The position numbers and the translations under genes were made by a program. Below the pieces are notes generated by a model. That model saw only the letters and a program-made list of their open reading frames with translations. It ran no database searches and was not told the origin of the DNA. From an uncultured Prevotella sp. (lineage in GTDB: Bacteria > Bacteroidota > Bacteroidia > Bacteroidales > Bacteroidaceae), in the NCBI GenBank assembly GCA_900317545.1, contig ONHE01000011.1:1-62136 (forward strand): DNA of 62,136 nt, in the 5' to 3' direction. This document shows, piece by piece, positions 1 through 62,136 of this stretch (position 1 is the stretch's first letter; every line of letters begins with the position of its first letter).

Positions 1-834
1 GAAGGCGATGCGGGCACCGGGATGGTCGCAACCAATGCGGTCAAGCCGCGCACAGGAAACGTCTCGGCTGGGACTTCGTCATTTTCGATGATCGTATTGG
101 AAAAAAATCTCTCCAAACCATACACTATGATCGACATCGTCACCACGCCCGACGGTAGCCCGGTTGCCATGGTTCATTGCAACAACTGCACCTCGGAGAT
201 CAACTCATGGGTCAATCTGTTCAAGGAATATCAGGAACTCATGGGCTTCCCTGTTGACATGAACGAAATCTATACCCGCCTTTTCAATGCCGCATTGGAC
301 GGAGATCCTGATTGCGGAGGCCTGCTCTCCTACAACTATCTCTCAGGTGAGCCGGTGACAGGGTTCGCCGAAGGACGGCCCCTGTTCGTGCGCTCGGCCG
401 GCGACAGGTTCAATCTCGCCAACTTCATGCGCACCCAACTGCTGGCCGCAATCGGCGTGCTTAAGATCGGGAACGACATTCTCCTGAAAGAAGAGAGAGT
501 CAACGTAGACCGCATCACCGGCCACGGCGGCTACTTCACCACCAAAGGGGTGGGCCAACGGATGCTTGCCGCAGCTCTCAATTCGCCCATCTCGGTGATG
601 GAGACAGCTGGGAAGGGCGGCGCATGGGGTATCGCCCTTCTGGCCGCGTACCTTGTCTACAATGACCGGAAGCAGTCGCTCGCCGATTATCTTGATACAC
701 ACGTGTTCGCAGGAGATACCGGCACAGAGGTCACTCCGCAGCCGGATGACGTCGCCGGATTCAACACCTACATTGAGAATTACATCACTGGGCTGGAGAT
801 AGAACATGCGGCCGTTAAATACAAAAGATCATGA
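1..834 (+). CDS. araB: Ribulokinase-type FGGY carbohydrate kinase, C-terminal part (5' end outside window)
   Basis: The reading frame is open from the first base, so the gene is truncated by the window edge; about 277 residues of the C-terminal half remain. The segment begins GDAGTGMVATNAV and continues NVSAGTSSF, which resembles the sugar/ATP-binding C-terminal domain of FGGY kinases. Members of this type phosphorylate L-ribulose in L-arabinose breakdown. Assignment to ribulokinase rather than xylulokinase rests mainly on context: the next genes are GH51 arabinofuranosidase, transketolase and RpiB, an order I recall from the Bacteroides arabinose locus. The stop codon overlaps the next gene (ATGATGA), indicating translational coupling. 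Substrate is inferred. Confidence 0.75.
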   Translation, partial: EGDAGTGMVATNAVKPRTGNVSAGTSSFSMIVLEKNLSKPYTMIDIVTTPDGSPVAMVHCNNCTSEINSWVNLFKEYQELMGFPVDMNEIYTRLFNAALDGDPDCGGLLSYNYLSGEPVTGFAEGRPLFVRSAGDRFNLANFMRTQLLAAIGVLKIGNDILLKEERVNVDRITGHGGYFTTKGVGQRMLAAALNSPISVMETAGKGGAWGIALLAAYLVYNDRKQSLADYLDTHVFAGDTGTEVTPQPDDVAGFNTYIENYITGLEIEHAAVKYKRS

Positions 835-2387
835 TGAACAGCCTAAAACTATCATTCGTACTCCCAGCAGCAGCCTTTTGCTGCACGCTGAACGCACAGA
901 CAACGGTTGCAACCGTGCATGCCGACCAGGGCACCAATAAGATCTACAAGGAGATCTACGGACAGTTTGCGGAACATCTCGGCACCTGCATTTATGGCGG
1001 ATTATGGGTCGGGCCGGCGTCAAACATACCTAACACGCAAGGATACCGCAACGATGTCCTGCACGCGCTGCAAGAATTGAAAGTCCCCGTGCTGCGTTGG
1101 CCGGGTGGATGTTTCGCTGATGAATATCACTGGATGGACGGGATCGGTCCGCAGAGCGAGCGTCCGAAGATGCAAAACAACAACTGGGGCGGCACGATAG
1201 AAGACAATTCGTTCGGCACCAACGAGTTCCTGAACCTCTGCGAGCTGCTTGGAGCCGAGCCGTATATCAGCGGTAACGTCGGTTCTGGTACGGTCCAGGA
1301 ATTGGCCAAGTGGGTTGAATACATGACAAGTGACGGAGATACGCCGATGGCAAACCTGCGCCGCAAGAACGGGAGGGACAAGTCGTGGAACCTGAAGTAT
1401 CTCGGCGTCGGCAACGAAAGCTGGGGATGCGGCGGATCCATGCGCCCTGAATACTACAGTGACCTCTATCGCCGCTACTCCACGTACTGCCGCAACTACG
1501 ACGGCCACCATCTTTTCAAGATCGCATCCGGTGCCAGTGACTATGACTACAACTGGACGAAGGTGCTCATGAAGAACGTCGGGCAGCGGATGAACGGCCT
1601 CTCTCTCCACTACTATACGGTCACGGGCTGGAAAGGGAGCAAAGGTTCGGCCACGCAATTCAATGATGATGACTACTATTGGACGATCGGAAAGTGCCTC
1701 GAAATAGAGGATGTGATCCGCAGACACTGCGCTATCATGGATGAAACAGATCCGAAAAAACAGGTCGGACTGATGGTCGACGAGTGGGGAACCTGGTGGG
1801 ACGAAGAGCCGGGAACCGTCAAAGGCCATCTCTATCAGCAGAACTCGATGCGTGACGCGATCGTTGCGGCGCTGACGCTGAATGTCTTCCAGCGACACAC
1901 GGACCGCATCCGGATGGCAAACATCGCACAGATCGTCAACGTCTTGCAGTCAATGATCCTCACCGATACGAAAGGTTCGGGGCACATGGTGCTCACGCCT
2001 ACTTATCACGTATTCAAGATGTATAGCGACTTCCAGGAAGCTACCTATCTCCCGATGGATATCACCTGCGACTCCATGCGTGTGCGCGACAACCGCGTCA
2101 TCCCTGCCGTGTCGATGTCATCTGCTCGGAAAAGCGACGGCACCATCGTCATCTCGCTTGTCAACACGAGCCTCAACAAGTCACAGGACATGGAGATCAA
2201 CATCGCCGGAGCAGCTCCCAAAACCTGCACGGGTAACGTTCTGACCTGCTCGGACATCAAGGATTTCAACGACTTTGAACATCCCGACAAGGTCCGTCCG
2301 ACCGTCTTCAATGGCGGAAAAATCAGCAAAAGCCGCCTGAAAGTCAAGTTACCTGCGAAATCTGTCGTTGTTTTGAATTTAAAATAG
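831..2387 (+). CDS. Secreted GH51 alpha-L-arabinofuranosidase
   Basis: This 518-residue protein starts with a signal peptide (hydrophobic residues 5-20, ending in LNAQ) and should act in the periplasm or at the cell surface. It releases terminal arabinose from arabinan or arabinoxylan fragments. The GH51 barrel shows RWPGGCFADEYHW near residue 90, the acid/base glutamate in GNESW (E196) and the nucleophile in VDEWG (E318). A beta-sandwich tail follows and ends at about residue 518. The start is one of two ATGs at 831 and 834 that overlap the ribulokinase stop. It feeds arabinose to the kinase upstream and the pentose-phosphate genes downstream. The family call is firm; the exact polymer is not known. 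Confidence 0.92.
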   Translation: MMNSLKLSFVLPAAAFCCTLNAQTTVATVHADQGTNKIYKEIYGQFAEHLGTCIYGGLWVGPASNIPNTQGYRNDVLHALQELKVPVLRWPGGCFADEYHWMDGIGPQSERPKMQNNNWGGTIEDNSFGTNEFLNLCELLGAEPYISGNVGSGTVQELAKWVEYMTSDGDTPMANLRRKNGRDKSWNLKYLGVGNESWGCGGSMRPEYYSDLYRRYSTYCRNYDGHHLFKIASGASDYDYNWTKVLMKNVGQRMNGLSLHYYTVTGWKGSKGSATQFNDDDYYWTIGKCLEIEDVIRRHCAIMDETDPKKQVGLMVDEWGTWWDEEPGTVKGHLYQQNSMRDAIVAALTLNVFQRHTDRIRMANIAQIVNVLQSMILTDTKGSGHMVLTPTYHVFKMYSDFQEATYLPMDITCDSMRVRDNRVIPAVSMSSARKSDGTIVISLVNTSLNKSQDMEINIAGAAPKTCTGNVLTCSDIKDFNDFEHPDKVRPTVFNGGKISKSRLKVKLPAKSVVVLNLK

Positions 2388-2395
2388 TATATTTG
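2388..2395 (+). promoter_or_regulatory. -7 box upstream of transketolase
   Basis: TATATTTG matches the Bacteroidetes -7 consensus TAnnTTTG and begins directly after the GH51 stop codon, 30 bp before the transketolase ATG. A TTG at 2368-2370 is a weak -33 candidate. It would allow transketolase and rpiB to be expressed apart from the arabinose genes. Confidence 0.55.
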
Positions 2396-2425
2396 CAATA
2401 GTTGAAACAACATAACGAATTTCCA

Positions 2426-4450
2426 ATGAATACAATCAATGTGATGAACCATGCAGCCGACAACATCCGCATCCTGGCTGCTTCAATGGTGGAAAAAGCA
2501 AACTCCGGCCATCCGGGGGGAGCGATGGGCGGCGCTGATTTCATCAATGTGCTTTTCTCTGAATATCTGGTCTACGATCCCGACCAGCCTCTATGGACCG
2601 GCCGCGACCGCTTCTTCCTAGATCCGGGACACATGAGTCCGATGCTCTATGCAGCCTTGACGCTTCAGGGCAAGTTCACGACCGACCAGATACAGCAATT
2701 CCGCCAATGGGGTTCACCGTGCCCGGGACACCCGGAATTGGACGTGCTGCACGGCATTGAGAATTCCTCCGGACCGCTCGGACAGGGGCACGCGATGGCC
2801 GCCGGAGCAGCTGTGGCCGAGAAATTCCTTGAAGCTCGGCTGGGCAGGACCGTCATGCAGCACCGCATCTTCTGCTATATCAGCGACGGAGCAGTAGAAG
2901 AAGAGATCTCGCAAGGCGTGGGCCGCATAGCCGGAACATTGGGTTTGGACAACTTAGTAATGTTCTATGACTCCAACGACATACAGCTCTCCACTGAAAC
3001 AAAGGTGGTCATGACAGAAGACACAGCTTCCAAGTACCGGGCCTGGAACTGGAATGTGATCGAGATTGACGGCAACGACGTCGAGCAGATCCGTCAGGCC
3101 TTAGATGCCGGAATCGCCGAAAACGAGCGTCCGACACTGATCATCGGCAAGACCATCATGGGCAAAGGAGCCTTGAAGGAGGACGGTTCGAGCTATGAGA
3201 ACAACGTGAAGACGCACGGCGCACCGTTAGGAGGCGAAGCCTATCGCAACACGATCAAGCATCTTGGCGGCGATCCCGAAGCCCCCTTCACAATCTTCGA
3301 CGACGTGCAGAAGCTTTATGCCGACCGGCAGGAACAGCTGCGCGCCATCGTCAAAGAGCGTCATCAGGCCGAAGCGCAATGGGCGCAGGAAAACCCGGAG
3401 AAGAAAGCCCTGATGGACGAATGGTTCTCCGGCAAGGCTCCAAAGGTCGATTGGAGCAAGGTGGAGCAGAAGTCCGGATCGGCCACGCGTGCCGCCTCGG
3501 CAGCCTGTCTCGCACAGCTGGCACAGCAAGTGCCTAATATGATATGCTCCAGTGCCGATCTCTCCAACTCCGACAAGACCGACGGCTTCCTGAAACAAAC
3601 GAAAGCCCTGCAGCGCGGGGACTTCAGCGGCGCCTTCTTCCAGGCTGGTGTGGCAGAGCTGACGATGGCCGATATGTGTATCGGCATGATGCTTCATGGC
3701 GGTGTCATCGCAGCAATGGGCACATTCTTCGTATTCTCCGACTACATGAAACCGGCCGTCCGCATGGCCGCCTTGATGCAGGTGCCGGTGAAATTCATAT
3801 GGTCTCACGATGCCTTCCGCGTCGGCGAGGACGGTCCGACCCATGAACCCGTGGAGCAGGAAGCACAGATCCGGCTCATGGAAAAACTGCAAAATCATGC
3901 CGGACAAGACAGCGTGCGCGTGCTCCGTCCCGCCGATGCAGACGAGACGACCGTATGCTGGGCGATGGCCATGGAGAACATGAGCACCCCCACTGCGCTG
4001 ATCTTCTCCCGTCAGGGAATTGCCTCCCTGCCTGAAGGCAACGACTATGAGCAGGCCCGAAAGGGAGCCTACATCGTGGCCGGAAGCGACGAACAGCCGG
4101 ACGTGATCCTCGTAGCGAGCGGTTCGGAGGTATCGACACTCGAAGCCGGAGCGGCCCTCCTGCGCAACGACGGCATCAAGGTCCGCGTGGTCAGCGCACC
4201 GTCAGAAGGGCTCTTCCGTCTCCAGCCGACAACTTATCAACAGGAAGTGCTGCCCGATGATGTCAAGAAATTCGGCATGACAGCCGGTCTCCCCGTGACC
4301 CTCCAGGGCTTGGTGGGCATTGGACCCAACAGCCGCATCTTCGGCATGAAGAGCTTCGGCTTCTCCGCCCCCTATAAGGTGCTGGACGAAAAGTTGGGCT
4401 ATACCGGCGAGAATGTCTACAACCAGGTGAAGGATTTCCTCAAAGCGTAA
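2426..4450 (+). CDS. tkt: Transketolase
   Basis: A thiamine-diphosphate enzyme of 674 residues that moves two-carbon units between pentose, triose, hexose and tetrose phosphates. The N-terminal motif VEKANSGHPGGAMGGAD, GPLGQGHAMAAGAA, and the diphosphate region SDGAVEEEISQG are visible, followed by the pyrimidine-binding domain (FQAGVAELTMADM, THDAFRVGEDGPTHEP-like) and the C-terminal domain. I use the ATG at 2426; an earlier in-frame TTG at 2402 lacks support because the product would lie almost on the promoter. Placement between arabinofuranosidase and RpiB suggests this copy serves arabinose use. Length fits the family. Confidence 0.93.
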   Translation: MNTINVMNHAADNIRILAASMVEKANSGHPGGAMGGADFINVLFSEYLVYDPDQPLWTGRDRFFLDPGHMSPMLYAALTLQGKFTTDQIQQFRQWGSPCPGHPELDVLHGIENSSGPLGQGHAMAAGAAVAEKFLEARLGRTVMQHRIFCYISDGAVEEEISQGVGRIAGTLGLDNLVMFYDSNDIQLSTETKVVMTEDTASKYRAWNWNVIEIDGNDVEQIRQALDAGIAENERPTLIIGKTIMGKGALKEDGSSYENNVKTHGAPLGGEAYRNTIKHLGGDPEAPFTIFDDVQKLYADRQEQLRAIVKERHQAEAQWAQENPEKKALMDEWFSGKAPKVDWSKVEQKSGSATRAASAACLAQLAQQVPNMICSSADLSNSDKTDGFLKQTKALQRGDFSGAFFQAGVAELTMADMCIGMMLHGGVIAAMGTFFVFSDYMKPAVRMAALMQVPVKFIWSHDAFRVGEDGPTHEPVEQEAQIRLMEKLQNHAGQDSVRVLRPADADETTVCWAMAMENMSTPTALIFSRQGIASLPEGNDYEQARKGAYIVAGSDEQPDVILVASGSEVSTLEAGAALLRNDGIKVRVVSAPSEGLFRLQPTTYQQEVLPDDVKKFGMTAGLPVTLQGLVGIGPNSRIFGMKSFGFSAPYKVLDEKLGYTGENVYNQVKDFLKA

Positions 4451-4510
4451 CCGACACGACACGGCTCCGCCATCATGAAAGAGACCATCATCCACAGTCA
4501 AAACTAACCC

Positions 4511-4586
4511 CGTCTCCCCGCAAGAGCCTGATCCGACAAGCGTATGACAGCCCGTCACAGTGCGAAGACAGCATCCCGGGGAGACG
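4511..4586 (+). other. Long inverted repeat in the tkt-rpiB gap
   Basis: A 10-bp perfect inverted repeat (CGTCTCCCCG at 4511-4520, CGGGGAGACG at 4577-4586) encloses 56 nt just before the rpiB start at 4602. No U-run follows, so it is not a simple terminator. It could be an mRNA processing or stabilising structure. Function is unknown. Confidence 0.4.
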
Positions 4587-4601
4587 ACAAAACGAAATAT
4601 T

Positions 4602-5060
4602 ATGGTAGTAAAAACAGTTGGACTTGCCTGCGATCATGCAGGCTACCCGTTGAAGCAATTTGTTCTCGATTACCTGAACAAGAAGGGATACCCCGTCAAA
4701 GATTTCGGCACCTACAGCGACGAGAGTGTTGACTATCCCGATTTCGCCCATCCGCTGGCCGAAGCAATTGAGAAGGGCGAAGTCTATCCGGGCATTGCCA
4801 TCTGCGGAAGCGGTGAGGGAATGACCATGACGCTCAACAAGCACAAGGGCGTGCGCGCCGGTCTGGCATGGTGTCAGGACGTCGCCGAACTGATCAGACA
4901 GCACAATGATGCCAACGTGCTGGTGATGCCGGGACGCTTCATTGACAACAAGACGGCCGAGAAAATCATGGACCGCTTCTTCAGTGCCTCTTTTGAGGGT
5001 GGACGGCATGAGCGCCGCGTGAAGAAGATCGCACTCTCCACGGACACCGACAACCAGTAG
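4602..5060 (+). CDS. rpiB: Ribose-5-phosphate isomerase B
   Basis: A 152-residue RpiB/LacAB-family isomerase that interconverts ribose-5-phosphate and ribulose-5-phosphate. The protein begins VKTVGLACDHAGYPLKQ; the DHAG motif (D11-H12) and the catalytic cysteine in ICGSGEGM (C68) are present, as is the anion-binding GVRAGL. The ATG at 4602 is chosen because the alternative upstream start adds 14 basic residues not seen in the family. It follows transketolase by 151 bp and is closed by a strong terminator, so it is the last gene of the arabinose/pentose-phosphate unit. It supplies ribose-5-phosphate to the transketolase reaction. Confidence 0.95.
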   Translation: MVVKTVGLACDHAGYPLKQFVLDYLNKKGYPVKDFGTYSDESVDYPDFAHPLAEAIEKGEVYPGIAICGSGEGMTMTLNKHKGVRAGLAWCQDVAELIRQHNDANVLVMPGRFIDNKTAEKIMDRFFSASFEGGRHERRVKKIALSTDTDNQ

Positions 5061-5073
5061 ACTGTCCCAGATC

Positions 5074-5115
5074 AGAAATCCCGAAGCATCGCAAGACCTT
5101 CGGGATTTCTTTTTT
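5074..5115 (+). terminator. Rho-independent terminator after rpiB
   Basis: A 13-bp perfect stem (AGAAATCCCGAAG / CTTCGGGATTTCT) with an 11-nt loop is followed by a run of T, 13 bp after the rpiB stop. It ends the arabinose/pentose-phosphate operon. Confidence 0.93.
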
Positions 5116-5517
5116 GAAAGCCCCGGCCTGAAACCGAAGCTACACGCCGCAGCGGTCGGACAACATTCTGCTCCTTTGCTGAAAAACCACTTGTCATAGC
5201 TTCGAAACCTGCGAGCGAGACAAACAGAGAAACGGGCTCAATCCCCCATTCCACCGCCCTTTCCGGAGCATCTCACACACCCGCCCGGAACACACGTCTG
5301 ACATGGCCGGCACGGAGCTATCCTCCGGACGGTCAAAAGCTGTCATATGGGCGGCCCAAAGGATAGCTCCGGGCGGCCTAAAGCTATGCTTTGCGTCAGT
5401 CTCCTTTATGCGCTCCCAAAACGAGCTGTTTCCAATGGCTCCGACACCTCATATTTCGACCTTCCCGCCCCTTTCTTTCCGCTTCACCTGTAGCTTTTTT
5501 TTTCAATGCCAAGATAC
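5116..5517. other. Intergenic stretch between converging operons
   Basis: No credible gene is present. It lies between the rpiB and fucI terminators and holds one of the five 22-bp repeat arrays (5314-5392). Short open frames across the array encode repetitive low-complexity peptides and are not taken as genes. Confidence 0.7.
5314..5392 (+). repeat. 22-bp-period palindromic repeat array, copy 1
   Basis: Four 13-bp cores start at 5314, 5336, 5358 and 5380, an exact 22-bp period: GGAGCTATCCTCC, AAAGCTGTCATAT, AAAGGATAGCTCC, AAAGCTATGCTTT. The 9-bp spacers are GGACGGTCA, GGGCGGCCC and GGGCGGCCT. The third core is the inverted form. The array lies between two converging terminators, so it is outside both transcripts if these work. 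It belongs to the same family as arrays at 13721, 21306, 29322 and 54820. Confidence 0.9.
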
Positions 5518-5552
5518 GAAAAATCCCCGCCGTCCATGGTGAGACAGCGGGG
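5518..5552 (-). terminator. Terminator after fucI
   Basis: On the minus strand CCCCGC, a 16-nt loop and GCGGGG are followed by ATTTTTC, 30 bp beyond the fucI stop. It ends the pyk-aldolase-symporter-fucI unit and faces the rpiB terminator. Confidence 0.85.
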
Positions 5553-5581
5553 AGCGGAAAAACAATTTTCAGGTACGGCAC

Positions 5582-7360
5582 TTACTTGTAGATAGGTCCG
5601 AAGTTCTGACATGCACGATAGTCCTGACCCTCCTTGTCCATGCCGAAAGCATTCCAGGCAGACGGCCGGAAGATCTCAGCGTCAGGCACATTATGCATGC
5701 AGACCGGGATGCGGAGCATGCTGGCGAGCGTGATGAGGTCGGCTCCGATGTGCCCATAGGCGATGGCGCCGTGGTTGGCACCCCAGCAGTTCATCACGGA
5801 GTAGACATCCTTGAAGGCGTCCTTCGACGGATCCAGACGCGGCGCAAACCAAGTGGTCGGCCAAGTCTTGTCCGTACGCTTGTTGAGCACATCGTGCACC
5901 TCTGGATCCAAGTCGATTGTCCAGCCTTCTGCCAATTGGAGTACAGGCCCCAGACCTTTGACCAAGTTGATGCGCATCATCGTCATCGGCATGCCGCCGC
6001 GTGTGAGGAAGTTGCTCGAAAAGCCTCCGCCGCGGAAGTAACCACGATCGGCGGGATACCAGTTGGTTGCTTTCAGGCAGGCCTCGATATCCTGTTCGGT
6101 GAGCTCCCACGGTGTCTTGAGAATCGGATTGCCGTCCTTGTCGCTCACAGCACCCGTGGCATCGAGCGTCGTAGCACCACTGTTGATCAAATGGATGAAT
6201 CCATTGGCAGCCGGACCTGTAAGATCCTTACCGGTCACACGCTTGACAGCAGCCGGGCTCCAATAAGTCCGGATGTCGGAGAACATCACACCCCGGTTGG
6301 TCAGCAGATGACCGAAGAGCATCGCGACACCGTTGAGCGAGTCGTTTTCAGTAGCCAACGTGCGTGCCTCACGGGGTCCGTTCCAGTCGAATGACGTACA
6401 CATCATGGCCTCGGGAAAGTCAAAATTGGGCAAGTAATCCGTCCACTGTCGCTGTCCCTGCACGCCTCCGAGAATCGCATTGTGACCCAACGCCTCCTCC
6501 TTGAAGCCCAGTTCTTCAAGCTTCGGATTGCCATACATCAAGTCATTGATGATCAGCATGTTCTTGACTGTGAACTCCCAGTCCTTGTCCTTCTCTTCTC
6601 TCGACTTCACATTCTGCGGCATATTGTAGTCCTGACCTTCGTTCACCTTGCAGTATTTCTCCACCCAAGCCATGGCTTTCTGATACTCTTCGTGATCGTA
6701 GATGCCCAGTTCGACGCGACGCAGAATCTCTACGAGATCCACATATTCATTGCGAATGCCTAAGTAATCCTGGAAGAAGTCGGGATCGATGGTACTTCCT
6801 GCGATGCCCATACACGGTCCGCCCATGCTGAGGTAGCTCTTTCCGCGCATCGTGGCGACGGCTTGCGCAGCCCGTGCAAAGCGCAGGATCTTCTGCGAGA
6901 CATCTTCCGGAATGGTGTTGTCAGTCACATCCTGCACGTCATGGCCATAGATGCCGAAAGTCGGGAGACCCTTCTGGGCATAGGCAGCCAGCACGGCAGC
7001 CAAGTAGACTGCGCCCGGACGCTCCGTGCCGTTGAATCCCCAGACGGCCTTGGGGTAATAAGGATTCATGTCCATTGTCTCGGCTCCATAACACCAGCAG
7101 GATGTGACACTGATCGAAGAGCCTACCCCCTCGCGCTCAAACTTCGCGGCGCAGGCAGCGGCCTCGGCCACTCTGCCGATCGTTCCGTCGGCAATCACGC
7201 ACTCCACGGGCGAACCGTCTCCGTTGCGCAGGTTGCTGCTTATCAGCTCGGCCACAGCCTTCGCCAAGTTCATAGTTTTCTCTTCCAAACTCTCGCGCAC
7301 GCCACCCTGACGCCCATCGATGATGGGACGGATGCCGATTTTAGGATAATTCTGTTTCAT
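5582..7360 (-). CDS. fucI: L-fucose isomerase
   Basis: A 592-residue isomerase of the FucI family, which converts L-fucose to L-fuculose and in several species D-arabinose to D-ribulose, using Mn2+. Diagnostic segments are the N-terminal [19 protein letters not shown], the catalytic region [10 protein letters not shown] (E338) and [10 protein letters not shown] (D362), which align with E337 and D361 of the E. coli enzyme, and a C-terminal [11 protein letters not shown] histidine motif. The ATG at 7360 is chosen over an upstream TTG; it lies 9 bp after the symporter stop. No fuculokinase or fuculose-phosphate aldolase is nearby; the partners are a DapA/NanA-type aldolase and a symporter, so the true substrate is uncertain. 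Confidence 0.92.
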
Positions 7361-7369
7361 AGTCAGCAA

Positions 7370-8851
7370 TTAATTAGTTAAACGATTAGTATTTGTGATT
7401 TTTAAAAGATAGGTCAAGAAGAAACCCACGACGAAAATGACCATCGTACCCAGCACGATCGCCAAGTATTCATGGACATGAATGCCCGGCAGACCAAGCG
7501 GTTCGGCCAGCGAAATCCATGCAATGACGATCACGCCGCATGTCACTGCCACGATCGCATGGATCTTTCCGGCTCTGCGGGCACAATAGCCCAAGAGGAA
7601 CAGACCTAGCATCCCGCCGCTGAAAATGGAACTCAGCGTCCACCAGGCATCAATGATGCTTTCCACACTCAGCATGGCAATGGCCACGATGATGCCCAAG
7701 ACACCGACGCCGATGCTGGATCCCTTGAGCACGAGAACATCTCTGCGGTCGCTGTGCACCTTTGTGAAGGGTTTCACGTAGTCGGTCAGAATGATGGTCG
7801 AAGCACTCGTGATGCTGGTCGCCACCGTGCTCATGCCGGCCGCAAAGATCGACGCAATGAGGAGTCCACGCAGTCCGACGGGCAGCCCGTTGACAATAAA
7901 GTAAGGGAAAACATAATCGGGTTTGGCGGCAATAGCTGCCGGGAGCAGGCCGGGGTGGATCGTGTAGTAGGAATAAAGTGCCGTTCCGATCAGGAAGAAA
8001 AGTGCCGAGACGGGGATGAACAGGTAGCCTCCGAACAAGGCGGAGAAGCGGGCAGCCTTCATGTCCTTGGCCGTATGATAGCGCTGGACATAGTTCTGGT
8101 CGATGCCATAGTTCTGCAGATTGATGAATATACCATAGATCAGGCAAATCCAGAAGGTGCTTGTCGTCAACTCGCCGCTGAAGGATCCCAAGGAGAACTT
8201 ATTGCCTTCGGGCGAATGGATGGCCAGTTCGAAGAGCTGACCGGGTCCTTCAGGCATGTTTACAAACAGCAGGATCAGACAGAACAGCGCGCCGGCGATG
8301 AGGATGAAGCCCTGGATTGCATCCGTCCAAATGACAGCCTTGATGCCGCCCAGCATGGAATAGATGATGATGGCCACACTGGTTGCGATGATCACTGCAT
8401 GGATGTTCCACCCCATCAGAATATACATCGGAACCGCAAGGAGATAAAGGATCGAGCCCATCCGCGCGATCTGAGTCAGCAGATAGCAGGCTGAGGCATA
8501 GATACGTGCCCACACTCCGAAGCGCTCCTCTAAGAAGGCGTAGGCCGAGACACTGCCGCTGCCACGGTAGAAAGGTACAAAGTATTTCGCCGCAAAATAA
8601 GAGGCGATGGGAATGGAGAGACTGAAGACGAAGGCATTCCAATTGCCTGCGAACGCCTTACCGGGATAACCGATGTAGCTGATGGAGCTTACGTAGGTGG
8701 CAAAAATAGACATTCCGACTAACCAACCGGGCAAAGAGTGACTGGCGGAGGTTAACTCTTCGGCCGACGCACCACGCTTCCAGAACGAACATCCAAAGAC
8801 TACGACACCTGCGGTGAACAGTAGAAATATGACAAAATCAATGGTGTTCAT
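7370..8851 (-). CDS. Sodium:solute symporter (SSF family)
   Basis: A 493-residue integral membrane protein with about 13 hydrophobic segments, starting NTIDFVIFLLFTAGVVVFG and containing the SSF hallmarks SISYIGYPGKAF in TM2-3 and LTQIARMGSILYLLAVPMYI. Proteins of this family import sugars, sialic acid, amino acids or vitamins with Na+. It sits between the aldolase (stop to start contact: aldolase ends at 8852, symporter begins at 8851) and fucI (9 bp), so the three are almost certainly co-transcribed and it should import the substrate that the aldolase and isomerase process. Substrate cannot be read from sequence. Confidence 0.88.
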   Translation of the reverse strand: MNTIDFVIFLLFTAGVVVFGCSFWKRGASAEELTSASHSLPGWLVGMSIFATYVSSISYIGYPGKAFAGNWNAFVFSLSIPIASYFAAKYFVPFYRGSGSVSAYAFLEERFGVWARIYASACYLLTQIARMGSILYLLAVPMYILMGWNIHAVIIATSVAIIIYSMLGGIKAVIWTDAIQGFILIAGALFCLILLFVNMPEGPGQLFELAIHSPEGNKFSLGSFSGELTTSTFWICLIYGIFINLQNYGIDQNYVQRYHTAKDMKAARFSALFGGYLFIPVSALFFLIGTALYSYYTIHPGLLPAAIAAKPDYVFPYFIVNGLPVGLRGLLIASIFAAGMSTVATSITSASTIILTDYVKPFTKVHSDRRDVLVLKGSSIGVGVLGIIVAIAMLSVESIIDAWWTLSSIFSGGMLGLFLLGYCARRAGKIHAIVAVTCGVIVIAWISLAEPLGLPGIHVHEYLAIVLGTMVIFVVGFFLTYLLKITNTNRLTN

Positions 8852-9790
8852 TTAAAAAAGCAGTTTTCCGTCCTGAATAGGCAATGCCTCTAAGGCGGCC
8901 TGAATCTTCATCCGTTCGGGCTGATTGAACTTATAGAAAGGCGGAGCCACATAATCATCCTTGATGACTCCTAATATAGAGAGGGCGCACTTGAGTCCTT
9001 TCAGATAGCTCGAACCATGCCGGCCGACCGTGTAGATTGTATCGCTGATCTGCATGATGAACTGCTGCAGACGGTTCACACGCGCTAAATCGCCCTGGCG
9101 GGCGGCATCAAACATAGCCACATAGAGCTCCGGAAACATGTTCGCACCACCGTTGATGCCGCCGTGGGCTCCCATCAGGACGCATTGGGCGGTCATCTCT
9201 TCCGGACCGCAAAGCATCGCGAAGTCGGGGCGCGAGCGCATCTTCCACATCACAGTCTGAAAATATGTGCCATTGGCAGAACTGTCCTTGAAGCCCAACA
9301 CACGCGGATTGGCTGCGAGACGAGCCACTGTCGAAGGCGCAAAACTGACCTTCACATGGCTGGGCATGTTGTAAAGATAAAGCGGCAAGGGCAGCTGCGG
9401 GATGAGATCTTCATAAAATTCGGCGAGCTCGGGTTGTCCCGTGGCAGCATAATAAGGCGGTGCCGAGACGACCGCAGTAGCCCCGCAGTCGGCAGCCTTG
9501 CCAGCTAACCTGATGCTTTCGACGATACTCGTATCCGAGATACATACCAACAGAGGCAGCCGCCCGTTATTGATCCGGCATGATTCGCGTATCATCTGAT
9601 AGCGCAGGTCATAGCTCAGGCTCTGCTCCTCGCCTGTCGTGCCGAGCACAAACAATCCATTCACCCCTCCTGATATCAGATGTTCGATTAGATTTTCCAA
9701 GCTCTCAACGTCGAGCGTCTCACTGTCTTTCAAAGGCGTCACCAACGGTGGGATGATTCCACTCAATGGCACTTGATTTAAGTCAGTCAT
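8852..9790 (-). CDS. DapA/NanA-family class I aldolase (dihydrodipicolinate synthase family)
   Basis: A 312-residue (beta/alpha)8 Schiff-base aldolase. It shows GVNGLFVLGTTGEEQSLS (the GTTGE carboxylate-binding loop), the catalytic tyrosine in PLYLYNMP and the lysine in VLGFKDSS. Family members condense or cleave pyruvate with an aldehyde: dihydrodipicolinate synthase, N-acetylneuraminate lyase and 2-keto-3-deoxy-sugar-acid aldolases. Linkage to a symporter and FucI, rather than lysine genes, favours a catabolic sugar-acid or sialic-acid-like role (inference). It directly abuts the symporter gene and follows pyruvate kinase by 58 bp, which would use or complement the pyruvate node. The precise substrate is open. 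Confidence 0.85.
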   Translation of the reverse strand: MTDLNQVPLSGIIPPLVTPLKDSETLDVESLENLIEHLISGGVNGLFVLGTTGEEQSLSYDLRYQMIRESCRINNGRLPLLVCISDTSIVESIRLAGKAADCGATAVVSAPPYYAATGQPELAEFYEDLIPQLPLPLYLYNMPSHVKVSFAPSTVARLAANPRVLGFKDSSANGTYFQTVMWKMRSRPDFAMLCGPEEMTAQCVLMGAHGGINGGANMFPELYVAMFDAARQGDLARVNRLQQFIMQISDTIYTVGRHGSSYLKGLKCALSILGVIKDDYVAPPFYKFNQPERMKIQAALEALPIQDGKLLF

Positions 9791-9833
9791 GATTTGCAGT
9801 TTGTTGTTTTGATTTGTTCAGTCTATAGAATGG

Positions 9834-9868
9834 GTGAGCGGCAGATCTTCAAGATCTGTCCGGCTCAC
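9834..9868 (-). other. Imperfect hairpin at the pyk 3' end
   Basis: GTGAGC and GCTCAC flank an inner stem of CAGATCTT/AAGATCTG, giving a two-part hairpin that spans the pyruvate kinase stop codon. No U-run follows on either strand, so it is more likely a processing or stability element between pyk and the aldolase than a terminator. Confidence 0.4.
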
Positions 9869-11321
9869 TCTCAACGCCCACATGGTCGGGCAAATGGAAT
9901 TGGTAGCTCTTGTTGAAGACATCCTTTACCTTGTTGATTTCAACGAAGGTCGTGCCTCCGCCCTCACCGAAGCTACCGCTCAAGTAGGCAATCTTGTCAT
10001 CCGGAGCAACGTAGCCTTTCTGGCGGAGCATACGCAGGGCGGCATAAAAGACGGCCTGTCCGGTGATCTGCTCTTTCTGATAGACAGGGATGACGCCATA
10101 AGAGAGGTTTAGCCAGCGCTGTGTTTTCTCCTTGTAACATATTGCCAAGACGGGGACGGGGCCACGGAAAGAAGACAGAGCACGTGCCGTTCGGCCTGTC
10201 TCGCTGTCGGTGATGATGCCCTTAACTCCCAATCTCTTTGTGGCATCAATGGCTGTCTGGGCCAAGAAAAGTCGCTGTTCCATCTCTTTGCAGCCTTCCA
10301 AGGGATCGATATCATTGGCTGTCAGTTTGTCCCGTTCGGCCTGCTCGGCGATGCGGGCCATTGTCTGGACGGCCTCAACGGGATACTTTCCACTGGCTGT
10401 CTCACCACTGAGCATGAGCGCATCGGTGCGATAGAAGATGGCATTGGCGATGTCTGTCACTTCCGCACGTGTGGGGCGCGGATTGTCAATCATCGTATGG
10501 AGCATCTGGGTTGCCACGATCACGGGTTTCTGACGCTGCACGCACATGCGGATAATGCGTCGCTGGATGCCCGGAATGGTCTCGATCGGGACTTCGATCC
10601 CTAAATCGCCGCGGGCGATCATGATGCCATAGGAGGCGTCGATGATCTCTTCTATGTTGTCCACACCTTCCTGATTCTCGATCTTGGAGATGATTTTGAT
10701 ATCGCTGTTGTGCTCGTCGAGCATCTTCTGGACCGCCTTCACGTCGGCAGCAGATCGCACGAAGGAATGGGCGATGAAATCAAGATCCAGCTCGATGGCA
10801 AGCATGATGTTGCGCTTGTCTTTCTCTGTCAGGGTCGGCAAGTCTATGTGTTCGCCCGGCACATTGACGCTTTTATGGGCGCCGAGCACGCCGTCGTTCT
10901 GCACCTGCGCCACTAACATGGGCCCGTTGTTCTCCAGCACCTTCATGTCGAGCGCTCCGTCATCGAACAGCATGTCGTCTCCGACCTTCACATCGCGCGT
11001 GATATCGACATAGGAAAGGTTGATGATGTCATGTGAGGATTCCATTTCCGGGCGTCCGAAGATTTTGACTACGTCGCCGGTTTTATATCTGATGGGCTCC
11101 GAAACGCCTGTTGTGCGGACTTCAGGACCCTTTGTGTCAATCATTAATGCGATATGTGGCGACACCGCACGGACGTTCTTGACGATTTCGCGGATGCCTT
11201 CTTCGGTGGCATGGGCCGTGTTCATGCGAACGACATTCATCCCGGCGAAGAACAATTTACGGATAAAATCGACGTCACAACGGCGATCACTGATGGAGGC
11301 AACGATCTTTGTCTGTTTCAT
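9849..11321 (-). CDS. pyk: Pyruvate kinase
   Basis: A 490-residue glycolytic enzyme that transfers phosphate from phosphoenolpyruvate to ADP. Visible are the N-terminal TKIVASISDRRCD and NVVRMNTAHAT (substrate Arg and Asn), IDTKGPEVRTT, the catalytic lysine region IKIISKIENQEGV, IMIARGDLGIEVP and KPVIVATQMLHTM, then the allosteric C-terminal domain ending near FVEINKVKDVFNKSYQFHLPD. The ATG at 11321 gives the expected N terminus. It is the first gene of the minus-strand run leading to the aldolase, symporter and fucI, although it could also be transcribed alone. I could not find a clean -7 box upstream. Confidence 0.95.
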   Translation of the reverse strand: MKQTKIVASISDRRCDVDFIRKLFFAGMNVVRMNTAHATEEGIREIVKNVRAVSPHIALMIDTKGPEVRTTGVSEPIRYKTGDVVKIFGRPEMESSHDIINLSYVDITRDVKVGDDMLFDDGALDMKVLENNGPMLVAQVQNDGVLGAHKSVNVPGEHIDLPTLTEKDKRNIMLAIELDLDFIAHSFVRSAADVKAVQKMLDEHNSDIKIISKIENQEGVDNIEEIIDASYGIMIARGDLGIEVPIETIPGIQRRIIRMCVQRQKPVIVATQMLHTMIDNPRPTRAEVTDIANAIFYRTDALMLSGETASGKYPVEAVQTMARIAEQAERDKLTANDIDPLEGCKEMEQRLFLAQTAIDATKRLGVKGIITDSETGRTARALSSFRGPVPVLAICYKEKTQRWLNLSYGVIPVYQKEQITGQAVFYAALRMLRQKGYVAPDDKIAYLSGSFGEGGGTTFVEINKVKDVFNKSYQFHLPDHVGVESEPDRS

Positions 11322-11352
11322 TACATTATATATTATATGTTTACCATATCGT

Positions 11353-11360
11353 TATCTTTG
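11353..11360 (+). promoter_or_regulatory. -7-like box pointing antisense to the nitroreductase gene
   Basis: TATCTTTG fits TAnnTTTG exactly but reads rightward into the 3' end of the minus-strand nitroreductase gene, with no sense gene downstream. No good -33 box is present. It may be chance or an antisense start. Confidence 0.25.
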
Positions 11361-11416
11361 CCGCAGGAATTTGATTTCGGCGGCAGTCAAGTGGGCAGAC
11401 TCAGGATGCCTGCTTG

Positions 11417-12079
11417 TCAACGGGCTTTCGAAGCTGTCTTTCCGCGGCTGGCATCTGTCATCCATCCTACCGGATGATTGAGCTCCAGCAACTGATCCTC
11501 CGTCAGTCTGAGCTTGGCGCGGAGGGCTTCCGTGTTCATCCCACGGCGTGCCACTGTGCCTAATCCCAATGCCGCGGAGGCCAAATAGATGTTCTGCGAC
11601 ACATAGCCGACATCCATATGGCCGAATATGGCACCCGATCCGCGCTTGCCGAACTTGGCCTGATTGCTGACCAGCACCAACATGACGGGGGCCTTGGCGA
11701 CAGCTGTCTGGCGGTCGGCCACATCACTCCGCAAGTCTTCCTCCGTGATCCTGACGAGGCGGTTGTCAGCTGGGGTCCATAAGAAAGCACCGTCCGACTT
11801 GCAGACATAGATCTGGATGTCCTGCGCATTGATGGCCGAGGCTGCAGTGATCTTCCCTTCTGCAGGCCGGCTGATGCCCGCGGCGGCCCACAAGAGGTTG
11901 GAAAGCGTCGCGTTGTCAATATCTTTTTCGGCATAGCTACGAACGGACTTGCGGTTCCGGAGGGCGTCATAGAGTGACATCTTCACGCCGAGATTCGGTT
12001 TCGGCAACTGTATTTTCGTCTGCGCCAGGGCGCTCATACCGATCAGGAACGAGGCACCCAATAAGATCATCTTTTTCAT
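11417..12079 (-). CDS. Secreted SagB-type nitroreductase-family protein
   Basis: A 220-residue protein with a signal peptide (KKMILLGASFLIGMSALAQ) followed by a nitroreductase fold: LYDALRNRKSVRSYAEKDI holds the FMN-contacting RxSxRxY-like motif, then LLWAAAGISRP, SAINAQDIQIYV and ASAALGLGTVARRGMN. Family members are FMN-dependent oxidoreductases acting on quinones, nitroaromatics or thiazoline rings. The export signal is notable because most relatives are cytosolic; the protein is expected in the periplasm. It is monocistronic, with its own well-formed promoter. Substrate is unknown. Confidence 0.85.
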   Translation of the reverse strand: MKKMILLGASFLIGMSALAQTKIQLPKPNLGVKMSLYDALRNRKSVRSYAEKDIDNATLSNLLWAAAGISRPAEGKITAASAINAQDIQIYVCKSDGAFLWTPADNRLVRITEEDLRSDVADRQTAVAKAPVMLVLVSNQAKFGKRGSGAIFGHMDVGYVSQNIYLASAALGLGTVARRGMNTEALRAKLRLTEDQLLELNHPVGWMTDASRGKTASKAR

Positions 12080-12116
12080 GTTGGCCTATATCATTTGCTG
12101 ATTGTCTTTTTCATTG

Positions 12117-12147
12117 CAAATATACTTCATTTTCTGAAGAAACCAAA
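12117..12147 (-). promoter_or_regulatory. Promoter of the nitroreductase gene
   Basis: Minus strand: TTTG, 19-bp spacer, TATATTTG, an exact match to the Bacteroidetes promoter. The -7 box lies 37 bp upstream of the ATG at 12079. Confidence 0.85.
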
Positions 12148-12162
12148 GCAAAACCAATGAAA

Positions 12163-13254
12163 TTATTCTTCGAAAGGAAGATATCCCTCTTCCCATTGCG
12201 GGAATCGGTCGGTGGCGGACGAAGACGGATTGGTCACGGAAAGCCCGATGAGCCTCACGGGGTGGAGGAATGAATAGTCGACCTGACGGAGGAGCTGCTT
12301 GGCGAGGGGTAGAATCTGCTCCTTTGTCCGGAGCACCTGCCTTTGGGTCAGGCTACGGGTGATCTGCGTGAAGTCGGCAAACTTGACCTTCAGCACCAAG
12401 GTCTTTCCTTCGAATCCGGCTTTCTGCAGCCGTTGGACAAGCTCGAGGGTGATATGATAGAGCTCGATGATCACTGCTGCCTGCGTGGATATATCCTCCC
12501 GGAACGTGCGCTCGCATCCTACGGACTTCCTGACCCATGTCGGCTCGACCGGCCGGTCATCCATTCCGCGGGCGAAATCATAATAGACTCGCCCCACCTT
12601 ACCGAAGACCTTCTCGAGGTGCTGCCGTGAACAGTCGCGCAACTGGGCGCCCGTAAAGATGCCCATTCTGTGCATCCGGTCGGCCGTCTTCGGCCCTACA
12701 GCCCAGAAATCCTCCACGGGCAGCCGGGCCAGAAACGCGTCCGCCTTGTCGGGATGGATCACGCAGAGCCCGTCGGGCTTACGATAATCGGAGGCTATCT
12801 TGGCTAAGAACTTGTTATAGGAGACACCGGCCGAAGCCGTCAGATGCAGCTCTTCCCGGATGCGGCTGCGTATCTCCTTAGCGATGTCGACAGCCATGTC
12901 CATGGCACGCTTGTTGTCCGTCACATCGAGAAAAGCCTCGTCGATGGACAAAGGCTCGATCAAGTCGGTGTAATCCTGGAAGATCCGATGCACCTCAGCC
13001 GACACCTCGCGATAGTGGTGATGGCGGACCGGCACGATGATCAGCTGCGGACAGAGCCGCTTAGCAATCTGGATGGACTGCGCGGAATGTACGCCGAACC
13101 TGCGGGCTTCATAACTTGCCGTGGTGACAATACCGCGCTCGGTGTCAAACCCAACAGCTATCGGCTTTCCACGGAGCGAGGGATCATCGCGTTGTTCCAC
13201 CGAAGCGAAGAAGGCGTCCATATCTACGTGTATGATTTTTCGCAGCTCTTTCAT
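12163..13254 (-). CDS. dinB: DNA polymerase IV (Y-family)
   Basis: A 363-residue translesion polymerase. The catalytic motifs are clear: IIHVDMDAFFASVEQRDDP (metal-binding D and steric-gate F) and the second acidic site SIDEAFLDVT. They are followed by SASAGVSYNKFLAKIASDYRK-type palm, the helix-hairpin-helix FWAVGPKTADRM and the little-finger domain. The C terminus (EEGYLPFEE) is short and lacks a clear QLxLF beta-clamp motif, though GYLPFE might serve. The first ATG must be used because the catalytic Asp is at residue 11. A TATCTTTG box ends only 6 bp before this ATG, implying a leaderless or nearly leaderless message. Confidence 0.94.
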   Translation of the reverse strand: MKELRKIIHVDMDAFFASVEQRDDPSLRGKPIAVGFDTERGIVTTASYEARRFGVHSAQSIQIAKRLCPQLIIVPVRHHHYREVSAEVHRIFQDYTDLIEPLSIDEAFLDVTDNKRAMDMAVDIAKEIRSRIREELHLTASAGVSYNKFLAKIASDYRKPDGLCVIHPDKADAFLARLPVEDFWAVGPKTADRMHRMGIFTGAQLRDCSRQHLEKVFGKVGRVYYDFARGMDDRPVEPTWVRKSVGCERTFREDISTQAAVIIELYHITLELVQRLQKAGFEGKTLVLKVKFADFTQITRSLTQRQVLRTKEQILPLAKQLLRQVDYSFLHPVRLIGLSVTNPSSSATDRFPQWEEGYLPFEE

Positions 13255-13259
13255 CCAAG

Positions 13260-13267
13260 CAAAGATA
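13260..13267 (-). promoter_or_regulatory. -7 box of dinB, almost at the start codon
   Basis: TATCTTTG on the minus strand ends at 13260 and the dinB ATG begins at 13254. With the usual 5-7 nt to the start site, transcription would begin at or beside the ATG. No good -33 box is seen. Confidence 0.6.
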
Positions 13268-13325
13268 GCAAAATTAATCCGAAACTCGCAACTTTTCCTC
13301 TTATTATCCTCCTATCTGTCATTGA

Positions 13326-13616
13326 TCATGGCAGAATATGTGCCGCCGGCATGATCAGCAGCAAGCCCTTTCCGACATGATCAAACATGCAGAACCGCAG
13401 CGCATCGAAGGCGCAGAGACACAGTTCGCATAGCATAAGGAAGAAGACGGCCCCAACAACGCCCGGAGCCAGAAGCACCGGACAGCCAAGTATGACCGCT
13501 TGAAACCCGGTGGGACCGACCAGCCGATGCATCTTGCTCCACACGATCTAAAGATGAAGGAAATGCAGAAGATGACTGTCATCAATACCGAATCCATTTC
13601 ATTGATTTTATCTTGA
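13326..13616 (+). pseudogene. Possible decayed small coding sequence
   Basis: One plus-strand frame from 13326 to a TGA at 13614-13616 reads as protein-like sequence (ALSDMIKHAEPQRIEGAETQFA, then KYDRLKPGGTDQPMHL) but carries an in-frame TAG at 13431-13433. Composition looks coding rather than random, with many charged residues. I do not recognise the family. It may be a remnant or chance. Confidence 0.25.
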
Positions 13617-13720
13617 CATTTCCTCCGAAGTCGAGGCCATGCAGTCAGTGACTCGGAAACCACCTCCGTCTGGTCCCTGTTTCCCTTTCGGCAGAGCCGG
13701 TTGAAACCTCCCGTCCGACC

Positions 13721-13821
13721 ACAGGATAGCAGTGCCCGGCGCGGAGCTATCCTTTCGACCGCCAAGAGCTATCATATCGGCGGCCAAGAGCTATGCTCCG
13801 GGCAGCCCAAAGCTATCGTTT
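13721..13821 (+). repeat. 22-bp-period palindromic repeat array, copy 2
   Basis: Cores start at 13743, 13765, 13787 and 13809 (GGAGCTATCCTTT, AGAGCTATCATAT, AGAGCTATGCTCC, AAAGCTATCGTTT), exactly 22 bp apart. A degenerate fifth unit, ACAGGATAGCAGT, sits in phase at 13721. Spacers are CGACCGCCA, CGGCGGCCA and GGGCAGCCC. The array lies between dinB and the HU-like gene. Confidence 0.9.
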
Positions 13822-14185
13822 ACGCCAGCTCGAAATTCAATACGAACAACTTACTGTGTATCAACGTGTTACAAAAACATCCATAGTTGTCAGAAAAGCA
13901 TCGTTTCGCGCCCGGACCAGACGCTTTTTCCGGTCAAGCTTCCTCTGCCCGTCTTTGCAGGCTGATCTGTGATCCGGTCTTAACAGACCACGTTTTTGGC
14001 ACTGATATTTGCGTCAAATAACAGAATAATATTTTACAAACAGCAAGATCACTTTCAGTCCTCCAAAGGTCCTAAAAGCGACAAGCAGACTTCTAAACGG
14101 TTGACAATTAGGTAGTTCTGCAAGATTTTCGAGCTCTTTATCGTAAAAAAAAGGAAATAAATTTTCTATTCACGTAAAAAACTCG

Positions 14186-14193
14186 TATATTTG
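14186..14193 (+). promoter_or_regulatory. Promoter of the HU-like gene
   Basis: TATATTTG at 14186-14193 with TTTC at 14163-14166, spacer 19 bp: one mismatch in the -33 box. It lies 56 bp upstream of the ATG. Confidence 0.75.
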
Positions 14194-14249
14194 CAAGACC
14201 AAATGTATGATAAAGTAAAATAACGCAACATTTTAAAACGAACATCAAA

Positions 14250-14534
14250 ATGACTAAATCTGACATCATCAGCGAGATAACAGCCAACACCGGCGTGTCA
14301 AAAAAGGAAGTGACAGCCGTCGTTGAAAGCTTCATGGAAGCAGTCAAGGACAGCCTGATCGAGCGCAAAGAGAATGTCTATCTCCGCGGCTTCGGCAGCT
14401 TCATCATCAAGCACCGCGCCGCCAAGACCGCCCGCAATATCACCAAGAATACAACGATCATGATCGAGGCTCATGACCTGCCGAGCTTCAAGCCGGCTAA
14501 AAGTTTTGTCATGCAGATGAAGAATAACGATTGA
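14250..14534 (+). CDS. HU/IHF-family DNA-binding protein
   Basis: A 94-residue nucleoid protein of the HU/IHF superfamily. It starts TKSDIISEITANTGVSKKEV, the helical dimerisation part, and has the GFGSF turn before the beta-arm (LRGFGSFIIKHRAAKTARN), then FKPAK near the end. HU proteins bend and compact DNA as dimers. It is followed by a 29-codon basic gene 48 bp later and then RNase G, an arrangement I recall as common in Bacteroidetes. It has its own promoter. The paralogue type (HU or IHF subunit) cannot be settled by eye. Confidence 0.93.
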   Translation: MTKSDIISEITANTGVSKKEVTAVVESFMEAVKDSLIERKENVYLRGFGSFIIKHRAAKTARNITKNTTIMIEAHDLPSFKPAKSFVMQMKNND

Positions 14535-14582
14535 ACAAAACGTATTAACATCATACAATAAACATTTTAAATTCACACAGCT

Positions 14583-14672
14583 ATGCCAAACGGTAAGAAA
14601 AAAAAGGGCCACAAGATGGCTACGCATAAGCGTAAAAAGAGATTAAGGAAGAACAGACATAAGAGCAAATAA
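14583..14672 (+). CDS. 29-residue basic protein, AURKAIP1/COX24 (bS22/mS38)-like
   Basis: A very small gene, ATG at 14583 to TAA at 14670-14672. More than half of its residues are Lys, Arg or His. The pattern HKMATHKRKKRLRKNRHK resembles the C-terminal motif (KM..HK..KRLRK.R) of the AURKAIP1/COX24 domain, found in mitochondrial ribosomal protein mS38 and in the short actinobacterial ribosomal protein bS22. I infer an RNA- or ribosome-associated role. It lies between the HU-like gene (48 bp) and a terminator-like hairpin that precedes rng. The two homopolymer A runs within it make sequencing errors possible, but the frame is intact. Confidence 0.65.
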   Translation: MPNGKKKKGHKMATHKRKKRLRKNRHKSK

Positions 14673-14698
14673 TAGCTCAAACAGTCGTGTTTGGACTG

Positions 14699-14750
14699 AA
14701 GGGCGTGTCAAAGCATCCGTCAGGGATCTCTTGACAGGCCCTTATTTTTA
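14699..14750 (+). terminator. Terminator/attenuator between the small basic gene and rng
   Basis: AAGGGC-GTGTCAA and TTGACAG-GCCCTT form a 12-13 bp stem with a 19-nt loop, followed by TATTTTTA. It stands 19 bp before the rng ATG, so it may end the HU transcript or act as an attenuator in the RNase G leader. Confidence 0.8.
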
Positions 14751-14768
14751 AGTTAAAATAATAAGGAA

Positions 14769-16343
14769 ATGACCAGCGAAGTTGTAATTGACGTTCAACA
14801 GAAACAAATCTCGATTGCCCTGCTGGAAAACAAGAACTTAGTAGAGTATCAGAACGAGCCGAGATCGGCTTCCTTTTCTGTTGGCAACATCTATGTTGCA
14901 AAAGTGAAAAAACTGATGCCAGGACTGAATGCTTGCTTCGTAGATGTTGGTTATGAGCGCGATGCCTTTCTTCATTATCTTGACTTAGGAAGTCAATTTA
15001 ACTCTTATGAAAAGTACCTGAAACAGGTACAGAGCGACAGAAAGAAACTTTATCCCTTTTCAAAAGCATCCAGGCTCCCTGACCTGAAAAAAGATGGAAG
15101 CGTGCAACAGACATTGCAGGTTGGCCAGGAAGTAATGGTGCAGATCGTCAAAGAACCTATTTCGACCAAGGGGCCGCGATTGACAGGAGAACTCAGTTTT
15201 GCGGGACGCTTCCTGGTCCTCATTCCATTCGGAGATAAAGTTTCAGTTTCTTCAAAGATTAAAAACGGTGAAGAGCGGGCGCGTCTCAAGCAACTCATCA
15301 ACAGTATCAAGCCCAAAAACTGCGGCGTCATCGTAAGGACCGTCGCCGAAGGCAAACGAGTCGTCGAACTGGATGCTGAAATGAAGGTGCTGAATCAACG
15401 CTGGGAAGATGCCGTCACAAAAGTACAGAAGACCCAAAAACGTCCACAGCTCATTTTCGAGGAAACCAGTAGAGCCGTCGCCTTGTTGCGCGACCTCTTC
15501 AATCCGAGTTATGAGAACATTTATGTGAATGACGAAAACGTCTTCAAGGAAGTCAAGGAGTATGTCTCACTGATAGCGCCGGAGAAAGCGAATATCGTGA
15601 AACTCTACAACGGCAAGGTGCCCATCTTTGACAACTTCAACGTGACGAAGCAGATCAAGTCCAGCTTCGGCAAAACCATCAACTACAAGCACGGAGCCTA
15701 TCTGATCATCGAGCATACGGAAGCCCTGCATGTCGTCGATGTCAACAGCGGAAACCGGGCACGCTCAGAGAACGGACAGGAAGCCAATGCGCTTGATGTC
15801 AATCTCGGCGCAGCTGATGAGTTGGCACGCCAGTTACGGTTACGGGATATGGGAGGAATCATCGTAGTCGACTTCATCGACATGAATCTGGCAGAAGACA
15901 GGCAGATGCTCTACGAGCGAATGTGCAAGAACATGCAGAAGGATCGTGCCAGACACAACATCCTGCCGTTAAGCAAGTTCGGTCTGATGCAGATCACCCG
16001 CCAACGCGTTCGGCCAGCTATGGACGTCAATGTTGAAGAAAACTGTCCTACATGTTTCGGGACTGGAAAGATCAAATCCAGCATCCTTTTCACTGATCAG
16101 CTTGAAGGGAAAATTGACCGACTAGTCAATAAGATCGGCATTAAGAAGTTTTATCTGCACATCCACCCCTATGTCGCGGCCTATATCAATCAAGGAGTCG
16201 TCTCTCTGAAGCGAAAATGGCAAGTGAAATACGGATTGGGCGTGCACGTGGTTCCATCTCAGAAATTAGCCTTTCTGCAATACGAGTTTTACGATGCTAA
16301 AGGCGAGTTCATCGATATGAAAGAAGAGATAGAAACAAAATGA
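14769..16343 (+). CDS. rng: Ribonuclease G/E family endoribonuclease
   Basis: A 524-residue endoribonuclease involved in rRNA maturation and mRNA decay. The N-terminal S1 domain is visible (VGNIYVAKVKKLMPGLNACFVDVGYERDAF), then the 5' sensor region and the DNase I-like catalytic domain with the metal-binding aspartates in HVVDVNSGNRA (D324) and IIVVDFIDMN (D368). A Zn-link, NCPTCFGTGK, follows near residue 428. Length fits RNase G rather than RNase E, which has a long C-terminal scaffold. The only in-frame readthrough control is the hairpin upstream; no separate promoter is clear, so it probably depends on readthrough from the HU-like gene. Confidence 0.95.
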   Translation: MTSEVVIDVQQKQISIALLENKNLVEYQNEPRSASFSVGNIYVAKVKKLMPGLNACFVDVGYERDAFLHYLDLGSQFNSYEKYLKQVQSDRKKLYPFSKASRLPDLKKDGSVQQTLQVGQEVMVQIVKEPISTKGPRLTGELSFAGRFLVLIPFGDKVSVSSKIKNGEERARLKQLINSIKPKNCGVIVRTVAEGKRVVELDAEMKVLNQRWEDAVTKVQKTQKRPQLIFEETSRAVALLRDLFNPSYENIYVNDENVFKEVKEYVSLIAPEKANIVKLYNGKVPIFDNFNVTKQIKSSFGKTINYKHGAYLIIEHTEALHVVDVNSGNRARSENGQEANALDVNLGAADELARQLRLRDMGGIIVVDFIDMNLAEDRQMLYERMCKNMQKDRARHNILPLSKFGLMQITRQRVRPAMDVNVEENCPTCFGTGKIKSSILFTDQLEGKIDRLVNKIGIKKFYLHIHPYVAAYINQGVVSLKRKWQVKYGLGVHVVPSQKLAFLQYEFYDAKGEFIDMKEEIETK

Positions 16344-16347
16344 CATC

Positions 16348-16396
16348 AAAGCGGCGGATGAAGCGTTCTGAAGAAAGAACATTCATCCGCCGCTTT
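16348..16396. terminator. Bidirectional hairpin between rng and the amylase fusion gene
   Basis: A 15-bp perfect inverted repeat (AAAGCGGCGGATGAA / TTCATCCGCCGCTTT) with a 19-nt loop begins 4 bp after the rng stop. The T-run is short on both sides. It probably terminates rng and perhaps the converging minus-strand operon. Confidence 0.75.
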
Positions 16397-16488
16397 CAAT
16401 AATCAACAGCAATCCGTGATCGGCTGATCATCAATCAGCCTGTCCCTTACATCATTATTTATAAGGCGAACAGACAACTACGAGTCGG

Positions 16489-18621
16489 CTATTGGACAAC
16501 TTTAAACCTTACTCTAAACATGCGTTCCTTCTCGTCCCAGTTCGTCCCAAGCAATTCGAAACGCCCTATCTGAGACGTGGAGCGCACATGTCGGCCAATG
16601 CAAGGACAGACATCAAAGTCACCGATACGCACTAAACGGATCGTATCAGAAACATCTTCCGGGAGCCGATCAATCTTGATGCCTTCGGGGAGATCATCCT
16701 TATGGACATATTCAAACGTCACCGGCAGGTCGGCTTCAATCAACTCGTTCATCCTACGCTCAATTTCCTTCTCCTCTTGACGCGTCGGCTTGTGATCCAA
16801 GCGATAGCTGATCTTGCTCTTCTTGCGCTCAATATGTGCGTTTCGGCTACGCTCACAGCCAAACAGCTGAATCATCACCTGATTAAGCAGATGCTCTGCC
16901 GTGTGGGCGGGCGGGAACTCCTCCTTGTTATGATCATTGAAGATCACGTCTTTTACTGCCATCTTGGTATTGAATTTTATAATCCTTCCCGTGAAGGGAC
17001 GTATTTCTAACTGTATCGTTTCATCACGTTTCAATTCCAGATTCTGCTGATCACCAGTGAGCAGGTCAACCGCCTCCACCGTCTTCTCCGGCATTTCCAG
17101 ATAATCAAAAGCATGAGCCGGAATACGCACATCGACATTCACACGATCGGAAGAGAAGTTTACGACCACAAGCAATACATCATCCCGGTACTTGCGAAGA
17201 AACGCGAACTGATGCCGCGGATTAAATTGCCACGACTGGGGATTGGCGTATGTCAGATCGAAAAACGCTCCCTCGCCCACCGCCTTCTCGCGATTGGCGA
17301 TGCGTAAGATCTGCTGATATTTCAGTGCAAGCTGCTTCTCTTCCGTCGAAAGATGTGATCTGTCGAAGTAACCCCTATACAACGTCTCCAACGCCCAGTA
17401 GTCGAAGATCGTCGTCCTGCCGTCTCTACCGCTGAAACCTTCCTCATCCATCCCAGGCTCACCATACTCCTGACCAGCGTAGATCATGAAAGGATTGCGC
17501 AGCATGAGCGAACATGCGATGACGCCAGGTATGGCCTTGAAGCCGCTACCACAAAAGAAGTCGGACGCAATACGCTGTTCATCGTGGTTTTCAAGGAAAT
17601 ATAGCATATGGTCAAGGATCTCCCCGACGTTCTGCCACTGGTATGTGATGGACGCAGCCGATCGTTCTCCACGAATGACAGCACGCACACAGTCGTACAT
17701 GCCGACCTTATCGTAGAGGTAGTCAAAGCCACTTTCGATATACGAACGATACAGGGACGGATCGTAGACCTCGCCTATGAAACTCACGTCCGGATAACGT
17801 TCCTTGACAATGCGTGTCGCATAGGCCCAGAAAGCCTGTGGTACCATCTCCGCCATGTCACACCGAAAGCCGTCGACATGCATGGAGGCCCAGAAGAGAA
17901 GGATATCTGTCATCTTGGTCCATGTGTCAGGCACAGGATCAAAATGACAGGAACGACCGTTGGTATAGTCTATTCCGTAGTTCAGTTTGACGGTCTCAAA
18001 CCAATCGCTATACCCCGGACGGTTGTCAAATCGGTCATTGCCCGTAGCTTTGGCCGGCATCTCTTCATAGGTGCCTTTATCAAAATAGGGATCAAAAGGA
18101 ACGCCCGGACAATAATAGAAGTTATTGTCAGGGGAAAACGCAACGTCGGTACGGTCATCCTCTCCTAAGTCTTTCACGCCGGCAGGTTTGCAGACTGAGT
18201 GATACTGACGGGCCACATGATTTGGCACGAAGTCAATGATGACTTTCATGCCGACCTCATGCGTCCGGTCCACAAGTTCTCTGAACTCTTCCATCCGATC
18301 TGCTATACTGACGGCAAGATCCGGGTCCACGTCATAATAATCTGTGATCGCGTAAGGTGATCCGGCCTTTCCTTTGACAATGGAAGGATTCTGCAGCGGC
18401 AGCCCGGCAGCCGAATAATCGGTCGTCGTGGCATGTCTGATCACGCCGGTATACCATATATGGGTCACGCCCATGTGATGGATGCGGCGCAATGTCGCAT
18501 AATCGAAGTCACGCATCTTGCCTACCCCGTTCTCCATTAGGCTCCCGTTCTTCTTGCGAGTGAGGTTTCTGTTGCCGAAAAGTCGTGGCAGGACTTGGTA
18601 GATAATGATCTTCTTATTCAA
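16489..18621 (-). CDS. GH13 alpha-amylase-like domain fused in frame to an AlaX-like aminoacyl-tRNA editing domain
   Basis: Residues 1 to about 550 form a GH13 barrel: YQVLPRLFG, ITDYYDVDP, VIIDFVPNHV, nucleophile D255 in GFRCDMAEM, acid/base E284 in FIGEVYDP and D347 in ENHDEQR. Residues 554-710 form a second domain with the zinc motifs HTAEH and CIGRH (C674, H678), typical of alanyl-tRNA editing (AlaX/SAD) proteins that remove misacylated amino acids. The junction holds an ATG (16960-16962) that could be an internal start, so the two may have been separate genes joined by loss of a stop, or may still be made separately. Translation starts at TTG 18621 within the fabD stop region; no signal peptide is seen, so it is cytosolic. 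The fusion is seen directly; its function is unknown. Confidence 0.85.
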   Translation of the reverse strand: MNKKIIIYQVLPRLFGNRNLTRKKNGSLMENGVGKMRDFDYATLRRIHHMGVTHIWYTGVIRHATTTDYSAAGLPLQNPSIVKGKAGSPYAITDYYDVDPDLAVSIADRMEEFRELVDRTHEVGMKVIIDFVPNHVARQYHSVCKPAGVKDLGEDDRTDVAFSPDNNFYYCPGVPFDPYFDKGTYEEMPAKATGNDRFDNRPGYSDWFETVKLNYGIDYTNGRSCHFDPVPDTWTKMTDILLFWASMHVDGFRCDMAEMVPQAFWAYATRIVKERYPDVSFIGEVYDPSLYRSYIESGFDYLYDKVGMYDCVRAVIRGERSAASITYQWQNVGEILDHMLYFLENHDEQRIASDFFCGSGFKAIPGVIACSLMLRNPFMIYAGQEYGEPGMDEEGFSGRDGRTTIFDYWALETLYRGYFDRSHLSTEEKQLALKYQQILRIANREKAVGEGAFFDLTYANPQSWQFNPRHQFAFLRKYRDDVLLVVVNFSSDRVNVDVRIPAHAFDYLEMPEKTVEAVDLLTGDQQNLELKRDETIQLEIRPFTGRIIKFNTKMAVKDVIFNDHNKEEFPPAHTAEHLLNQVMIQLFGCERSRNAHIERKKSKISYRLDHKPTRQEEKEIERRMNELIEADLPVTFEYVHKDDLPEGIKIDRLPEDVSDTIRLVRIGDFDVCPCIGRHVRSTSQIGRFELLGTNWDEKERMFRVRFKVVQ

Positions 18622-19501
18622 TTCCGTGTGCTATTACCTGCTTGTCAATGCGTCCTATCATTCCTTGAAGAGCCTTTCCTGGGCCACACTCCGTGAAGTC
18701 GTCGGCTCCGTCGGCAATCATGTTCTGCACGGAAGAGGTCCAACGCACAGGGCTCGTCAACTGTGCGATGAGGTTCTGCTTGATCTCAGTGGCATCGGTA
18801 TGAGGCATCCCGTCAACATTCTGATAGACCGGACACAGCGGGCTCTTGACACTTGTCTGCTCGATGGCAGCCTGCAGTTCCTCCTTGGCGAGCTGCATCA
18901 GGGGGGAGTGGAAGGCACCTCCGACTTTCAGGGGCAATGCACGCTTGGCGCCTGCAGCCTTCAACTTTTCGCAGGCCTCATTCACTGCGTCAACCGTACC
19001 CGATATCACTAACTGGCCCGGACAGTTGTAGTTGGCAGCCACGACGGTTTTGTCAGCGGTGCTGACTTCGCTGCAGATCTCCTCGACCTGCTCATCCGGC
19101 AGTCCTATAATGGCAGCCATGGTCCCGGGATTGGCCTCACAGGCTTTCTGCATGGCATTGGCTCGGGCTGCCACAAGACGAAGCCCGTCCTCGAAGCTCA
19201 AGGCTCCGGCTGCCACCAAGGCTGAGAATTCTCCCAATGAATGGCCTGCTACCATGGCTGGCTTGAAAGCTTCGCCCATGCAAAGTGCGGAGATCACGCT
19301 ATGAAGAAATACGGCCGGCTGGGTGACATTGGTCTGTTTCAGGGCTTCATCCGTACCGGCAAACATGATGTCAGTGATCTTGAAGCCGAGTATATCGTCT
19401 GCTTTGTCGAAGAGTTCTTTTGCCGATGGATTACTGTCATAAAGATCCTTGCCCATCCCTACGAACTGGGAGCCTTGGCCGGGAAATACAAATGCTTTCA
19501 T
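18614..19501 (-). CDS. fabD: Malonyl-CoA:ACP transacylase
   Basis: A 295-residue enzyme that loads malonyl groups onto acyl carrier protein for fatty-acid synthesis. It begins KAFVFPGQGSQFVGMGKDLY, has the nucleophile in AGHSLGEFSAL, and the catalytic histidine in GGAFHSPLM. Length is normal. It is first in a two-gene minus-strand unit; its TAA stop overlaps the TTG start of the amylase fusion gene, so the downstream gene is probably translationally coupled. The functional link to that gene is not obvious. Confidence 0.95.
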   Translation of the reverse strand: MKAFVFPGQGSQFVGMGKDLYDSNPSAKELFDKADDILGFKITDIMFAGTDEALKQTNVTQPAVFLHSVISALCMGEAFKPAMVAGHSLGEFSALVAAGALSFEDGLRLVAARANAMQKACEANPGTMAAIIGLPDEQVEEICSEVSTADKTVVAANYNCPGQLVISGTVDAVNEACEKLKAAGAKRALPLKVGGAFHSPLMQLAKEELQAAIEQTSVKSPLCPVYQNVDGMPHTDATEIKQNLIAQLTSPVRWTSSVQNMIADGADDFTECGPGKALQGMIGRIDKQVIAHGIE

Positions 19502-19569
19502 TTCTTGTTAATTTTGTGATTAATTGATCTGGTCAAAGGACGGGGGAAGACCCGTATTTGACATGTTTG

Positions 19570-19577
19570 CAAAGATA
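19570..19577 (-). promoter_or_regulatory. -7 box of fabD
   Basis: TATCTTTG on the minus strand, 69 bp upstream of the fabD ATG and downstream of the bL9 terminator. No clear -33 box. Confidence 0.65.
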
Positions 19578-19652
19578 CAAAAAAATCAGGAATTATATTC
19601 TTTTGGGACGTAATAGTTTTGTTCCTTCGCTGGTTCTGTCAAGATCTACACA

Positions 19653-19689
19653 CAAAAAAATCCCAATCATCACAAGGATGAAAGGGATT
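19653..19689 (-). terminator. Terminator of the bS6-bS18-bL9 operon
   Basis: Minus strand: AATCCC and GGGATT pair around a loop with its own ATC/GAT pairing, followed by a run of seven T. It lies 74 bp after the bL9 stop. Confidence 0.85.
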
Positions 19690-19762
19690 TTAAGTAGATT
19701 TGCTTTACAGTGCAAATATTCGACACTTAACAACTTGCTGGACAAGTATTAAGGCCTTTGTC

Positions 19763-20320
19763 TTATTCTGCTGTCGGCGCTTCCTCCTCTGCAGCAGCTG
19801 TTTCCTCTGCTGGAGCTTCGACTTTCGGCTCTGCCTCAACAGTCTCTGCCTTCTCTTCTGCCTTAGTATCGGCCGGAGCGTTTTCTGCTACAACCCGTAT
19901 AGGGAGCTTCACTTCAACGCCTTTGAAGAAATGGATGGTTGCTTCGAAGTCACCTACTTTCTTGATATCGTGCATGGTGATGATCTTGCGATCAATATCG
20001 AAACCTTTCTTCTGCAGTTCTTCTGCCACGATGTTGGCGTTGACAGATCCGTAGGTTACGCCTGTGGCGCTGACCTTAGCGGAGATTTCAAGCACGAGAT
20101 CCTTCAAAGCCTCTGCGCGCTTCTCGGCTGCGGTCCTCAGCACCTCGATCTTATGAGCCTGCTGTTTCAGGTTCTCTGCGAGCTGTTTCTTGGCTGCGGG
20201 TGAAGCGATCACGCCTTTCTGCTTGGGGATCAGGTAGTTGCGGCCGTAACCGCTCTTCACATTGACGATATCGTTCTTGTATCCTAATCCGATAATATCT
20301 TCTTTCAGTATAATTTCCAT
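19763..20320 (-). CDS. rplI: Ribosomal protein bL9 with an acidic C-terminal extension
   Basis: Residues 1-148 match bL9: MEIILKEDIIGLGYKNDIVNVKSGYGRNYLIP is the conserved N-domain, followed by the long helix and C-domain. bL9 binds 23S rRNA at the base of the L1 stalk. About 37 extra residues rich in Glu and Ala follow (ADTKAEEKAETVEAEPK onward), making the protein 185 residues compared with about 150 for most bL9. The tail is low complexity and probably disordered. It is the third gene of the bS6-bS18-bL9 operon, 19 bp after rpsR. Confidence 0.96.
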   Translation of the reverse strand: MEIILKEDIIGLGYKNDIVNVKSGYGRNYLIPKQKGVIASPAAKKQLAENLKQQAHKIEVLRTAAEKRAEALKDLVLEISAKVSATGVTYGSVNANIVAEELQKKGFDIDRKIITMHDIKKVGDFEATIHFFKGVEVKLPIRVVAENAPADTKAEEKAETVEAEPKVEAPAEETAAAEEEAPTAE

Positions 20321-20339
20321 TGTGTTTCCTCCTTCGTTA

Positions 20340-20612
20340 TTACTTCATCAAGTCTGTTACATAAGGAAGCAGCGCAATCTGGCGTGCACGTTTGATAGCC
20401 TGAGCCACACGACGTTGATACTTCAGAGAAGTGCCGGTGATGCGGCGCGGAAGAATTTTTCCCTGCTCGTTCAAGAATTTCTTGAGGAACTCTGGGTCCT
20501 TATAATCGATATACTTGATGCCACTCTTCTTAAAGCGGCAATACTTTTTCTTCTTCGTATCAATCGAAGGAGCGGTCAAGTAACGGATCTCCGAATTTTT
20601 CTGCTCTGCCAT
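20340..20612 (-). CDS. rpsR: Ribosomal protein bS18
   Basis: A 90-residue small-subunit protein that pairs with bS6 on the platform. The conserved segment [19 protein letters not shown], then [25 protein letters not shown]-like sequence and the ending IALLPYV are diagnostic. It follows rpsF by 2 bp. In Bacteroidetes ribosomes bS18, bS6 and bS21 have been shown to sequester the anti-Shine-Dalgarno sequence (established for Flavobacterium), consistent with the lack of strong Shine-Dalgarno sites in this window. Confidence 0.97.
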
Positions 20613-20614
20613 GA

Positions 20615-20959
20615 TTATGCCTCCTCTTTTTTAGCATACTTTCCGCGGCGCTTCTCTGCGTACTGCGCTGCATACTTGTCCAATTTAACTGTCATGTAAC
20701 GGATCACTTTCTCATCACGGCGATAGCCGGTCTCGAGCCTGTCGATCACTGTCGGCTCTGCCTTGAACTCAAACAGGCAGTAGAATCCTGAAGTCTTCTT
20801 CTGGATCGTGTAAGCCAACTTCTTAAGTCCCCAGGCCTCTTCGTTCAAGATCTCTGCTCCGTTGTCAGTGAGCAGCTTTCTGAATTTAGCGACCGTTTCC
20901 TTCATCTGGTCATCAGATAAAACGGGAGTCAAAATGAAAACGGTTTCGTACTGAATCAT
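20615..20959 (-). CDS. rpsF: Ribosomal protein bS6
   Basis: A 114-residue small-subunit protein. It starts [22 protein letters not shown] and shows [24 protein letters not shown], the typical ferredoxin-like bS6 fold with the conserved LAYxIxKxxxGxY. It is first in the operon, with a consensus promoter 48 bp upstream that overlaps a divergent promoter on the plus strand. It ends with a Lys-rich tail ([11 protein letters not shown]). Confidence 0.97.
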
Positions 20960-21006
20960 ACTACTTAATGAAATTTATTTGATGTGTATTTTGCAAAAAT
21001 GCGGTG

Positions 21007-21037
21007 CAAAATTACGACTTTTTTTTGGTCTGACAAA
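21007..21037 (-). promoter_or_regulatory. Promoter of the bS6 operon
   Basis: Minus strand: TTTG (21034-21037), 19-bp spacer, TAATTTTG (21007-21014). Exact consensus. Its -33 side overlaps the divergent promoter at 21024-21054. Confidence 0.88.
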
Positions 21038-21054
21038 ATAAAATAGTAAATTTG
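21024..21054 (+). promoter_or_regulatory. Promoter of the small membrane protein gene, overlapping the bS6 promoter
   Basis: TTTG (21024-21027), 19-bp spacer, TAAATTTG (21047-21054). It ends only 9 bp before the ATG at 21064, so the leader would be about 2-5 nt. Confidence 0.82.
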
Positions 21055-21063
21055 CGGCTGCAA

Positions 21064-21243
21064 ATGAGAAAATATTCGCGATATATAGGTCTGCCGTTCG
21101 TTTATGCCGGAGTTACCACCCTGGCTTTGGCCTTCATTTTTAACGTCACTGACAGCAATGCAGTGCTTTTCACGGGGCTGCTTCTTATCCTCGTCGGAAC
21201 CGTAGGCTTCATCATCAACACGAAGAAAACATCAAAGTATTGA
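21064..21243 (+). CDS. Small two-helix membrane protein, unknown function
   Basis: A 59-residue protein beginning RKYSRYIGLPFVYAGV. Two hydrophobic stretches (about residues 8-26 and 35-52) suggest a hairpin in the inner membrane with a basic C terminus (NTKKTSKY). I do not recognise a named family. The ATG at 21064 is preferred over a TTG at 21052 that falls inside the -7 box. It is transcribed divergently from the bS6 operon with overlapping promoters, so expression of the two may compete. Confidence 0.7.
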   Translation: MRKYSRYIGLPFVYAGVTTLALAFIFNVTDSNAVLFTGLLLILVGTVGFIINTKKTSKY

Positions 21244-21675
21244 TTATCACCTTGTTGCGCCGATTCAACCATTCCCGCGAAACGGATGATAATTATGGCC
21301 GGGCGAAAGCTATGCTTTGGGCGGCCAAGAGCTATCCTTTAGGCGGCCAAGAGCTATGCTTTGGGCGGCCGAAAGCATAGCTCCGCGCCGGCCGGAGAAA
21401 CGGTCCGCAGAAAGAAGCGGATAAGTATTTATCAATCAAAGGGTTTCACAGAACTTGGCGAAGCCATGATTTTCTGAGGGAACGGCTCTCCACCGATGAA
21501 GCGGAAAAGCATCCTCCGGATGGGCTTGGTGGCGGTCCGGAGGAGCCTCCCATAACCTCTCCGACAGGAGGGGAACTGTTGCGGGATGAGCAATTACCTC
21601 ACACAGGTCTTCCTTCAAGACGGCTTGCGAATGACAAACGGACGGTAGGGAGATCTCGAATGGCAATTCACGGAA
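21244..21675. other. Intergenic region with a repeat array
   Basis: Holds repeat copy 3 (21306-21384). The rest, up to the rprY terminator, shows no credible gene; open frames on both strands lack family resemblance and start signals. Confidence 0.6.
21306..21384 (+). repeat. 22-bp-period palindromic repeat array, copy 3
   Basis: The best-preserved copy. Cores at 21306, 21328, 21350 and 21372 (AAAGCTATGCTTT, AGAGCTATCCTTT, AGAGCTATGCTTT, AAAGCATAGCTCC) are exactly 22 bp apart. Spacers are GGGCGGCCA, AGGCGGCCA and GGGCGGCCG. The last core is inverted. It is 63 bp after the small membrane protein gene. Confidence 0.93.
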
Positions 21676-21714
21676 ATGAAAACAGGGACACCAGATTTTG
21701 CATCCGATGTCCCT
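21676..21714 (-). terminator. Terminator after rprY
   Basis: Minus strand: AGGGACA and TGTCCCT pair over a 17-nt loop, followed by GTTTTC. It lies 30 bp after the rprY stop. Confidence 0.7.
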
Positions 21715-21744
21715 TCATTTCGTTCGTCACGGCGACGCTGCCGG

Positions 21745-22443
21745 CTATTCTTCTTCCGGCGTGATCAGCTTGTATCCTTTGCCGTGAATGTTGATGATCT
21801 CTATCTGGTCGTCATCCTTCAGATGCTTGCGCAACTTGGTGATATATACGTCCATCGAACGTGCGTTGAAGTAGTTGTCATCTATCCAGATGGTCTTCAG
21901 AGCGAAGTCACGTTGGAGGATCTCATTACGATGCGAGCACAGCAAGGCCAGCAGTTCGTTCTCCTTGGTGGTCAGCTTCGTCTGCTTGTCTCCGATGACG
22001 AGCAACTGCTTCTGGGTGTCGAAGGTGAAGCGTCCGATGCGATAGACCGTCGACTCCTTGTTCTTCTTGCCGCGCACGCGACGCAGGATGGCCTCTACAC
22101 GGAACACGAGTTCTTCCATCGAAAACGGCTTGGTGATGTAGTCGTCTGCACCCAACTTGAAGCCTTCGAGTATGTCATCCTTCAGCGTCTTTGCCGTCAG
22201 GAAGATGATCGGCATCTCCGCGTTGGCCTGGCGGATTTCCTGCGCCAGGGTAAATCCATCCTTCTTGGGCATCATGACGTCGAGCACACAGATGTCATAT
22301 TTGCTCTTCAGAAACTCCTTATAACCGGCCTCGCCGTCGGGGCACAATGTTGCCTGATAGCCTTTGGCCTGCAGATACTCACGCAAAAGCATTCCGAGGT
22401 TCTCGTCATCCTCGCAAAGCAAGATCTTTAATTTCTCATCCAT
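21745..22443 (-). CDS. rprY: Two-component response regulator RprY
   Basis: A 232-residue OmpR-family regulator. The receiver domain (1-120) has acidic residues in LCEDDEN, the phospho-acceptor D55 in VLDVMMPKKDG and the lysine in FLTAKT. The C-terminal winged helix carries KLTTKENELLALLC and IDDNYFNARSMDVYITKLRKHLKDD, typical of this family. It lies 41 bp downstream of the histidine kinase gene in the same operon. The name follows RprXY of Bacteroides; target genes cannot be read from here. Confidence 0.92.
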   Translation of the reverse strand: MDEKLKILLCEDDENLGMLLREYLQAKGYQATLCPDGEAGYKEFLKSKYDICVLDVMMPKKDGFTLAQEIRQANAEMPIIFLTAKTLKDDILEGFKLGADDYITKPFSMEELVFRVEAILRRVRGKKNKESTVYRIGRFTFDTQKQLLVIGDKQTKLTTKENELLALLCSHRNEILQRDFALKTIWIDDNYFNARSMDVYITKLRKHLKDDDQIEIINIHGKGYKLITPEEE

Positions 22444-22484
22444 AATCTATATGCTTTAGTTAATAATAATTCATTCATTGTCGT

Positions 22485-24047
22485 TCAATCTTTGATCACG
22501 GGCAACTTGATGGTGAACTTCGTGCCTTTTCCGAACTCACTGTCTACACGAATCTCTCCATTATGCAGGTCGACGATCTTCTTCACGTAAGCCAGCCCGA
22601 GTCCGAATCCCTTTGCATCATGGACGTTACCGGTGTGCACGCGGTAGAACTTGTCGAATATCTTCTTCTGATTTTCCTTCTTGATGCCGAGCCCCGTATC
22701 GCGGACCGAGAGGTAGAGGTAGTCATCATCATTCCAAGTCTTCAGATACACGTTGAGCGGTTGGTCCTGCTTGCGATACTTGACAGCATTGTCCAGCAGA
22801 TTGAAGATCATGTTCTGGAAGTGCATCTCGTCCACATAGATGGCCGAGTCGACGGCTTCGATATCCGTATAGATCTTCCCGCCGGTGTGCTCCACACGCA
22901 GATTGAACGAATTGGCGATATTCTCCACCATCTCGTTGAGGTCAAGATTCTTTTTCTTGAACACAGCTTTCTTCCGGTCGAACATCGACATCTGAAGCAC
23001 CTTCTCCACCAAGAAGCGGAGCCGTTTGGACTCATCGTTGATCACGCCACTGAGGTGTGCCATCATCGAATCACTCTTCGTGACCGACGGGTCCTTCAAC
23101 ATCTGGGCGGCCAAGGATATGCTTGCGATTGGCGTTTTCAGCTCATGGGTCATGTTGTTGATGAAGTCATTCTTGATCTCAGAATATCTCTTCTGGCGGA
23201 ACACCACCACGATCGTGAAGATGAACGTAAGGATCAGGACGATGGTAAAGATCACCGACGGGATCATAAACCGCACGGATGAGAAGATGTAGGTGCCCAT
23301 GTCCGGGAAGTGAAGCTTCACAACGCCCATCTTGGAGGTAGGGTCATTTCGGAAGAGCACTTGAGAATAGGTGTACTCTCCGCCGTCATCCGTATAGTCA
23401 GGACAGCGGTATACCTCACGCCCGTCTTGCGTCGAGACCGTAAAGTGATAGGGAATGTCGATGCCGTTGTTCATCAGCTCAGCTTTCAGATCCTGATCCA
23501 GCAACTTGAAGTTGATGCGCTCCTTGAGCGGTTTGTTGGATGCCGAATAGAGGATCATATACACCACCTCGTCCAACAGGGCTTTCTGATAGACGTAACG
23601 GTTCTTCACAATCTCCTGCATAGACTTTGAAGCCTCTGACAATGTGTTCTTGTCGTTATGCAGAATCATCGCCTTCGGCATCTGCGAAGGTTTCATTGCG
23701 ATCGTCTTGAGTTCAAACGACGAATAAACGGTCCCGTCATCCGCCACGACCGAATACTGGTGCGACTGCTGCATAGTGCCGTCAGAGGGTTGGCCGGAAC
23801 GTGTTCCTGTCGAGTCCTGCTTATAGGCACGGCGCTCGGTGGCGTTGATATCCTGCTCCAGATATTTAAGCGTTTCATTGAACTCAAGATTGTGCGCGGC
23901 CTGATAGAGTGCCCGGTTGACAGACTCGTCAAACTGTTCTTTCTTCATGTTGGCCATCTCCTTGATGTACTGCAACTGAAGAAAAAGCAAGGCCAAGAAT
24001 GAAAGCCCCATAATGACGGATACTGTCCAGATTGTCTTCTTTTTCAT
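22485..24047 (-). CDS. rprX: Sensor histidine kinase RprX
   Basis: A 520-residue membrane kinase. TM1 is at about residues 4-24 and TM2 at about 262-283, enclosing a periplasmic sensor domain of roughly 235 residues. The HisKA motif NNMTHELKTPIAS gives H301 as phospho-acceptor; the ATPase domain has NLLDNAVKYRK (N box), DTGLGIKKE (G1), and GFGLGLAYVK (G2). The start ATG at 24047 is used; the longer frame begins in the leader. It phosphorylates RprY, encoded next. The signal sensed is unknown. Confidence 0.92.
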   Translation of the reverse strand: MKKKTIWTVSVIMGLSFLALLFLQLQYIKEMANMKKEQFDESVNRALYQAAHNLEFNETLKYLEQDINATERRAYKQDSTGTRSGQPSDGTMQQSHQYSVVADDGTVYSSFELKTIAMKPSQMPKAMILHNDKNTLSEASKSMQEIVKNRYVYQKALLDEVVYMILYSASNKPLKERINFKLLDQDLKAELMNNGIDIPYHFTVSTQDGREVYRCPDYTDDGGEYTYSQVLFRNDPTSKMGVVKLHFPDMGTYIFSSVRFMIPSVIFTIVLILTFIFTIVVVFRQKRYSEIKNDFINNMTHELKTPIASISLAAQMLKDPSVTKSDSMMAHLSGVINDESKRLRFLVEKVLQMSMFDRKKAVFKKKNLDLNEMVENIANSFNLRVEHTGGKIYTDIEAVDSAIYVDEMHFQNMIFNLLDNAVKYRKQDQPLNVYLKTWNDDDYLYLSVRDTGLGIKKENQKKIFDKFYRVHTGNVHDAKGFGLGLAYVKKIVDLHNGEIRVDSEFGKGTKFTIKLPVIKD

Positions 24048-24065
24048 ACACAATGATTCTGACGA

Positions 24066-24073
24066 CAAATATA
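24066..24073 (-). promoter_or_regulatory. -7 box of rprXY
   Basis: TATATTTG on the minus strand, 18 bp upstream of the rprX ATG; the -33 region is weak. Confidence 0.65.
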
Positions 24074-24175
24074 GGAAAAATAGCTAATCTTTTAACATTA
24101 CTCCGTTAACAAATTTGGGCATGTTTAACATATTTAACCATCCTTCCGCTTTTTGTGTATCGATATTCAATTATA

Positions 24176-24211
24176 TAAAAATCCCTGCCGGAGAATTCTC
24201 CGGCAGGGATT
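24176..24211 (-). terminator. Strong terminator after the EF-G paralogue
   Basis: A 32-bp perfect palindrome (AATCCCTGCCGGAGAA and its complement) is followed on the minus strand by TTTTT, 22 bp after the stop. Confidence 0.93.
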
Positions 24212-24233
24212 CCAAGTATAGGCAGTGTTTGGT

Positions 24234-26396
24234 TTATTCGTCGTCGTCTTTGCGTTCAGCTTCATGCTCTGCGATGAGCTTAGTCTGAATTTCGTTCGGC
24301 ACGAGTTCATAACTGGCGAACTTGGTTGTGAAACTTGCACGTCCTCCAGTCAGCGAACTCAACGAGATCGAGTAATTGCTCAGCTCCTTCAACGGGATCT
24401 TCGCCTGCAGCTTCTGATAGCCGGCCTCCGAGTCCATGCCCATGATCAAGGCGCGACGGCCTTGCAGATCACTCATCACATCACCCATATAGTCGGCCGG
24501 AACGAACACTTCCAAGTCGTAAATAGGCTCCAGAATCTTCGGCCCTGCATTCTTGAAGGCATCCGAGAAAGCGTGACGTGCAGCCAAGGTGAATGATATT
24601 TCGTTTGAATCAACCGGGTGCATCTTGCCGTCATACACAATGACGCGCACGTCGCGTGCATAACTGCCGGTCAGCGGACCTTGCTCCATGCAGTCCATGA
24701 TACCCTTCAGGATCGCCGGCATGAATCGTGTGTCGATGGCACCACCTACAACCGAATTGAGGAAAACGAGCTTGCCGCCCCACTCCAAATCAACTTCCTG
24801 CCGGCTCTTGATATTCATCTTGAACTCCTGACCATTGAACGTGTAAGACGTGGGATCAGGCATACCGTCGGCATAAGGCTCAACGATCAGATGCACTTCA
24901 CCGAACTGTCCGGCACCGCCGCTCTGTTTCTTATGGCGATATTCTGCCTTTGCCTTCTTCGTAATCGTCTCACGGTACGGGATCTTCGGTTCTTCGAACT
25001 GTACGGCGATCTTCTCATTGTTCTCCATACGCCACTTCAGCGTACGCAGATGGAATTCTCCCTGACCGTGAACGATGGTCTGCCGGAGCTCCTTAGACTG
25101 CTCGACGACCCACGTCGGGTCTTCCTGGCGCATCTTGACCAGTGCAGCCATCATCTTCTCCGTATCTCCGGCACTGGCAGCCTTGATGGCTCTGCTGTAC
25201 TTGGAGTTAGGATATTTGATAAAGTCGAAGCGCCACTCGCAGTCCTTCCCGTTCAGCGTGTTGCCCGTCTTGACATCTTTCAGTTTCACCGTACAGCCGA
25301 TATCGCCTGCGTTGAGCACATCTACCGGAATACGGTTTGCACCTGCACAGGCATAGATCTGCCCCATGCGCTCCTTCGATCCGCGGTCTGCGTTGGTCAG
25401 ATCATCACCCGGTTTGACGCTCCCACTCATCACTTTGAAGTAGGAAACTTCACCGATATGCGGCTCCATACCTGTCTTGAAGAAGTAGAGGCTGGTTGGT
25501 CCGTCAACAGAAGGCGTGATATCTTCGCCTCTTGTATTATGGATTTTGGGCATCTCGGAGACGAAAGGAACAACGTTGCCAAGGAACTCCATCAAGCGGC
25601 GGACACCCTTGTCTTCGCCTGCGCAGACACAGAATACTGGGAAGATAGACCTTGTGACCAATCCCTTGCGTATTCCTTCGCGCAACTCATCCTCTGTCAA
25701 CGACTCCTCTTCAAAGAACTTTTCCATGAGTCCCTCATCGTTTTCGGCGGCAGCTTCCACCAATGCGCGATGCAGTTCCATGGCCTTATCCATCTCTGAA
25801 GCAGGTATGTCTTCGATGATAGGCATGCCTCCTTCCGGCTTCCAGCTGTATTTTTTCATCAGCAGCACGTCGATGATCTCATTGAAGTCGGGACCTGTCT
25901 TGACGGGATATTGTATCTGCACACACTTCGCACCATAGATATCGTTCATGGTGTTCATGATGTTATCGAAGTCGCACTTGTCTGAATCGAGCTGGTTGAC
26001 AAGGAAGATGACCGGCTTCTTCAGCTTTTCGGTGTAACGGAAAATATTCTGTGTGCCGACCTCAGGTCCGTACTGGCCGTTGATGAGAATCACCGCCTCG
26101 TCGGTAACGTTAAGTGCCGTGATCGCTCCTCCTATGAAATCGTCGGATCCCGGGCAGTCAATGATATTCAGCTTTTTGTTGTTCCATTCCACATGAAATA
26201 CGGTTGGAAAGACCGAGTAGCCGTATTCCTGCTCTACCGGAAAATAATCACTCACCGTATTGTGTGCCTCGACGGTACCGCGACGTTTGATTATTCCACT
26301 ACCAAAAAGCATGGCCTCGGCAAGAGTGGTCTTGCCGGAACCCGCACTACCAACCAATGCAATGTTCTTAATTTCGTTTGTTTGATAAACTCTCAT
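24234..26396 (-). CDS. EF-G paralogue with an altered GTPase centre (EF-G2 type)
   Basis: A 720-residue translational GTPase-family protein with the EF-G domain order: G domain (VGSAGSGKTTLAEAM P-loop), domain II, domain III, domain IV (GGAGQFGEVHLIVEP) and domain V (GRRALIMGMDSEAGYQ). The switch II motif is DCPGSDDF (D80-F87) instead of DTPGHVDF, so the catalytic His is replaced by Ser84, and the base-recognition motif is NQLDSDK rather than NKMD. This matches the EF-G2 of Bacteroides, reported to support translocation without GTP hydrolysis and to be needed for gut colonisation. It is monocistronic, between a consensus-like promoter and a strong terminator, fitting separate regulation. Confidence 0.9.
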   Translation of the reverse strand: MRVYQTNEIKNIALVGSAGSGKTTLAEAMLFGSGIIKRRGTVEAHNTVSDYFPVEQEYGYSVFPTVFHVEWNNKKLNIIDCPGSDDFIGGAITALNVTDEAVILINGQYGPEVGTQNIFRYTEKLKKPVIFLVNQLDSDKCDFDNIMNTMNDIYGAKCVQIQYPVKTGPDFNEIIDVLLMKKYSWKPEGGMPIIEDIPASEMDKAMELHRALVEAAAENDEGLMEKFFEEESLTEDELREGIRKGLVTRSIFPVFCVCAGEDKGVRRLMEFLGNVVPFVSEMPKIHNTRGEDITPSVDGPTSLYFFKTGMEPHIGEVSYFKVMSGSVKPGDDLTNADRGSKERMGQIYACAGANRIPVDVLNAGDIGCTVKLKDVKTGNTLNGKDCEWRFDFIKYPNSKYSRAIKAASAGDTEKMMAALVKMRQEDPTWVVEQSKELRQTIVHGQGEFHLRTLKWRMENNEKIAVQFEEPKIPYRETITKKAKAEYRHKKQSGGAGQFGEVHLIVEPYADGMPDPTSYTFNGQEFKMNIKSRQEVDLEWGGKLVFLNSVVGGAIDTRFMPAILKGIMDCMEQGPLTGSYARDVRVIVYDGKMHPVDSNEISFTLAARHAFSDAFKNAGPKILEPIYDLEVFVPADYMGDVMSDLQGRRALIMGMDSEAGYQKLQAKIPLKELSNYSISLSSLTGGRASFTTKFASYELVPNEIQTKLIAEHEAERKDDDE

Positions 26397-26468
26397 ATCA
26401 AAAGATTTAAAGTGTTAGTAATTTTCCGTTACATGGATATTGGAGCTGAAGCTCTGAAATATCGACGC

Positions 26469-26500
26469 TAAAGATAGGAATTTTTATATAAATCGCCAAA
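26469..26500 (-). promoter_or_regulatory. Promoter of the EF-G paralogue
   Basis: Minus strand: TTTG (26497-26500), 20-bp spacer, TATCTTTA (26469-26476), one mismatch at the last base. It gives a leader of about 65 nt. Confidence 0.65.
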
Positions 26501-26539
26501 AGAAATGATGAAAATTCTCATTTTGTTTAAACTTATTAG

Positions 26540-26547
26540 TAATTTTG
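26540..26547 (+). promoter_or_regulatory. -7 box of the hemW-mutY operon
   Basis: TAATTTTG, 49 bp upstream of the hemW ATG; divergent from the EF-G paralogue promoter. TTTG at 26522-26525 is too close to be a standard -33 box. Confidence 0.65.
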
Positions 26548-26596
26548 CAGCACAGAAATTGTTGTGACTGTTCATTCGTTCACACCCTCGACTATC

Positions 26597-27712
26597 ATGA
26601 CCGGACTCTATCTCCATATTCCTTTCTGTGCTTCCCGATGCACTTATTGTGCATTCTATTCCACCGTGCGCCTTTCACAGCGTGACCGCTACGTCGACGC
26701 ATTGTGCCGGGAGATGGAGCTCAGAAGGTCCATGCCGGAAGGACAGACCACCATCGACACGGTCTATTTGGGTGGCGGAACGCCTTCCCAACTGTCCCTG
26801 TCCGGCCTGCGGAAGATTTTCGGACGGATCCGGGAGCTATGGGGCGGGAGCCCGGAAGAGATCACGGTCGAGTGCAATCCGGACGACGTCACGCCTGCAT
26901 TGGCCTCCACCTTGGCCGACGAAGGGGTCAACCGGATCTCGATGGGGGCACAGACGTTCTCGGATGAGCGGTTGCGTTTCCTTCGCCGACGTCACTCGGC
27001 TGCCGAGGTGGAACAGGCTGTCCGACTGCTGCGTGATGCCGGATTCGGCAACATCAGCATCGATCTCATGTTCGGTTTTCCTGACGAGACGCTCGCAGCG
27101 TGGCAGGCTGACATCCGCAGAGCGGTCAGTCTCGGGGTCGAACACATCTCTGCCTACTCGCTGATGTATGAAGAAGGAACAGTGCTTTACCGTATGCGCG
27201 AGGAGGGAAAGATCCGGGAGACGGACGAAGAACTGTCATTATCCATGTATGCCACACTCATTGACGAGCTCACGGAGGTCGGCTTCGAGCATTATGAAAT
27301 CAGCAACTTCGCCCGTCCGGGCTATCGCTCCCGACACAACGCATCCTACTGGCAGCAGGTCCCCTACATCGGCATTGGGGCTGCCGCGCATTCCTATGAC
27401 CTGCACTCCCGTAGCTGGAACGTCTCCGACATTGACCGTTACATGGTGGCCATCGAGCGTGACGAGTTGCCTGCCACACATGAATTCTTGGACGATGACA
27501 CCCGTTATGACGACCTGATCACCACGGCTCTCCGCACCCGGGAGGGCATCCGGCTCGACGACCTTGAGCCTCCCTACCGCGAATACTTGCTGAGTCAGGC
27601 CGGCAAACAGATCGAACGGGGCACGCTGGCCATTGATGACGGACGGATCCATCTGACCCGGAGCGGCCTGTTCGTAAGTGATCTGGTCATGAGTGAACTG
27701 ATGAAAGTATGA
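26597..27712 (+). CDS. hemW: Heme chaperone HemW (radical SAM, coproporphyrinogen oxidase-like)
   Basis: A 371-residue radical SAM protein. The Fe-S cysteines are C11, C15 and C18 in LHIPFCASRCTYCAFYS, and TVYLGGGTPSQLS and SIDLMFGFPDET follow in the usual places. The YC-A/F pattern and the lack of the HemN N-terminal segment place it with HemW, which carries heme to target proteins, rather than with HemN oxidase. The ATG at 26597 is used; a GTG at 26564 would add residues outside the family. mutY follows after 7 bp. Confidence 0.9.
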   Translation: MTGLYLHIPFCASRCTYCAFYSTVRLSQRDRYVDALCREMELRRSMPEGQTTIDTVYLGGGTPSQLSLSGLRKIFGRIRELWGGSPEEITVECNPDDVTPALASTLADEGVNRISMGAQTFSDERLRFLRRRHSAAEVEQAVRLLRDAGFGNISIDLMFGFPDETLAAWQADIRRAVSLGVEHISAYSLMYEEGTVLYRMREEGKIRETDEELSLSMYATLIDELTEVGFEHYEISNFARPGYRSRHNASYWQQVPYIGIGAAAHSYDLHSRSWNVSDIDRYMVAIERDELPATHEFLDDDTRYDDLITTALRTREGIRLDDLEPPYREYLLSQAGKQIERGTLAIDDGRIHLTRSGLFVSDLVMSELMKV

Positions 27713-27719
27713 TCTGAAG

Positions 27720-28718
27720 ATGAATGCCAATAACTTTACACCTATCCTCCTCGAATGGTTCGGGCGCCACGGGCGCGACCTGCCTTGGCGTCACACGCGC
27801 GACGCATACGCCATCTGGCTGAGCGAGGTGATCCTTCAGCAGACCCGAATCGATCAGGGACGGGCCTACTGGCTGCGTTTCATGGAGCGCTTCCCGCATG
27901 TGGAAGACCTCGCCCGTGCCTCTGAGGATGAGGTGTTGCGCCTCTGGCAGGGGCTCGGATACTATTCCCGCGCCCGCAACCTGCACCATGCCGCCCGGCA
28001 GATCGTGGCCGCCGGCCGCTTCCCCGACACAATGAGCGGGATCCTGAAGCTGAAAGGCGTGGGCGACTATACGGCTGCCGCCATCGCCTCCATTGCCTTC
28101 GGACTGCCCGAAGCGAGCGTCGACGGCAACGTGTATCGCGTGCTTGCCCGCCACTTCGGCATCCGCACGCCGATCAACACCACCGCGGGGAAGAAGCTGT
28201 TCAAGGCCTTGGCGCAGGACCTGCTGCCCGTCTCCGAAGCCTCGGCCTTCAATCAGGCGCTCATGGACTTCGGTGCCCTGCAGTGCACACCCGCGTCCCC
28301 TCACTGCACAAACTGCCCGCTCGGGGAGACATGTGAGGCCTGGCGAAGCGGCAGCGTGGCCGAATTGCCGGTCAAGAACAAGACTTTGAAGATACGGGAA
28401 CGCCACCTTACCTATATTTATATAAGGTGTAACGGTATGACGGCCATCCGTCGTCGGGAGGGGAAAGACATCTGGCAGGGCCTGTGGGAGCCGCTGCTCA
28501 TTGAGCGGGAGCCGATGCCCACGTTGCCCGGAAAGCTCACAGCGCTGCGCCGGCAGGTGAAACACGTGCTCACGCATCAGGTGATCTTTGCCGACTTCTA
28601 TCTGCTTGAGACGCCGCAGCAGCCCGCGCTGCCCGAGGGATACGTCTGGATCAGCGAGCCCGAACTCGTGCACTACGCCCTCCCCCGGCTCGTAGAACTC
28701 CTAATCGAAACGCTTTAG
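27720..28718 (+). CDS. mutY: A/G-specific adenine DNA glycosylase MutY
   Basis: A 332-residue repair enzyme that removes adenine opposite 8-oxoguanine. It has the catalytic glutamate E36 in LSEVILQQTR, the helix-hairpin-helix LKGVGDYTAAAI, the catalytic aspartate D135 in VDGNVYRV, and a [4Fe-4S] site C189-x6-C196-x2-C199-x5-C205. A C-terminal Nudix-like domain that recognises 8-oxoG follows (residues 230-332). It is translated 7 bp after hemW, and its last 18 bp overlap the end of the converging Fur-family gene. Confidence 0.94.
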   Translation: MNANNFTPILLEWFGRHGRDLPWRHTRDAYAIWLSEVILQQTRIDQGRAYWLRFMERFPHVEDLARASEDEVLRLWQGLGYYSRARNLHHAARQIVAAGRFPDTMSGILKLKGVGDYTAAAIASIAFGLPEASVDGNVYRVLARHFGIRTPINTTAGKKLFKALAQDLLPVSEASAFNQALMDFGALQCTPASPHCTNCPLGETCEAWRSGSVAELPVKNKTLKIRERHLTYIYIRCNGMTAIRRREGKDIWQGLWEPLLIEREPMPTLPGKLTALRRQVKHVLTHQVIFADFYLLETPQQPALPEGYVWISEPELVHYALPRLVELLIETL

Positions 28719-29144
28719 GGAAACCTTGCGGGCACACGCCGCGCAGATGCCTTTGACCATATAGTTGACCGATCTGCGCTCGTAGCCGCGCGGCAGACGG
28801 ACCTCCGGCACTGGCGTGTCACAGAGACAGAACGTGCGCCGGCAGTTTTCACAATAGAAATGCACGTGCTGATCGTCATCCTCGCCGTGCGTGTCATGGC
28901 TCCGGCACAGTTCATAGCGGGTGTCGCCCTCGCCGTCTTCGATCGCGTGGACGAGGTGATGTGACCGGAAGAGGGCCAGCGTCCGCGAGATGTTCGACTT
29001 GTCTATGGGATAAGTCGCATGTACCAAGTCGCCCATTGACATCGGATTCTCCTCAGCGGCCAATGCCTTCACGATGAGAATACGGTTTGCCGTCGGCCTG
29101 ATGTCATGCTCGCTGAGCAGTTCGCAGCATAGAGATTCATCCAT
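28701..29144 (-). CDS. Fur-family metal or peroxide-responsive repressor
   Basis: A 147-residue regulator. The winged helix (residues 8-80) contains RPTANRILIVKALAAE and SNISRTLALFRSHHLVH. The C-terminal domain has a His-rich loop (SHDTHGEDDDQHVHF) and two CxxC pairs, CENC and CAAC, that would form the structural Zn site. Family members sense Fe (Fur), Zn (Zur) or peroxide (PerR); the subtype cannot be decided by eye. The ATG at 29144 is used, because the longer frame starts at a TTG within the -7 box. It converges on mutY and diverges from the kinase genes. Confidence 0.88.
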   Translation of the reverse strand: MDESLCCELLSEHDIRPTANRILIVKALAAEENPMSMGDLVHATYPIDKSNISRTLALFRSHHLVHAIEDGEGDTRYELCRSHDTHGEDDDQHVHFYCENCRRTFCLCDTPVPEVRLPRGYERRSVNYMVKGICAACARKVSLKRFD

Positions 29145-29165
29145 GATGAAATGATTTTTATGATG

Positions 29166-29173
29166 CAAAGATA
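29166..29173 (-). promoter_or_regulatory. Promoter of the Fur-family gene
   Basis: Minus strand TATCTTTG, with TTTC at 29193-29196 after 19 bp (one mismatch). It overlaps the region of the divergent box at 29206. Confidence 0.7.
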
Positions 29174-29205
29174 CAGATTATTTTCCTTTTCTGAAAATAT
29201 TTGCC

Positions 29206-29213
29206 TATCTTTG
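29206..29213 (+). promoter_or_regulatory. -7 box reading toward the kinase genes through the repeat array
   Basis: TATCTTTG, 33 bp from the divergent Fur-family box. A transcript from here would have a leader of about 340 nt that includes repeat array copy 4 before the kinase ATG at 29557. No good -33 box. Confidence 0.45.
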
Positions 29214-29556
29214 CAGATGATAATGGAAAGCAAAAAGGCAAGATGCGCCGGAGGCTCATGACAAGGCCGGCAGACGCGCAGCAGCCCTCACCGCAAGTCA
29301 TTGATTGCCAACGCCATACGAAAAGCTATCCTTTGGACCGTCCAAAGCATAGCTTTCGGTCGCCAAGAGCTATCGTTTCGACGGCCCGGAGGATAGCTCT
29401 GCGCGGACCAGAGGACAGCTATGCTCCGGGGACAGGTCTGAAGGGCACGTTCCGGCCGTGGCTAACAACCCTCAGAAAGAGTCACTGACGGCATCGCGGA
29501 GCGGATCCCGGGCCTCCAAAGGACAGGCGTCTTTCAATCTAATTTTCGATCAATCA
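29214..29556. other. Leader or intergenic region upstream of the kinase pair
   Basis: Contains repeat copy 4 (29322-29422) and no recognised gene. The kinase frame extends upstream to 29458, but those 33 residues are low-complexity and not family-like. A TAATTTTC sequence at 29540-29547 is a one-mismatch -7 candidate close to the ATG. Confidence 0.55.
29322..29422 (+). repeat. 22-bp-period palindromic repeat array, copy 4
   Basis: Five in-phase units start at 29322, 29344, 29366, 29388 and 29410: AAAGCTATCCTTT, AAAGCATAGCTTT, AGAGCTATCGTTT, GGAGGATAGCTCT and AGAGGACAGCTAT. Spacers are GGACCGTCC, CGGTCGCCA, CGACGGCCC and GCGCGGACC, more diverged than in other copies. Units 2, 4 and 5 are inverted. 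It is upstream of the deoxynucleoside kinase genes. Confidence 0.88.
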
Positions 29557-30237
29557 ATGCACATTGCAATAGCTGGAAACATCGGAAGCGGCAAGACCAC
29601 ACTCACCACGCTGCTCGCCCGTCACTACGGTTGGGAACCTCGGTTCGAAGCGGTCGCATACAATCCGTATCTCGAAGACTACTACAAGGACATCCACCGA
29701 TGGGCCTTCAACCTCGAAGTCTACTTCCTCAAGCAGCGCTTCAAGGATCTCCTCGACATCGCCAAGGCAGACCGGACGGTCATCCAGGACCGTTCTATCT
29801 TCGAGGGCGTCTATGTATTCACGGCCAACAACAAGGCCATGGGCTATCTCTCTGACCGCGATTTCCAGAACTACATGGAGCTCTTCGAGTCGATGATGCT
29901 CATCGTCAGGGAGCCGGATCTGATGATCTATCTCCGCGCCACGGTGCCCCATCTGGTCCAGAACATCCAGCAGCGGGGACGGGACTACGAACAGACTATG
30001 CCGCTCGAATATCTCTCCAACCTCAACACGCGCTACGAGGACTTCATTTTCAACAAATACAAGGGTCACAAGCTCGTCATCGACGTGGATGACATCGACT
30101 TTCTCCGCAATCCGAAGGATCTCGGCGGCATCATCGACCGCATCGACGGAGAGCTCTTCGGTCTCTTTTCAGATCCCTCCCCTGCCGCCCCCGGCGAAGG
30201 GCTGGCGGATCCCTCAACCATCAATGCCAATCATTAA
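29557..30237 (+). CDS. Deoxynucleoside kinase, first of a tandem pair
   Basis: A 226-residue dNK-family kinase that phosphorylates deoxynucleosides for salvage. The P-loop is at the very N terminus (IAIAGNIGSGKTTLT), followed by the substrate region RWAFNLEVYFLKQRF, the ERS-like motif QDRSIFEGVYVF, and the lid segment QQRGRDYEQTM. The start ATG at 29557 places the P-loop at residues 8-15 as in the family. The C-terminal 15-20 residues are Pro/Gly/Ala-rich. It is 11 bp from a paralogous gene, with which it may form a heterodimer as in lactobacilli (inference). The preferred nucleoside is unknown. Confidence 0.9.
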   Translation: MHIAIAGNIGSGKTTLTTLLARHYGWEPRFEAVAYNPYLEDYYKDIHRWAFNLEVYFLKQRFKDLLDIAKADRTVIQDRSIFEGVYVFTANNKAMGYLSDRDFQNYMELFESMMLIVREPDLMIYLRATVPHLVQNIQQRGRDYEQTMPLEYLSNLNTRYEDFIFNKYKGHKLVIDVDDIDFLRNPKDLGGIIDRIDGELFGLFSDPSPAAPGEGLADPSTINANH

Positions 30238-30248
30238 TCTCTATCACA

Positions 30249-30881
30249 ATGCATATAGCAATAGCAGGAAACATCGGTAGCGGAAAGACTACGCTCACCA
30301 AGATGCTCGCCAAAAGATACGGCTGGACACCCCATTTCGAACCGGTGGACAACAATCCTTATCTCAATGACTTCTACGCCGACATGCAGCGCTGGTCGTT
30401 CAATCTGCAGATCTACTTCCTCAACAAGCGCTTCAAGGATGTCGTAGCCATCTCGCAGAGCAGCGACACGATCATTCAGGACCGCACGATCTTCGAGGAT
30501 GCGCGCATCTTCGCGCCCAACCTGCACGACATGGGCATGATGAGTGACCGCGACTTCGACAACTATTCGGATCTCTTCGACCTGATGATGTCGCTTGTCA
30601 AGCTGCCCGACCTGATGATCTACATCCGTTCGACGGTTCCCAACTTAGTCTCCCACATTGCCCGCCGCGGGCGCGACTTCGAGAAATCCATCCGCATCGA
30701 CTACCTCGAAGGGCTCAACAAGCGCTACGAGGACTGGATCAAGACCTACCAAGGCCATCTCATGATCGTCGAGGGAGACACGATCCACTTCGAACAGAGC
30801 GTGAAGGACTTCCAGACAGTCACCGACATGATTGACGAGAGACTCTACGGATTCTTCCCCCTCGACGACCAGAAGCGCTAA
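30249..30881 (+). CDS. Deoxynucleoside kinase, second of a tandem pair
   Basis: A 210-residue paralogue of the preceding protein, with the same P-loop (GNIGSGKTTLT), RWSFNLQIYFLNKRF, IQDRTIFEDARIF and lid RRGRDFEKS. The two differ at the substrate pocket (FEAVAYNPYL against FEPVDNNPYL), suggesting different nucleoside preferences. They begin with nearly the same residues, so the pair arose by duplication. Its last four bases overlap the end of the converging AraC-family gene. Confidence 0.9.
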   Translation: MHIAIAGNIGSGKTTLTKMLAKRYGWTPHFEPVDNNPYLNDFYADMQRWSFNLQIYFLNKRFKDVVAISQSSDTIIQDRTIFEDARIFAPNLHDMGMMSDRDFDNYSDLFDLMMSLVKLPDLMIYIRSTVPNLVSHIARRGRDFEKSIRIDYLEGLNKRYEDWIKTYQGHLMIVEGDTIHFEQSVKDFQTVTDMIDERLYGFFPLDDQKR

Positions 30882-31795
30882 CTGCCCTTATATTCCATCG
30901 GTGTCATCCCGGTCAGCCGCTTGAAGTATTTGCAGAAGAAGCTGACCGTGGGAAACATCATCCGGTCAGCCACTTCCGTGATCGACAGCCCGCGCTGATG
31001 CAGCATCACCTTGATGTTGGTGACAGCCGATCGGTCGATCCACTCCTTGGCTGACAAGCCGCTTACATGCTTCACCACCGTCCCGACATAACGCTGTGTC
31101 AGGCAGAGCTTGTCGGCATAATAGGCAAGCTGCCGCTGAGTCCCTTTCGTCTCGTTGACCAAAGAGATGAAGCGGTCAAAGATCTCCTGCTCACGCGTAT
31201 GCCCCGACTGTGACGCCTCATGCGCGTCGGCCTCGTAGAGATACTGATAGAAATGTAGGATCGAGGCCACCTGATCCTTCAGAAGATCGTGCGCCTGCTC
31301 CAAAGACGTCGAACAGGAAGTCAGCAGGCGGATCAGGCCGATGAAGACAGCCATCTCCGTCTCATCCAAAGCCTTCACCCACACCTGCACGTGCGGGTCA
31401 AAGGCACGCGCACCGGTATCGTGCACGAGTTGCCGGAAAAGCGTGTCGTGCACCATCACGCCCGTCAGGTTGCAGTCGGGCGACAGCTTCTGGAACTGGA
31501 CAATCGTGTTGCGGTTGGCAAAAACCATGGTGCCCCGGGTGAAACGGTAAGGTTTCAGCCCGATCATGACATGCGCTTCGCCCTCCGTGATGACTCCCAC
31601 CCGCATGTCTTCCAACACGAAGGGGTCGCCGTTGGCAATGAATTTGCGTGCCGAATCGATCGCCTGCCGGGTCACGCCATATCCTTCGCCGACATAAAAG
31701 TTGCGGGTTGTCAGTCCTTTCTCATTCTCAAATATCTTCTTGAAACGCCCCAACGTGAGCCGTTCCGGTTCGTTTGCCTTCATCATATACATCAT
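30878..31795 (-). CDS. AraC-family transcriptional regulator
   Basis: A 305-residue regulator. The C-terminal 100 residues hold two helix-turn-helix units (LSAKEWIDRSAVTNIKVMLHQ and GLSITEVADRMMFPTVSFFCKYFKRLTGMTPMEY). The N-terminal part is a cupin-like sensor domain, including DPFVLEDMRVGVITEGEAHV. Four ATGs in the first 13 residues (31795, 31792, 31786, 31783) are possible starts; a -7 box 11 bp upstream favours one of the later ones. It is divergent from the exporter operon at 31945, which it probably controls. Confidence 0.9.
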   Translation of the reverse strand: MMYMMKANEPERLTLGRFKKIFENEKGLTTRNFYVGEGYGVTRQAIDSARKFIANGDPFVLEDMRVGVITEGEAHVMIGLKPYRFTRGTMVFANRNTIVQFQKLSPDCNLTGVMVHDTLFRQLVHDTGARAFDPHVQVWVKALDETEMAVFIGLIRLLTSCSTSLEQAHDLLKDQVASILHFYQYLYEADAHEASQSGHTREQEIFDRFISLVNETKGTQRQLAYYADKLCLTQRYVGTVVKHVSGLSAKEWIDRSAVTNIKVMLHQRGLSITEVADRMMFPTVSFFCKYFKRLTGMTPMEYKGS

Positions 31796-31805
31796 TAATC
31801 ATACG

Positions 31806-31813
31806 CAAAGATA
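31806..31813 (-). promoter_or_regulatory. -7 box of the AraC-family gene
   Basis: TATCTTTG on the minus strand, ending 10 bp before the first ATG; the leader would be about 3-6 nt for the first start and up to 18 nt for the last. Confidence 0.55.
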
Positions 31814-31911
31814 ACAAATCGGCTGGAAAAGGCCGGTATTCAGCCGACGATTTTGTACAAAAAGCACATTATTCCCGTACTAAGGATAACGGCAACGGAC
31901 ATTTTTCGCCG

Positions 31912-31919
31912 TATCTTTG
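31912..31919 (+). promoter_or_regulatory. -7 box of the exporter operon
   Basis: TATCTTTG, 25 bp upstream of the TolC-like ATG. No -33 box is apparent, as expected if the AraC-family protein activates it. Confidence 0.65.
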
Positions 31920-31944
31920 CACTTGAAATGAAACGAAAGGAAAA

Positions 31945-33225
31945 ATGAACAGGAAAATGACAGGCGCATGTCTCGGACTGTTGACCATGATCAGCGCCAG
32001 CGCCCAGACGACCCTCGACCAGTGCCAGCGCGATGCGGCCGACAACTATCCGTTGATCCGCAAGTACGACTTGGTCAGCAAGTCGGCCGACCTGACCGTC
32101 GCCAACATCGGCAAGGAGTGGCTCCCCCAGATCTCGGCATCGGCGCAGGCCACGCTACAGAACAAGGTGGCCGCCCTGCCGGACGAGTTGGGCAACGTGC
32201 TCGCGCAGATGGGACGCACCGCCAAAGGACTGAAGAAGGATCAGTACAGAATAGGTGTAGACATCAGCCAGACGGTCTTCGACGGCGGCAGGATCAGAGA
32301 CCGGAAGGAGATCGCACGCCTGCAGGGAACGATGGAGCGCGCGCAGAACGACGTCGACCTCTATCAGGTCCGCCAGCGCATCAATGAACTCTACTTCGGA
32401 GCATTGCTGATTGACGAGCGGCTGATGCTGAACAGCGACCTGCAGCAGTTGCTCGCCGCCAACGAGAAGAAGCTCGCCGCCATGGTCAAAAACGGTGTCG
32501 CCTCCGACGGCGACCTCTATTCGGTGCAGGCGGAGCGCCTCTCCGCCGTCCAGCAGGCGACCGAGCTGAAAGCCCGGAAAGCAAGCCTGCTCCGCATGCT
32601 CACGGCCTTCTGCGGACACGAAACAGACTCCCTGACCAGACCCGTCATGCCTGCCATCGACCCGCAACAGCCCAACGGACGTCCCGAGCTCCGCCTCATC
32701 GACAGCCGGATCCGGCTCGCCGATGCGCAGGAGAAGATGCTCGACGCCAACCTGAGACCGCGCCTGAGCCTCTTCGCGCAAGGTTACTACGGTTATCCGG
32801 GCTACGATATGTTCCGCGACATGATGGACCGTTCGTTCTCCCTCAATGGAATGATCGGCGCAAAACTGACCTGGAACATCGGCGCACTCTACACCCGCAG
32901 GAACGACAAGGCCAAGCTCCGCCTCCAACGCGACCAGGCCGAAAACCAGCGGGACGTCTTCCTCTTCAACAACAATCTTGATCAGATCCGGCAAAAGGAG
33001 GACATCAGCCGATACAGACAGCTGATGAGCGAAGACGAGAAGATCATGGCGCTCCGCTCGAAGGTGCGCCTCGCCGCCGAGTCAAGGCTCACCCACGGCA
33101 TCATCGACGTCAATGACTTGATCAAGGAGATCAACAGCGAGAACAGCGCAAAGATCCAATACGCCACCCATGAGATCGAAATGCTCAAGCAAATGTACGA
33201 CTACAAATACACCGTAAACCAATAA
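31945..33225 (+). CDS. TolC-family outer membrane efflux protein
   Basis: A 426-residue protein with a signal peptide (RKMTGACLGLLTMISASAQ) and two repeated long helical segments characteristic of TolC, for example ANIGKEWLPQISASAQATLQ and AQEKMLDANLRPRLSLFAQGYYGYPG. It would form the trimeric channel through which the downstream transporter exports its substrate. It is the first gene of the five-gene unit under the AraC-family regulator; its TAA is directly followed by the next ATG. Confidence 0.9.
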   Translation: MNRKMTGACLGLLTMISASAQTTLDQCQRDAADNYPLIRKYDLVSKSADLTVANIGKEWLPQISASAQATLQNKVAALPDELGNVLAQMGRTAKGLKKDQYRIGVDISQTVFDGGRIRDRKEIARLQGTMERAQNDVDLYQVRQRINELYFGALLIDERLMLNSDLQQLLAANEKKLAAMVKNGVASDGDLYSVQAERLSAVQQATELKARKASLLRMLTAFCGHETDSLTRPVMPAIDPQQPNGRPELRLIDSRIRLADAQEKMLDANLRPRLSLFAQGYYGYPGYDMFRDMMDRSFSLNGMIGAKLTWNIGALYTRRNDKAKLRLQRDQAENQRDVFLFNNNLDQIRQKEDISRYRQLMSEDEKIMALRSKVRLAAESRLTHGIIDVNDLIKEINSENSAKIQYATHEIEMLKQMYDYKYTVNQ

Positions 33226-34128
33226 ATGACACGCTATATGAAAAAAATCATGATGCTGGTGGCCGCAGGTGCCGTGCTCATCAGCTGCGGGAGCAAGGAG
33301 AAGGAATATGATGCGACCGGAACATTCGAAGCGACCGAGACCATCGTATACGCCGAGCAGAGCGGCCGGCTGCTGGCTTTCGACGTGACGGAAGGCAGCT
33401 CCCTGCAGGCCGGACAGGAGGTCGGGCTTGTCGATACGGCCCAGCTCTATCTGCGGATCCTGCAGTTGGAAGCGACCAAACATGTCTTCTCGTCCCAGAA
33501 ACCGGATACGCAGACACAGATTGCCGCTACCCGCGAGCAGCTTGCAAAGGCCCTGCTCGAGCAGCGACGCTACGGTGAGTTGGTCAAGGATGGCGCCGCT
33601 CCGCGCAAGACTTACGACGATGCCGCCAATCAGGTGAATGTGCTCCGCAGGCAACTGGCGGCCCAAACCTCCTCGCTGAACACGCAGACGGCCTCCCTCG
33701 ACGCACAGCAGCGGACCACGGACACGCAGATCAGCCAGCTCCGGGACCAGCTCCGGAAATGCCATGTCAAATCTCCGATCCGCGGAAACGTCCTCGAGAA
33801 ATATGTCGAACCGGGTGAATTCGTCACCATGGGGAAACCGCTGTTCAAGGTAGCCGATACGGGCAACATGTTCATCCGGGCCTATGTGACCTCCCTCCAG
33901 CTGCAAAAGATCAGGACCGGACAGCAGGTTACCGTCGCCAGCGACTACGGGGACAAGCAGGGAAAGACCTATCCGGGCACGATAACCTGGATCAGCGACA
34001 AGTCTGAATTTACCCCCAAGACGATCCTCACCGATGATGAGCGCGCCGATCTGGTCTACGCCGTGAAGATCAGCGTCAAGAATGACGGCTACCTGAAGAT
34101 CGGAATGTACGGTAAAGTCAAGTTCTGA
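33226..34128 (+). CDS. HlyD/YbhG-like membrane fusion lipoprotein
   Basis: A 300-residue adaptor. Its signal ends in VLISCGS, a lipobox with acylated Cys, so it is probably anchored in the inner membrane. A biotinyl-lipoyl half motif (SGRLLAFDVTEGSSLQAGQ), a coiled coil at about residues 85-175 and VKSPIRGNVLEKYVEPGEFV identify the HlyD family. A second ATG at 33238 (MKKIMML) is an equally good start. It connects the ABC transporter to the TolC-like channel. Gene order with a double-ATPase and two permeases resembles ybhGFSR of E. coli. Confidence 0.88.
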   Translation: MTRYMKKIMMLVAAGAVLISCGSKEKEYDATGTFEATETIVYAEQSGRLLAFDVTEGSSLQAGQEVGLVDTAQLYLRILQLEATKHVFSSQKPDTQTQIAATREQLAKALLEQRRYGELVKDGAAPRKTYDDAANQVNVLRRQLAAQTSSLNTQTASLDAQQRTTDTQISQLRDQLRKCHVKSPIRGNVLEKYVEPGEFVTMGKPLFKVADTGNMFIRAYVTSLQLQKIRTGQQVTVASDYGDKQGKTYPGTITWISDKSEFTPKTILTDDERADLVYAVKISVKNDGYLKIGMYGKVKF

Positions 34129-34131
34129 GCC

Positions 34132-35592
34132 ATGTCCGAAGTTGCCATCCACGTAGACCATATATCGAAAGCCTATGGCCCGGTGAAGGCTTTGGACAAT
34201 GTCTCCTTCACGGTCGGCAAGGGCGAAGTGTTCGGCCTGATCGGGCCGGACGGCGCCGGAAAGACCTCGCTTTTCCGCATCATGGCCACCCTTCTGTTGC
34301 CCGATGCAGGCTCGGTGACGGTTGACGGCTATGACACGATGCGCCAGATGAAGGCCATCCGCAGGCGTACGGGCTACATGCCCGGCAGGTTTTCGCTCTA
34401 CCAAGACCTCACGGTCGAGGAGAATCTGCATTTTTTCGCGACTCTGTTCGGCACGTCCGTCGACGAGGGATATGACTCCATCAAGGCCATATATTCACAG
34501 ATCGAGCGCTTCAAAGACCGCAAGGCGGGCGCCCTCTCGGGTGGTATGAAGCAGAAATTGGCATTGAGTTGCGCGCTCATTCATCAGCCCAGCGTGCTCT
34601 TCTTGGATGAACCGACTACCGGAGTGGACCCGGTTTCGCGCAAGGAACTATGGGAATTGATCGGCTCCCTCAAAGATAAGGACATCACGATCGTGGCCGC
34701 CACGCCCTACTTGGACGAGGTGAGGCGCTGCGAGCGCGTCGCTTTCCTCGACCGGGGAACCATCGCCGGCATCGGCACGGCTGACGAAGTGCTCGAACGT
34801 TTCAAGGATGTGTTCAATCCGCCGGGACTCTCTCACCCGGCCAAAGAGACCGCCCCCCGGGACGTGATCGTCGTGGAGCACTTGGTGAAGGTCTTCGGCA
34901 GTTTCCGCGCAGTGGACGACATCTCCTTCTCCGTGCATCAAGGGGAGATCTTCGGATTCCTCGGAGCGAACGGCGCAGGAAAGACCACAGCCATGCACAT
35001 GCTGACGGGACTGAACCAACCGACCGCCGGAAGCGGTCGCGTAGCGGGCTTCGACATCTCGACCGAATATGAGCAGATCAAACGGCACATAGGCTATATG
35101 AGCCAGAAATTCTCACTCTACGAAGACCTGACGGTCAAAGAGAACCTCCGGCTTTTCGGCGGAATCTATGGCATGAGCGATCAACGGATCACGGAGAAGA
35201 CTGACGAGCTGCTGCGACAGATGAAGTTTGAAGCTCACAAAAACACGATCGTGAAAAGCCTCCCCTTGGGCTGGAAGCAGAAATTGGCCTTCTCCGTGAG
35301 CATCTTCCATGAACCGAGCGTGGTCTTCCTCGATGAGCCGACGGGCGGAGTGGACCCAGCCACGAGGCGCCAGTTTTGGGAATTGATCTATGAGGCGGCT
35401 GCCAAGGGGATCACGGTCTTCGTCACTACCCACTATATGGATGAAGCGGAGTATTGCGACCGGATATCCATCATGGTCGATGGGAAGATCAGTGCCATCG
35501 GCACACCGGCACAGCTAAAGCAGCAGTTCAACCAGAAGGACATGGATGGCGTATTCACTTATTTAGCCAGAAAAACGACAAGAAATGACTGA
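34132..35592 (+). CDS. ABC transporter with two ATPase domains (YbhF type)
   Basis: A 486-residue protein carrying two nucleotide-binding domains. The first has Walker A GPDGAGKTS, signature LSGGMKQKLAL and Walker B VLFLDEPTTGVDP. The second (from about residue 245) has GANGAGKTT, Walker B VVFLDEPTGGVDP, but its signature reads LPLGWKQKLAF instead of LSGGQ. The GPDGAGK variant and the degenerate second signature are shared with YbhF of E. coli as I recall it. It energises the two permeases downstream; its end overlaps the next gene by 8 bp. Substrate unknown. Confidence 0.92.
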   Translation: MSEVAIHVDHISKAYGPVKALDNVSFTVGKGEVFGLIGPDGAGKTSLFRIMATLLLPDAGSVTVDGYDTMRQMKAIRRRTGYMPGRFSLYQDLTVEENLHFFATLFGTSVDEGYDSIKAIYSQIERFKDRKAGALSGGMKQKLALSCALIHQPSVLFLDEPTTGVDPVSRKELWELIGSLKDKDITIVAATPYLDEVRRCERVAFLDRGTIAGIGTADEVLERFKDVFNPPGLSHPAKETAPRDVIVVEHLVKVFGSFRAVDDISFSVHQGEIFGFLGANGAGKTTAMHMLTGLNQPTAGSGRVAGFDISTEYEQIKRHIGYMSQKFSLYEDLTVKENLRLFGGIYGMSDQRITEKTDELLRQMKFEAHKNTIVKSLPLGWKQKLAFSVSIFHEPSVVFLDEPTGGVDPATRRQFWELIYEAAAKGITVFVTTHYMDEAEYCDRISIMVDGKISAIGTPAQLKQQFNQKDMDGVFTYLARKTTRND

Positions 35593-36724
35593 AAACAAAC
35601 TCCATAACCGCCATGCACGGCATCTTTACGGGAAAGCCTTTGTGTCTTTCATTGTCAAAGAGGCCAAACACATTGTCCGGGACAAGCGTACGATGCTCAT
35701 ACTCTTTGGTATGCCGGTCGTCCTGATGCTCCTTTTCGGCTTCGCCATACGCACGGACGTCAAGGATGTCAGGACTGTTGTCGTGACATCTTCGACAGAT
35801 CACCTCACCCAAATCATCATCGACCGCCTCGATGCGTCTGAATACTTCATCATGACCGGCACGACCGCAACACCCGCAGCAGCCGAACGGATGATCCGGA
35901 ATCAGCAAGCGGACATGGCGGTGATATTCTCCCACGGATTCGCCAATCATCGGTTTGACGGCGACATGGGTGTTCAGTTCATCACGGATGCCGCAGATCC
36001 CAACATGGCCCAGCAGTATGTCAACTATGCGCAGAGCATCATTTCGGCGGCGATAGCCAACGCCCGGCAGGGACAGAGCAGGCAACCGGTGAACGCGAAG
36101 ATGCTCTACAATCCGCGCATGGAGAGCGCCTACAACTTCGTGCCGGGTATCATGGGCATGCTGTTGCTGCTGATCTGCGCCATGATGACCAGTATCAGCA
36201 TCGTGCGGGAGAAAGAAAAAGGCACGATGGAGGTGCTGCTCGTCAGTCCCGTCAAGCCGATCATGATCATCCTCGCCAAAGCGATCCCCTATCTGCTGCT
36301 GGCTTTAGCCATCCTTGTCACGATCCTCCTCATGTCGTTCTATGTGCTCGGCGTGCCGCTGCAGGGATCCATATGCTGGATCATGGCCGTCTCCCTGCTC
36401 TACATCCTGCTTGCGCTCTCATTGGGACTTCTCATCAGCAACCTCACTTCTTCGCAGTTGGCGGCCCTGCTCATGTCGGCCATGGTGATGCTGTTGCCTA
36501 CGGTCATGCTGAGCGGCATGCTCTTCCCGGTGGACAGCATGCCGGCTATCCTGCGCTGGATCTCATGCATCGTCCCTGCCCGATGGTACATCTCGGCCAT
36601 GCGCAAGCTGATGATCATGGGCGTGGGCATCGGCAGCGTGATGCAGGAAGTGGCTGTCCTCGCGCTGATGACGACCTTTCTGCTCACCGTATCCCTGCAC
36701 AGATTCAAAACCAGATTAGAATGA
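35585..36724 (+). CDS. ABC-2 type permease, first of a pair (YbhS/YbhR-like)
   Basis: A 379-residue permease with TM1 at residues 35-55 (TMLILFGMPVVLMLLFGFAI), a large periplasmic region (about 60-185), then five membrane helices in the C-terminal half beginning with VPGIMGMLLLLICAMMTSISIVREKEKGTMEVL. The motif REKEKGTMEVLLVSPV is typical of ABC-2 drug or polysaccharide exporters. It starts inside the end of the ATPase gene and is followed after 1 bp by a paralogue, so the two probably form the transmembrane heterodimer. Confidence 0.9.
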   Translation: MTENKLHNRHARHLYGKAFVSFIVKEAKHIVRDKRTMLILFGMPVVLMLLFGFAIRTDVKDVRTVVVTSSTDHLTQIIIDRLDASEYFIMTGTTATPAAAERMIRNQQADMAVIFSHGFANHRFDGDMGVQFITDAADPNMAQQYVNYAQSIISAAIANARQGQSRQPVNAKMLYNPRMESAYNFVPGIMGMLLLLICAMMTSISIVREKEKGTMEVLLVSPVKPIMIILAKAIPYLLLALAILVTILLMSFYVLGVPLQGSICWIMAVSLLYILLALSLGLLISNLTSSQLAALLMSAMVMLLPTVMLSGMLFPVDSMPAILRWISCIVPARWYISAMRKLMIMGVGIGSVMQEVAVLALMTTFLLTVSLHRFKTRLE

Positions 36725-36725
36725 C

Positions 36726-37817
36726 ATGACACTGAAATATCTCATCCAAAAGGAATTCATACAGATTCGGCGCAACGCATTTCTGTCGAAACTGATCTTC
36801 ATCTTTCCCATCGTGATCATGTGCGTGATGCCTTGGGTGATGGATATGGAGATAAGAAACATCGTCGTAGACGTGGTCGACAATGACCGCTCCACCACTT
36901 CGCAGCGCCTGGTGCACCGCATCGAAGCTTCCGACTATTTCATCTTCAACGGCCAGAAAGCCACTTATGCCGAGGCCATGCAGGATATCGAGAAGAGCGA
37001 AGCCGACATCGTGCTCGAGATCCCACACGACTATGAGCGCGATCTCATCAATGGAAGGCAGCCGCAGGTGCTCATCGCGGCCAACGCGGTAAACGGCACA
37101 CAGGGTGCCATGGGCAATGCCTACCTCTCGCAGATCGTCGCAGCGAGCGTCGCACCGTCGGCCGCGGCTGCAGGAGAAAAGGTCTCGGCACTCTATCTCT
37201 ACAACAAGCATCTGAACTATAAGGTGTTTATGATCCCTGCACTGATGGGCATCCTGATGATGATGATGTGCGGCTTCCTGCCGGCACTCAACATCGTGGG
37301 CGAGAAAGAAGCCGGCACGATCGAACAGATCAACGTGACGCCGGTCAGCAAGTGGAATTTCATTCTCGCCAAACTGATTCCTTACTGGATCATCGGCATC
37401 GTCGTACTGACCTTTTGCCTCATTCTCGCCTGGGCATTGTATGGCATCACCTGTCAGGGAAACCTGCTGCTGGTCTACCTCATGGCCATTCTGATGGCAC
37501 TGACGTTCAGCGGAATCGGACTCATCATATCCAACTATAGTGATACCATGCAGCAAGCGATGTTCGTGATGTGGTTCATCGTCGTCATCCTCATGCTGAT
37601 GAGCGGACTCTTCACACCTGTCCGGTCAATGCCGGACTGGGCACAGCGGATGACGGTCATCAATCCCATGCACTACTTCATCGATGCCGTGCGAACCGTA
37701 TTCGTGCGCGGCGGCGACATCACAAGCATCCGATTCCAGCTCGTCATGCTGACGCTCTTTGCCGCAGGCATGGACATCTGGGCCGTCAGAAGCTACCGGA
37801 AGAACAGCAAGCAATGA
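36726..37817 (+). CDS. ABC-2 type permease, second of a pair
   Basis: A 363-residue paralogue of the preceding permease with the same layout: one N-terminal helix (LSKLIFIFPIVIMCVMPWVMD region), a periplasmic domain, and five C-terminal helices with VGEKEAGTIEQINVTPVSK at the coupling helix. The pair, the double ATPase, the adaptor and the TolC-like channel make a complete tripartite efflux system. It ends the operon; a hairpin at 37978-38006 may terminate it. Confidence 0.9.
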   Translation: MTLKYLIQKEFIQIRRNAFLSKLIFIFPIVIMCVMPWVMDMEIRNIVVDVVDNDRSTTSQRLVHRIEASDYFIFNGQKATYAEAMQDIEKSEADIVLEIPHDYERDLINGRQPQVLIAANAVNGTQGAMGNAYLSQIVAASVAPSAAAAGEKVSALYLYNKHLNYKVFMIPALMGILMMMMCGFLPALNIVGEKEAGTIEQINVTPVSKWNFILAKLIPYWIIGIVVLTFCLILAWALYGITCQGNLLLVYLMAILMALTFSGIGLIISNYSDTMQQAMFVMWFIVVILMLMSGLFTPVRSMPDWAQRMTVINPMHYFIDAVRTVFVRGGDITSIRFQLVMLTLFAAGMDIWAVRSYRKNSKQ

Positions 37818-38166
37818 TATTTCGGTAAAACGGAGCACAGGGTATGATCAGGGGGAACAGGGATTTTCACCAAGCAAGAATTGGATCCAGACAAAGAACA
37901 AGAGAGATCCCGACCACGGAAAAAAAGAATCTTGACAAAGGGGAAAAATAAGGTGACCTATACACATCAACCAAATAGCCCTGAAGGCATATCGATCCTT
38001 CAGGGCCATTGGGTATAAATCGATCATTATCAGACGGACTTCGCTGCCGGGTCATTACCCGGAAAAAGTTTCTGAAGAGCACGTCCTCCCCCTCGCTGCA
38101 CGTTATCGTCAAGCAGAACCCTTATCCTGTCGGTGACGGAAAAGATGGCTTCGCCCCCGCGGGCAA
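37818..38166. other. Intergenic region between converging genes
   Basis: No gene seen. It holds the hairpin at 37978-38006 between the exporter operon and the converging YkvA-like gene. Confidence 0.6.
37978..38006. terminator. Hairpin downstream of the exporter operon
   Basis: GCCCTGAAGG and CCTTCAGGGC form a 10-bp perfect stem with a 9-nt loop, 160 bp after the last permease gene. No U-run on either strand, so termination is uncertain. Confidence 0.5.
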
Positions 38167-38583
38167 CTATACCGGATCTTCTTGGGGATCGTTGCTGAAG
38201 AGTTCGTCCGCACCCTTCAGCTCGTCCGCGTCAAACCACTGGCTGAGCTTCGCATGCGCTTTGGCCTTCACATCTTCTGACACTTCGCCCCACACCTTGT
38301 GCAGCACGTAGATCAGCACGGCCAAGTCATCACCCAAACCCGCTATGGGAATGGCATCCGGAATGGCGTCGAGCGGACTGATCAGATAGCCCAACGCCCC
38401 GATGATGATAGCCTTATCCTTGAGCGAAACCTTGTCGCTCTCAAGCGTATAGTACAACAAGAGTGAGGCATAGACCAACTTTGCGCCTGCGCGCTTGGCA
38501 ATGCGGGAAATCTTCTCGACAAATCCACTCTTGGTGAACTTGTCCTTATATTTCATGAAATCAGGCAGTTGAGAGAGTTCCAT
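38167..38583 (-). CDS. YkvA-like DUF1232 membrane protein
   Basis: A 138-residue protein with the DUF1232 core: KVSLKDKAIIIGALGYLISPLDAIPD, then GLGDDLAVL. The ISPxDxIPD motif is diagnostic. It has one or two hydrophobic stretches, and an acidic C terminus (FSNDPQEDPV). The family has no settled biochemical role. It is 3 bp downstream of another small membrane protein gene on the same strand, so the two are probably co-transcribed, possibly by readthrough from rnpB. Confidence 0.85.
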   Translation of the reverse strand: MELSQLPDFMKYKDKFTKSGFVEKISRIAKRAGAKLVYASLLLYYTLESDKVSLKDKAIIIGALGYLISPLDAIPDAIPIAGLGDDLAVLIYVLHKVWGEVSEDVKAKAHAKLSQWFDADELKGADELFSNDPQEDPV

Positions 38584-38586
38584 ATC

Positions 38587-39009
38587 TTATTCGTTATAGT
38601 GAATCACTTTGTCCAGAAACGCCTCCATGCGCTCGTCACTCATCCTGCGCAGCCGCATGCGGATGACACCCATAAGGATCAGCCTGTAGACAAAGCCGGC
38701 CAGAAGTCCGATAGCGATGCCCACGAAGAACGAAAGACTGCCCCAAGGCAGACTGTCTTCGGGAAACATGGAGAGAATCAGTATCGGAATGACAAACAGG
38801 ATGCCCCCGACGGTCAGCTGGGTACGCAAAGATCCGCCGCTGTCGAGTATGGCCTGCTTGTCGAAAAGGTAGTCGTTGAGGTCATCACACGTCAACCCAA
38901 AGTCATCAAGACGGGGAAAGTCGGGACGGTCGCCGAAGCGTTCGATCTTGCGCTTCACCTGATGTTCGTAGTCATCAAGGATCACATGGGGAGTCTCTAA
39001 TTCTGTCAT
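38587..39009 (-). CDS. Small membrane protein, unknown family
   Basis: A 140-residue protein starting TELETPHVILDDYEHQVKRK. Two adjacent hydrophobic helices (about residues 75-95 and 100-122, LTVGGILFVIPILILSMF and FFVGIAIGLLAGFVYRLI) are followed by a basic, Met-rich tail. The longer open frame runs into rnpB, so the ATG at 39009 is used. It lies 76 bp after the RNase P RNA and directly upstream of the YkvA-like gene. No family recognised. Confidence 0.7.
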   Translation of the reverse strand: MTELETPHVILDDYEHQVKRKIERFGDRPDFPRLDDFGLTCDDLNDYLFDKQAILDSGGSLRTQLTVGGILFVIPILILSMFPEDSLPWGSLSFFVGIAIGLLAGFVYRLILMGVIRMRLRRMSDERMEAFLDKVIHYNE

Positions 39010-39084
39010 AGTTTCCAAAGATTGATGCCGCACACTAAGCGGACGGCAGACTCGTCGGCTCGATCGGTCGATGAGAGGAAAAAA

Positions 39085-39452
39085 GAAACAGTGCCCTGAT
39101 AAGCCGGGTTCTGTATCCTCCCGAAGGAGGAGCTCCGTCATTTATCTACGCTACAGGTCGCCCCGCAGCTCCAGCATTCTACCCTCCATCGTACGTACGT
39201 TCGGACGAGCAGCCCTCAGACGATGGTATACATGAACTTGCAGCCTCCAGCGGCACAGCCTGATGATCACCCATCAGCCGGTAGTCTCTTACACTGCCTT
39301 CTCACCCTTACCCTTACGGGCGGTTCTTTTCTTCTGCCTGACCCTATCGTCACCGGTAGCTTCTATTTTCGGAAGTGGAGTGCTCTGTGCTGCCCGGACT
39401 TTCCTCTCGCACCTTAATGGTACCAGCGACAGAGCCGGGGCACTGTCTTCTT
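39085..39452 (-). ncRNA. rnpB: RNase P RNA, class A
   Basis: On the minus strand the conserved core GAGGAAAGTCCGGGC is found near the 5' end (about 39392-39407) and the 3' end has ACAGAACCCGGCTTA. The termini CAGTGCCC and GGGCACTG pair as helix P1. The RNA cleaves the 5' leader of pre-tRNAs. A TATCTTTG promoter box lies just upstream, and a T-rich run (TTTCTTTTTT) follows P1 as a terminator. The ends are placed to within a few bases. Protein-coding frames across this region are not real. Confidence 0.95.
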
Positions 39453-39457
39453 TGCTG

Positions 39458-39465
39458 CAAAGATA
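39458..39465 (-). promoter_or_regulatory. -7 box of rnpB
   Basis: TATCTTTG on the minus strand, 6 bp before the inferred RNA 5' end. The distance supports the promoter assignment used throughout this window. Confidence 0.8.
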
Positions 39466-39784
39466 ACAAAAAAAATAAAAAGAAAGCATGATCGACAAAT
39501 TAAAAAAAGAAAATGACACATTTTGACAGCATGATGGTCAAGAAACGGACATACGATTTTTAAATCTGACAACGGTTATAAACGAATGTAAAATATATCA
39601 ATCCAAGACTTAACACGCGTTAGAACAGCTTCCGGAACTGTTAAAATCAGATAAAGATAACGGACAAATTGACAGATTATCGAATAATGCACCTATATTT
39701 GCAACGCACTTCCACAAAGCCGACAGCAATGCTGTGCAGGCTAAAAAAAACAAAAACGATATTAGAATTTAATCAATAATAATT
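39466..39784. other. A+T-rich regulatory region between rnpB and htrA
   Basis: No gene. The strand toward htrA holds two imperfect palindromes (TAACACGCGTTA at 39611-39622; AACAG-TTCCGGAA-CTGTT at 39624-39642), the htrA -7 box and an 80-nt leader that includes the small inverted repeat ACAGCAATGCTGT. Confidence 0.5.
39694..39701 (+). promoter_or_regulatory. -7 box of htrA
   Basis: TATATTTG, 83 bp upstream of the ATG. A TTG at 39669-39671 is a weak -33 candidate at 22 bp. Confidence 0.7.
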
Positions 39785-41251
39785 ATGAAAAAGTATTCAA
39801 AGTATTTGCTTACTGCTATGTGCGTCATAGCGGTCGCATTCTCCACAAGTTCGTTCATCAAGGTCAATGCGGCTCTCCCCAGTGCTCCGGTTCCCGGACA
39901 GCCTGTGGATCTGACTTACGCTGCCGAGAAGGCCGTACACTCCGTGGTCCACATCAAGTTTGTGAAGAACTCACAAATCCAGACCGTAGAAGTGCAGAGT
40001 GATCCGTTCAGCGACTTCTTCGGTGATCCGTTCGGATTCTTCGGCAACCCCGGACAGGGAAACGGTGGAAAGCAGAAGCGACAGGTGCGCACGCCGAAAC
40101 AGGAAGCCATCGGTAGCGGGGTGATCATTTCGGCCGACGGTTACATCGTTACAAACGACCATGTTGTCAACGGAGCAGACCAGCTCACAGTCACCTTGAA
40201 CGACAATAGAGAATTTTCAGCACGCATCATCGGTACGGATCCTCAGACCGATTTGGCCTTGATCAAGATCGAAGGCAAGAATCTGCCTGCCCTGCCCATC
40301 GGAAATTCAGACGAATTAAAGGTAGGAGAGTGGGTCCTTGCCATCGGTAACCCTTACGATTTCTCATCGACCGTCACAGCCGGAATCGTCAGTGCCAAGG
40401 CACGTTCGCTCGGCAGGAACAAGGTGGAGAGCTTCATCCAGACCGACGCAGCCATCAACAAGGGTAACTCGGGCGGCGCACTGGTTAACACAAAGGGTGA
40501 ACTGGTCGGCATCAATGACATGCTTTTCTCCGAAACCGGATCATATAGCGGCTACGGATTCGCTATTCCAACAAGCATTATGAACAAGGTGGTCGACGAC
40601 CTGAAGAAGTATGGCTCCGTACAGCGTGCCGTCATTGGCATCAAAGGAACAGACGTACACAACTACATCGACAACATGAAGGATCAGGATAAAGACATCG
40701 ACTTCGGCACCAACGAAGGAATCTATGTAGACGAAGTCATGGATGAAGGAGCTGGTGCAGAAGCTGGATTGCAGAAGGGAGACGTCATCACCAGCATCGA
40801 CGGAAAGCCTATCTCGAAGATGGCAGAACTCCAGGAGTTTCTCGCAAACAAACGCCCGGGCGACAAAGTGTCTATCACCTACCTGCGTAACAAGCATAAA
40901 AACAGCAAGACCGTTACACTTAAGAATGCACAAGGCAACACGAAGGTGACCAAACAGGCAGATCTTGACGTACTCGGAGGCAACTTCAAGCAGATCTCCC
41001 AAGAGCAGAAGAAAGCCCTCAACATCAGCTACGGCATCGAAGTCATCAAGATCAAGGAAGGCGCCTTGAAGGCTTCTGGTATTGGGCGTGGATTCATCAT
41101 CCAGGAGGTAAATGACCAGCCGATGCGATCCATCGAAGATCTGCAAAATGTAGTGAAGAAGGCTTCCACGAGCAAAGATCCTGTACTCTACATCAAGGGC
41201 ATTTGGCCGACAGGAAAGAAAGGATACTATGCTGTACAGATCAGTGACTGA
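39785..41251 (+). CDS. htrA: HtrA/DegP-family periplasmic serine protease
   Basis: A 488-residue envelope protease and chaperone. A signal peptide (KKYSKYLLTAMCVIAVAFSTSS) precedes a trypsin-like domain with the triad H126 (TNDHVV), D156 (TDLALI) and S229 (GNSGGAL). A Phe/Gly-rich insert at about residues 74-94 (DFFGDPFGFFGNPG) precedes the catalytic domain, as in DegP loop LA. Two PDZ domains follow (about 262-365 and 390-480). It degrades misfolded periplasmic proteins. It is monocistronic with a promoter and terminator. Confidence 0.94.
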   Translation: MKKYSKYLLTAMCVIAVAFSTSSFIKVNAALPSAPVPGQPVDLTYAAEKAVHSVVHIKFVKNSQIQTVEVQSDPFSDFFGDPFGFFGNPGQGNGGKQKRQVRTPKQEAIGSGVIISADGYIVTNDHVVNGADQLTVTLNDNREFSARIIGTDPQTDLALIKIEGKNLPALPIGNSDELKVGEWVLAIGNPYDFSSTVTAGIVSAKARSLGRNKVESFIQTDAAINKGNSGGALVNTKGELVGINDMLFSETGSYSGYGFAIPTSIMNKVVDDLKKYGSVQRAVIGIKGTDVHNYIDNMKDQDKDIDFGTNEGIYVDEVMDEGAGAEAGLQKGDVITSIDGKPISKMAELQEFLANKRPGDKVSITYLRNKHKNSKTVTLKNAQGNTKVTKQADLDVLGGNFKQISQEQKKALNISYGIEVIKIKEGALKASGIGRGFIIQEVNDQPMRSIEDLQNVVKKASTSKDPVLYIKGIWPTGKKGYYAVQISD

Positions 41252-41278
41252 TAAAAGGTAAAAAGATTGAGCGGAAGG

Positions 41279-41314
41279 GGAACTCTGGGACATACCGGAG
41301 TTCCTCTTTATTTT
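41279..41314 (+). terminator. Terminator after htrA
   Basis: GGAACTCTGG and CCGGAGTTCC form a 10-bp stem with a 6-nt loop, followed by TCTTTATTTT. Confidence 0.92.
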
Positions 41315-41337
41315 ACTAGCAATAAAATAAAGAAAAA

Positions 41338-41369
41338 TTTGCAGGTCTCGGATAAAAAATGTAACTTTG
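41338..41369 (+). promoter_or_regulatory. Promoter of the rpoD operon
   Basis: TTTG (41338-41341), 20-bp spacer, TAACTTTG (41362-41369), 27 bp before the rpoD ATG. Confidence 0.85.
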
Positions 41370-41396
41370 CAGTTAAGCATAACCATGTAGCGCTCA

Positions 41397-42260
41397 ATGA
41401 GACAACTGAAAATAACCAAGTCTATTACCAATCGAGAAAGTGCATCACTCGATAAGTACCTACAGGAGATAGGACATGAAGAACTCATATCTGTGGAAGA
41501 AGAAGTTGAACTCGCACAACGCATCAAAAAAGGTGACAGGAAGGCGCTCGAGAAGCTGACAAAGGGCAATTTGAGGTTTGTCGTCTCGGTTGCAAAGCAA
41601 TATCAAAATCAAGGATTAAGCCTCCCCGACTTGATCAACGAAGGTAACTTAGGGCTAATCAAAGCCGCCGAGAAGTTTGATGAGACCAGAGGATTCAAGT
41701 TTATATCCTATGCAGTGTGGTGGATACGCCAAAGTATCCTGCAGGCTATAGCCGAACAGAGCAGGATCGTCAGGCTGCCACTCAATCAGGTAGGGTCGGT
41801 CAACAAGATCAACCGCATACTGAATAAATTCGAGCAGGAAAATGAGCGCCGTCCAAGCGTTGAAGAAATAGCCGACAAAGTGGATCTTCCGGAAGAGAAG
41901 ATCATCGATGCGATGAAAGTGAACGGTCGTCATGTTTCAGTGGATGCACCGTTCGTAGAGGGAGAAGAAAACAGCTTGCTCGACATACTGCCCAATCAGG
42001 ACACACCGAATGCAGACAACGCATTGGTCCTTGAATCCCTCCGGGAGGAAATAGGACGCGCGCTGTCGACGCTGAACGAGCGGGAACGCAACATCATCGA
42101 AGCCTTCTTCGGCATCAACCAAACGGAAATGACTCTCGAGGAGATCGGCGACAAATACGGACTGACACGCGAACGCGTCAGACAGATCAAAGAAAAGGCC
42201 ATCAGACGCCTAAGACATAATACAAAAAATAAAATGCTAAAGTCCTATTTAGGGCAATAA
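41397..42260 (+). CDS. rpoD: Primary sigma factor (Bacteroides type)
   Basis: A 287-residue sigma-70 factor lacking the long region 1.1 of other RpoD proteins, as is usual in Bacteroidetes. Region 1.2 begins [16 protein letters not shown]; region 2 has [26 protein letters not shown] and [14 protein letters not shown]; region 3 and region 4 with the helix-turn-helix [20 protein letters not shown] follow. It directs transcription from the TTTG/TAnnTTTG promoters seen here. It heads an operon: the next gene starts 8 bp later, and no terminator is present before 44510. Confidence 0.95.
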
Positions 42261-42268
42261 ACGAAAGA

Positions 42269-42811
42269 ATGAAACGACTTGATAGGTATTTTGGGGTCCT
42301 TTTTGCGGCAGCACTGCTGATCGCATCCCTTTCCGTTGTAGCTAAGAGCCGGGTTCAAAAGATCTATGCTTTTGGATTCGCGGCTTCGTTCAATGACTCT
42401 ACCGTCTACTTCACCGACATCCAGCCCATTGACTCTGCCTGGCTTGCTGAGAAGACGGGATTTTTAGTCAGTCGGCAAAACTATTCCTACCAGTTGCGGG
42501 ACTATCTCGCCGAAAAAGGTGAGAACCACCGGACCTGTATCATCGTATACTCGCCCAAGCGGGACCAAACGGAGAAGAAATACATGAAGATGCGGAAGAA
42601 GTACACTGCCAAAGGCGACTATCAGGTCAAATATATAGCCAGTTCGGAATTCCATTTCACACCGATCGAACCTGACTTCACAACAGAACAGGAAGCTGTT
42701 CAGACCAAGAAAGAAAAAAAGAAAAGAAGAGCCGAACGTAAGAAACACGCAAATGGCAACATTCCTCCGCAGAGCATTCCTGATACAAAAGGAGAGCAGG
42801 CTTCAATGTGA
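42269..42811 (+). CDS. Exported protein of unknown function in the rpoD operon
   Basis: A 180-residue protein with an N-terminal signal or anchor (residues 7-25), then a compact domain (KIYAFGFAASFNDSTVYFTD, DSAWLAEKTGFL) and a Lys/Arg-rich, probably disordered C-terminal 45 residues (KKEKKKRRAERKKHANGN). I do not recognise a family, though similar proteins next to rpoD in Bacteroidales come to mind. It lies 8 bp after rpoD and its stop overlaps a GTG that is in frame with the next gene. Confidence 0.7.
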   Translation: MKRLDRYFGVLFAAALLIASLSVVAKSRVQKIYAFGFAASFNDSTVYFTDIQPIDSAWLAEKTGFLVSRQNYSYQLRDYLAEKGENHRTCIIVYSPKRDQTEKKYMKMRKKYTAKGDYQVKYIASSEFHFTPIEPDFTTEQEAVQTKKEKKKRRAERKKHANGNIPPQSIPDTKGEQASM

Positions 42812-42849
42812 AGATCGGCCCTTTGAGCGCTTTTTATAATCTCTCTGCC

Positions 42850-43743
42850 ATGATGGGAAGCGACAGCCATTATTATTCGATCGCTGGATTCAACGTAAGA
42901 ATCAGCTTCAAGGAAGGTGGACGAAACAGCAGGTCACTGATTCCGTCCTTTGAACCTTTCAGGGTTGACACGCCCAAGGGAGACCTCTTTTTCCAACTCA
43001 AGGTAGACGACGATTTGAAACCAGTTCCTCAAGACGAACGCGAACGCATCCGTTCGTTTGACACCGGCAATGGCGAGACGATTGTTGACGAACTGAAAAG
43101 CGGCGGCTACCAATATATCATCAAGGACATCAATGGTGCAGACTGCTGCCTGCTGCAGGCCAGCAAGAACTTCAGCGACTGTCACTGTGCCCTAAATGGC
43201 AACTATAACATGCGCAGTTTCGGGCTCAATAACGCCCTCATGTTGGTCTTCGCCTTTGCCGGAAGCATGCATGACACCTTACTTATACATGCCTCATTAG
43301 TGCGCCAGAACGGGTATGGATACGCTTTTATTGCCAAAAGTGGGACCGGAAAATCCACACAGGTCAGCCTTTGGCTAAGGTATCTGAAAGGCTGTGACTT
43401 GATGAACGATGACAACCCCATTATCCGCATCATCGACGGAAAACCGTTTATCTACGGCAGTCCTTGGAGCGGAAAGACACCCTGCTACCGCAAGGTGAAA
43501 GCCCGCTTGGGAGCCGTCACGAGAATAGACAGGGCTTCCGCCAACAGCATTGAAAAGCTCTCCCCCATCGAAGCTTTCGCTTCGGTACTTCCGTCATGCT
43601 CGTCCATGAAATGGGATTCGGTGACCTTCAACCGTATCTGCGATACGATCACCAAAGTGGTAGAGACAACAGGTATCTACACCCTGCACTGCCTCCCCAA
43701 CAAAGAATCTGCGATCCTATGCAACAAGATGATATCCAAATAA
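42850..43743 (+). CDS. HPr kinase/phosphorylase-like protein
   Basis: About 297 residues. The C-terminal half shows the HprK fold: LIHASLVRQNG, P-loop IAKSGTGKSTQ (residues about 163-170), and CDLMNDDNPII, which corresponds to the LVADD of HprK. HprK phosphorylates a serine of HPr in Firmicutes; distant relatives occur in peptide-tailoring loci, where some phosphorylate peptides. The N-terminal 140 residues are unlike HprK. Start is uncertain: GTG 42808 overlaps the previous stop, ATG 42850 or 42853 gives a more usual N terminus. It is followed by a peptidase and PqqD-like gene, so it may act on a peptide or protein (inference). Confidence 0.75.
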   Translation: MMGSDSHYYSIAGFNVRISFKEGGRNSRSLIPSFEPFRVDTPKGDLFFQLKVDDDLKPVPQDERERIRSFDTGNGETIVDELKSGGYQYIIKDINGADCCLLQASKNFSDCHCALNGNYNMRSFGLNNALMLVFAFAGSMHDTLLIHASLVRQNGYGYAFIAKSGTGKSTQVSLWLRYLKGCDLMNDDNPIIRIIDGKPFIYGSPWSGKTPCYRKVKARLGAVTRIDRASANSIEKLSPIEAFASVLPSCSSMKWDSVTFNRICDTITKVVETTGIYTLHCLPNKESAILCNKMISK

Positions 43744-44204
43744 AAGAGGTGCAACTTCCGAATGCCCTGTTGTTGCCGGAAATCATCCGAATGTTAGACG
43801 AAGGGCACACAGTCACGCTGCACCTGAAAGGTTTTAGTATGCGGCCTTTCTTGGAGAATGACCGTGACAAGGCACTCCTCGTGAAAGCCGGAGCCATCAA
43901 GGTGGGTGACCCTGTACTGGCCGAACTTCGTCCAAAACAGTTCGTGCTTCATCGTATCATACGCATAGACGGCGACTGCGTGACGCTCAGGGGGGACGGC
44001 AATCTGGGTACCGAGAGTTGCCGCGTGAACGACGTAAAGGCTTCCATCATCGGCTTCTATCGTAAAGGGCGCGACACATTGGACAGGACCGACGGCATCA
44101 AATGGAAGGTCTATTCGTGGATCTGGATGCATCTGTTTCCGGTTCGGCGTTACTTGCTCGCCGCCTACAGGCGTATCTGGCTGAGATTTTTCAAACCTAT
44201 TTAA
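43719..44204 (+). CDS. S24/S26-type serine peptidase-like protein
   Basis: A 161-residue protein with the S24/S26 signature: GFSMRPFLEND holds the nucleophile serine and FVLHRIIRIDGD carries His where the general base Lys is in bacterial signal peptidase I, as in SipW and archaeal enzymes. LRGDGNLGTESCRV follows. The C-terminal 35 residues are aromatic and basic (WKVYSWIWMHLFPVRRYLL), possibly membrane-associated; no N-terminal anchor is seen. The ATG at 43719 overlaps the end of the kinase-like gene by 25 bp. It is 3 bp upstream of the PqqD-like gene. It may cleave a peptide handled by that protein (inference). Confidence 0.75.
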   Translation: MQQDDIQIKEVQLPNALLLPEIIRMLDEGHTVTLHLKGFSMRPFLENDRDKALLVKAGAIKVGDPVLAELRPKQFVLHRIIRIDGDCVTLRGDGNLGTESCRVNDVKASIIGFYRKGRDTLDRTDGIKWKVYSWIWMHLFPVRRYLLAAYRRIWLRFFKPI

Positions 44205-44207
44205 AAT

Positions 44208-44477
44208 ATGAAAGCAAGAAAAGGATTCAATCTCCGCAACGTCTGCGGTGAGCAGATCATTGTTCCCGAAGGAAAGGAAAACATTGACTGCAGCAGTATC
44301 ATCAGCATGAATGAAAGTTCTGCCTATCTTTGGAAGAACATACAGGACAAAGACTTCACCGCAGAAGACTTGGTCAGGCTGCTCATGGATGAATACGAAG
44401 TCGACGAAGAAACAGCCGGCGAGGATGTCAGACAATTGATCCGTCAATGGCAAACAGCTGATCTGCTCGAACCATAA
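44208..44477 (+). CDS. PqqD-family peptide-binding protein
   Basis: An 89-residue protein with the PqqD winged-helix/RRE layout: FNLRNVCGEQIIVPEG, NESSAYLWKNIQDKDFTAEDLV, then YEVDEETAGEDVRQLIRQW. PqqD proteins bind leader peptides of ribosomally made, modified peptides and present them to tailoring enzymes. Here it follows an S24/S26-type peptidase and an HprK-like kinase, but no radical SAM enzyme or precursor gene is present within the operon. It is the last gene before a terminator. Confidence 0.85.
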   Translation: MKARKGFNLRNVCGEQIIVPEGKENIDCSSIISMNESSAYLWKNIQDKDFTAEDLVRLLMDEYEVDEETAGEDVRQLIRQWQTADLLEP

Positions 44478-44509
44478 AGCTCACCCAACTTCCCTATAAC
44501 AGGCCGCAA

Positions 44510-44538
44510 GACCCCACAGAATTCAACTCTGTGGGGTC
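44510..44538. terminator. Terminator of the rpoD operon
   Basis: GACCCCACAGA and TCTGTGGGGTC form an 11-bp perfect stem with a 7-nt loop, followed by CATTTCT. It may also serve the converging aminotransferase operon. Confidence 0.82.
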
Positions 44539-44577
44539 CATTTCTCTGTTACAGATGACCCGAACGACACAGCTGCG

Positions 44578-45891
44578 TCAGGTGGGGTGATTCTCTTCAA
44601 ACAGCTGCATGCGCTTCTCTAACAACGCGTACTGATGGTCGCGGATGAAAGAAGTACAGACTCGGAGCCCTTCCTGATGACTGCCGGTGGTGATCAAGCA
44701 GATGGCACTGACGCCATAGTACATCAGCTCATGAGCCAATTGGCCGGAGCTCAGACCCGGATAGCCAATTGTGAAATAGAAACCATCGGCAATCGGCTCG
44801 TCAAGATCTTTGTCATAGACGATATAAAAGCCATGACGGAGGAAGATTTCCTTCAGCCGATGAGCACGTTCACCATAGACACTGACTTCACGGCGGAAGT
44901 CATAAGTGCCGTCGGCAGCTGCTTTCAGGATTGCGGCCAAGGCATACTGGGCGCTGTGGGAAGTGCCCGAAGACAGCGCATAGAGCATTCGCGTCGAGAA
45001 GACAAGGCCGAAAGGCAAGCCTTCGTAACGGTCTGCAAGCGCCGGATAGTGGCGATGAAAGAGCGTGTCAGAGATGCAGGCGACACCGATGCGCTCACCT
45101 GCATAGCTGAAAGCTTTTGATCCACTGATAAGCAGAATATAGTTGTCGGTGTAGCGGGCGACCGTAGGCTGATATGGTGGATTATAAGGAACGCTCAACT
45201 GTTTGCGGAAATCCATGGCGAAATAGGCCAAGTCTTCCATCACGACAGCACCGTAACGGGTGGCCAATTCGCCGATGGCGCATAGCTCATCCTCATTCAG
45301 ACAGATCCAGGAAGGATTGTTCGGGTTGCTGTAGACGATCGCACAAATATTCCCTTTCTCCAGATATGATTCGATCTTCGGGCCCAACTTCTCACCCCGG
45401 AAATCGTATACGTCGAACGTTTCGTAACGCACTCCCAAGACCTGAAGCTGCATCTTCTGCACCGGGAAACCCGGATCGATGAACAAAACCGTATCTTTCG
45501 CCGGGTCGGCTTGCGAGCAAGTGAGGAACGAAGCGAACGTTCCCTGCATGCTTCCGCAGACCGGAATGCAGCCCTCTGCTTTGATGTCGATCCCGATAAA
45601 AGCTTTCACGAAGCGTGAAGCCTGCTCCTTCAGTTCCGGAAGCCCTTGAATGTCGGGATAGGAATGGGCGATTCCCTCCTCAAGCGCCTTGATCTGTGCC
45701 TTTACCCCGATATCCGAGGCAGGCAGCCCGGGGATGCCCATCTCCATCTTGATGAACTCCTCGCCCGACTCCTTTTCAGCATAAGCCGCTATCGACTTCA
45801 CCTCTCTGATCGTCGCTTTGGCAAAATCATGGATGCCGAAATCACGGATCGCGTCATCAATGAGGTCTTTCTTGATCGGTGTAGGTCTCAT
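44578..45891 (-). CDS. Class I/II PLP-dependent aminotransferase
   Basis: A 437-residue fold-type I aminotransferase. SNPNNPSWICLNEDEL binds the PLP ring, VMEDLAYFAMD holds the aspartate/tyrosine pair, and ISGSKAFSYAGERIG gives the Schiff-base lysine. Its start overlaps the iorB stop (ATGA), so it is translationally coupled to the 2-oxoacid oxidoreductase. It probably converts an aromatic or related amino acid to the 2-oxoacid that IorAB oxidises. Substrate is inferred. Confidence 0.88.
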   Translation of the reverse strand: MRPTPIKKDLIDDAIRDFGIHDFAKATIREVKSIAAYAEKESGEEFIKMEMGIPGLPASDIGVKAQIKALEEGIAHSYPDIQGLPELKEQASRFVKAFIGIDIKAEGCIPVCGSMQGTFASFLTCSQADPAKDTVLFIDPGFPVQKMQLQVLGVRYETFDVYDFRGEKLGPKIESYLEKGNICAIVYSNPNNPSWICLNEDELCAIGELATRYGAVVMEDLAYFAMDFRKQLSVPYNPPYQPTVARYTDNYILLISGSKAFSYAGERIGVACISDTLFHRHYPALADRYEGLPFGLVFSTRMLYALSSGTSHSAQYALAAILKAAADGTYDFRREVSVYGERAHRLKEIFLRHGFYIVYDKDLDEPIADGFYFTIGYPGLSSGQLAHELMYYGVSAICLITTGSHQEGLRVCTSFIRDHQYALLEKRMQLFEENHPT

Positions 45892-46460
45892 CGCTGAGCC
45901 TCCCTTCCGATCCCCAAAGCCCTCACATTGGCGTTGACCACCTCTTCGCCTTTGCGTGCAAAGACCCGGCGAACGGCGTCTTCAAGTTTCGAAAACTCAA
46001 TGCCAAGCGCTTTCTGGGCAGCCCCAAGCAGGATCATGTTGGCCGATCTGGGAATATCATTGTCCTTGGCCAGCTGCTCAATATCAATGCTGATCACGTT
46101 GGGCAAGACCTCGAGATCAGCCGAGAGAACGTCTTTGGCTGGATAATCAGGAATATTCACGTAGGGCGTACTCGACGTAATGATCCATCCCGTCTTGCTC
46201 AAGTAAGGCAGATAGCGCAACGCTTCCATCGGCTCCATGGAGATGATGACGTCGGCCGAGCCAAGTGCGATCAAGTCACTGTGTATCGGATCAGACGAGA
46301 GACGCAGATTGCTCTGCACGTCTCCCCCACGTTGGGACATGCCGTGAACCTCCGATTGCTTGATGTAAAGATTCTCCTTCATGGCAGCCTCACCGATAAT
46401 GGTGGCTATGGAGAGTATACCCTGGCCGCCTACTCCACACAAAATGATGTCCGTTTTCAT
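45888..46460 (-). CDS. iorB: Indolepyruvate:ferredoxin oxidoreductase, beta subunit
   Basis: A 190-residue gamma/beta-type subunit of 2-oxoacid:ferredoxin oxidoreductases. It starts KTDIILCGVGGQGILSIATIIGEAA and has EVHGMSQRGGDVQSNLR, both typical of IorB. It pairs with IorA for oxidative decarboxylation of aryl pyruvates to acyl-CoA with ferredoxin reduction. The ATG at 46460 overlaps the iorA stop (ATGA), and its own stop overlaps the aminotransferase start, so translation is coupled on both sides. Confidence 0.92.
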   Translation of the reverse strand: MKTDIILCGVGGQGILSIATIIGEAAMKENLYIKQSEVHGMSQRGGDVQSNLRLSSDPIHSDLIALGSADVIISMEPMEALRYLPYLSKTGWIITSSTPYVNIPDYPAKDVLSADLEVLPNVISIDIEQLAKDNDIPRSANMILLGAAQKALGIEFSKLEDAVRRVFARKGEEVVNANVRALGIGREAQR

Positions 46461-48067
46461 TTCTTTCCCTCCTTCAATCTTTTTTGTTTCAAATGCCTTT
46501 GGAATGTCTGTACGCACTCCCTGCGCGGTATGATCACACTGGTTCCCTGATATTCGATCTCTTCGCGGATAATCTTCGTGATCTCCGGCATGTTCTTCGG
46601 CACGGGCACGACGACCCTTAAGTGATCTTCCGGGACACCTAATCCACGGCAGATAGCCTCAAACTTGTTAGTCCCTGCGCTGTCTTGTCCACCAGTCATT
46701 CCTGTCGTCAGATTGTCGCTGATGATCACAGTGATGTTGGCGTTTTCATTGATTGCGTCCAGCAGACAGGTCATTCCGGAATGCGTGAACGTAGAATCTC
46801 CGATGACAGCAACTGCAGGCCAGAGTCCCGCGTCAGCCGCGCCCTTGGCCATTCCGATGCTTGCGCCCATGTCAACGCAGCTGTGTATGGCCTTGTAAGG
46901 CGGCATGAAGCCCAGCGTGTAGCATCCAATGTCGCCGAAGACGCGTGCGTTCGGGTAGTCGAGCAGCACCTCATTGAGTGCCGTATAGACGTCGCGGTGA
47001 CCGCAGCCTTTGCATAGAGCGGGTGGACGTGGTGTCACATCCTCGCACGGAGCATAGTTCTCGGGAGCCGGGAGGCCGAATGCGGCCCGGACTGCGTCAG
47101 GTGTCAGTTCGCCCGTGCGCGGCAGTTCGCCGCTCAGCCTGCCCAAGATTGTTGCATTACGGGGCATGACTCCACGCACCATCTCTTCGATAAAGGGCTG
47201 CCCTTCTTCGATGATGAGAACCGAATCACACGCTTCGGTCAGGCGGTTGACAAGTTTCTTGGGAAGCGGGTATTGCGCAACGTGCAATACGGGATATGGA
47301 CATCCGGACGGAAAACACTCGTTTAGATAGTTGAAAGCGATACCGCTTGCAATGACGCCGAGCCGGTGATCCGGTCCGTCAACATACTGATTGAAAGGAG
47401 ACCCGACAGCATCCTGCTCCAATTGAGCCTGCTGTCCGGTCACGATCTCATTACGCTTGCGGGCAAAGGCGGGCAACAAAACCCAGTCGGATGCCTTTGC
47501 ATCATAGTTGAGTGCATTCTCCTCGCGGGGCCGATCCGCAATTTCGACCACGGCACGTGAATGTGCCAGTCGAGTCGTGAGGCGCATCAAGACCGGCAAA
47601 TGAACCTTTTCCGAATAGTCGAACGCCACAGCCATCATGTCATAAGCTTCCTGCTGGTTGCTCGGTTCGAATGTCGGGATCATGGCAAACTTGCCATAAA
47701 AGCGGCTGTCCTGCTCGTTTTGAGAGGAGTGCATGGATGGATCATCGGCCACTAAGACAACGAGTCCGCCGTTCGTACCCGTCATCGCCGAATTGACGAA
47801 GGGATCTGCGCAGACATTCAATCCCACATGTTTCATGCAGACCATTGCTCTCTTGCCCATGAACGACATACCCAGAGCCTGCTCCATGGCCGTTTTTTCA
47901 TTTGTCGCCCAACGCCTGTGCAGGTTGCGTTCCTTCGCGACGGGCGACAGTTGGATATACTCCGTGATTTCCGTTGAAGGCGTCCCCGGATAAGCATAGA
48001 CACCACTTAGTCCGGCATCAATCGCTCCCTGAGCGATCGCTTCATCACCCAATAATAATTTTTTCAT
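46457..48067 (-). CDS. iorA: Indolepyruvate:ferredoxin oxidoreductase, alpha subunit, without a terminal ferredoxin domain
   Basis: A 536-residue TPP enzyme subunit. N-terminal pyrimidine-binding domain: SGVYAYPGTPSTEITEYI, EKTAMEQALGMSFMGKRAM. C-terminal TPP domain: LCKGCGHRDVY, VFGDIGCYTLGF and VIGDSTFTHSGM. Archaeal IorA proteins carry a further [4Fe-4S] ferredoxin-like domain of about 80 residues at the C terminus; here the protein ends soon after PRRECVQTFQ without CxxCxxC motifs. It is 10 bp downstream of the DUF4861 gene and shares an ATGA overlap with iorB. The acceptor path is therefore uncertain. Confidence 0.9.
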   Translation of the reverse strand: MKKLLLGDEAIAQGAIDAGLSGVYAYPGTPSTEITEYIQLSPVAKERNLHRRWATNEKTAMEQALGMSFMGKRAMVCMKHVGLNVCADPFVNSAMTGTNGGLVVLVADDPSMHSSQNEQDSRFYGKFAMIPTFEPSNQQEAYDMMAVAFDYSEKVHLPVLMRLTTRLAHSRAVVEIADRPREENALNYDAKASDWVLLPAFARKRNEIVTGQQAQLEQDAVGSPFNQYVDGPDHRLGVIASGIAFNYLNECFPSGCPYPVLHVAQYPLPKKLVNRLTEACDSVLIIEEGQPFIEEMVRGVMPRNATILGRLSGELPRTGELTPDAVRAAFGLPAPENYAPCEDVTPRPPALCKGCGHRDVYTALNEVLLDYPNARVFGDIGCYTLGFMPPYKAIHSCVDMGASIGMAKGAADAGLWPAVAVIGDSTFTHSGMTCLLDAINENANITVIISDNLTTGMTGGQDSAGTNKFEAICRGLGVPEDHLRVVVPVPKNMPEITKIIREEIEYQGTSVIIPRRECVQTFQRHLKQKRLKEGKK

Positions 48068-48077
48068 ATATCTTAGA

Positions 48078-49307
48078 TCATGGTTGTGTTAATTCTACTT
48101 TCAAAGGAGCATCCAGCGCCTTGAGAAACTCGTCGATCCGCAGCTGCCATTCTGCTTGTGAACGGACATCGGCCTTGCTCCATGCACTTCCGAAATAATA
48201 GGAATATTTCTGATTGTTGCCTATGTTGCGCACCACGCCGATGGCATGTCCGACTGCTCCATCGGCCGGTTTGTCGTACAAAAGCTTTTTTGTAGCCGAA
48301 ACACCATTGGGAAACAGCGCGCCCACATAGAGCTGATACTGATGGCGGGGATCGTCGGTCGGATCTGCATATTGAACAAACCGATCTCCGACCACAACGC
48401 TCTCGGTATCCTCCTCATGGATAACGACTCCTGCAGCCAGATCATGTCTGGCTGTCAGACCTTCATACCACACGGTCATCTTGTTGAAATTGGAGTTCTT
48501 ATCCAAGCTGATAATGCGATGCTCTATCACGTTCCGGTCTCTTCCGACGACAGCCGGGTTGTAGGTTAAGGCGACGGTAAAACGAAGCGGACCATTGTCG
48601 AGGATCTTGTAGGTGCTGAAGCGATAGGGCATGACGAGAGCCCCGTCAACCATCAGAGCCGGTGTGCCGCAACCCAAGGTCGGTCCTACCTTATAGGCAT
48701 CCAAGCCATAGCCGTGGTCTATATGGAACGAAGTGGCCAAGCGCGATTCGTTAGCCGCCTCCCTGTTGCCCGCCTTCTTGAGCCTCATGGTTTCTGCGTT
48801 GCCCTCCCGGTTCATCCGATAGCGCATGTCAAGCACGGTATCCGGCTGGTTCTTCGTCCACACATCAATGCCGTAAGCCTTCTCTCCACTACGTTGCAGG
48901 GCGGGTCCGTAAACACGGTATGCACCCCGGTCGTTCTCCCAGGCGATATCGTCCATCCGTTCCGGATAGAATCTGCCCTGTGTCCAGATGTGCATTTTAC
49001 GAGGCACACCTGCGGCTATCGTGTATTCGGCAGTTCCCCCGGGGCATACTGTCACTTCGAATATGAGTTTGCCGTCGTAGGTGATCTGATAGTCCTGCTG
49101 GCTGCCGATGGCGTCCCTGACGACAAACGGCTGGCCGGCAGAGATGCCCAACTGCTTATACACTTCATTAATCTGCAGTTCGATGAGTTCCTGTCTTTGG
49201 TTTTTCTCCGCATTGCTGACGCGCACCTTTACATTGCCGGCCGTCGCTCCGGCCGATACCAACAGGAGGGCAGCGAGTATGATTCTGATAGTCTTCATGT
49301 TGTTCAT
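48078..49307 (-). CDS. DUF4861-family secreted protein, copy A
   Basis: A 409-residue protein with a signal peptide (TIRIILAALLLVSAGATA) and a beta-rich body, including GGTAEYTIAAGVPRK, WENDRGAYRVYGPALQ and LDMRYRMN. Its pattern, with the segment RKMHIWTQGRFYPERMDDIAWENDR, resembles the DUF4861 family, seen in Bacteroidetes polysaccharide loci and not biochemically characterised to my knowledge. It lies 7 bp after the peptidase gene and 10 bp before iorA, so it appears to be inside an amino-acid catabolic operon, which is unexpected. A paralogue is at 53540. Two ATGs (49307, 49298) are possible starts. Confidence 0.8.
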   Translation of the reverse strand: MNNMKTIRIILAALLLVSAGATAGNVKVRVSNAEKNQRQELIELQINEVYKQLGISAGQPFVVRDAIGSQQDYQITYDGKLIFEVTVCPGGTAEYTIAAGVPRKMHIWTQGRFYPERMDDIAWENDRGAYRVYGPALQRSGEKAYGIDVWTKNQPDTVLDMRYRMNREGNAETMRLKKAGNREAANESRLATSFHIDHGYGLDAYKVGPTLGCGTPALMVDGALVMPYRFSTYKILDNGPLRFTVALTYNPAVVGRDRNVIEHRIISLDKNSNFNKMTVWYEGLTARHDLAAGVVIHEEDTESVVVGDRFVQYADPTDDPRHQYQLYVGALFPNGVSATKKLLYDKPADGAVGHAIGVVRNIGNNQKYSYYFGSAWSKADVRSQAEWQLRIDEFLKALDAPLKVELTQP

Positions 49308-49314
49308 AAGTCTG

Positions 49315-51534
49315 TTATTTTAATGTTGTCTCAAAGAAATTGCTGATCTGTCTCAGGAGATGATGCCGTGTGTTACCGCCATAGATGCTGTGATTGCGGT
49401 TCGTATAATAGATCTCCCGGAAGTCCTTGTCAGCCTGTACGAGCGCTTCGGCATATTCAAATGTGTTCTGCGGATGGACATTGTCGTCCACGGAGCCGTG
49501 ACAGATCAACAATGCACCGTGTAGCTTCGAAGCCCGCAGGATAGGATTGTCGCCATAGCCCTCGGCGTTTTCCTTCGGCGTGCGCATATACCGTTCGGTG
49601 TAGACGGAGTCATAGAAGCGCCAGCTGGTCGGTGGTGCGACTGACACGCCGGCCCGGAACACGCCGCGCCCTTCACTCATGCTCATCAGCGTGTTGAATC
49701 CTCCGTAGCTCCAGCCCCATATTCCGATACGGTCTTTGTCTACATAGGGAAGCGTTGACAGATACAAGGCGGTTTCCACCTGATCCCTTGATTCGAGTTT
49801 GCCAAGATTCAGATAGGTGCACTTCTCGAAGTCTGAACCGCGTCCTCCTGTGCCCCGACCATCCACACAGACGACCACAAAGCCGTGCTGAGCGAGATAA
49901 TGATCATAGAGGCCACCCTGTCCCATGGAGCCTGAGGCCCATGCATTCTTCACCTGCTGGCTGCCCGGTCCGCTATACTGATACATGATCACAGGATACT
50001 TCCGTGAAGCAGAGAAGTCCGCAGGCTTGACGATCCAGCCATCCAGCTTCACGCCTTCGGAAGTCGTGAAGGTAAACATTTCGCGATTGGAGAGACGGTA
50101 TTTGGCGAGCTCGTCTGTCAATTCACGGTTGTCCAACATGGTTTCGACAATCTTACCTTTCTTATTACGGATGGTATAGACATACGGATGGTTCAGGTCG
50201 CTCCATGTATTGATGAACGAAGAGAAATCCTTCGCGAAGAGCGCATCATTCCAGCCTTCCTGATCCGTGAGCCGTTCGGCCTTCCCATTCTTATGAGACA
50301 CGAACACCTGACGGTCATGCGGATTGAGCGCTGCGGCCTGATAGTAGACATCGCCTGATGCCTCATCGTACCCGTAGACGGCAGTCACGTCGTACGCACC
50401 ATCACTGATCTTCCGCAACAAGGTCCCGTTCAACGAGTAGAGATACAGTCTCATGAATCCGTCACGGTCACTTGGAAGGAGGATACTGTTTTTCCCGATC
50501 GTGATCCCTTCCATGGCCTCTTCCTTGACATATTTCAGGACACGCTCCTGAATGATCAGTTGCGAAACCGTGCTGTATGGGTTGACGGCATAGAGATTCA
50601 GTTCGTCCTGATGACGGTTCATCGTATAGACGACGATCTTCTGCGGATCGGCCGTCGGCTTGATCCTCGGCATATAGCCGTCGGCGGCTATCGGCACCTG
50701 CAACTGTCGGGTCTTGTGGCTCTTGATGTCATAGGACCAGGCGGTGACTGTCGCATTGTCCTCGCCCGCTTTTGGATATTTGTAGGTATAGAAGGAAGGG
50801 TAGACCGCGTTTTCGGTATGTTCCGGACGCAGTCCCTTGTACCACTGCAGCGAGTAGGTCTTCACTTTGCTCTCGTCATATTTGAGCCAGCAAATCATCG
50901 AACCGTCAGCCGTGAAGGTCAAGGCACGGTCGAAGCCGAACTCTTCTTCATTGACCCAGTCGGGAATACCGTTGATGATCTCGTTGAATTTGCCGTCTTT
51001 GGTCACCTGGCTTTCAGCATTGTCATAGAGCAGTTTGACCAAATAGATGTTGTTGTCGCGTACGAATGCCACCTGCAGACCATCCGGCGACCATGTCGGG
51101 ACCTGTTGCGGACCGCCCTGGGAGAGTTTCTCCAACTTGCGGCTCTTCATATTATATATGTAGAAGACGGCCTTGTAGGACCTGCGGTAGACGGGCTCCG
51201 TCTGTGTCCGGATCAACATCCTGTCTCCGGTGGGCGACATGACATATCCGTCAAACCCTTCGATCTTTTCTCCCTGAGTGTTGCCGACGTCGAAGAGCAC
51301 CGCCGTCTGCTTCCCTGTCTTGAATGAATACCGGACGATCTGCTTGCCGTCCTGGCTGATCTGTGCATACTGGTCCGTGCCCTCCAAAGGATTGATGCCT
51401 TTCACGGTCCGGGCAGCAATCTTTCCATTGGCTACGGCTTTCAATTCGAGCCTTTCCTGTGCATGTAGTCCAAAGGATCCTAACACGAGAACGGCACACG
51501 CTGCAATAAAATTTTTCATTTGTTGTTTTTTCAT
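49315..51534 (-). CDS. Prolyl oligopeptidase-family dipeptidyl peptidase (DPP IV-like, S9B)
   Basis: A 739-residue exported peptidase with a signal peptide (KNFIAACAVLVLGSFGLHAQ), an N-terminal beta-propeller (PTWSPDGLQVAFVRDNNIYLV, WVNEEEFGFDRAL) carrying the EE pair that recognises the peptide N terminus, and a C-terminal hydrolase domain with S609 (GWSYGGF), an aspartate at 683-684 (SVDDNVHP) and H715 (NRNHSIYGG). It releases X-Pro dipeptides from oligopeptides in the periplasm. ATG 51534 is used; 51519 is possible. It heads the five-gene minus-strand unit. Confidence 0.9.
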   Translation of the reverse strand: MKKQQMKNFIAACAVLVLGSFGLHAQERLELKAVANGKIAARTVKGINPLEGTDQYAQISQDGKQIVRYSFKTGKQTAVLFDVGNTQGEKIEGFDGYVMSPTGDRMLIRTQTEPVYRRSYKAVFYIYNMKSRKLEKLSQGGPQQVPTWSPDGLQVAFVRDNNIYLVKLLYDNAESQVTKDGKFNEIINGIPDWVNEEEFGFDRALTFTADGSMICWLKYDESKVKTYSLQWYKGLRPEHTENAVYPSFYTYKYPKAGEDNATVTAWSYDIKSHKTRQLQVPIAADGYMPRIKPTADPQKIVVYTMNRHQDELNLYAVNPYSTVSQLIIQERVLKYVKEEAMEGITIGKNSILLPSDRDGFMRLYLYSLNGTLLRKISDGAYDVTAVYGYDEASGDVYYQAAALNPHDRQVFVSHKNGKAERLTDQEGWNDALFAKDFSSFINTWSDLNHPYVYTIRNKKGKIVETMLDNRELTDELAKYRLSNREMFTFTTSEGVKLDGWIVKPADFSASRKYPVIMYQYSGPGSQQVKNAWASGSMGQGGLYDHYLAQHGFVVVCVDGRGTGGRGSDFEKCTYLNLGKLESRDQVETALYLSTLPYVDKDRIGIWGWSYGGFNTLMSMSEGRGVFRAGVSVAPPTSWRFYDSVYTERYMRTPKENAEGYGDNPILRASKLHGALLICHGSVDDNVHPQNTFEYAEALVQADKDFREIYYTNRNHSIYGGNTRHHLLRQISNFFETTLK

Positions 51535-51545
51535 ATAAGATGATG

Positions 51546-51577
51546 CAAAGATATAAAATAATAAGTATTTTTGCAAA
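51546..51577 (-). promoter_or_regulatory. Promoter of the peptidase-IorAB operon
   Basis: Minus strand: TTTG (51574-51577), 20-bp spacer, TATCTTTG (51546-51553), ending 11 bp before the ATG. It overlaps a rightward -7 box at 51566. Confidence 0.82.
51566..51573 (+). promoter_or_regulatory. -7 box of the radical SAM gene, inside the divergent promoter
   Basis: TATTTTTG, 32 bp before the ATG at 51606. It lies within the spacer of the minus-strand promoter, so both cannot be occupied at once. Confidence 0.6.
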
Positions 51578-51605
51578 GGATTTATATGAAAAGATTTGTC
51601 TGATC

Positions 51606-52517
51606 ATGGAACTGCCCTACAACGACTTCGGAACGTGGATTCGACGCCGATTTCCCTACCGCGTCCAGAAGATCTCCATCGACTCGGGATTCAGTTGTCC
51701 CAATCGGGACGGCCGAATCTCCACGGGCGGGTGCACCTATTGTGACAACCGCACGTTCAATCCCTCCTATTGCGACCGGCGGAAGACGGTGGCCGAACAG
51801 ATAGAAGAAGGCAAGCGGTTTTTCGCGCGCAAGTATCCGGACATGAAATATCTTGCCTATTTCCAGGCCTTCACCAACACCTACGCTCCGCTCCGGCGTC
51901 TTCAGACACTCTATGAGGAGGCGTTGGCGGTCGACGATGTGGTGGGCATCGTCATCGGCACGCGTCCCGATTGCATTACGGATGAACTGCTCGATTATCT
52001 CGAAACACTCAACCGGCGGACGTTTCTCTTAGTGGAATACGGCATTGAGTCAGCCAATGACACAACCCTGGCTGCCATCAACCGGGGCCATACGTTTGCC
52101 TGCAGCCGCGAAGCCATCGAAAAGACCCATGCCAAAGGCATCCTCACCGGCGCGCACATCATCCTCGGACTGCCCGGTGAAGGCGCACAGGAGTCGCTCC
52201 GCCAGGCGCCGGTCATCTCGTCACTCCCGATCGATGTGCTGAAAATCCACCAGATGCAGATCATCCGCGGCACTAAGCTCGCTCTGCAATATGAGACAAA
52301 CCCGTTTCCGGTCTATGGCCTTCAGGAATACCTGCAGTTGGCCGCCGACTACCTGCGACGCCTGCGCGCGGATCTAATTATCGACCGATTCACGAGCCAG
52401 GCGCCTGCCGAACTGCTCATTGCGCCACGCTGGGGCATCAAAAACCATGAGTTTGCCGACCTGCTGATCCAACATTTGAAAAGGACGGGAGCCCGGCAAG
52501 GCGACTTAACGACCTAA
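51606..52517 (+). CDS. Radical SAM protein, YhcC/TIGR01212 family
   Basis: A 303-residue radical SAM protein. The cluster motif is spaced CPNRDGRISTGGCTYC, that is C-x12-C-x2-C instead of C-x3-C-x2-C, which is diagnostic of the TIGR01212 family. LAYFQAFTNTYAP, IGTRPDCITDELLDYL and VEYGIESANDTTL follow. The E. coli relative is YhcC; the reaction is not established as far as I know. The ATG at 51606 is used in place of an upstream ATG at 51540 that lies before the promoter box. Its end overlaps the converging lipoprotein gene by 12 bp. Confidence 0.92.
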   Translation: MELPYNDFGTWIRRRFPYRVQKISIDSGFSCPNRDGRISTGGCTYCDNRTFNPSYCDRRKTVAEQIEEGKRFFARKYPDMKYLAYFQAFTNTYAPLRRLQTLYEEALAVDDVVGIVIGTRPDCITDELLDYLETLNRRTFLLVEYGIESANDTTLAAINRGHTFACSREAIEKTHAKGILTGAHIILGLPGEGAQESLRQAPVISSLPIDVLKIHQMQIIRGTKLALQYETNPFPVYGLQEYLQLAADYLRRLRADLIIDRFTSQAPAELLIAPRWGIKNHEFADLLIQHLKRTGARQGDLTT

Positions 52518-53309
52518 ACCTTGAATATCGTTATTCATCATGAGAAAGGGCACCGTGACCTTTGAGTGTTTCTTCATGAAACGGTCCACCATCTTGACAT
52601 ACGGTGTATTGTAGAGGTTCTGACCGATCACTTTATTGACCGTCCACATCACCTTGCCCATGTGGATGTCGCGTTCCAACTGGGTGCGCGAATCAAATTG
52701 GTCAAGCGGATAGAGGCTCAGGAGATAGAAGGTGAGACAATCAGGCACGATATAGCTCCTTGTCATCGACTGCCGTTGAGCATAGGAGTAGAACTTTTCA
52801 TACAGGCTGTAGTTCGAGCCCATATACTTATCCAAGCAGATACCGATCATCTTGTCGCCCACGATGATGCTTTGGTCGAACGAACCGATCTGCGCATAAA
52901 TAACAGGAATCGGCAGGTCGGGAAACCATTTCCTCAACTTGCCGAACCCTTGCTGTAACTGTGCGTTGATGTCATCCATCTTTGCATATTCCGATGTCAC
53001 GTCAAGGAGTAGCTGCTGGAGCGTCGAATCCTGATAGAAACGTAAAAAACGGGTTGCGATGTCCTGATCACTCATGACGCCGATCTGCAGGACTTTCTCA
53101 ATGAGTGTGCGTGACTGCATGGGATAGAGGATGTTCATCTCCTGCATGGCTGAGAAATCACCGGTCGTCAGATATCTGCTCTGCAAGCGGTCAAAACGCT
53201 GCACTTCGATACGCCCATAGTGCTCCCCAGCCCCGTTGGGACTGAGTTTGAACTCGCATGCTATACACAATAGAGCTGTCATCAAGAGCAGACATGATAC
53301 TTTTTTCAC
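52506..53309 (-). CDS. gldB: GldB-like lipoprotein
   Basis: A 267-residue lipoprotein with signal and lipobox LLCIAC (acylated Cys18). The body contains RIEVQRFDRLQSRYL, FYQDSTLQQLLLDVTSEY, YAQIGSFDQSIIVGDKMIGICLDKYMGSNYSLY and VPDCLTFYLLSLYPL, which match the GldB/DUF2268-like pattern known from gliding motility and type IX secretion loci of Bacteroidetes. In non-gliding Bacteroidales the role is unknown. It is monocistronic, with a consensus promoter. Confidence 0.82.
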   Translation of the reverse strand: MKKVSCLLLMTALLCIACEFKLSPNGAGEHYGRIEVQRFDRLQSRYLTTGDFSAMQEMNILYPMQSRTLIEKVLQIGVMSDQDIATRFLRFYQDSTLQQLLLDVTSEYAKMDDINAQLQQGFGKLRKWFPDLPIPVIYAQIGSFDQSIIVGDKMIGICLDKYMGSNYSLYEKFYSYAQRQSMTRSYIVPDCLTFYLLSLYPLDQFDSRTQLERDIHMGKVMWTVNKVIGQNLYNTPYVKMVDRFMKKHSKVTVPFLMMNNDIQGLGR

Positions 53310-53345
53310 AAGTGTTTTCTACAATCCTTTTAATTGTTTCGCTTA

Positions 53346-53377
53346 CAAAAGTACTAAAAAATATTTCTAAATCCAAA
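53346..53377 (-). promoter_or_regulatory. Promoter of the GldB-like gene
   Basis: Minus strand: TTTG (53374-53377), 20-bp spacer, TACTTTTG (53346-53353), 36 bp before the ATG. Confidence 0.8.
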
Positions 53378-53501
53378 TTTTAAGCTAAAAAAAACAAACA
53401 AGTATCGAGAAAAAAGCTATTTAAGTTTAATTTAATAAAATTGTCATACCATAATTACGGAATAAGTCCTGATTTTGCAGACTTACTTAAAAAAAATGGC
53501 G

Positions 53502-53509
53502 TATCTTTG
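53502..53509 (+). promoter_or_regulatory. -7 box of the second DUF4861 gene
   Basis: TATCTTTG, 30 bp before the ATG at 53540. TTTG at 53474-53477 is 24 bp away, longer than usual. Confidence 0.65.
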
Positions 53510-53539
53510 CAATCAAAATCTACAAATAATCAAAAACTA

Positions 53540-54754
53540 ATGAAACATTTTCCATTCATGGCTGCCGCCCTTCTGTTCTGTTCCAACGTCATGGCACAGC
53601 GGAGCTTGACGGTCAGCATCACCAATCCTTCCAACCATGGCAGAACCGACGCACCCGTAGTGCTCTCGCTTGCCAAATACGGCAAGGTCGGCTCGGCCAT
53701 CGTATCCATCGACGGCAAGGAGATCCCGTCGCAGCTGGATGACCTGAACAAGGACGGCCGTTACGACGAACTGGCCTTCACCCTCGACTTAGCAAGGAAA
53801 GAGACCAAAAAAGCGCATATCGTCCTGTTTGCCACCGGCAAGCCCCGCACCTACAAGCCCCGCACGTTTGCCGAAATCGTGATGCGCAACACAAGCGTGC
53901 AGGAAAAGAACAAGCACAACATCTATCTGTCGGCAATCAGCGTGGAGAAGGCTACCCCAAACCAATACACGCTGCTCCACCATCACGGCGTGGCTTTCGA
54001 GAGCGAACTCGTGGCCTTGCGCATCTACTTTGACAATCGCCAGACGATCGATCTCTACGGAAAGTACCACAAACAGTTGGAGATCGAGCAGACTCAATTC
54101 TATCCCTCCAAGGAGCAGAAGGCCAACGGATTCGGCGACGACATCCTTTGGGTGGGCAACACTTTCGGCCTTGGGGCCATGCGCGGATGGAATGGCACAG
54201 AGCCGACGATGATCACCGACGTCGAAAACCGATGCCAGCGCGTCTTGGCCAAGGGCCCCGTACGCACCATCGTCGAGATGGAAGACAACCAGTGGACGAT
54301 CGACCCGAACAAGCAGCCCGTCAACATGGTCATCCGCTACACGCTCTATGCCGGCCATAGAGACATTGCCGTCAGCGTGCGGTTCAGCCGTCCCGTGGGC
54401 GACTTTGAATTCTCTACCGGCATCATCAACGTGAAAAATTCGACCGAGTTCAGCGACAAAGCCGGATTGCGGGGATGCTGGGGCCGCGACTGGCCAGGCG
54501 GAAAGCCTCAGGAGGGATTCAAGGAGGAGACCGTGGGATTAGGCATCTACATCCCCACACGATTCATCCGCAGCGAGCGTCCCGCAGACAAGGACAACTA
54601 CGGCTATGTCATCCGTACCGCTACCAACCGGCTCAACTATGCCATTGCGTTCAACAGCGACAACGAAGAGTTTGGCATGCACTCGGAGAAGGACTGGTTT
54701 GACTGGCTGAAGACATGGAAGAGCGACCTGCAGACACCGCTCCTCATCAAGTGA
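53540..54754 (+). CDS. DUF4861-family secreted protein, copy B
   Basis: A 404-residue protein with a signal peptide (KHFPFMAAALLFCSNVMAQ) and a beta-rich body resembling copy A in layout: IDGKEIPSQLDDLNKDGRYDELAF, FESELVALRIYFDNRQTIDLYGKY, and WVGNTFGLGAMRGWNG. DUF4861 members often lie beside polysaccharide lyases or glucuronyl hydrolases, but none is next to this one. The start at 53540 is preferred over an upstream frame that precedes the promoter. It is monocistronic and followed after 65 bp by repeat copy 5. Confidence 0.82.
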   Translation: MKHFPFMAAALLFCSNVMAQRSLTVSITNPSNHGRTDAPVVLSLAKYGKVGSAIVSIDGKEIPSQLDDLNKDGRYDELAFTLDLARKETKKAHIVLFATGKPRTYKPRTFAEIVMRNTSVQEKNKHNIYLSAISVEKATPNQYTLLHHHGVAFESELVALRIYFDNRQTIDLYGKYHKQLEIEQTQFYPSKEQKANGFGDDILWVGNTFGLGAMRGWNGTEPTMITDVENRCQRVLAKGPVRTIVEMEDNQWTIDPNKQPVNMVIRYTLYAGHRDIAVSVRFSRPVGDFEFSTGIINVKNSTEFSDKAGLRGCWGRDWPGGKPQEGFKEETVGLGIYIPTRFIRSERPADKDNYGYVIRTATNRLNYAIAFNSDNEEFGMHSEKDWFDWLKTWKSDLQTPLLIK

Positions 54755-55049
54755 CGCAAATGCCGCCGGAAGGCCGTCCGAATCATGCCGCTTAGGCATA
54801 GCATAACTGCGCCCTGCGCAAAGCTATGCTCCGGGCGGCCAAGAGCTATCCTTTTGGCGGCCCAAAGCTATGCTCCGGGGCGCCCGGAGCATAGCTCTGC
54901 GGAGCCCACATTTAAAACATTGATTTTCAACAGCTTACAAAACCACCTCACGGGAGGTAAAAAGAACCGGACTCCAATCGGCTTCCGGCTCTTTGCATGC
55001 AGGCATTTCCTGTCTGCTACGCATGGTAGCACCAGCCGTGTTTGCAGGC
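54755..55049. other. Intergenic region with a repeat array
   Basis: Contains repeat copy 5 (54820-54898) and the motif TCAACAGCTTACAAAA at 54927-54942. No gene was recognised. Confidence 0.6.
54820..54898 (+). repeat. 22-bp-period palindromic repeat array, copy 5
   Basis: Cores at 54820, 54842, 54864 and 54886 (AAAGCTATGCTCC, AGAGCTATCCTTT, AAAGCTATGCTCC, GGAGCATAGCTCT), exactly 22 bp apart. Spacers are GGGCGGCCA, TGGCGGCCC and GGGGCGCCC. The last core is inverted, as in copy 3. An out-of-phase partial core (AGGCATAGC) lies just upstream at 54794. Confidence 0.92.
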
Positions 55050-55394
55050 TCAGAGCTTCCCTTCGCGTTTATATTTTTCGTAATAGTAGGTCTTGATGTC
55101 CGCATCGATGTCCCCTGCCCTGCGCTTACCCGTCACATAGGGCTTGATCATTTCGCCGATCCCCATGAAAGCCACGCCGACAGCGATACTGGCAATGAAG
55201 TTGAGCAGCTCATGCTGGATGAACTGCCGGTCGAGGAAGACGACCATGGCGGCAATCGGGAAGATCAGCAGCAGCCAGTCACCGGCCGTATTGAGGCGGG
55301 TGGTGTTGCGACGTTCCTCCGCCAGATCATGCGGTGCCTGGTCGATGAGACGTTTCTTGTTGATCTGCCAAAACTCTTCAAATTCTTTTTCCAT
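55050..55394 (-). CDS. Small two-helix membrane protein, unknown family
   Basis: A 114-residue protein starting EKEFEEFWQINKKRLIDQAPHD. An amphipathic charged N terminus is followed by two membrane helices (about residues 38-53 and 62-84, GDWLLLIFPIAAMVVFL and LNFIASIAVGVAFMGIG), and a basic tail. I do not recognise a named family. The ATG at 55394 is used. A -7 box 128 bp upstream suggests a long leader. Confidence 0.7.
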   Translation of the reverse strand: MEKEFEEFWQINKKRLIDQAPHDLAEERRNTTRLNTAGDWLLLIFPIAAMVVFLDRQFIQHELLNFIASIAVGVAFMGIGEMIKPYVTGKRRAGDIDADIKTYYYEKYKREGKL

Positions 55395-55752
55395 GATCGT
55401 TTCTAGGATTGATGATTGCTGTCTGCCGGACATCGGAAGAGCATCAGCCCGAGTCCGCCCTGCATGAGCCTTGTCAGCCGGACGAACTTTCAGAAAGCCA
55501 TTTCTCCAAGTCCTTTACCGTGCAAAAATACGTTTTTTCGGTCAGACGGCATACAAATCCGGCAAAAATATTGTCCCTCCGCTGCATTTTTCTCATATTC
55601 GGACCGCCTGCGGACAACAGCCGCCGCAACGCCGCCATCGACAAGCCTTGCAGCATTAGGTCCTTTCCCGAAAATCCATAATGCAGCCGGTAACCAGCCC
55701 TACGAGGAATTCTTTCTTCGGTAATTTTCATTCACGTTCGGCCATTTTTTAG
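55395..55752. other. Intergenic region between diverging genes
   Basis: No convincing gene. It holds the leftward -7 box at 55523 and, at its right edge, the tcdA -7 box. Open frames of 85-102 codons on both strands are compositionally poor and mutually overlapping. Confidence 0.5.
55523..55530 (-). promoter_or_regulatory. -7 box of the small membrane protein gene
   Basis: TATTTTTG on the minus strand, giving a leader of about 120 nt. No clear -33 box. Confidence 0.5.
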
Positions 55753-55760
55753 TAATTTTG
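55753..55760 (+). promoter_or_regulatory. -7 box of tcdA
   Basis: TAATTTTG, 23 bp before the ATG. Confidence 0.7.
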
Positions 55761-55783
55761 CACCCTGAAAGATCAATAGGTAT

Positions 55784-56701
55784 ATGCAAAATCAATTTTC
55801 AAGAACCCAACTGCTGCTCGGCAAGCCCGCCATCGACACGCTCAACGGCGCCCGCGTGGCTGTCTTCGGCATCGGAGGCGTAGGCGGATATGTCGTGGAA
55901 GTGCTGGCACGGAGCGGCGTAGGCGAACTGGACCTCTTCGATGATGACCGTGTCTGCCTGACAAACGTCAACCGCCAGATCTACGCCCTGCTCTCCACGG
56001 TGGGACACCACAAGGTGGACGTGGCTGCGGAGCGCGTGCATGACATCAACCCACGCTGCATCGTCCATAAATACAAGATGTTCTACATGCCGCAGAATGC
56101 GGACGACATAGACCTCAGTCAGTTCGACTATGTGGTCGACTGCGTGGACACGGTGACCGCAAAGTTGGAACTCATCAGACGATGCCATGACCTCTCGGTG
56201 CCCATCATCTCATGCATGGGCGCTGCCAACAAGCTCGACGCCACCGCTTTCCGCGTCACAGATATCAACAAGACGAAGATGGATCCGCTGGCGAAAGTCA
56301 TCCGCAAGAAACTCAGAAAACTGCATATCGACCGGCTGAAGGTTGTCTACAGTGAGGAAGAGCCCCTCCGCCCCATCGACGATCCTTCCATCAGCTGCCG
56401 CTTCCACTGCATCTGCCCGGACAAGGACATGCGCAAATGCACCGAGCGACGTGACATCCCGGCCAGCAATGCCTTTGTGCCGGCAGCTGCAGGACTGATC
56501 GCCGGCGGCGAGGTAATCAAAGACTTGGTGAAACGGGCGCAGACCATGCGGATCACACCCGAGGAGGCGGCCGAAAGCGAACCGGCCCGGAAGGCGGCTG
56601 AAAAGGCTGCCGCGCACATGGAAAAATGCAAGACCATCGCGCGCGCAAAGAAGGAAGGCACATGGGTGGATGACACTGTGGTCAAGCCATTGCCGGTCTG
56701 A
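55784..56701 (+). CDS. tcdA: tRNA threonylcarbamoyladenosine dehydratase TcdA
   Basis: A 305-residue E1/ThiF-like enzyme that cyclises t6A37 of tRNA using ATP. The nucleotide-binding motif VAVFGIGGVGGYVVEVLARSG, LDLFDDDRVCLTNVNRQ, and VVDCVDTVTAKLELI are present, as is the C-terminal FVPAAAGLIAGGEVIKDL. It follows TcdA (CsdL) rather than ThiF or MoeB, judged by the lack of zinc CxxC pairs in their usual positions and by the SCMGAANKLD segment. The final 60 residues form a charged helix (EEAAESEPARKAAEKAAAH) not found in E. coli TcdA. Confidence 0.92.
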   Translation: MQNQFSRTQLLLGKPAIDTLNGARVAVFGIGGVGGYVVEVLARSGVGELDLFDDDRVCLTNVNRQIYALLSTVGHHKVDVAAERVHDINPRCIVHKYKMFYMPQNADDIDLSQFDYVVDCVDTVTAKLELIRRCHDLSVPIISCMGAANKLDATAFRVTDINKTKMDPLAKVIRKKLRKLHIDRLKVVYSEEEPLRPIDDPSISCRFHCICPDKDMRKCTERRDIPASNAFVPAAAGLIAGGEVIKDLVKRAQTMRITPEEAAESEPARKAAEKAAAHMEKCKTIARAKKEGTWVDDTVVKPLPV

Positions 56702-56818
56702 GCGCAATCCGGAAGGCCAGTGGGATTGACCCGCAGGCTGCTTCCTCCGCGCCGACGGCAGACGGCTCACTGTTCCGCTTCCGGTCCCGGCGAGAGGAAA
56801 AGAATCGGTAAAATGAAT

Positions 56819-56850
56819 AAACCTCTTCAGCCTTGACACTGAAGAGGTTT
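56819..56850. terminator. Bidirectional terminator between tcdA and gltA
   Basis: AAACCTCTTCAG and CTGAAGAGGTTT form a 12-bp perfect stem with an 8-nt loop; A+T-rich sequence flanks both sides. It lies 4 bp after the gltA stop. Confidence 0.85.
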
Positions 56851-56854
56851 ATTG

Positions 56855-58201
56855 TTATCGCTCGTTGATGGGCTTATACGCCTTCTGTTGCAGGATGTTC
56901 TTGTAGGCGGGCCGGATGATCCGGCGGCCTTCCTGGCTCAACTCCTCGATGCGGTGGGCTGTCCAGCCTACAATGCGGGCCATGGCGAAGATCGGCGTAT
57001 AGATCTCCTGCGGCAGTCCGATCATCTCATAGATAAATCCGCTGTAGAAGTCCAGATTGGCGCAGATAGGCTTCTTGCTCTTCCGGAAATTGGAAACGCA
57101 CTTGATGCCTTCCTCCTCTATCAGTTTCAGGAACTCATATTCCTCCTCGCGGCCCTTCTCTTTGGCCAACTCCCCGGCCAGCCTCTTGAGCTCGACGGCA
57201 CGCGGATCGCTCATCGTGTAGACCGCATGGCCGATGCCGTAGATCAGTCCCGACTTGTCATAAGCCTCCTTGTTGAGCATCCTGTATAAATAGGTGTCAA
57301 TCTCATCGATGTTCTTCCAGTCGCTGATCTGATCCTTCAGATGGTGGAACATGTTGATCACCTTGATGTTGGCACCGCCATGCAGGGGGCCTTTCAGAGA
57401 TCCGATGCCGGCCGCGATACTTGAGTAGGTGTCTGTGCGGGTTGAACTCGTGACACGCACAGTGAACGTAGAGTTGTTTCCGCCACCATGTTCGGCCTGG
57501 ATAATGAGCAGCAGATCAAGCATCCGGGCATCCAACTCGGTGAAGCTTTCGTGCTTCAGCATGTACAGGAAATTCTGCGCAATGGAGAGGTTCTCACGCG
57601 GATAGCGGATGTGGAGACTGCGTCCCTGAACGCTATGACGGTAAATATGGTAGGCGTAAGCTATGATCGTGGGGAACTTCGCGATCAGTTCGATCGACTG
57701 ACGCATCAAGTTATCACGCGAGATCTCATCAGGATTGGGATCGAAAGTATACATCTCGAGCACGCACCGTGCAAGTATGTTCATGATGTTCGATCCTTCC
57801 AAGTCGATGATATGGACGATCGTGCGGTGGTCAAGCGGCATATTGTCGTTCAAGAGTTCCTGAAAGGCTGCCAGTTCTTCTTTGTCCGGCAGATAGCCAG
57901 AAAGCAAGAGGAAGGCCGTCTCCTCAAATCCGAAACGTTTTTCGCTCAGCAATGGCGAAACCAAATCATCCAACTCGTAACCCCGATAGTAGAGTTTGCC
58001 CGGACAAGGGGTCAACTTCCCGTCTGCCGTACGTTCGTAGCCGATGACGTTGCCGATGTTGGTCAGACCGACCAACACACCGGATCCGTCCTCGTTGCGC
58101 AACCCGCGCTTCACGCCGAACTGCTGATAAGCCTCCTTGGGGATCTTACACGAGTTCTTCACTTCATCCGACAACTTGTAGATCAAATATTCTTTCTTCA
58201 T
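56855..58201 (-). CDS. gltA: Citrate synthase
   Basis: A 448-residue citrate synthase that joins oxaloacetate and acetyl-CoA. The catalytic His in AEHGGGNNSTFT, the second His in LKGPLHGGANIKV, YGIGHAVYTMSDPRA (oxaloacetate site) and the catalytic Asp in ANLDFYSGFI are seen. The ATG at 58201 is used; an in-frame TTG at 58207 is less likely. It is transcribed after aconitase with a 139-bp gap that holds a broken small frame; no isocitrate dehydrogenase gene lies between or next to them. Confidence 0.95.
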   Translation of the reverse strand: MKKEYLIYKLSDEVKNSCKIPKEAYQQFGVKRGLRNEDGSGVLVGLTNIGNVIGYERTADGKLTPCPGKLYYRGYELDDLVSPLLSEKRFGFEETAFLLLSGYLPDKEELAAFQELLNDNMPLDHRTIVHIIDLEGSNIMNILARCVLEMYTFDPNPDEISRDNLMRQSIELIAKFPTIIAYAYHIYRHSVQGRSLHIRYPRENLSIAQNFLYMLKHESFTELDARMLDLLLIIQAEHGGGNNSTFTVRVTSSTRTDTYSSIAAGIGSLKGPLHGGANIKVINMFHHLKDQISDWKNIDEIDTYLYRMLNKEAYDKSGLIYGIGHAVYTMSDPRAVELKRLAGELAKEKGREEEYEFLKLIEEEGIKCVSNFRKSKKPICANLDFYSGFIYEMIGLPQEIYTPIFAMARIVGWTAHRIEELSQEGRRIIRPAYKNILQQKAYKPINER

Positions 58202-58216
58202 TCGCAATCATCCTTA

Positions 58217-58327
58217 TTAAACTTTGTTTTCATTCATTCTATCTTGCAAAAACCGCAGGACAAACTCACCTAAAGTCTTCGTCCTCTCTATTCCAGCATA
58301 GATTTCATCTCTGTTTGATCCATCCCT
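58217..58327 (-). pseudogene. Broken small reading frame between aconitase and gltA
   Basis: On the minus strand 36 codons with no ATG end in TAA 15 bp before the gltA start and read as a helical peptide (EIYAGIERTKTLGEFVLRF, then LQDRMNENKV). In another frame an ATG overlapping the aconitase stop opens [19 protein letters not shown] and stops at TAG near 58281. A single frameshift would join the two into a protein of about 50 residues. It could be a decayed small gene, a deletion remnant, or chance. No family recognised. Confidence 0.35.
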
Positions 58328-58340
58328 TCACCTTCCTCGA

Positions 58341-60611
58341 TCAGATACCACATTGCTTGGAAAAGTTCAGCGCGCTGCCGGCCCTGAACCAGTTGATCTG
58401 CATTTCATTATAGGTGTGATCGACAGGGAAAGTGTCTTCCGTGCCGTCAGCATGCTTCAGGCGGATCTGCAACCGCCTTCCAGGCGCGAAATCCGTCAGT
58501 CCCAACAACGAGATACGGTCGTCCTCCTGCACCCGGTCGTAGTCTCCCTTGTCGCAGAACGTCAGAGCCAGCACACCTTGTTTCTTCAAATTGGTCTCAT
58601 GAATGCGTGCGAAGCTCTTGGCAAGGATGACCTTCACGTTGAGGAAACGCGGTTCCATCGCCGCGTGCTCGCGGCTCGAGCCTTCCCCGTAGTTATCCTC
58701 CGCGACCACGACGGACGAGATGCCGTGTGCCTTATAGGCCTTTGCGGCGCCCGATACCTTCTTATATGTGCCGTCTAACTGATCCTTCACGCGATTGCTC
58801 TCTCCGTCGAAAGCATTCACGGCACCCATCAACAGATTGTCCGAAATATGCTCCAAATGGCCGCGGAACTTCAGCCAGGGCCCCGCCATGCTGATATGAT
58901 CGGTCGTGCACTTACCTTTTACCTTAATCAAAAGAGGCATATCGATCAGGTCCCTGCCGTCCCAAGCCTCGAAAGGTTCCAGTTTTTGCAGACGCGTCGA
59001 TGCCGGATCGATCACCACTTCAATACCTGTGCGATCCGCCCTGGGCGGTAAGAAGCCCGGATTGGATACCTCAAAACCGCGCGGAGGGAAAGTATCGCCG
59101 GTAGGAACGTTCAGCCAGACCGCTTCTCCGGCACTGTTCAGCAACGGGTCCGTGATCGGATTGAAATCGAGCCGACCTGCAATGGCAAGTGCTGTGGTCA
59201 ACTCCGGAGAAGCCACAAAGGCATAGGTGTTGGGATTACCGTCGGCTCGGCGCCTGAAATTGCGGTTGAATGAGGTCACGATTGCATTCTTCCGCTCCTC
59301 CTCAGCGCCATGTCTTTTCCATTGTCCGATACATGGACCGCAAGCGTTGGTCATGATGATGGCTCCTATTCTTTTAAAGTCTTCGAGGATGCCATCACGC
59401 TCGGCAGTGAACCGGATCTGCTCTGAGCCGGGATTGATGATCAGCTGACCTTTGACAGGAATATGCTTCTCGTAGGCCTGGCGCGCAATGGAGGCCGCCC
59501 GGCAGAGATCCTGATAGCTGGAGTTGGTACACGAACCGACCAGCCCAACCTCAATGATCATCGGGTAATCATTGGCAGGCGCCACCTGCTTGACTTCCGT
59601 TACGGTCATCGAGGCATCAGGAGAGAAAGGTCCATTCAAATGAGGTTCGATCTCCGAAAGATTGATCTCGACGATCTGGTCGTAGTATTTCTCCGGCTGA
59701 TCGTATACTTCCGGATCGGCTTGAAGATGCTTTCCGTTCTGACGGGCCAATGCTGCTATCGCTTCACGGCCGGTCTTTGCCAGATACTCTTCTGCATGAT
59801 GGTCGAAGGGGAAGATTGAGCACGTCGCGCCTAATTCGGCTCCCATGTTGCAAATAGTAGCCTTCCCGGTTGTCGACATGGAACTTAAACCGTCGCCGAA
59901 ATACTCCAATATGGCATTCGTACCACCCTTCGTGGTGAGCCGTCCCAATATTTCAAGGATCACATCCTTAGACGATGCCCACCCCGTAAGGCTTCCTGTG
60001 AGATGAACACCTATCATGCGGGGCATCCTGAGTTCCCAGGCTTGGCCCGTAAGGACATCGACCGCATCGGCCCCACCTACGCCCACGGCGATCATTCCCA
60101 ATCCTCCGGCGTTCGGGGTGTGTGAATCCGTACCGACCATCATGCCGCCCGGGAAGGCGTAATTCTCAAGGACGACCTGGTGAATGATACCTGCGCCGGG
60201 CTCCCAGAATCCAATCTGGAATTTCTGAGATACCGAACGGAGAAACTCATAGACTTCTTTGTTGGCACTCAATGCTGCTGGCAGATCTTTCTCAACGCCC
60301 CTCTCGGCTCGGATCAGATGGTCACAGTGAACAGAAGCCGGCACTGCAACGCTCGACTTGCCGGCATTCAAGAACTGGAGAAGAGCCATCTGAGCCGTGG
60401 CATCCTGCATGGCGACGCGGTCGGGACGGAAATCCACATAGTCCGTACCACGTCTGTGAGGTTTCAACAGACGTTCACTGCTATCATAAAGATGGGTGTA
60501 TAGAATCTTCTCAGTATAGGTCAAGGGGCGGCCTAAACATTTCCTGGCTTTCTCTACTCGCGTTTCATAAGAAGCGTAAAAAGCTTCGATCATCTCCCGA
60601 TCCAATATCAT
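58341..60611 (-). CDS. acn: Aconitate hydratase
   Basis: A 756-residue [4Fe-4S] enzyme that interconverts citrate and isocitrate. The cluster ligands are in VGSCTNSSY and [10 protein letters not shown], with [15 protein letters not shown] and [14 protein letters not shown] also visible; the swivelling domain has [21 protein letters not shown]. The order and length resemble the mitochondrial-type aconitase. It is first in a unit with gltA, and has its own -7 box 27 bp upstream. Confidence 0.95.
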
Positions 60612-60637
60612 CGCATTTACATTTTACTGACGGAATG

Positions 60638-60645
60638 CAAATATA
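60638..60645 (-). promoter_or_regulatory. -7 box of the acn-gltA operon
   Basis: TATATTTG on the minus strand, 26 bp upstream of the ATG. No clear -33 box. Confidence 0.7.
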
Positions 60646-60735
60646 CGAATAAAATTGCTTATCGTAACGATATTGGTCAGAAAATAATCAAAATGATTTA
60701 AAAACACCACAAAAAAGCAAGAATCTATCGCATAC

Positions 60736-62112
60736 TTATTCATTTAGGATCTCATTGACATCAAGTTCCGGGGGCATTCTCGGTATCTCGTTGCCAGAGG
60801 TTTCCTTTACGCCCAATTCTTTCAGTTCGTTTGCCTTCTGGACAATGCTCTGCCGACCGGTGAAGGCTTTCTTATAGACCTCGTCATAGTGCTTGTGCAG
60901 CGCTTCAATATCAGTCCCGACCTTTTCAAAGAGTTTGACGAAAGCGCCGACACGTTTAAGCATTTCTTCGGCCATATCAAATACCTTCTTTTGGTTTTCG
61001 GTCTGTACGTACTGCCTCCAAGCGATCTCTATCATCTTCAGAATGGCCATCAGGTTTTGCTGACTGGTAATAAACACCTGCCGATTGAACGCATCATTCC
61101 ACAGCGTAGGCTCTGTTGCGAGGGCCAGTTGCAAGGCCCCTTCATTGGGCACAAACATGATCACGAAGTCGATAGCGTGCCTTGGCTTGCGGATATATTT
61201 GCTGTAATCCTTTTTAGCCAGATTCATATATTGTGTCCGGATGCTTCTTACAAGGTCGGCTGCATATTGCTTTTTGAGCGCTTCATTCTCGGTATTGACA
61301 TACTGATAATAGGCTTCGATTGACATTTTTGAGTCAATCACGACATCTTCATTATTCGGATAGTGGAGGATGACGTCAGGTATCATGCGCTTGCCTGTCT
61401 CTTCATTGATGACGGCATTGCCCTTCTCATCCGTGATGGTCTGCTGAACGTCGTAGTTGATGCCTATCTTCAGCCCCTGCGCATCGAGGATATCAGTCAA
61501 GATAAACTCGCCCCAGTTGCCTTGAGCCTTATTGGCTCCCCGGATGACATTGGTCAAACGGGTAGCCGTGTCGTCAATCTTGTCGGTCCTGGCGGCCATC
61601 TCCTTGAGTTGCTGAGACAAGGATGCCGTGTTTCGGGCGGTCTCTGAATTGGTGGTCTGGATAGCCTGATGAAGCTGCTCAATGTGCTGCTTTAACGGGC
61701 GGGTGATGTTTTCCAATGACTCTGAATTCTGATTTTTCAGACGGTCAGAGGTCTGATCGAGCACCCGGGTGGCCAGATTGGCAAACTGCTCCTGCACGGT
61801 TCGCAGCTGCTCCTGAAACTGCTCGCGCCTCAACTCCGATTCTTTGGAGTTCTGAACCTGCTCGGATTCCAATTGTGCCTGTACGCCACTGAGCGCCATC
61901 TTGACGTTTGTAAGCTCATCACTGAGCGCTCTTTTCTCTTTATTGGCGGCCTCCAATTGTGCGAGTGCAACCGTCCGGGCATCCGATGCCTGTCCTAACT
62001 GCTGACCGATCAGCATCAGTTGTGCATCGACCGCTTTCTTCTTGGCATACACCAGCATGAAACCGAGCATGGCTCCAACAGCTAATCCTATCAAAAGAAA
62101 CAGTATTTCCAT
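60736..62112 (-). CDS. rmuC: RmuC-family DNA recombination protein
   Basis: A 458-residue protein with an N-terminal membrane helix (EILFLLIGLAVGAMLGFMLVYA), a long coiled coil to about residue 190, and the RmuC nuclease-like core: NKAQGNWGEFILTDILDAQGL, VVIDSKMSIEAYYQY, and DFVIMFVPNEGALQLAL. RmuC limits inversion recombination at short repeats in E. coli; the mechanism is not established. The ATG at 62112 is used rather than TTG 62121. A promoter box lies at the window edge. Confidence 0.93.
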   Translation of the reverse strand: MEILFLLIGLAVGAMLGFMLVYAKKKAVDAQLMLIGQQLGQASDARTVALAQLEAANKEKRALSDELTNVKMALSGVQAQLESEQVQNSKESELRREQFQEQLRTVQEQFANLATRVLDQTSDRLKNQNSESLENITRPLKQHIEQLHQAIQTTNSETARNTASLSQQLKEMAARTDKIDDTATRLTNVIRGANKAQGNWGEFILTDILDAQGLKIGINYDVQQTITDEKGNAVINEETGKRMIPDVILHYPNNEDVVIDSKMSIEAYYQYVNTENEALKKQYAADLVRSIRTQYMNLAKKDYSKYIRKPRHAIDFVIMFVPNEGALQLALATEPTLWNDAFNRQVFITSQQNLMAILKMIEIAWRQYVQTENQKKVFDMAEEMLKRVGAFVKLFEKVGTDIEALHKHYDEVYKKAFTGRQSIVQKANELKELGVKETSGNEIPRMPPELDVNEILNE

Positions 62113-62128
62113 CTTATTCAATTTAGCG

Positions 62129-62136
62129 CAAAGATA
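62129..62136 (-). promoter_or_regulatory. -7 box of rmuC at the window edge
   Basis: TATCTTTG on the minus strand, 16 bp before the rmuC ATG; the -33 region is outside the window. Confidence 0.7.

Follow-up and report, generated by a model that had tools for sequence, protein, structure and literature searches.

The window analysed here, a stretch of 62,136 nucleotides from an uncultured Prevotella sp., holds five arrays of short palindromic cores repeated at 22-bp steps, which are listed in Table 1 together with their neighbours and a gene for an HU/IHF-family DNA-binding protein. Genes were called by a purpose-written script and not by a standard caller. The five arrays lie where a preliminary description had placed them, and all in-register spacings equal 22 bp. 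That description counted four or five cores per array; four is indeed the commonest number, and the "fifth" cores proved to be degenerate neighbours in register, at 13721-13733 (the canonical run of array 2 begins at 13743), at 29410-29422 (a match at 29415 is off register) and at 54798-54810. The orthologue of array 3 in the sibling genome SUG954 (L100) carries one additional 22-bp unit.

Table 1. Arrays of the window and the HU/IHF-family gene adjoining one of them.
Feature	Position	Strand	Composition	Genomic context
Array 1	5314..5392		four cores, 22 bp	convergent: rpiB (+, ends 5060) / fucI (-, 5582-7369)
Array 2	13743..13821		four cores, 22 bp	dinB-like gene (-, 12163-13254) / HU/IHF-family gene (+, 14250)
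Array 3	21306..21384		four cores, 22 bp	convergent per script-made gene calls
Array 4	29322..29400		four cores, 22 bp	upstream of deoxynucleoside kinase gene
Array 5	54820..54898		four cores, 22 bp	66 bp past DUF4861 gene (+, ends 54754)
HU/IHF-family DNA-binding protein gene (PF00216)	14250..14534	+		adjoins array 2

A two-core pattern with a 9-bp gap and at most two mismatches gave 14 matches in the window and none in 100 dinucleotide shuffles, and the whole genome (G000, a Prevotella-like MAG) contains 563 exact RRAGCTATSCTYY cores and no copy of the reversed pattern, which together reject a chance origin and establish the genome-wide occurrence that had been proposed. In SUG954 all 155 core spacings were 22 bp, measured with a script that permitted 20-24 bp and scored more strictly off 22. 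The refuting test named in the preliminary description, an absence of further copies or a spacing not locked to 22 bp, is answered by the count of 563 against 0. About 150 arrays are estimated for this genome by extrapolation from the 24-26 arrays found in a blind selection of contigs totalling 551 kb. The commonest architecture is four 13-bp cores at 22-bp steps: chains that started from an exact core and were lengthened while allowing at most two mismatches, the unit number not being imposed, had four units in 37 of 71 cases in this genome and in 29 of 55 in SUG954, the remainder having one to five units or being truncated at an edge. A set of 115 arrays (score of at least 60, in DNA sampled from both siblings, 67 from G000; the chance hits L092, L093 and L095 from other taxa excluded) was used for further comparisons and, since it was picked by a four-unit score, cannot itself prove the number four.

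The core reads RRAG-CTATS-CTYY or, flipped, RRAG-SATAG-CTYY, with the arm variants ATATG/CATAT; the formula given earlier is therefore slightly inaccurate. Positions A3 and T11 are 99-100% conserved over 432 units of 108 arrays. The spacer, previously given as close to GGGCGGCCA, is not fixed; it too is a palindrome with degenerate positions, close to GGRCSGYCC, so that core and spacer, both purine/pyrimidine-degenerate palindromes, place a dyad every 11 bp. The phasing of the cores on one helical face holds with the 22-bp period. Perfect 5+5 palindromes are avoided (36 observed, 66 expected). CRISPR, already discounted in the preliminary description, was rejected because identical repeats with unique spacers are not found: the cores vary and the spacers share one degenerate pattern.

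No two of the 115 arrays are the same. Pairwise identity within the G000 subset of 67 averages 61% and reaches at most 89%, and core identity is 64% within one array and 60% between arrays. Near-identical copies were not found, which rejects recent MITE copying. In aligned blocks G000 and SUG954 are 89-95% identical, and their arrays remain at orthologous positions, where whole words are replaced (AAGAG by CGGAG, TT by CC) or entire 22-bp units gained or lost; one sibling array lost exactly 44 bp and decayed. Nine orthologous sites from SUG954 comprised seven with an array, one decayed remnant and one weak call, with no clean empty site among the nine. The arrays show constraint without copying.

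The intergenic location described earlier was borne out, as none of the 115 arrays lies inside a called gene, and convergent gene ends are favoured: the 99 arrays with a neighbour on both sides occupy 39 convergent, 15 divergent and 45 tandem gaps, against 107, 110 and 659 such junctions overall. In tandem gaps the arrays sit closer to the 3' end of the upstream gene (mean relative position 0.32, n=46), and the placement as a whole (intergenic, 3'-end, convergent) is of the REP type. Conservation of array positions between species was rejected on a small comparison of 61 orthologue-like pairs between G000 and G012, a genome of another Prevotella species, in which 0 of 13 array-bearing gene ends were common on the 3' side and 2 of 7 on the 5' side. 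As to distances between arrays, pairs closer than 4 kb among arrays scoring at least 68 were absent from G000 (0/13, 8.0 expected) and SUG954 (0/4, 9.1 expected), an apparent repulsion whose small P is inflated because most of this DNA was selected for holding an array. The 551 kb of blind contigs had no pair below 4 kb (2.5-2.6 expected, P 0.09-0.10) and none below 6 kb (P 0.03-0.04), G012 had 3 close pairs (6.9 expected, P 0.035) and its contig C51 none below 3.6 kb (3.3 expected, P 0.017). A lower score threshold admits three short distances (105, 2926 and 3368 bp); these involve a remnant of two units next to an array, a weak call and another array that is degenerate. These counts faintly suggest that arrays keep apart or are evenly spaced; a tight 8-kb period was dropped because inter-array distances reach 25-45 kb.

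At the edges of some arrays a motif occurs, WATCAA-N4-TTR, which we take to be IHF-like by its resemblance to the IHF consensus. Its density is 0.54 per kb in the 115 array gaps and 0.14 in 433 other gaps, and outward-pointing sites share a phase at a period of 11.45 bp (R 0.93, n 23), a value matched by 0 of 3000 simulations, these sites being partly orthologous pairs and so not independent. Inward-pointing sites (n 15) gave a best period of 12.05 from a set that is incomplete, as sites within 5 bp of an array were merged by the script. A loose form of the motif lies within 70 bp of only 41 of 108 arrays. G012 has 1.24 motif sites per kb with arrays and 0.07 elsewhere, at least six of them inside one larger repeated element and hence not independent, and in ten other genomes pooled the N4 spacing was not specific (N1 10, N4 5, N6 7). 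Beside some arrays, a minority, there is thus an IHF-like motif, as judged from sequence, at a constant helical phase. The HU/IHF family is present in all 12 genomes searched, with five PF00216 matches in this genome including the gene adjoining array 2, whose product is a possible candidate for binding the edge motif.

Dyadic 22-bp arrays were also present in 9 of the 16 other genomes sampled from the genus, and their sequences are mostly unrelated. The outgroup sample, by contrast, consisted of the neighbourhoods of conserved genes, which contain little intergenic DNA. Across this genus sample the geometry is kept and the sequence is not. These arrays of different sequence were invisible to the preliminary description. 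Some of those in G012 are embedded in a larger repeated element.

Several known systems share traits with the arrays. Plasmid iterons are often direct repeats of about 22 bp close to an IHF site, whereas the units of the arrays are palindromic and the arrays themselves are numerous and scattered over an assembly of chromosomal size. In E. coli, RIBs are said to bind IHF. With these and with REP/BIME elements of the same species the arrays share dispersed palindromes and an intergenic, 3'/convergent habit. REP/BIME are described as palindromes scattered through intergenic DNA, where they follow genes or separate convergent ones, and BIME-2 is bound by gyrase (PMC3733652, PMC6379681). The arrays differ from REP/BIME in that their units follow one another in tandem at a constant 22-bp step and place a dyad every 11 bp, in that GTAG, read on either strand, is present in just 2 of the 108 arrays examined, in the lack of any RAYT link found and in the replacement of their sequence between species; CGTC or its complement occurs in 67 of 108 arrays, anywhere in the array, and the spacer consensus can itself spell CGTC. 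PINSR is a 188-bp intergenic repeat of Prevotella intermedia/nigrescens described without terminal inverted repeats, and the portion cited makes no mention of a 22-bp periodicity (PMC4755523). The arrays tend to mirror-like ends; set beside them by description only, PINSR may be a relative. The region downstream of a tryptophanase gene in the genome G134, tried as a route to PINSR, held no array, and nothing is concluded from it on PINSR. BrickBuilt, a MITE of Porphyromonas gingivalis, is likewise made of short tandem repeats and intergenic in a Bacteroidota genome, but its unit, according to the part cited, is 23 nt, its consensus is different, the element has 19 copies in strain ATCC 33277 and it has TIRs, resembling those of IS5-family ISPg elements (PMC4596501). 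The preliminary view that no described family matches must be softened, given habits like those of REP/BIME/RIB and the published PINSR (PMC4755523), although the arrays differ from both as described.

Protein binding, proposed earlier with no specific binder named, is still the best reading of the arrays, and we infer it from their sequence. Each array would be a DNA-level assembly site, at which a putative dyad-binding protein, probably lineage-specific, would fill about four adjoining 22-bp units on one helical face, while an IHF/HU-family protein may bend the DNA at the phased site near the edge of some arrays only. Such complexes, lying mainly after genes or between convergent genes, would organise the chromosome or set its topology in the manner of BIME/RIB. 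To this nucleoprotein scaffold a probability of roughly 40% is assigned. The main rival, which we hold to be a real possibility, is a selfish element of REP/MITE type, multiplying within each lineage by means of some enzyme, with copies persisting where no promoter is hit. Lineage-specific sequences, positions not common to G000 and G012, REP-like placement and the larger repeated element of G012 speak for it, but every copy is distinct and no clean empty site was seen among the nine orthologous sites. Nor did the search for a Y1 transposase favour it: this enzyme had no match in G012 and three in G000, all on a 3.4-kb contig (C30) that is without an exact core and seems foreign from its clostridial-looking repeats, so that RAYT/REP mobility is not supported. 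A Mu/Tn7-type transposase (Mu-transpos_C) had no match in 12 genomes, but the positive control was silent too, so that such an enzyme may still be present. Phage or plasmid cargo is not supported, as two exact patterns had no match in viral contigs and one array none in plasmids.

A function in RNA, also raised in the preliminary description, would make the arrays hairpins in transcribed 3' UTRs, terminators or elements that stabilise mRNA. They do follow genes and fold well (mean MFE z of -3.9 in 40 arrays), but the sense strand is no more stable than the antisense, strong column couplings are local with none at stem distances in the array alignment, G-U pairs in cores on the transcribed strand (91) do not exceed A-C (106), and the avoidance of perfect palindromes also argues against it. 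With no covarying stem pairs, and with RNase P as the sole Rfam match in the window at gathering score, a structured RNA family was rejected and a role in RNA appears improbable. Operators for a global transcription regulator might equally be dyadic, tandem and intergenic with degenerate half-sites, but the closeness to upstream 3' ends, the preference for convergent gaps and the positions not common to G012 make this improbable as well. Functionless minisatellite expansion is the least probable reading: decayed edge units and whole units gained or lost between siblings are compatible with it, against which stand little homogenisation within arrays, words that are strict across arrays and the phasing of the edge motif.

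In its wider form, the scaffold reading states that selection holds the array geometry (dyadic units in tandem at 22 bp, a dyad at each 11-bp step and, in some species at least, a phased IHF-like bend) while the sequence is swapped in each lineage, each with its own fast-evolving cognate protein, the arrays being chromosome-organising stations; this is rather unlikely as judged at present. If true, a geometry conserved over sites that change between species would mean that the binding protein and its many sites have been re-matched repeatedly, which would be unusual among bacterial chromosome proteins. The arrays would then provide a visible map of chromosome stations for a gut genus and open the organisation of domains in Bacteroidota to direct tests, and they give a frame for looking again at PINSR.

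The core is abundant throughout the genome that holds the window (G000; assembly of 3.18 Mb in 213 contigs, 87% complete), where a genome-wide search returned 563 exact occurrences of RRAGCTATSCTYY versus 0 for the reversed control, and the five arrays that the preliminary description had reported at an exact 22-bp period were all confirmed in strict 22-bp register. Of 46 stretches matched in an exact-pattern scan, 43 belong to one named MAG, the close sibling Prevotella sp. isolate SUG954, and the remaining three are lone matches in unrelated taxa. Among 39 relatives counted, the core is frequent in G012 (190 versus 1 in the control), modest in G006, G008 and G014 (23-25) and present at 0-10 copies per genome in the rest (control, 0-12). 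In G008, GAAGCTATGCTTC cores are spaced 21 bp apart rather than 22.

Array anatomy was sampled in 1.07 Mb of G000 and 0.32 Mb of SUG954; at a four-unit score of at least 60, 925 kb of G000 hold 67 arrays and SUG954 holds 48. In the sibling, unit spacing is 22 bp in 155 of 155 cases, and chains hold four units in 30/49 and five in 15/49. With no number imposed and added units allowed up to two mismatches, four is the commonest unit number (37/71 chains in G000, 29/55 in SUG954); of 108 arrays examined under a very permissive profile cut, 42% and 34% have extra units flanking the four, 35 have exactly four units and 56 have five. The core has the form RRAG-CTATS-CTYY or its flip and the spacer approximates GGRCSGYCC, both palindromic solely at the purine/pyrimidine level, which places dyads 11 bp apart. 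Core arms are discrete words (CGGAG, SAAAG, AAGAG, CATAT), and among 419 units the same arm twice on one core is avoided (64 observed, 116 expected), perfect 5+5 palindromes numbering 36 versus 66 expected.

The arrays show constraint, not copying. All 115 are distinct, pairwise identity among the 67 of G000 averages 61% (maximum 89%), and cores are barely more alike within one array (64%) than between arrays (60%); nevertheless, A3 and T11 are near-invariant (99% and 100% of 432 units). SUG954 and G000 are 89-95% identical in aligned blocks, and orthologous sites carry an array in 7/9 cases looked up from SUG954 and 7/7 from G000. In an ungapped comparison, seven orthologous pairs differ at 60 of 553 sites, through 31 transversions and 29 transitions; 15 of the changes are adjacent doublets, mostly swaps between allowed words. 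One SUG954 array (L100) is a unit longer than its orthologue at window 21306, and the G000 orthologue of another (L102) lacks exactly 44 bp, its remainder departing from the words.

The intergenic location proposed earlier held for every array, none of 115 lying inside a gene as predicted by a home-made gene caller. The 99 arrays with both neighbours comprise 39 convergent, 45 tandem and 15 divergent placements, compared with 107, 659 and 110 among all junctions, and in tandem gaps they lie closer to the end of the upstream gene (on average at 0.32 of the gap length, n=46). The arrays seem, weakly, to avoid each other. Pairs closer than 4 kb number 0/13 in G000 (8.0 expected) and 0/4 in SUG954 (9.1 expected), expectations that are inflated because the DNA was mostly chosen for bearing arrays; 551 kb of blind-chosen DNA hold 0 pairs below 4 kb (2.5-2.6 expected, P 0.09-0.10) and 0 below 6 kb (3.6-3.8 expected, P 0.03-0.04). 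The spacing of G012 arrays points in the same direction in partly chosen DNA (3 versus 6.9 expected, P 0.035), with 0 pairs under 3.6 kb on its contig C51 (3.3 expected, P 0.017). In a small sample, array positions of G000 and SUG954 were not common to G012. Some G012 arrays are carried by a larger repeated element, given the long near-identical flanks common to several of them (L168, L169, L171, L174, L180, L182, L185, L186).

The arrays probably act at the DNA rather than the RNA level. Their folding is stable compared with shuffled sequence (mean z -3.9 over 40 arrays), which is expected of any palindrome arrays; across 81 arrays strong column couplings are local, and the few weak distant ones (0.15-0.17 bits) form no stem pairing. 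Of 45 arrays between tandem genes, 19 have the more stable fold on the sense strand and 26 on the antisense strand, and sense-strand core pairs include 91 G-U and 106 A-C.

Coordinates of annotated features and of loci observed alongside the arrays
Feature	Location	Strand	Remark
HU/IHF-family gene	window 14250-14534	+	beside array 2, upstream of RNase E/G family gene
RNase E/G family gene	window 14769-16343		downstream of HU/IHF-family gene
RNase P RNA (class A) match	window 39084-39446	-	191.7 bits
GAAGCTATGCTTC cores	G008:C23:64148-64328		21-bp recurrence
Short contig (L191)	G000:C30 1-3449		three Y1-transposase-like genes, repeated GGGACGGTTCT-type words
Lag-22 cluster	L327 3009-3200		fetched locus (G134, G138)
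Lag-22 cluster	L328 1132-1320		fetched locus (G134, G138)

When 22 further genomes from the genus were screened by sequence-agnostic autocorrelation (2-44 kb each), lag 22 had 27 clusters, lag 21 had 15, lag 44 had 12 and lag 14 had 11, every other lag having 0-9. By primary lag, 16 genus and two order genomes yielded 24 clusters at 22 and seven at 44, and dyad symmetry was significant (P <0.05) in 67% of lag-22 clusters versus 12% of those at other lags. Dyadic arrays of lag 22 or 44 occur in 9/16 genomes (G001, G006, G010, G016, G017, G040, G042, G043, G055) and are absent from the sampled DNA of G003, G005, G009, G019, G041, G048 and G049. Their units differ widely, as AAAACCTACGGTTTCGCAACGC (G017) and AAGAAGGCGTTTCTTC plus spacer (G042) illustrate, while the AAAGCTATGCTTT core is common to G012 and G055. 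Apart from a run of N, none was found in 93 kb from the family's other genera or in 135 kb from the order, sampled mostly around conserved genes. Several distinct 22-bp array families and other short repeats lie in a 40-kb sample of G006 (L245, L246), and lag-22 clusters were also seen in loci fetched from G134 and G138.

The motif WATCAA-N4-TTR, the IHF consensus of E. coli, occurs in 30/115 gaps with arrays, which are longer, and in 10/433 without (0.54 versus 0.14 per kb). In a looser form, N4 is the sole spacing clearly enriched (0.85 versus 0.40 per kb), and 41/108 arrays have such a site within 70 bp. Measured from the array end, outward-pointing sites lie mostly at 14-15, 26, 37-38, 49 and 59-60 bp, in helical phase (R 0.93 at 11.45 bp, n=23) that 0/3000 simulations reach. 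In G012, whose arrays have different spacers and often different cores, the motif reaches 1.24 per kb near arrays versus 0.07 elsewhere and is N4-specific (19 versus 0-4), at least six of these sites lying within one larger repeated element. Ten other genomes pooled give 0.43 versus 0.08 per kb, with N1 and N6 spacings equally high. HU/IHF-family genes are present in 12/12 genomes.

Among known systems, the arrays differ from REP elements in largely lacking GTAG, and no Y1 transposase could be linked to them: the three such genes of G000 lie on the short contig C30, which has no exact core and appears to be foreign (clostridial) DNA binned with G000. The literature searched, mostly outside the subscription journals, yielded no description of 22-bp arrays in Prevotella. 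The nearest functional comparison is with the BIME-2 and RIB elements of E. coli. RIBs are reportedly bound by IHF. BIME-2 is bound by gyrase (PMC6379681). The 188-bp Prevotella repeat PINSR (PMC4755523) may be a relative, resembling the arrays in its range of copy numbers, its location between genes and its restriction by lineage. The pattern is consistent with candidate protein-binding sites that are repeated and under constraint, lie at transcription-unit ends and are partly in phase with a putative bend site.
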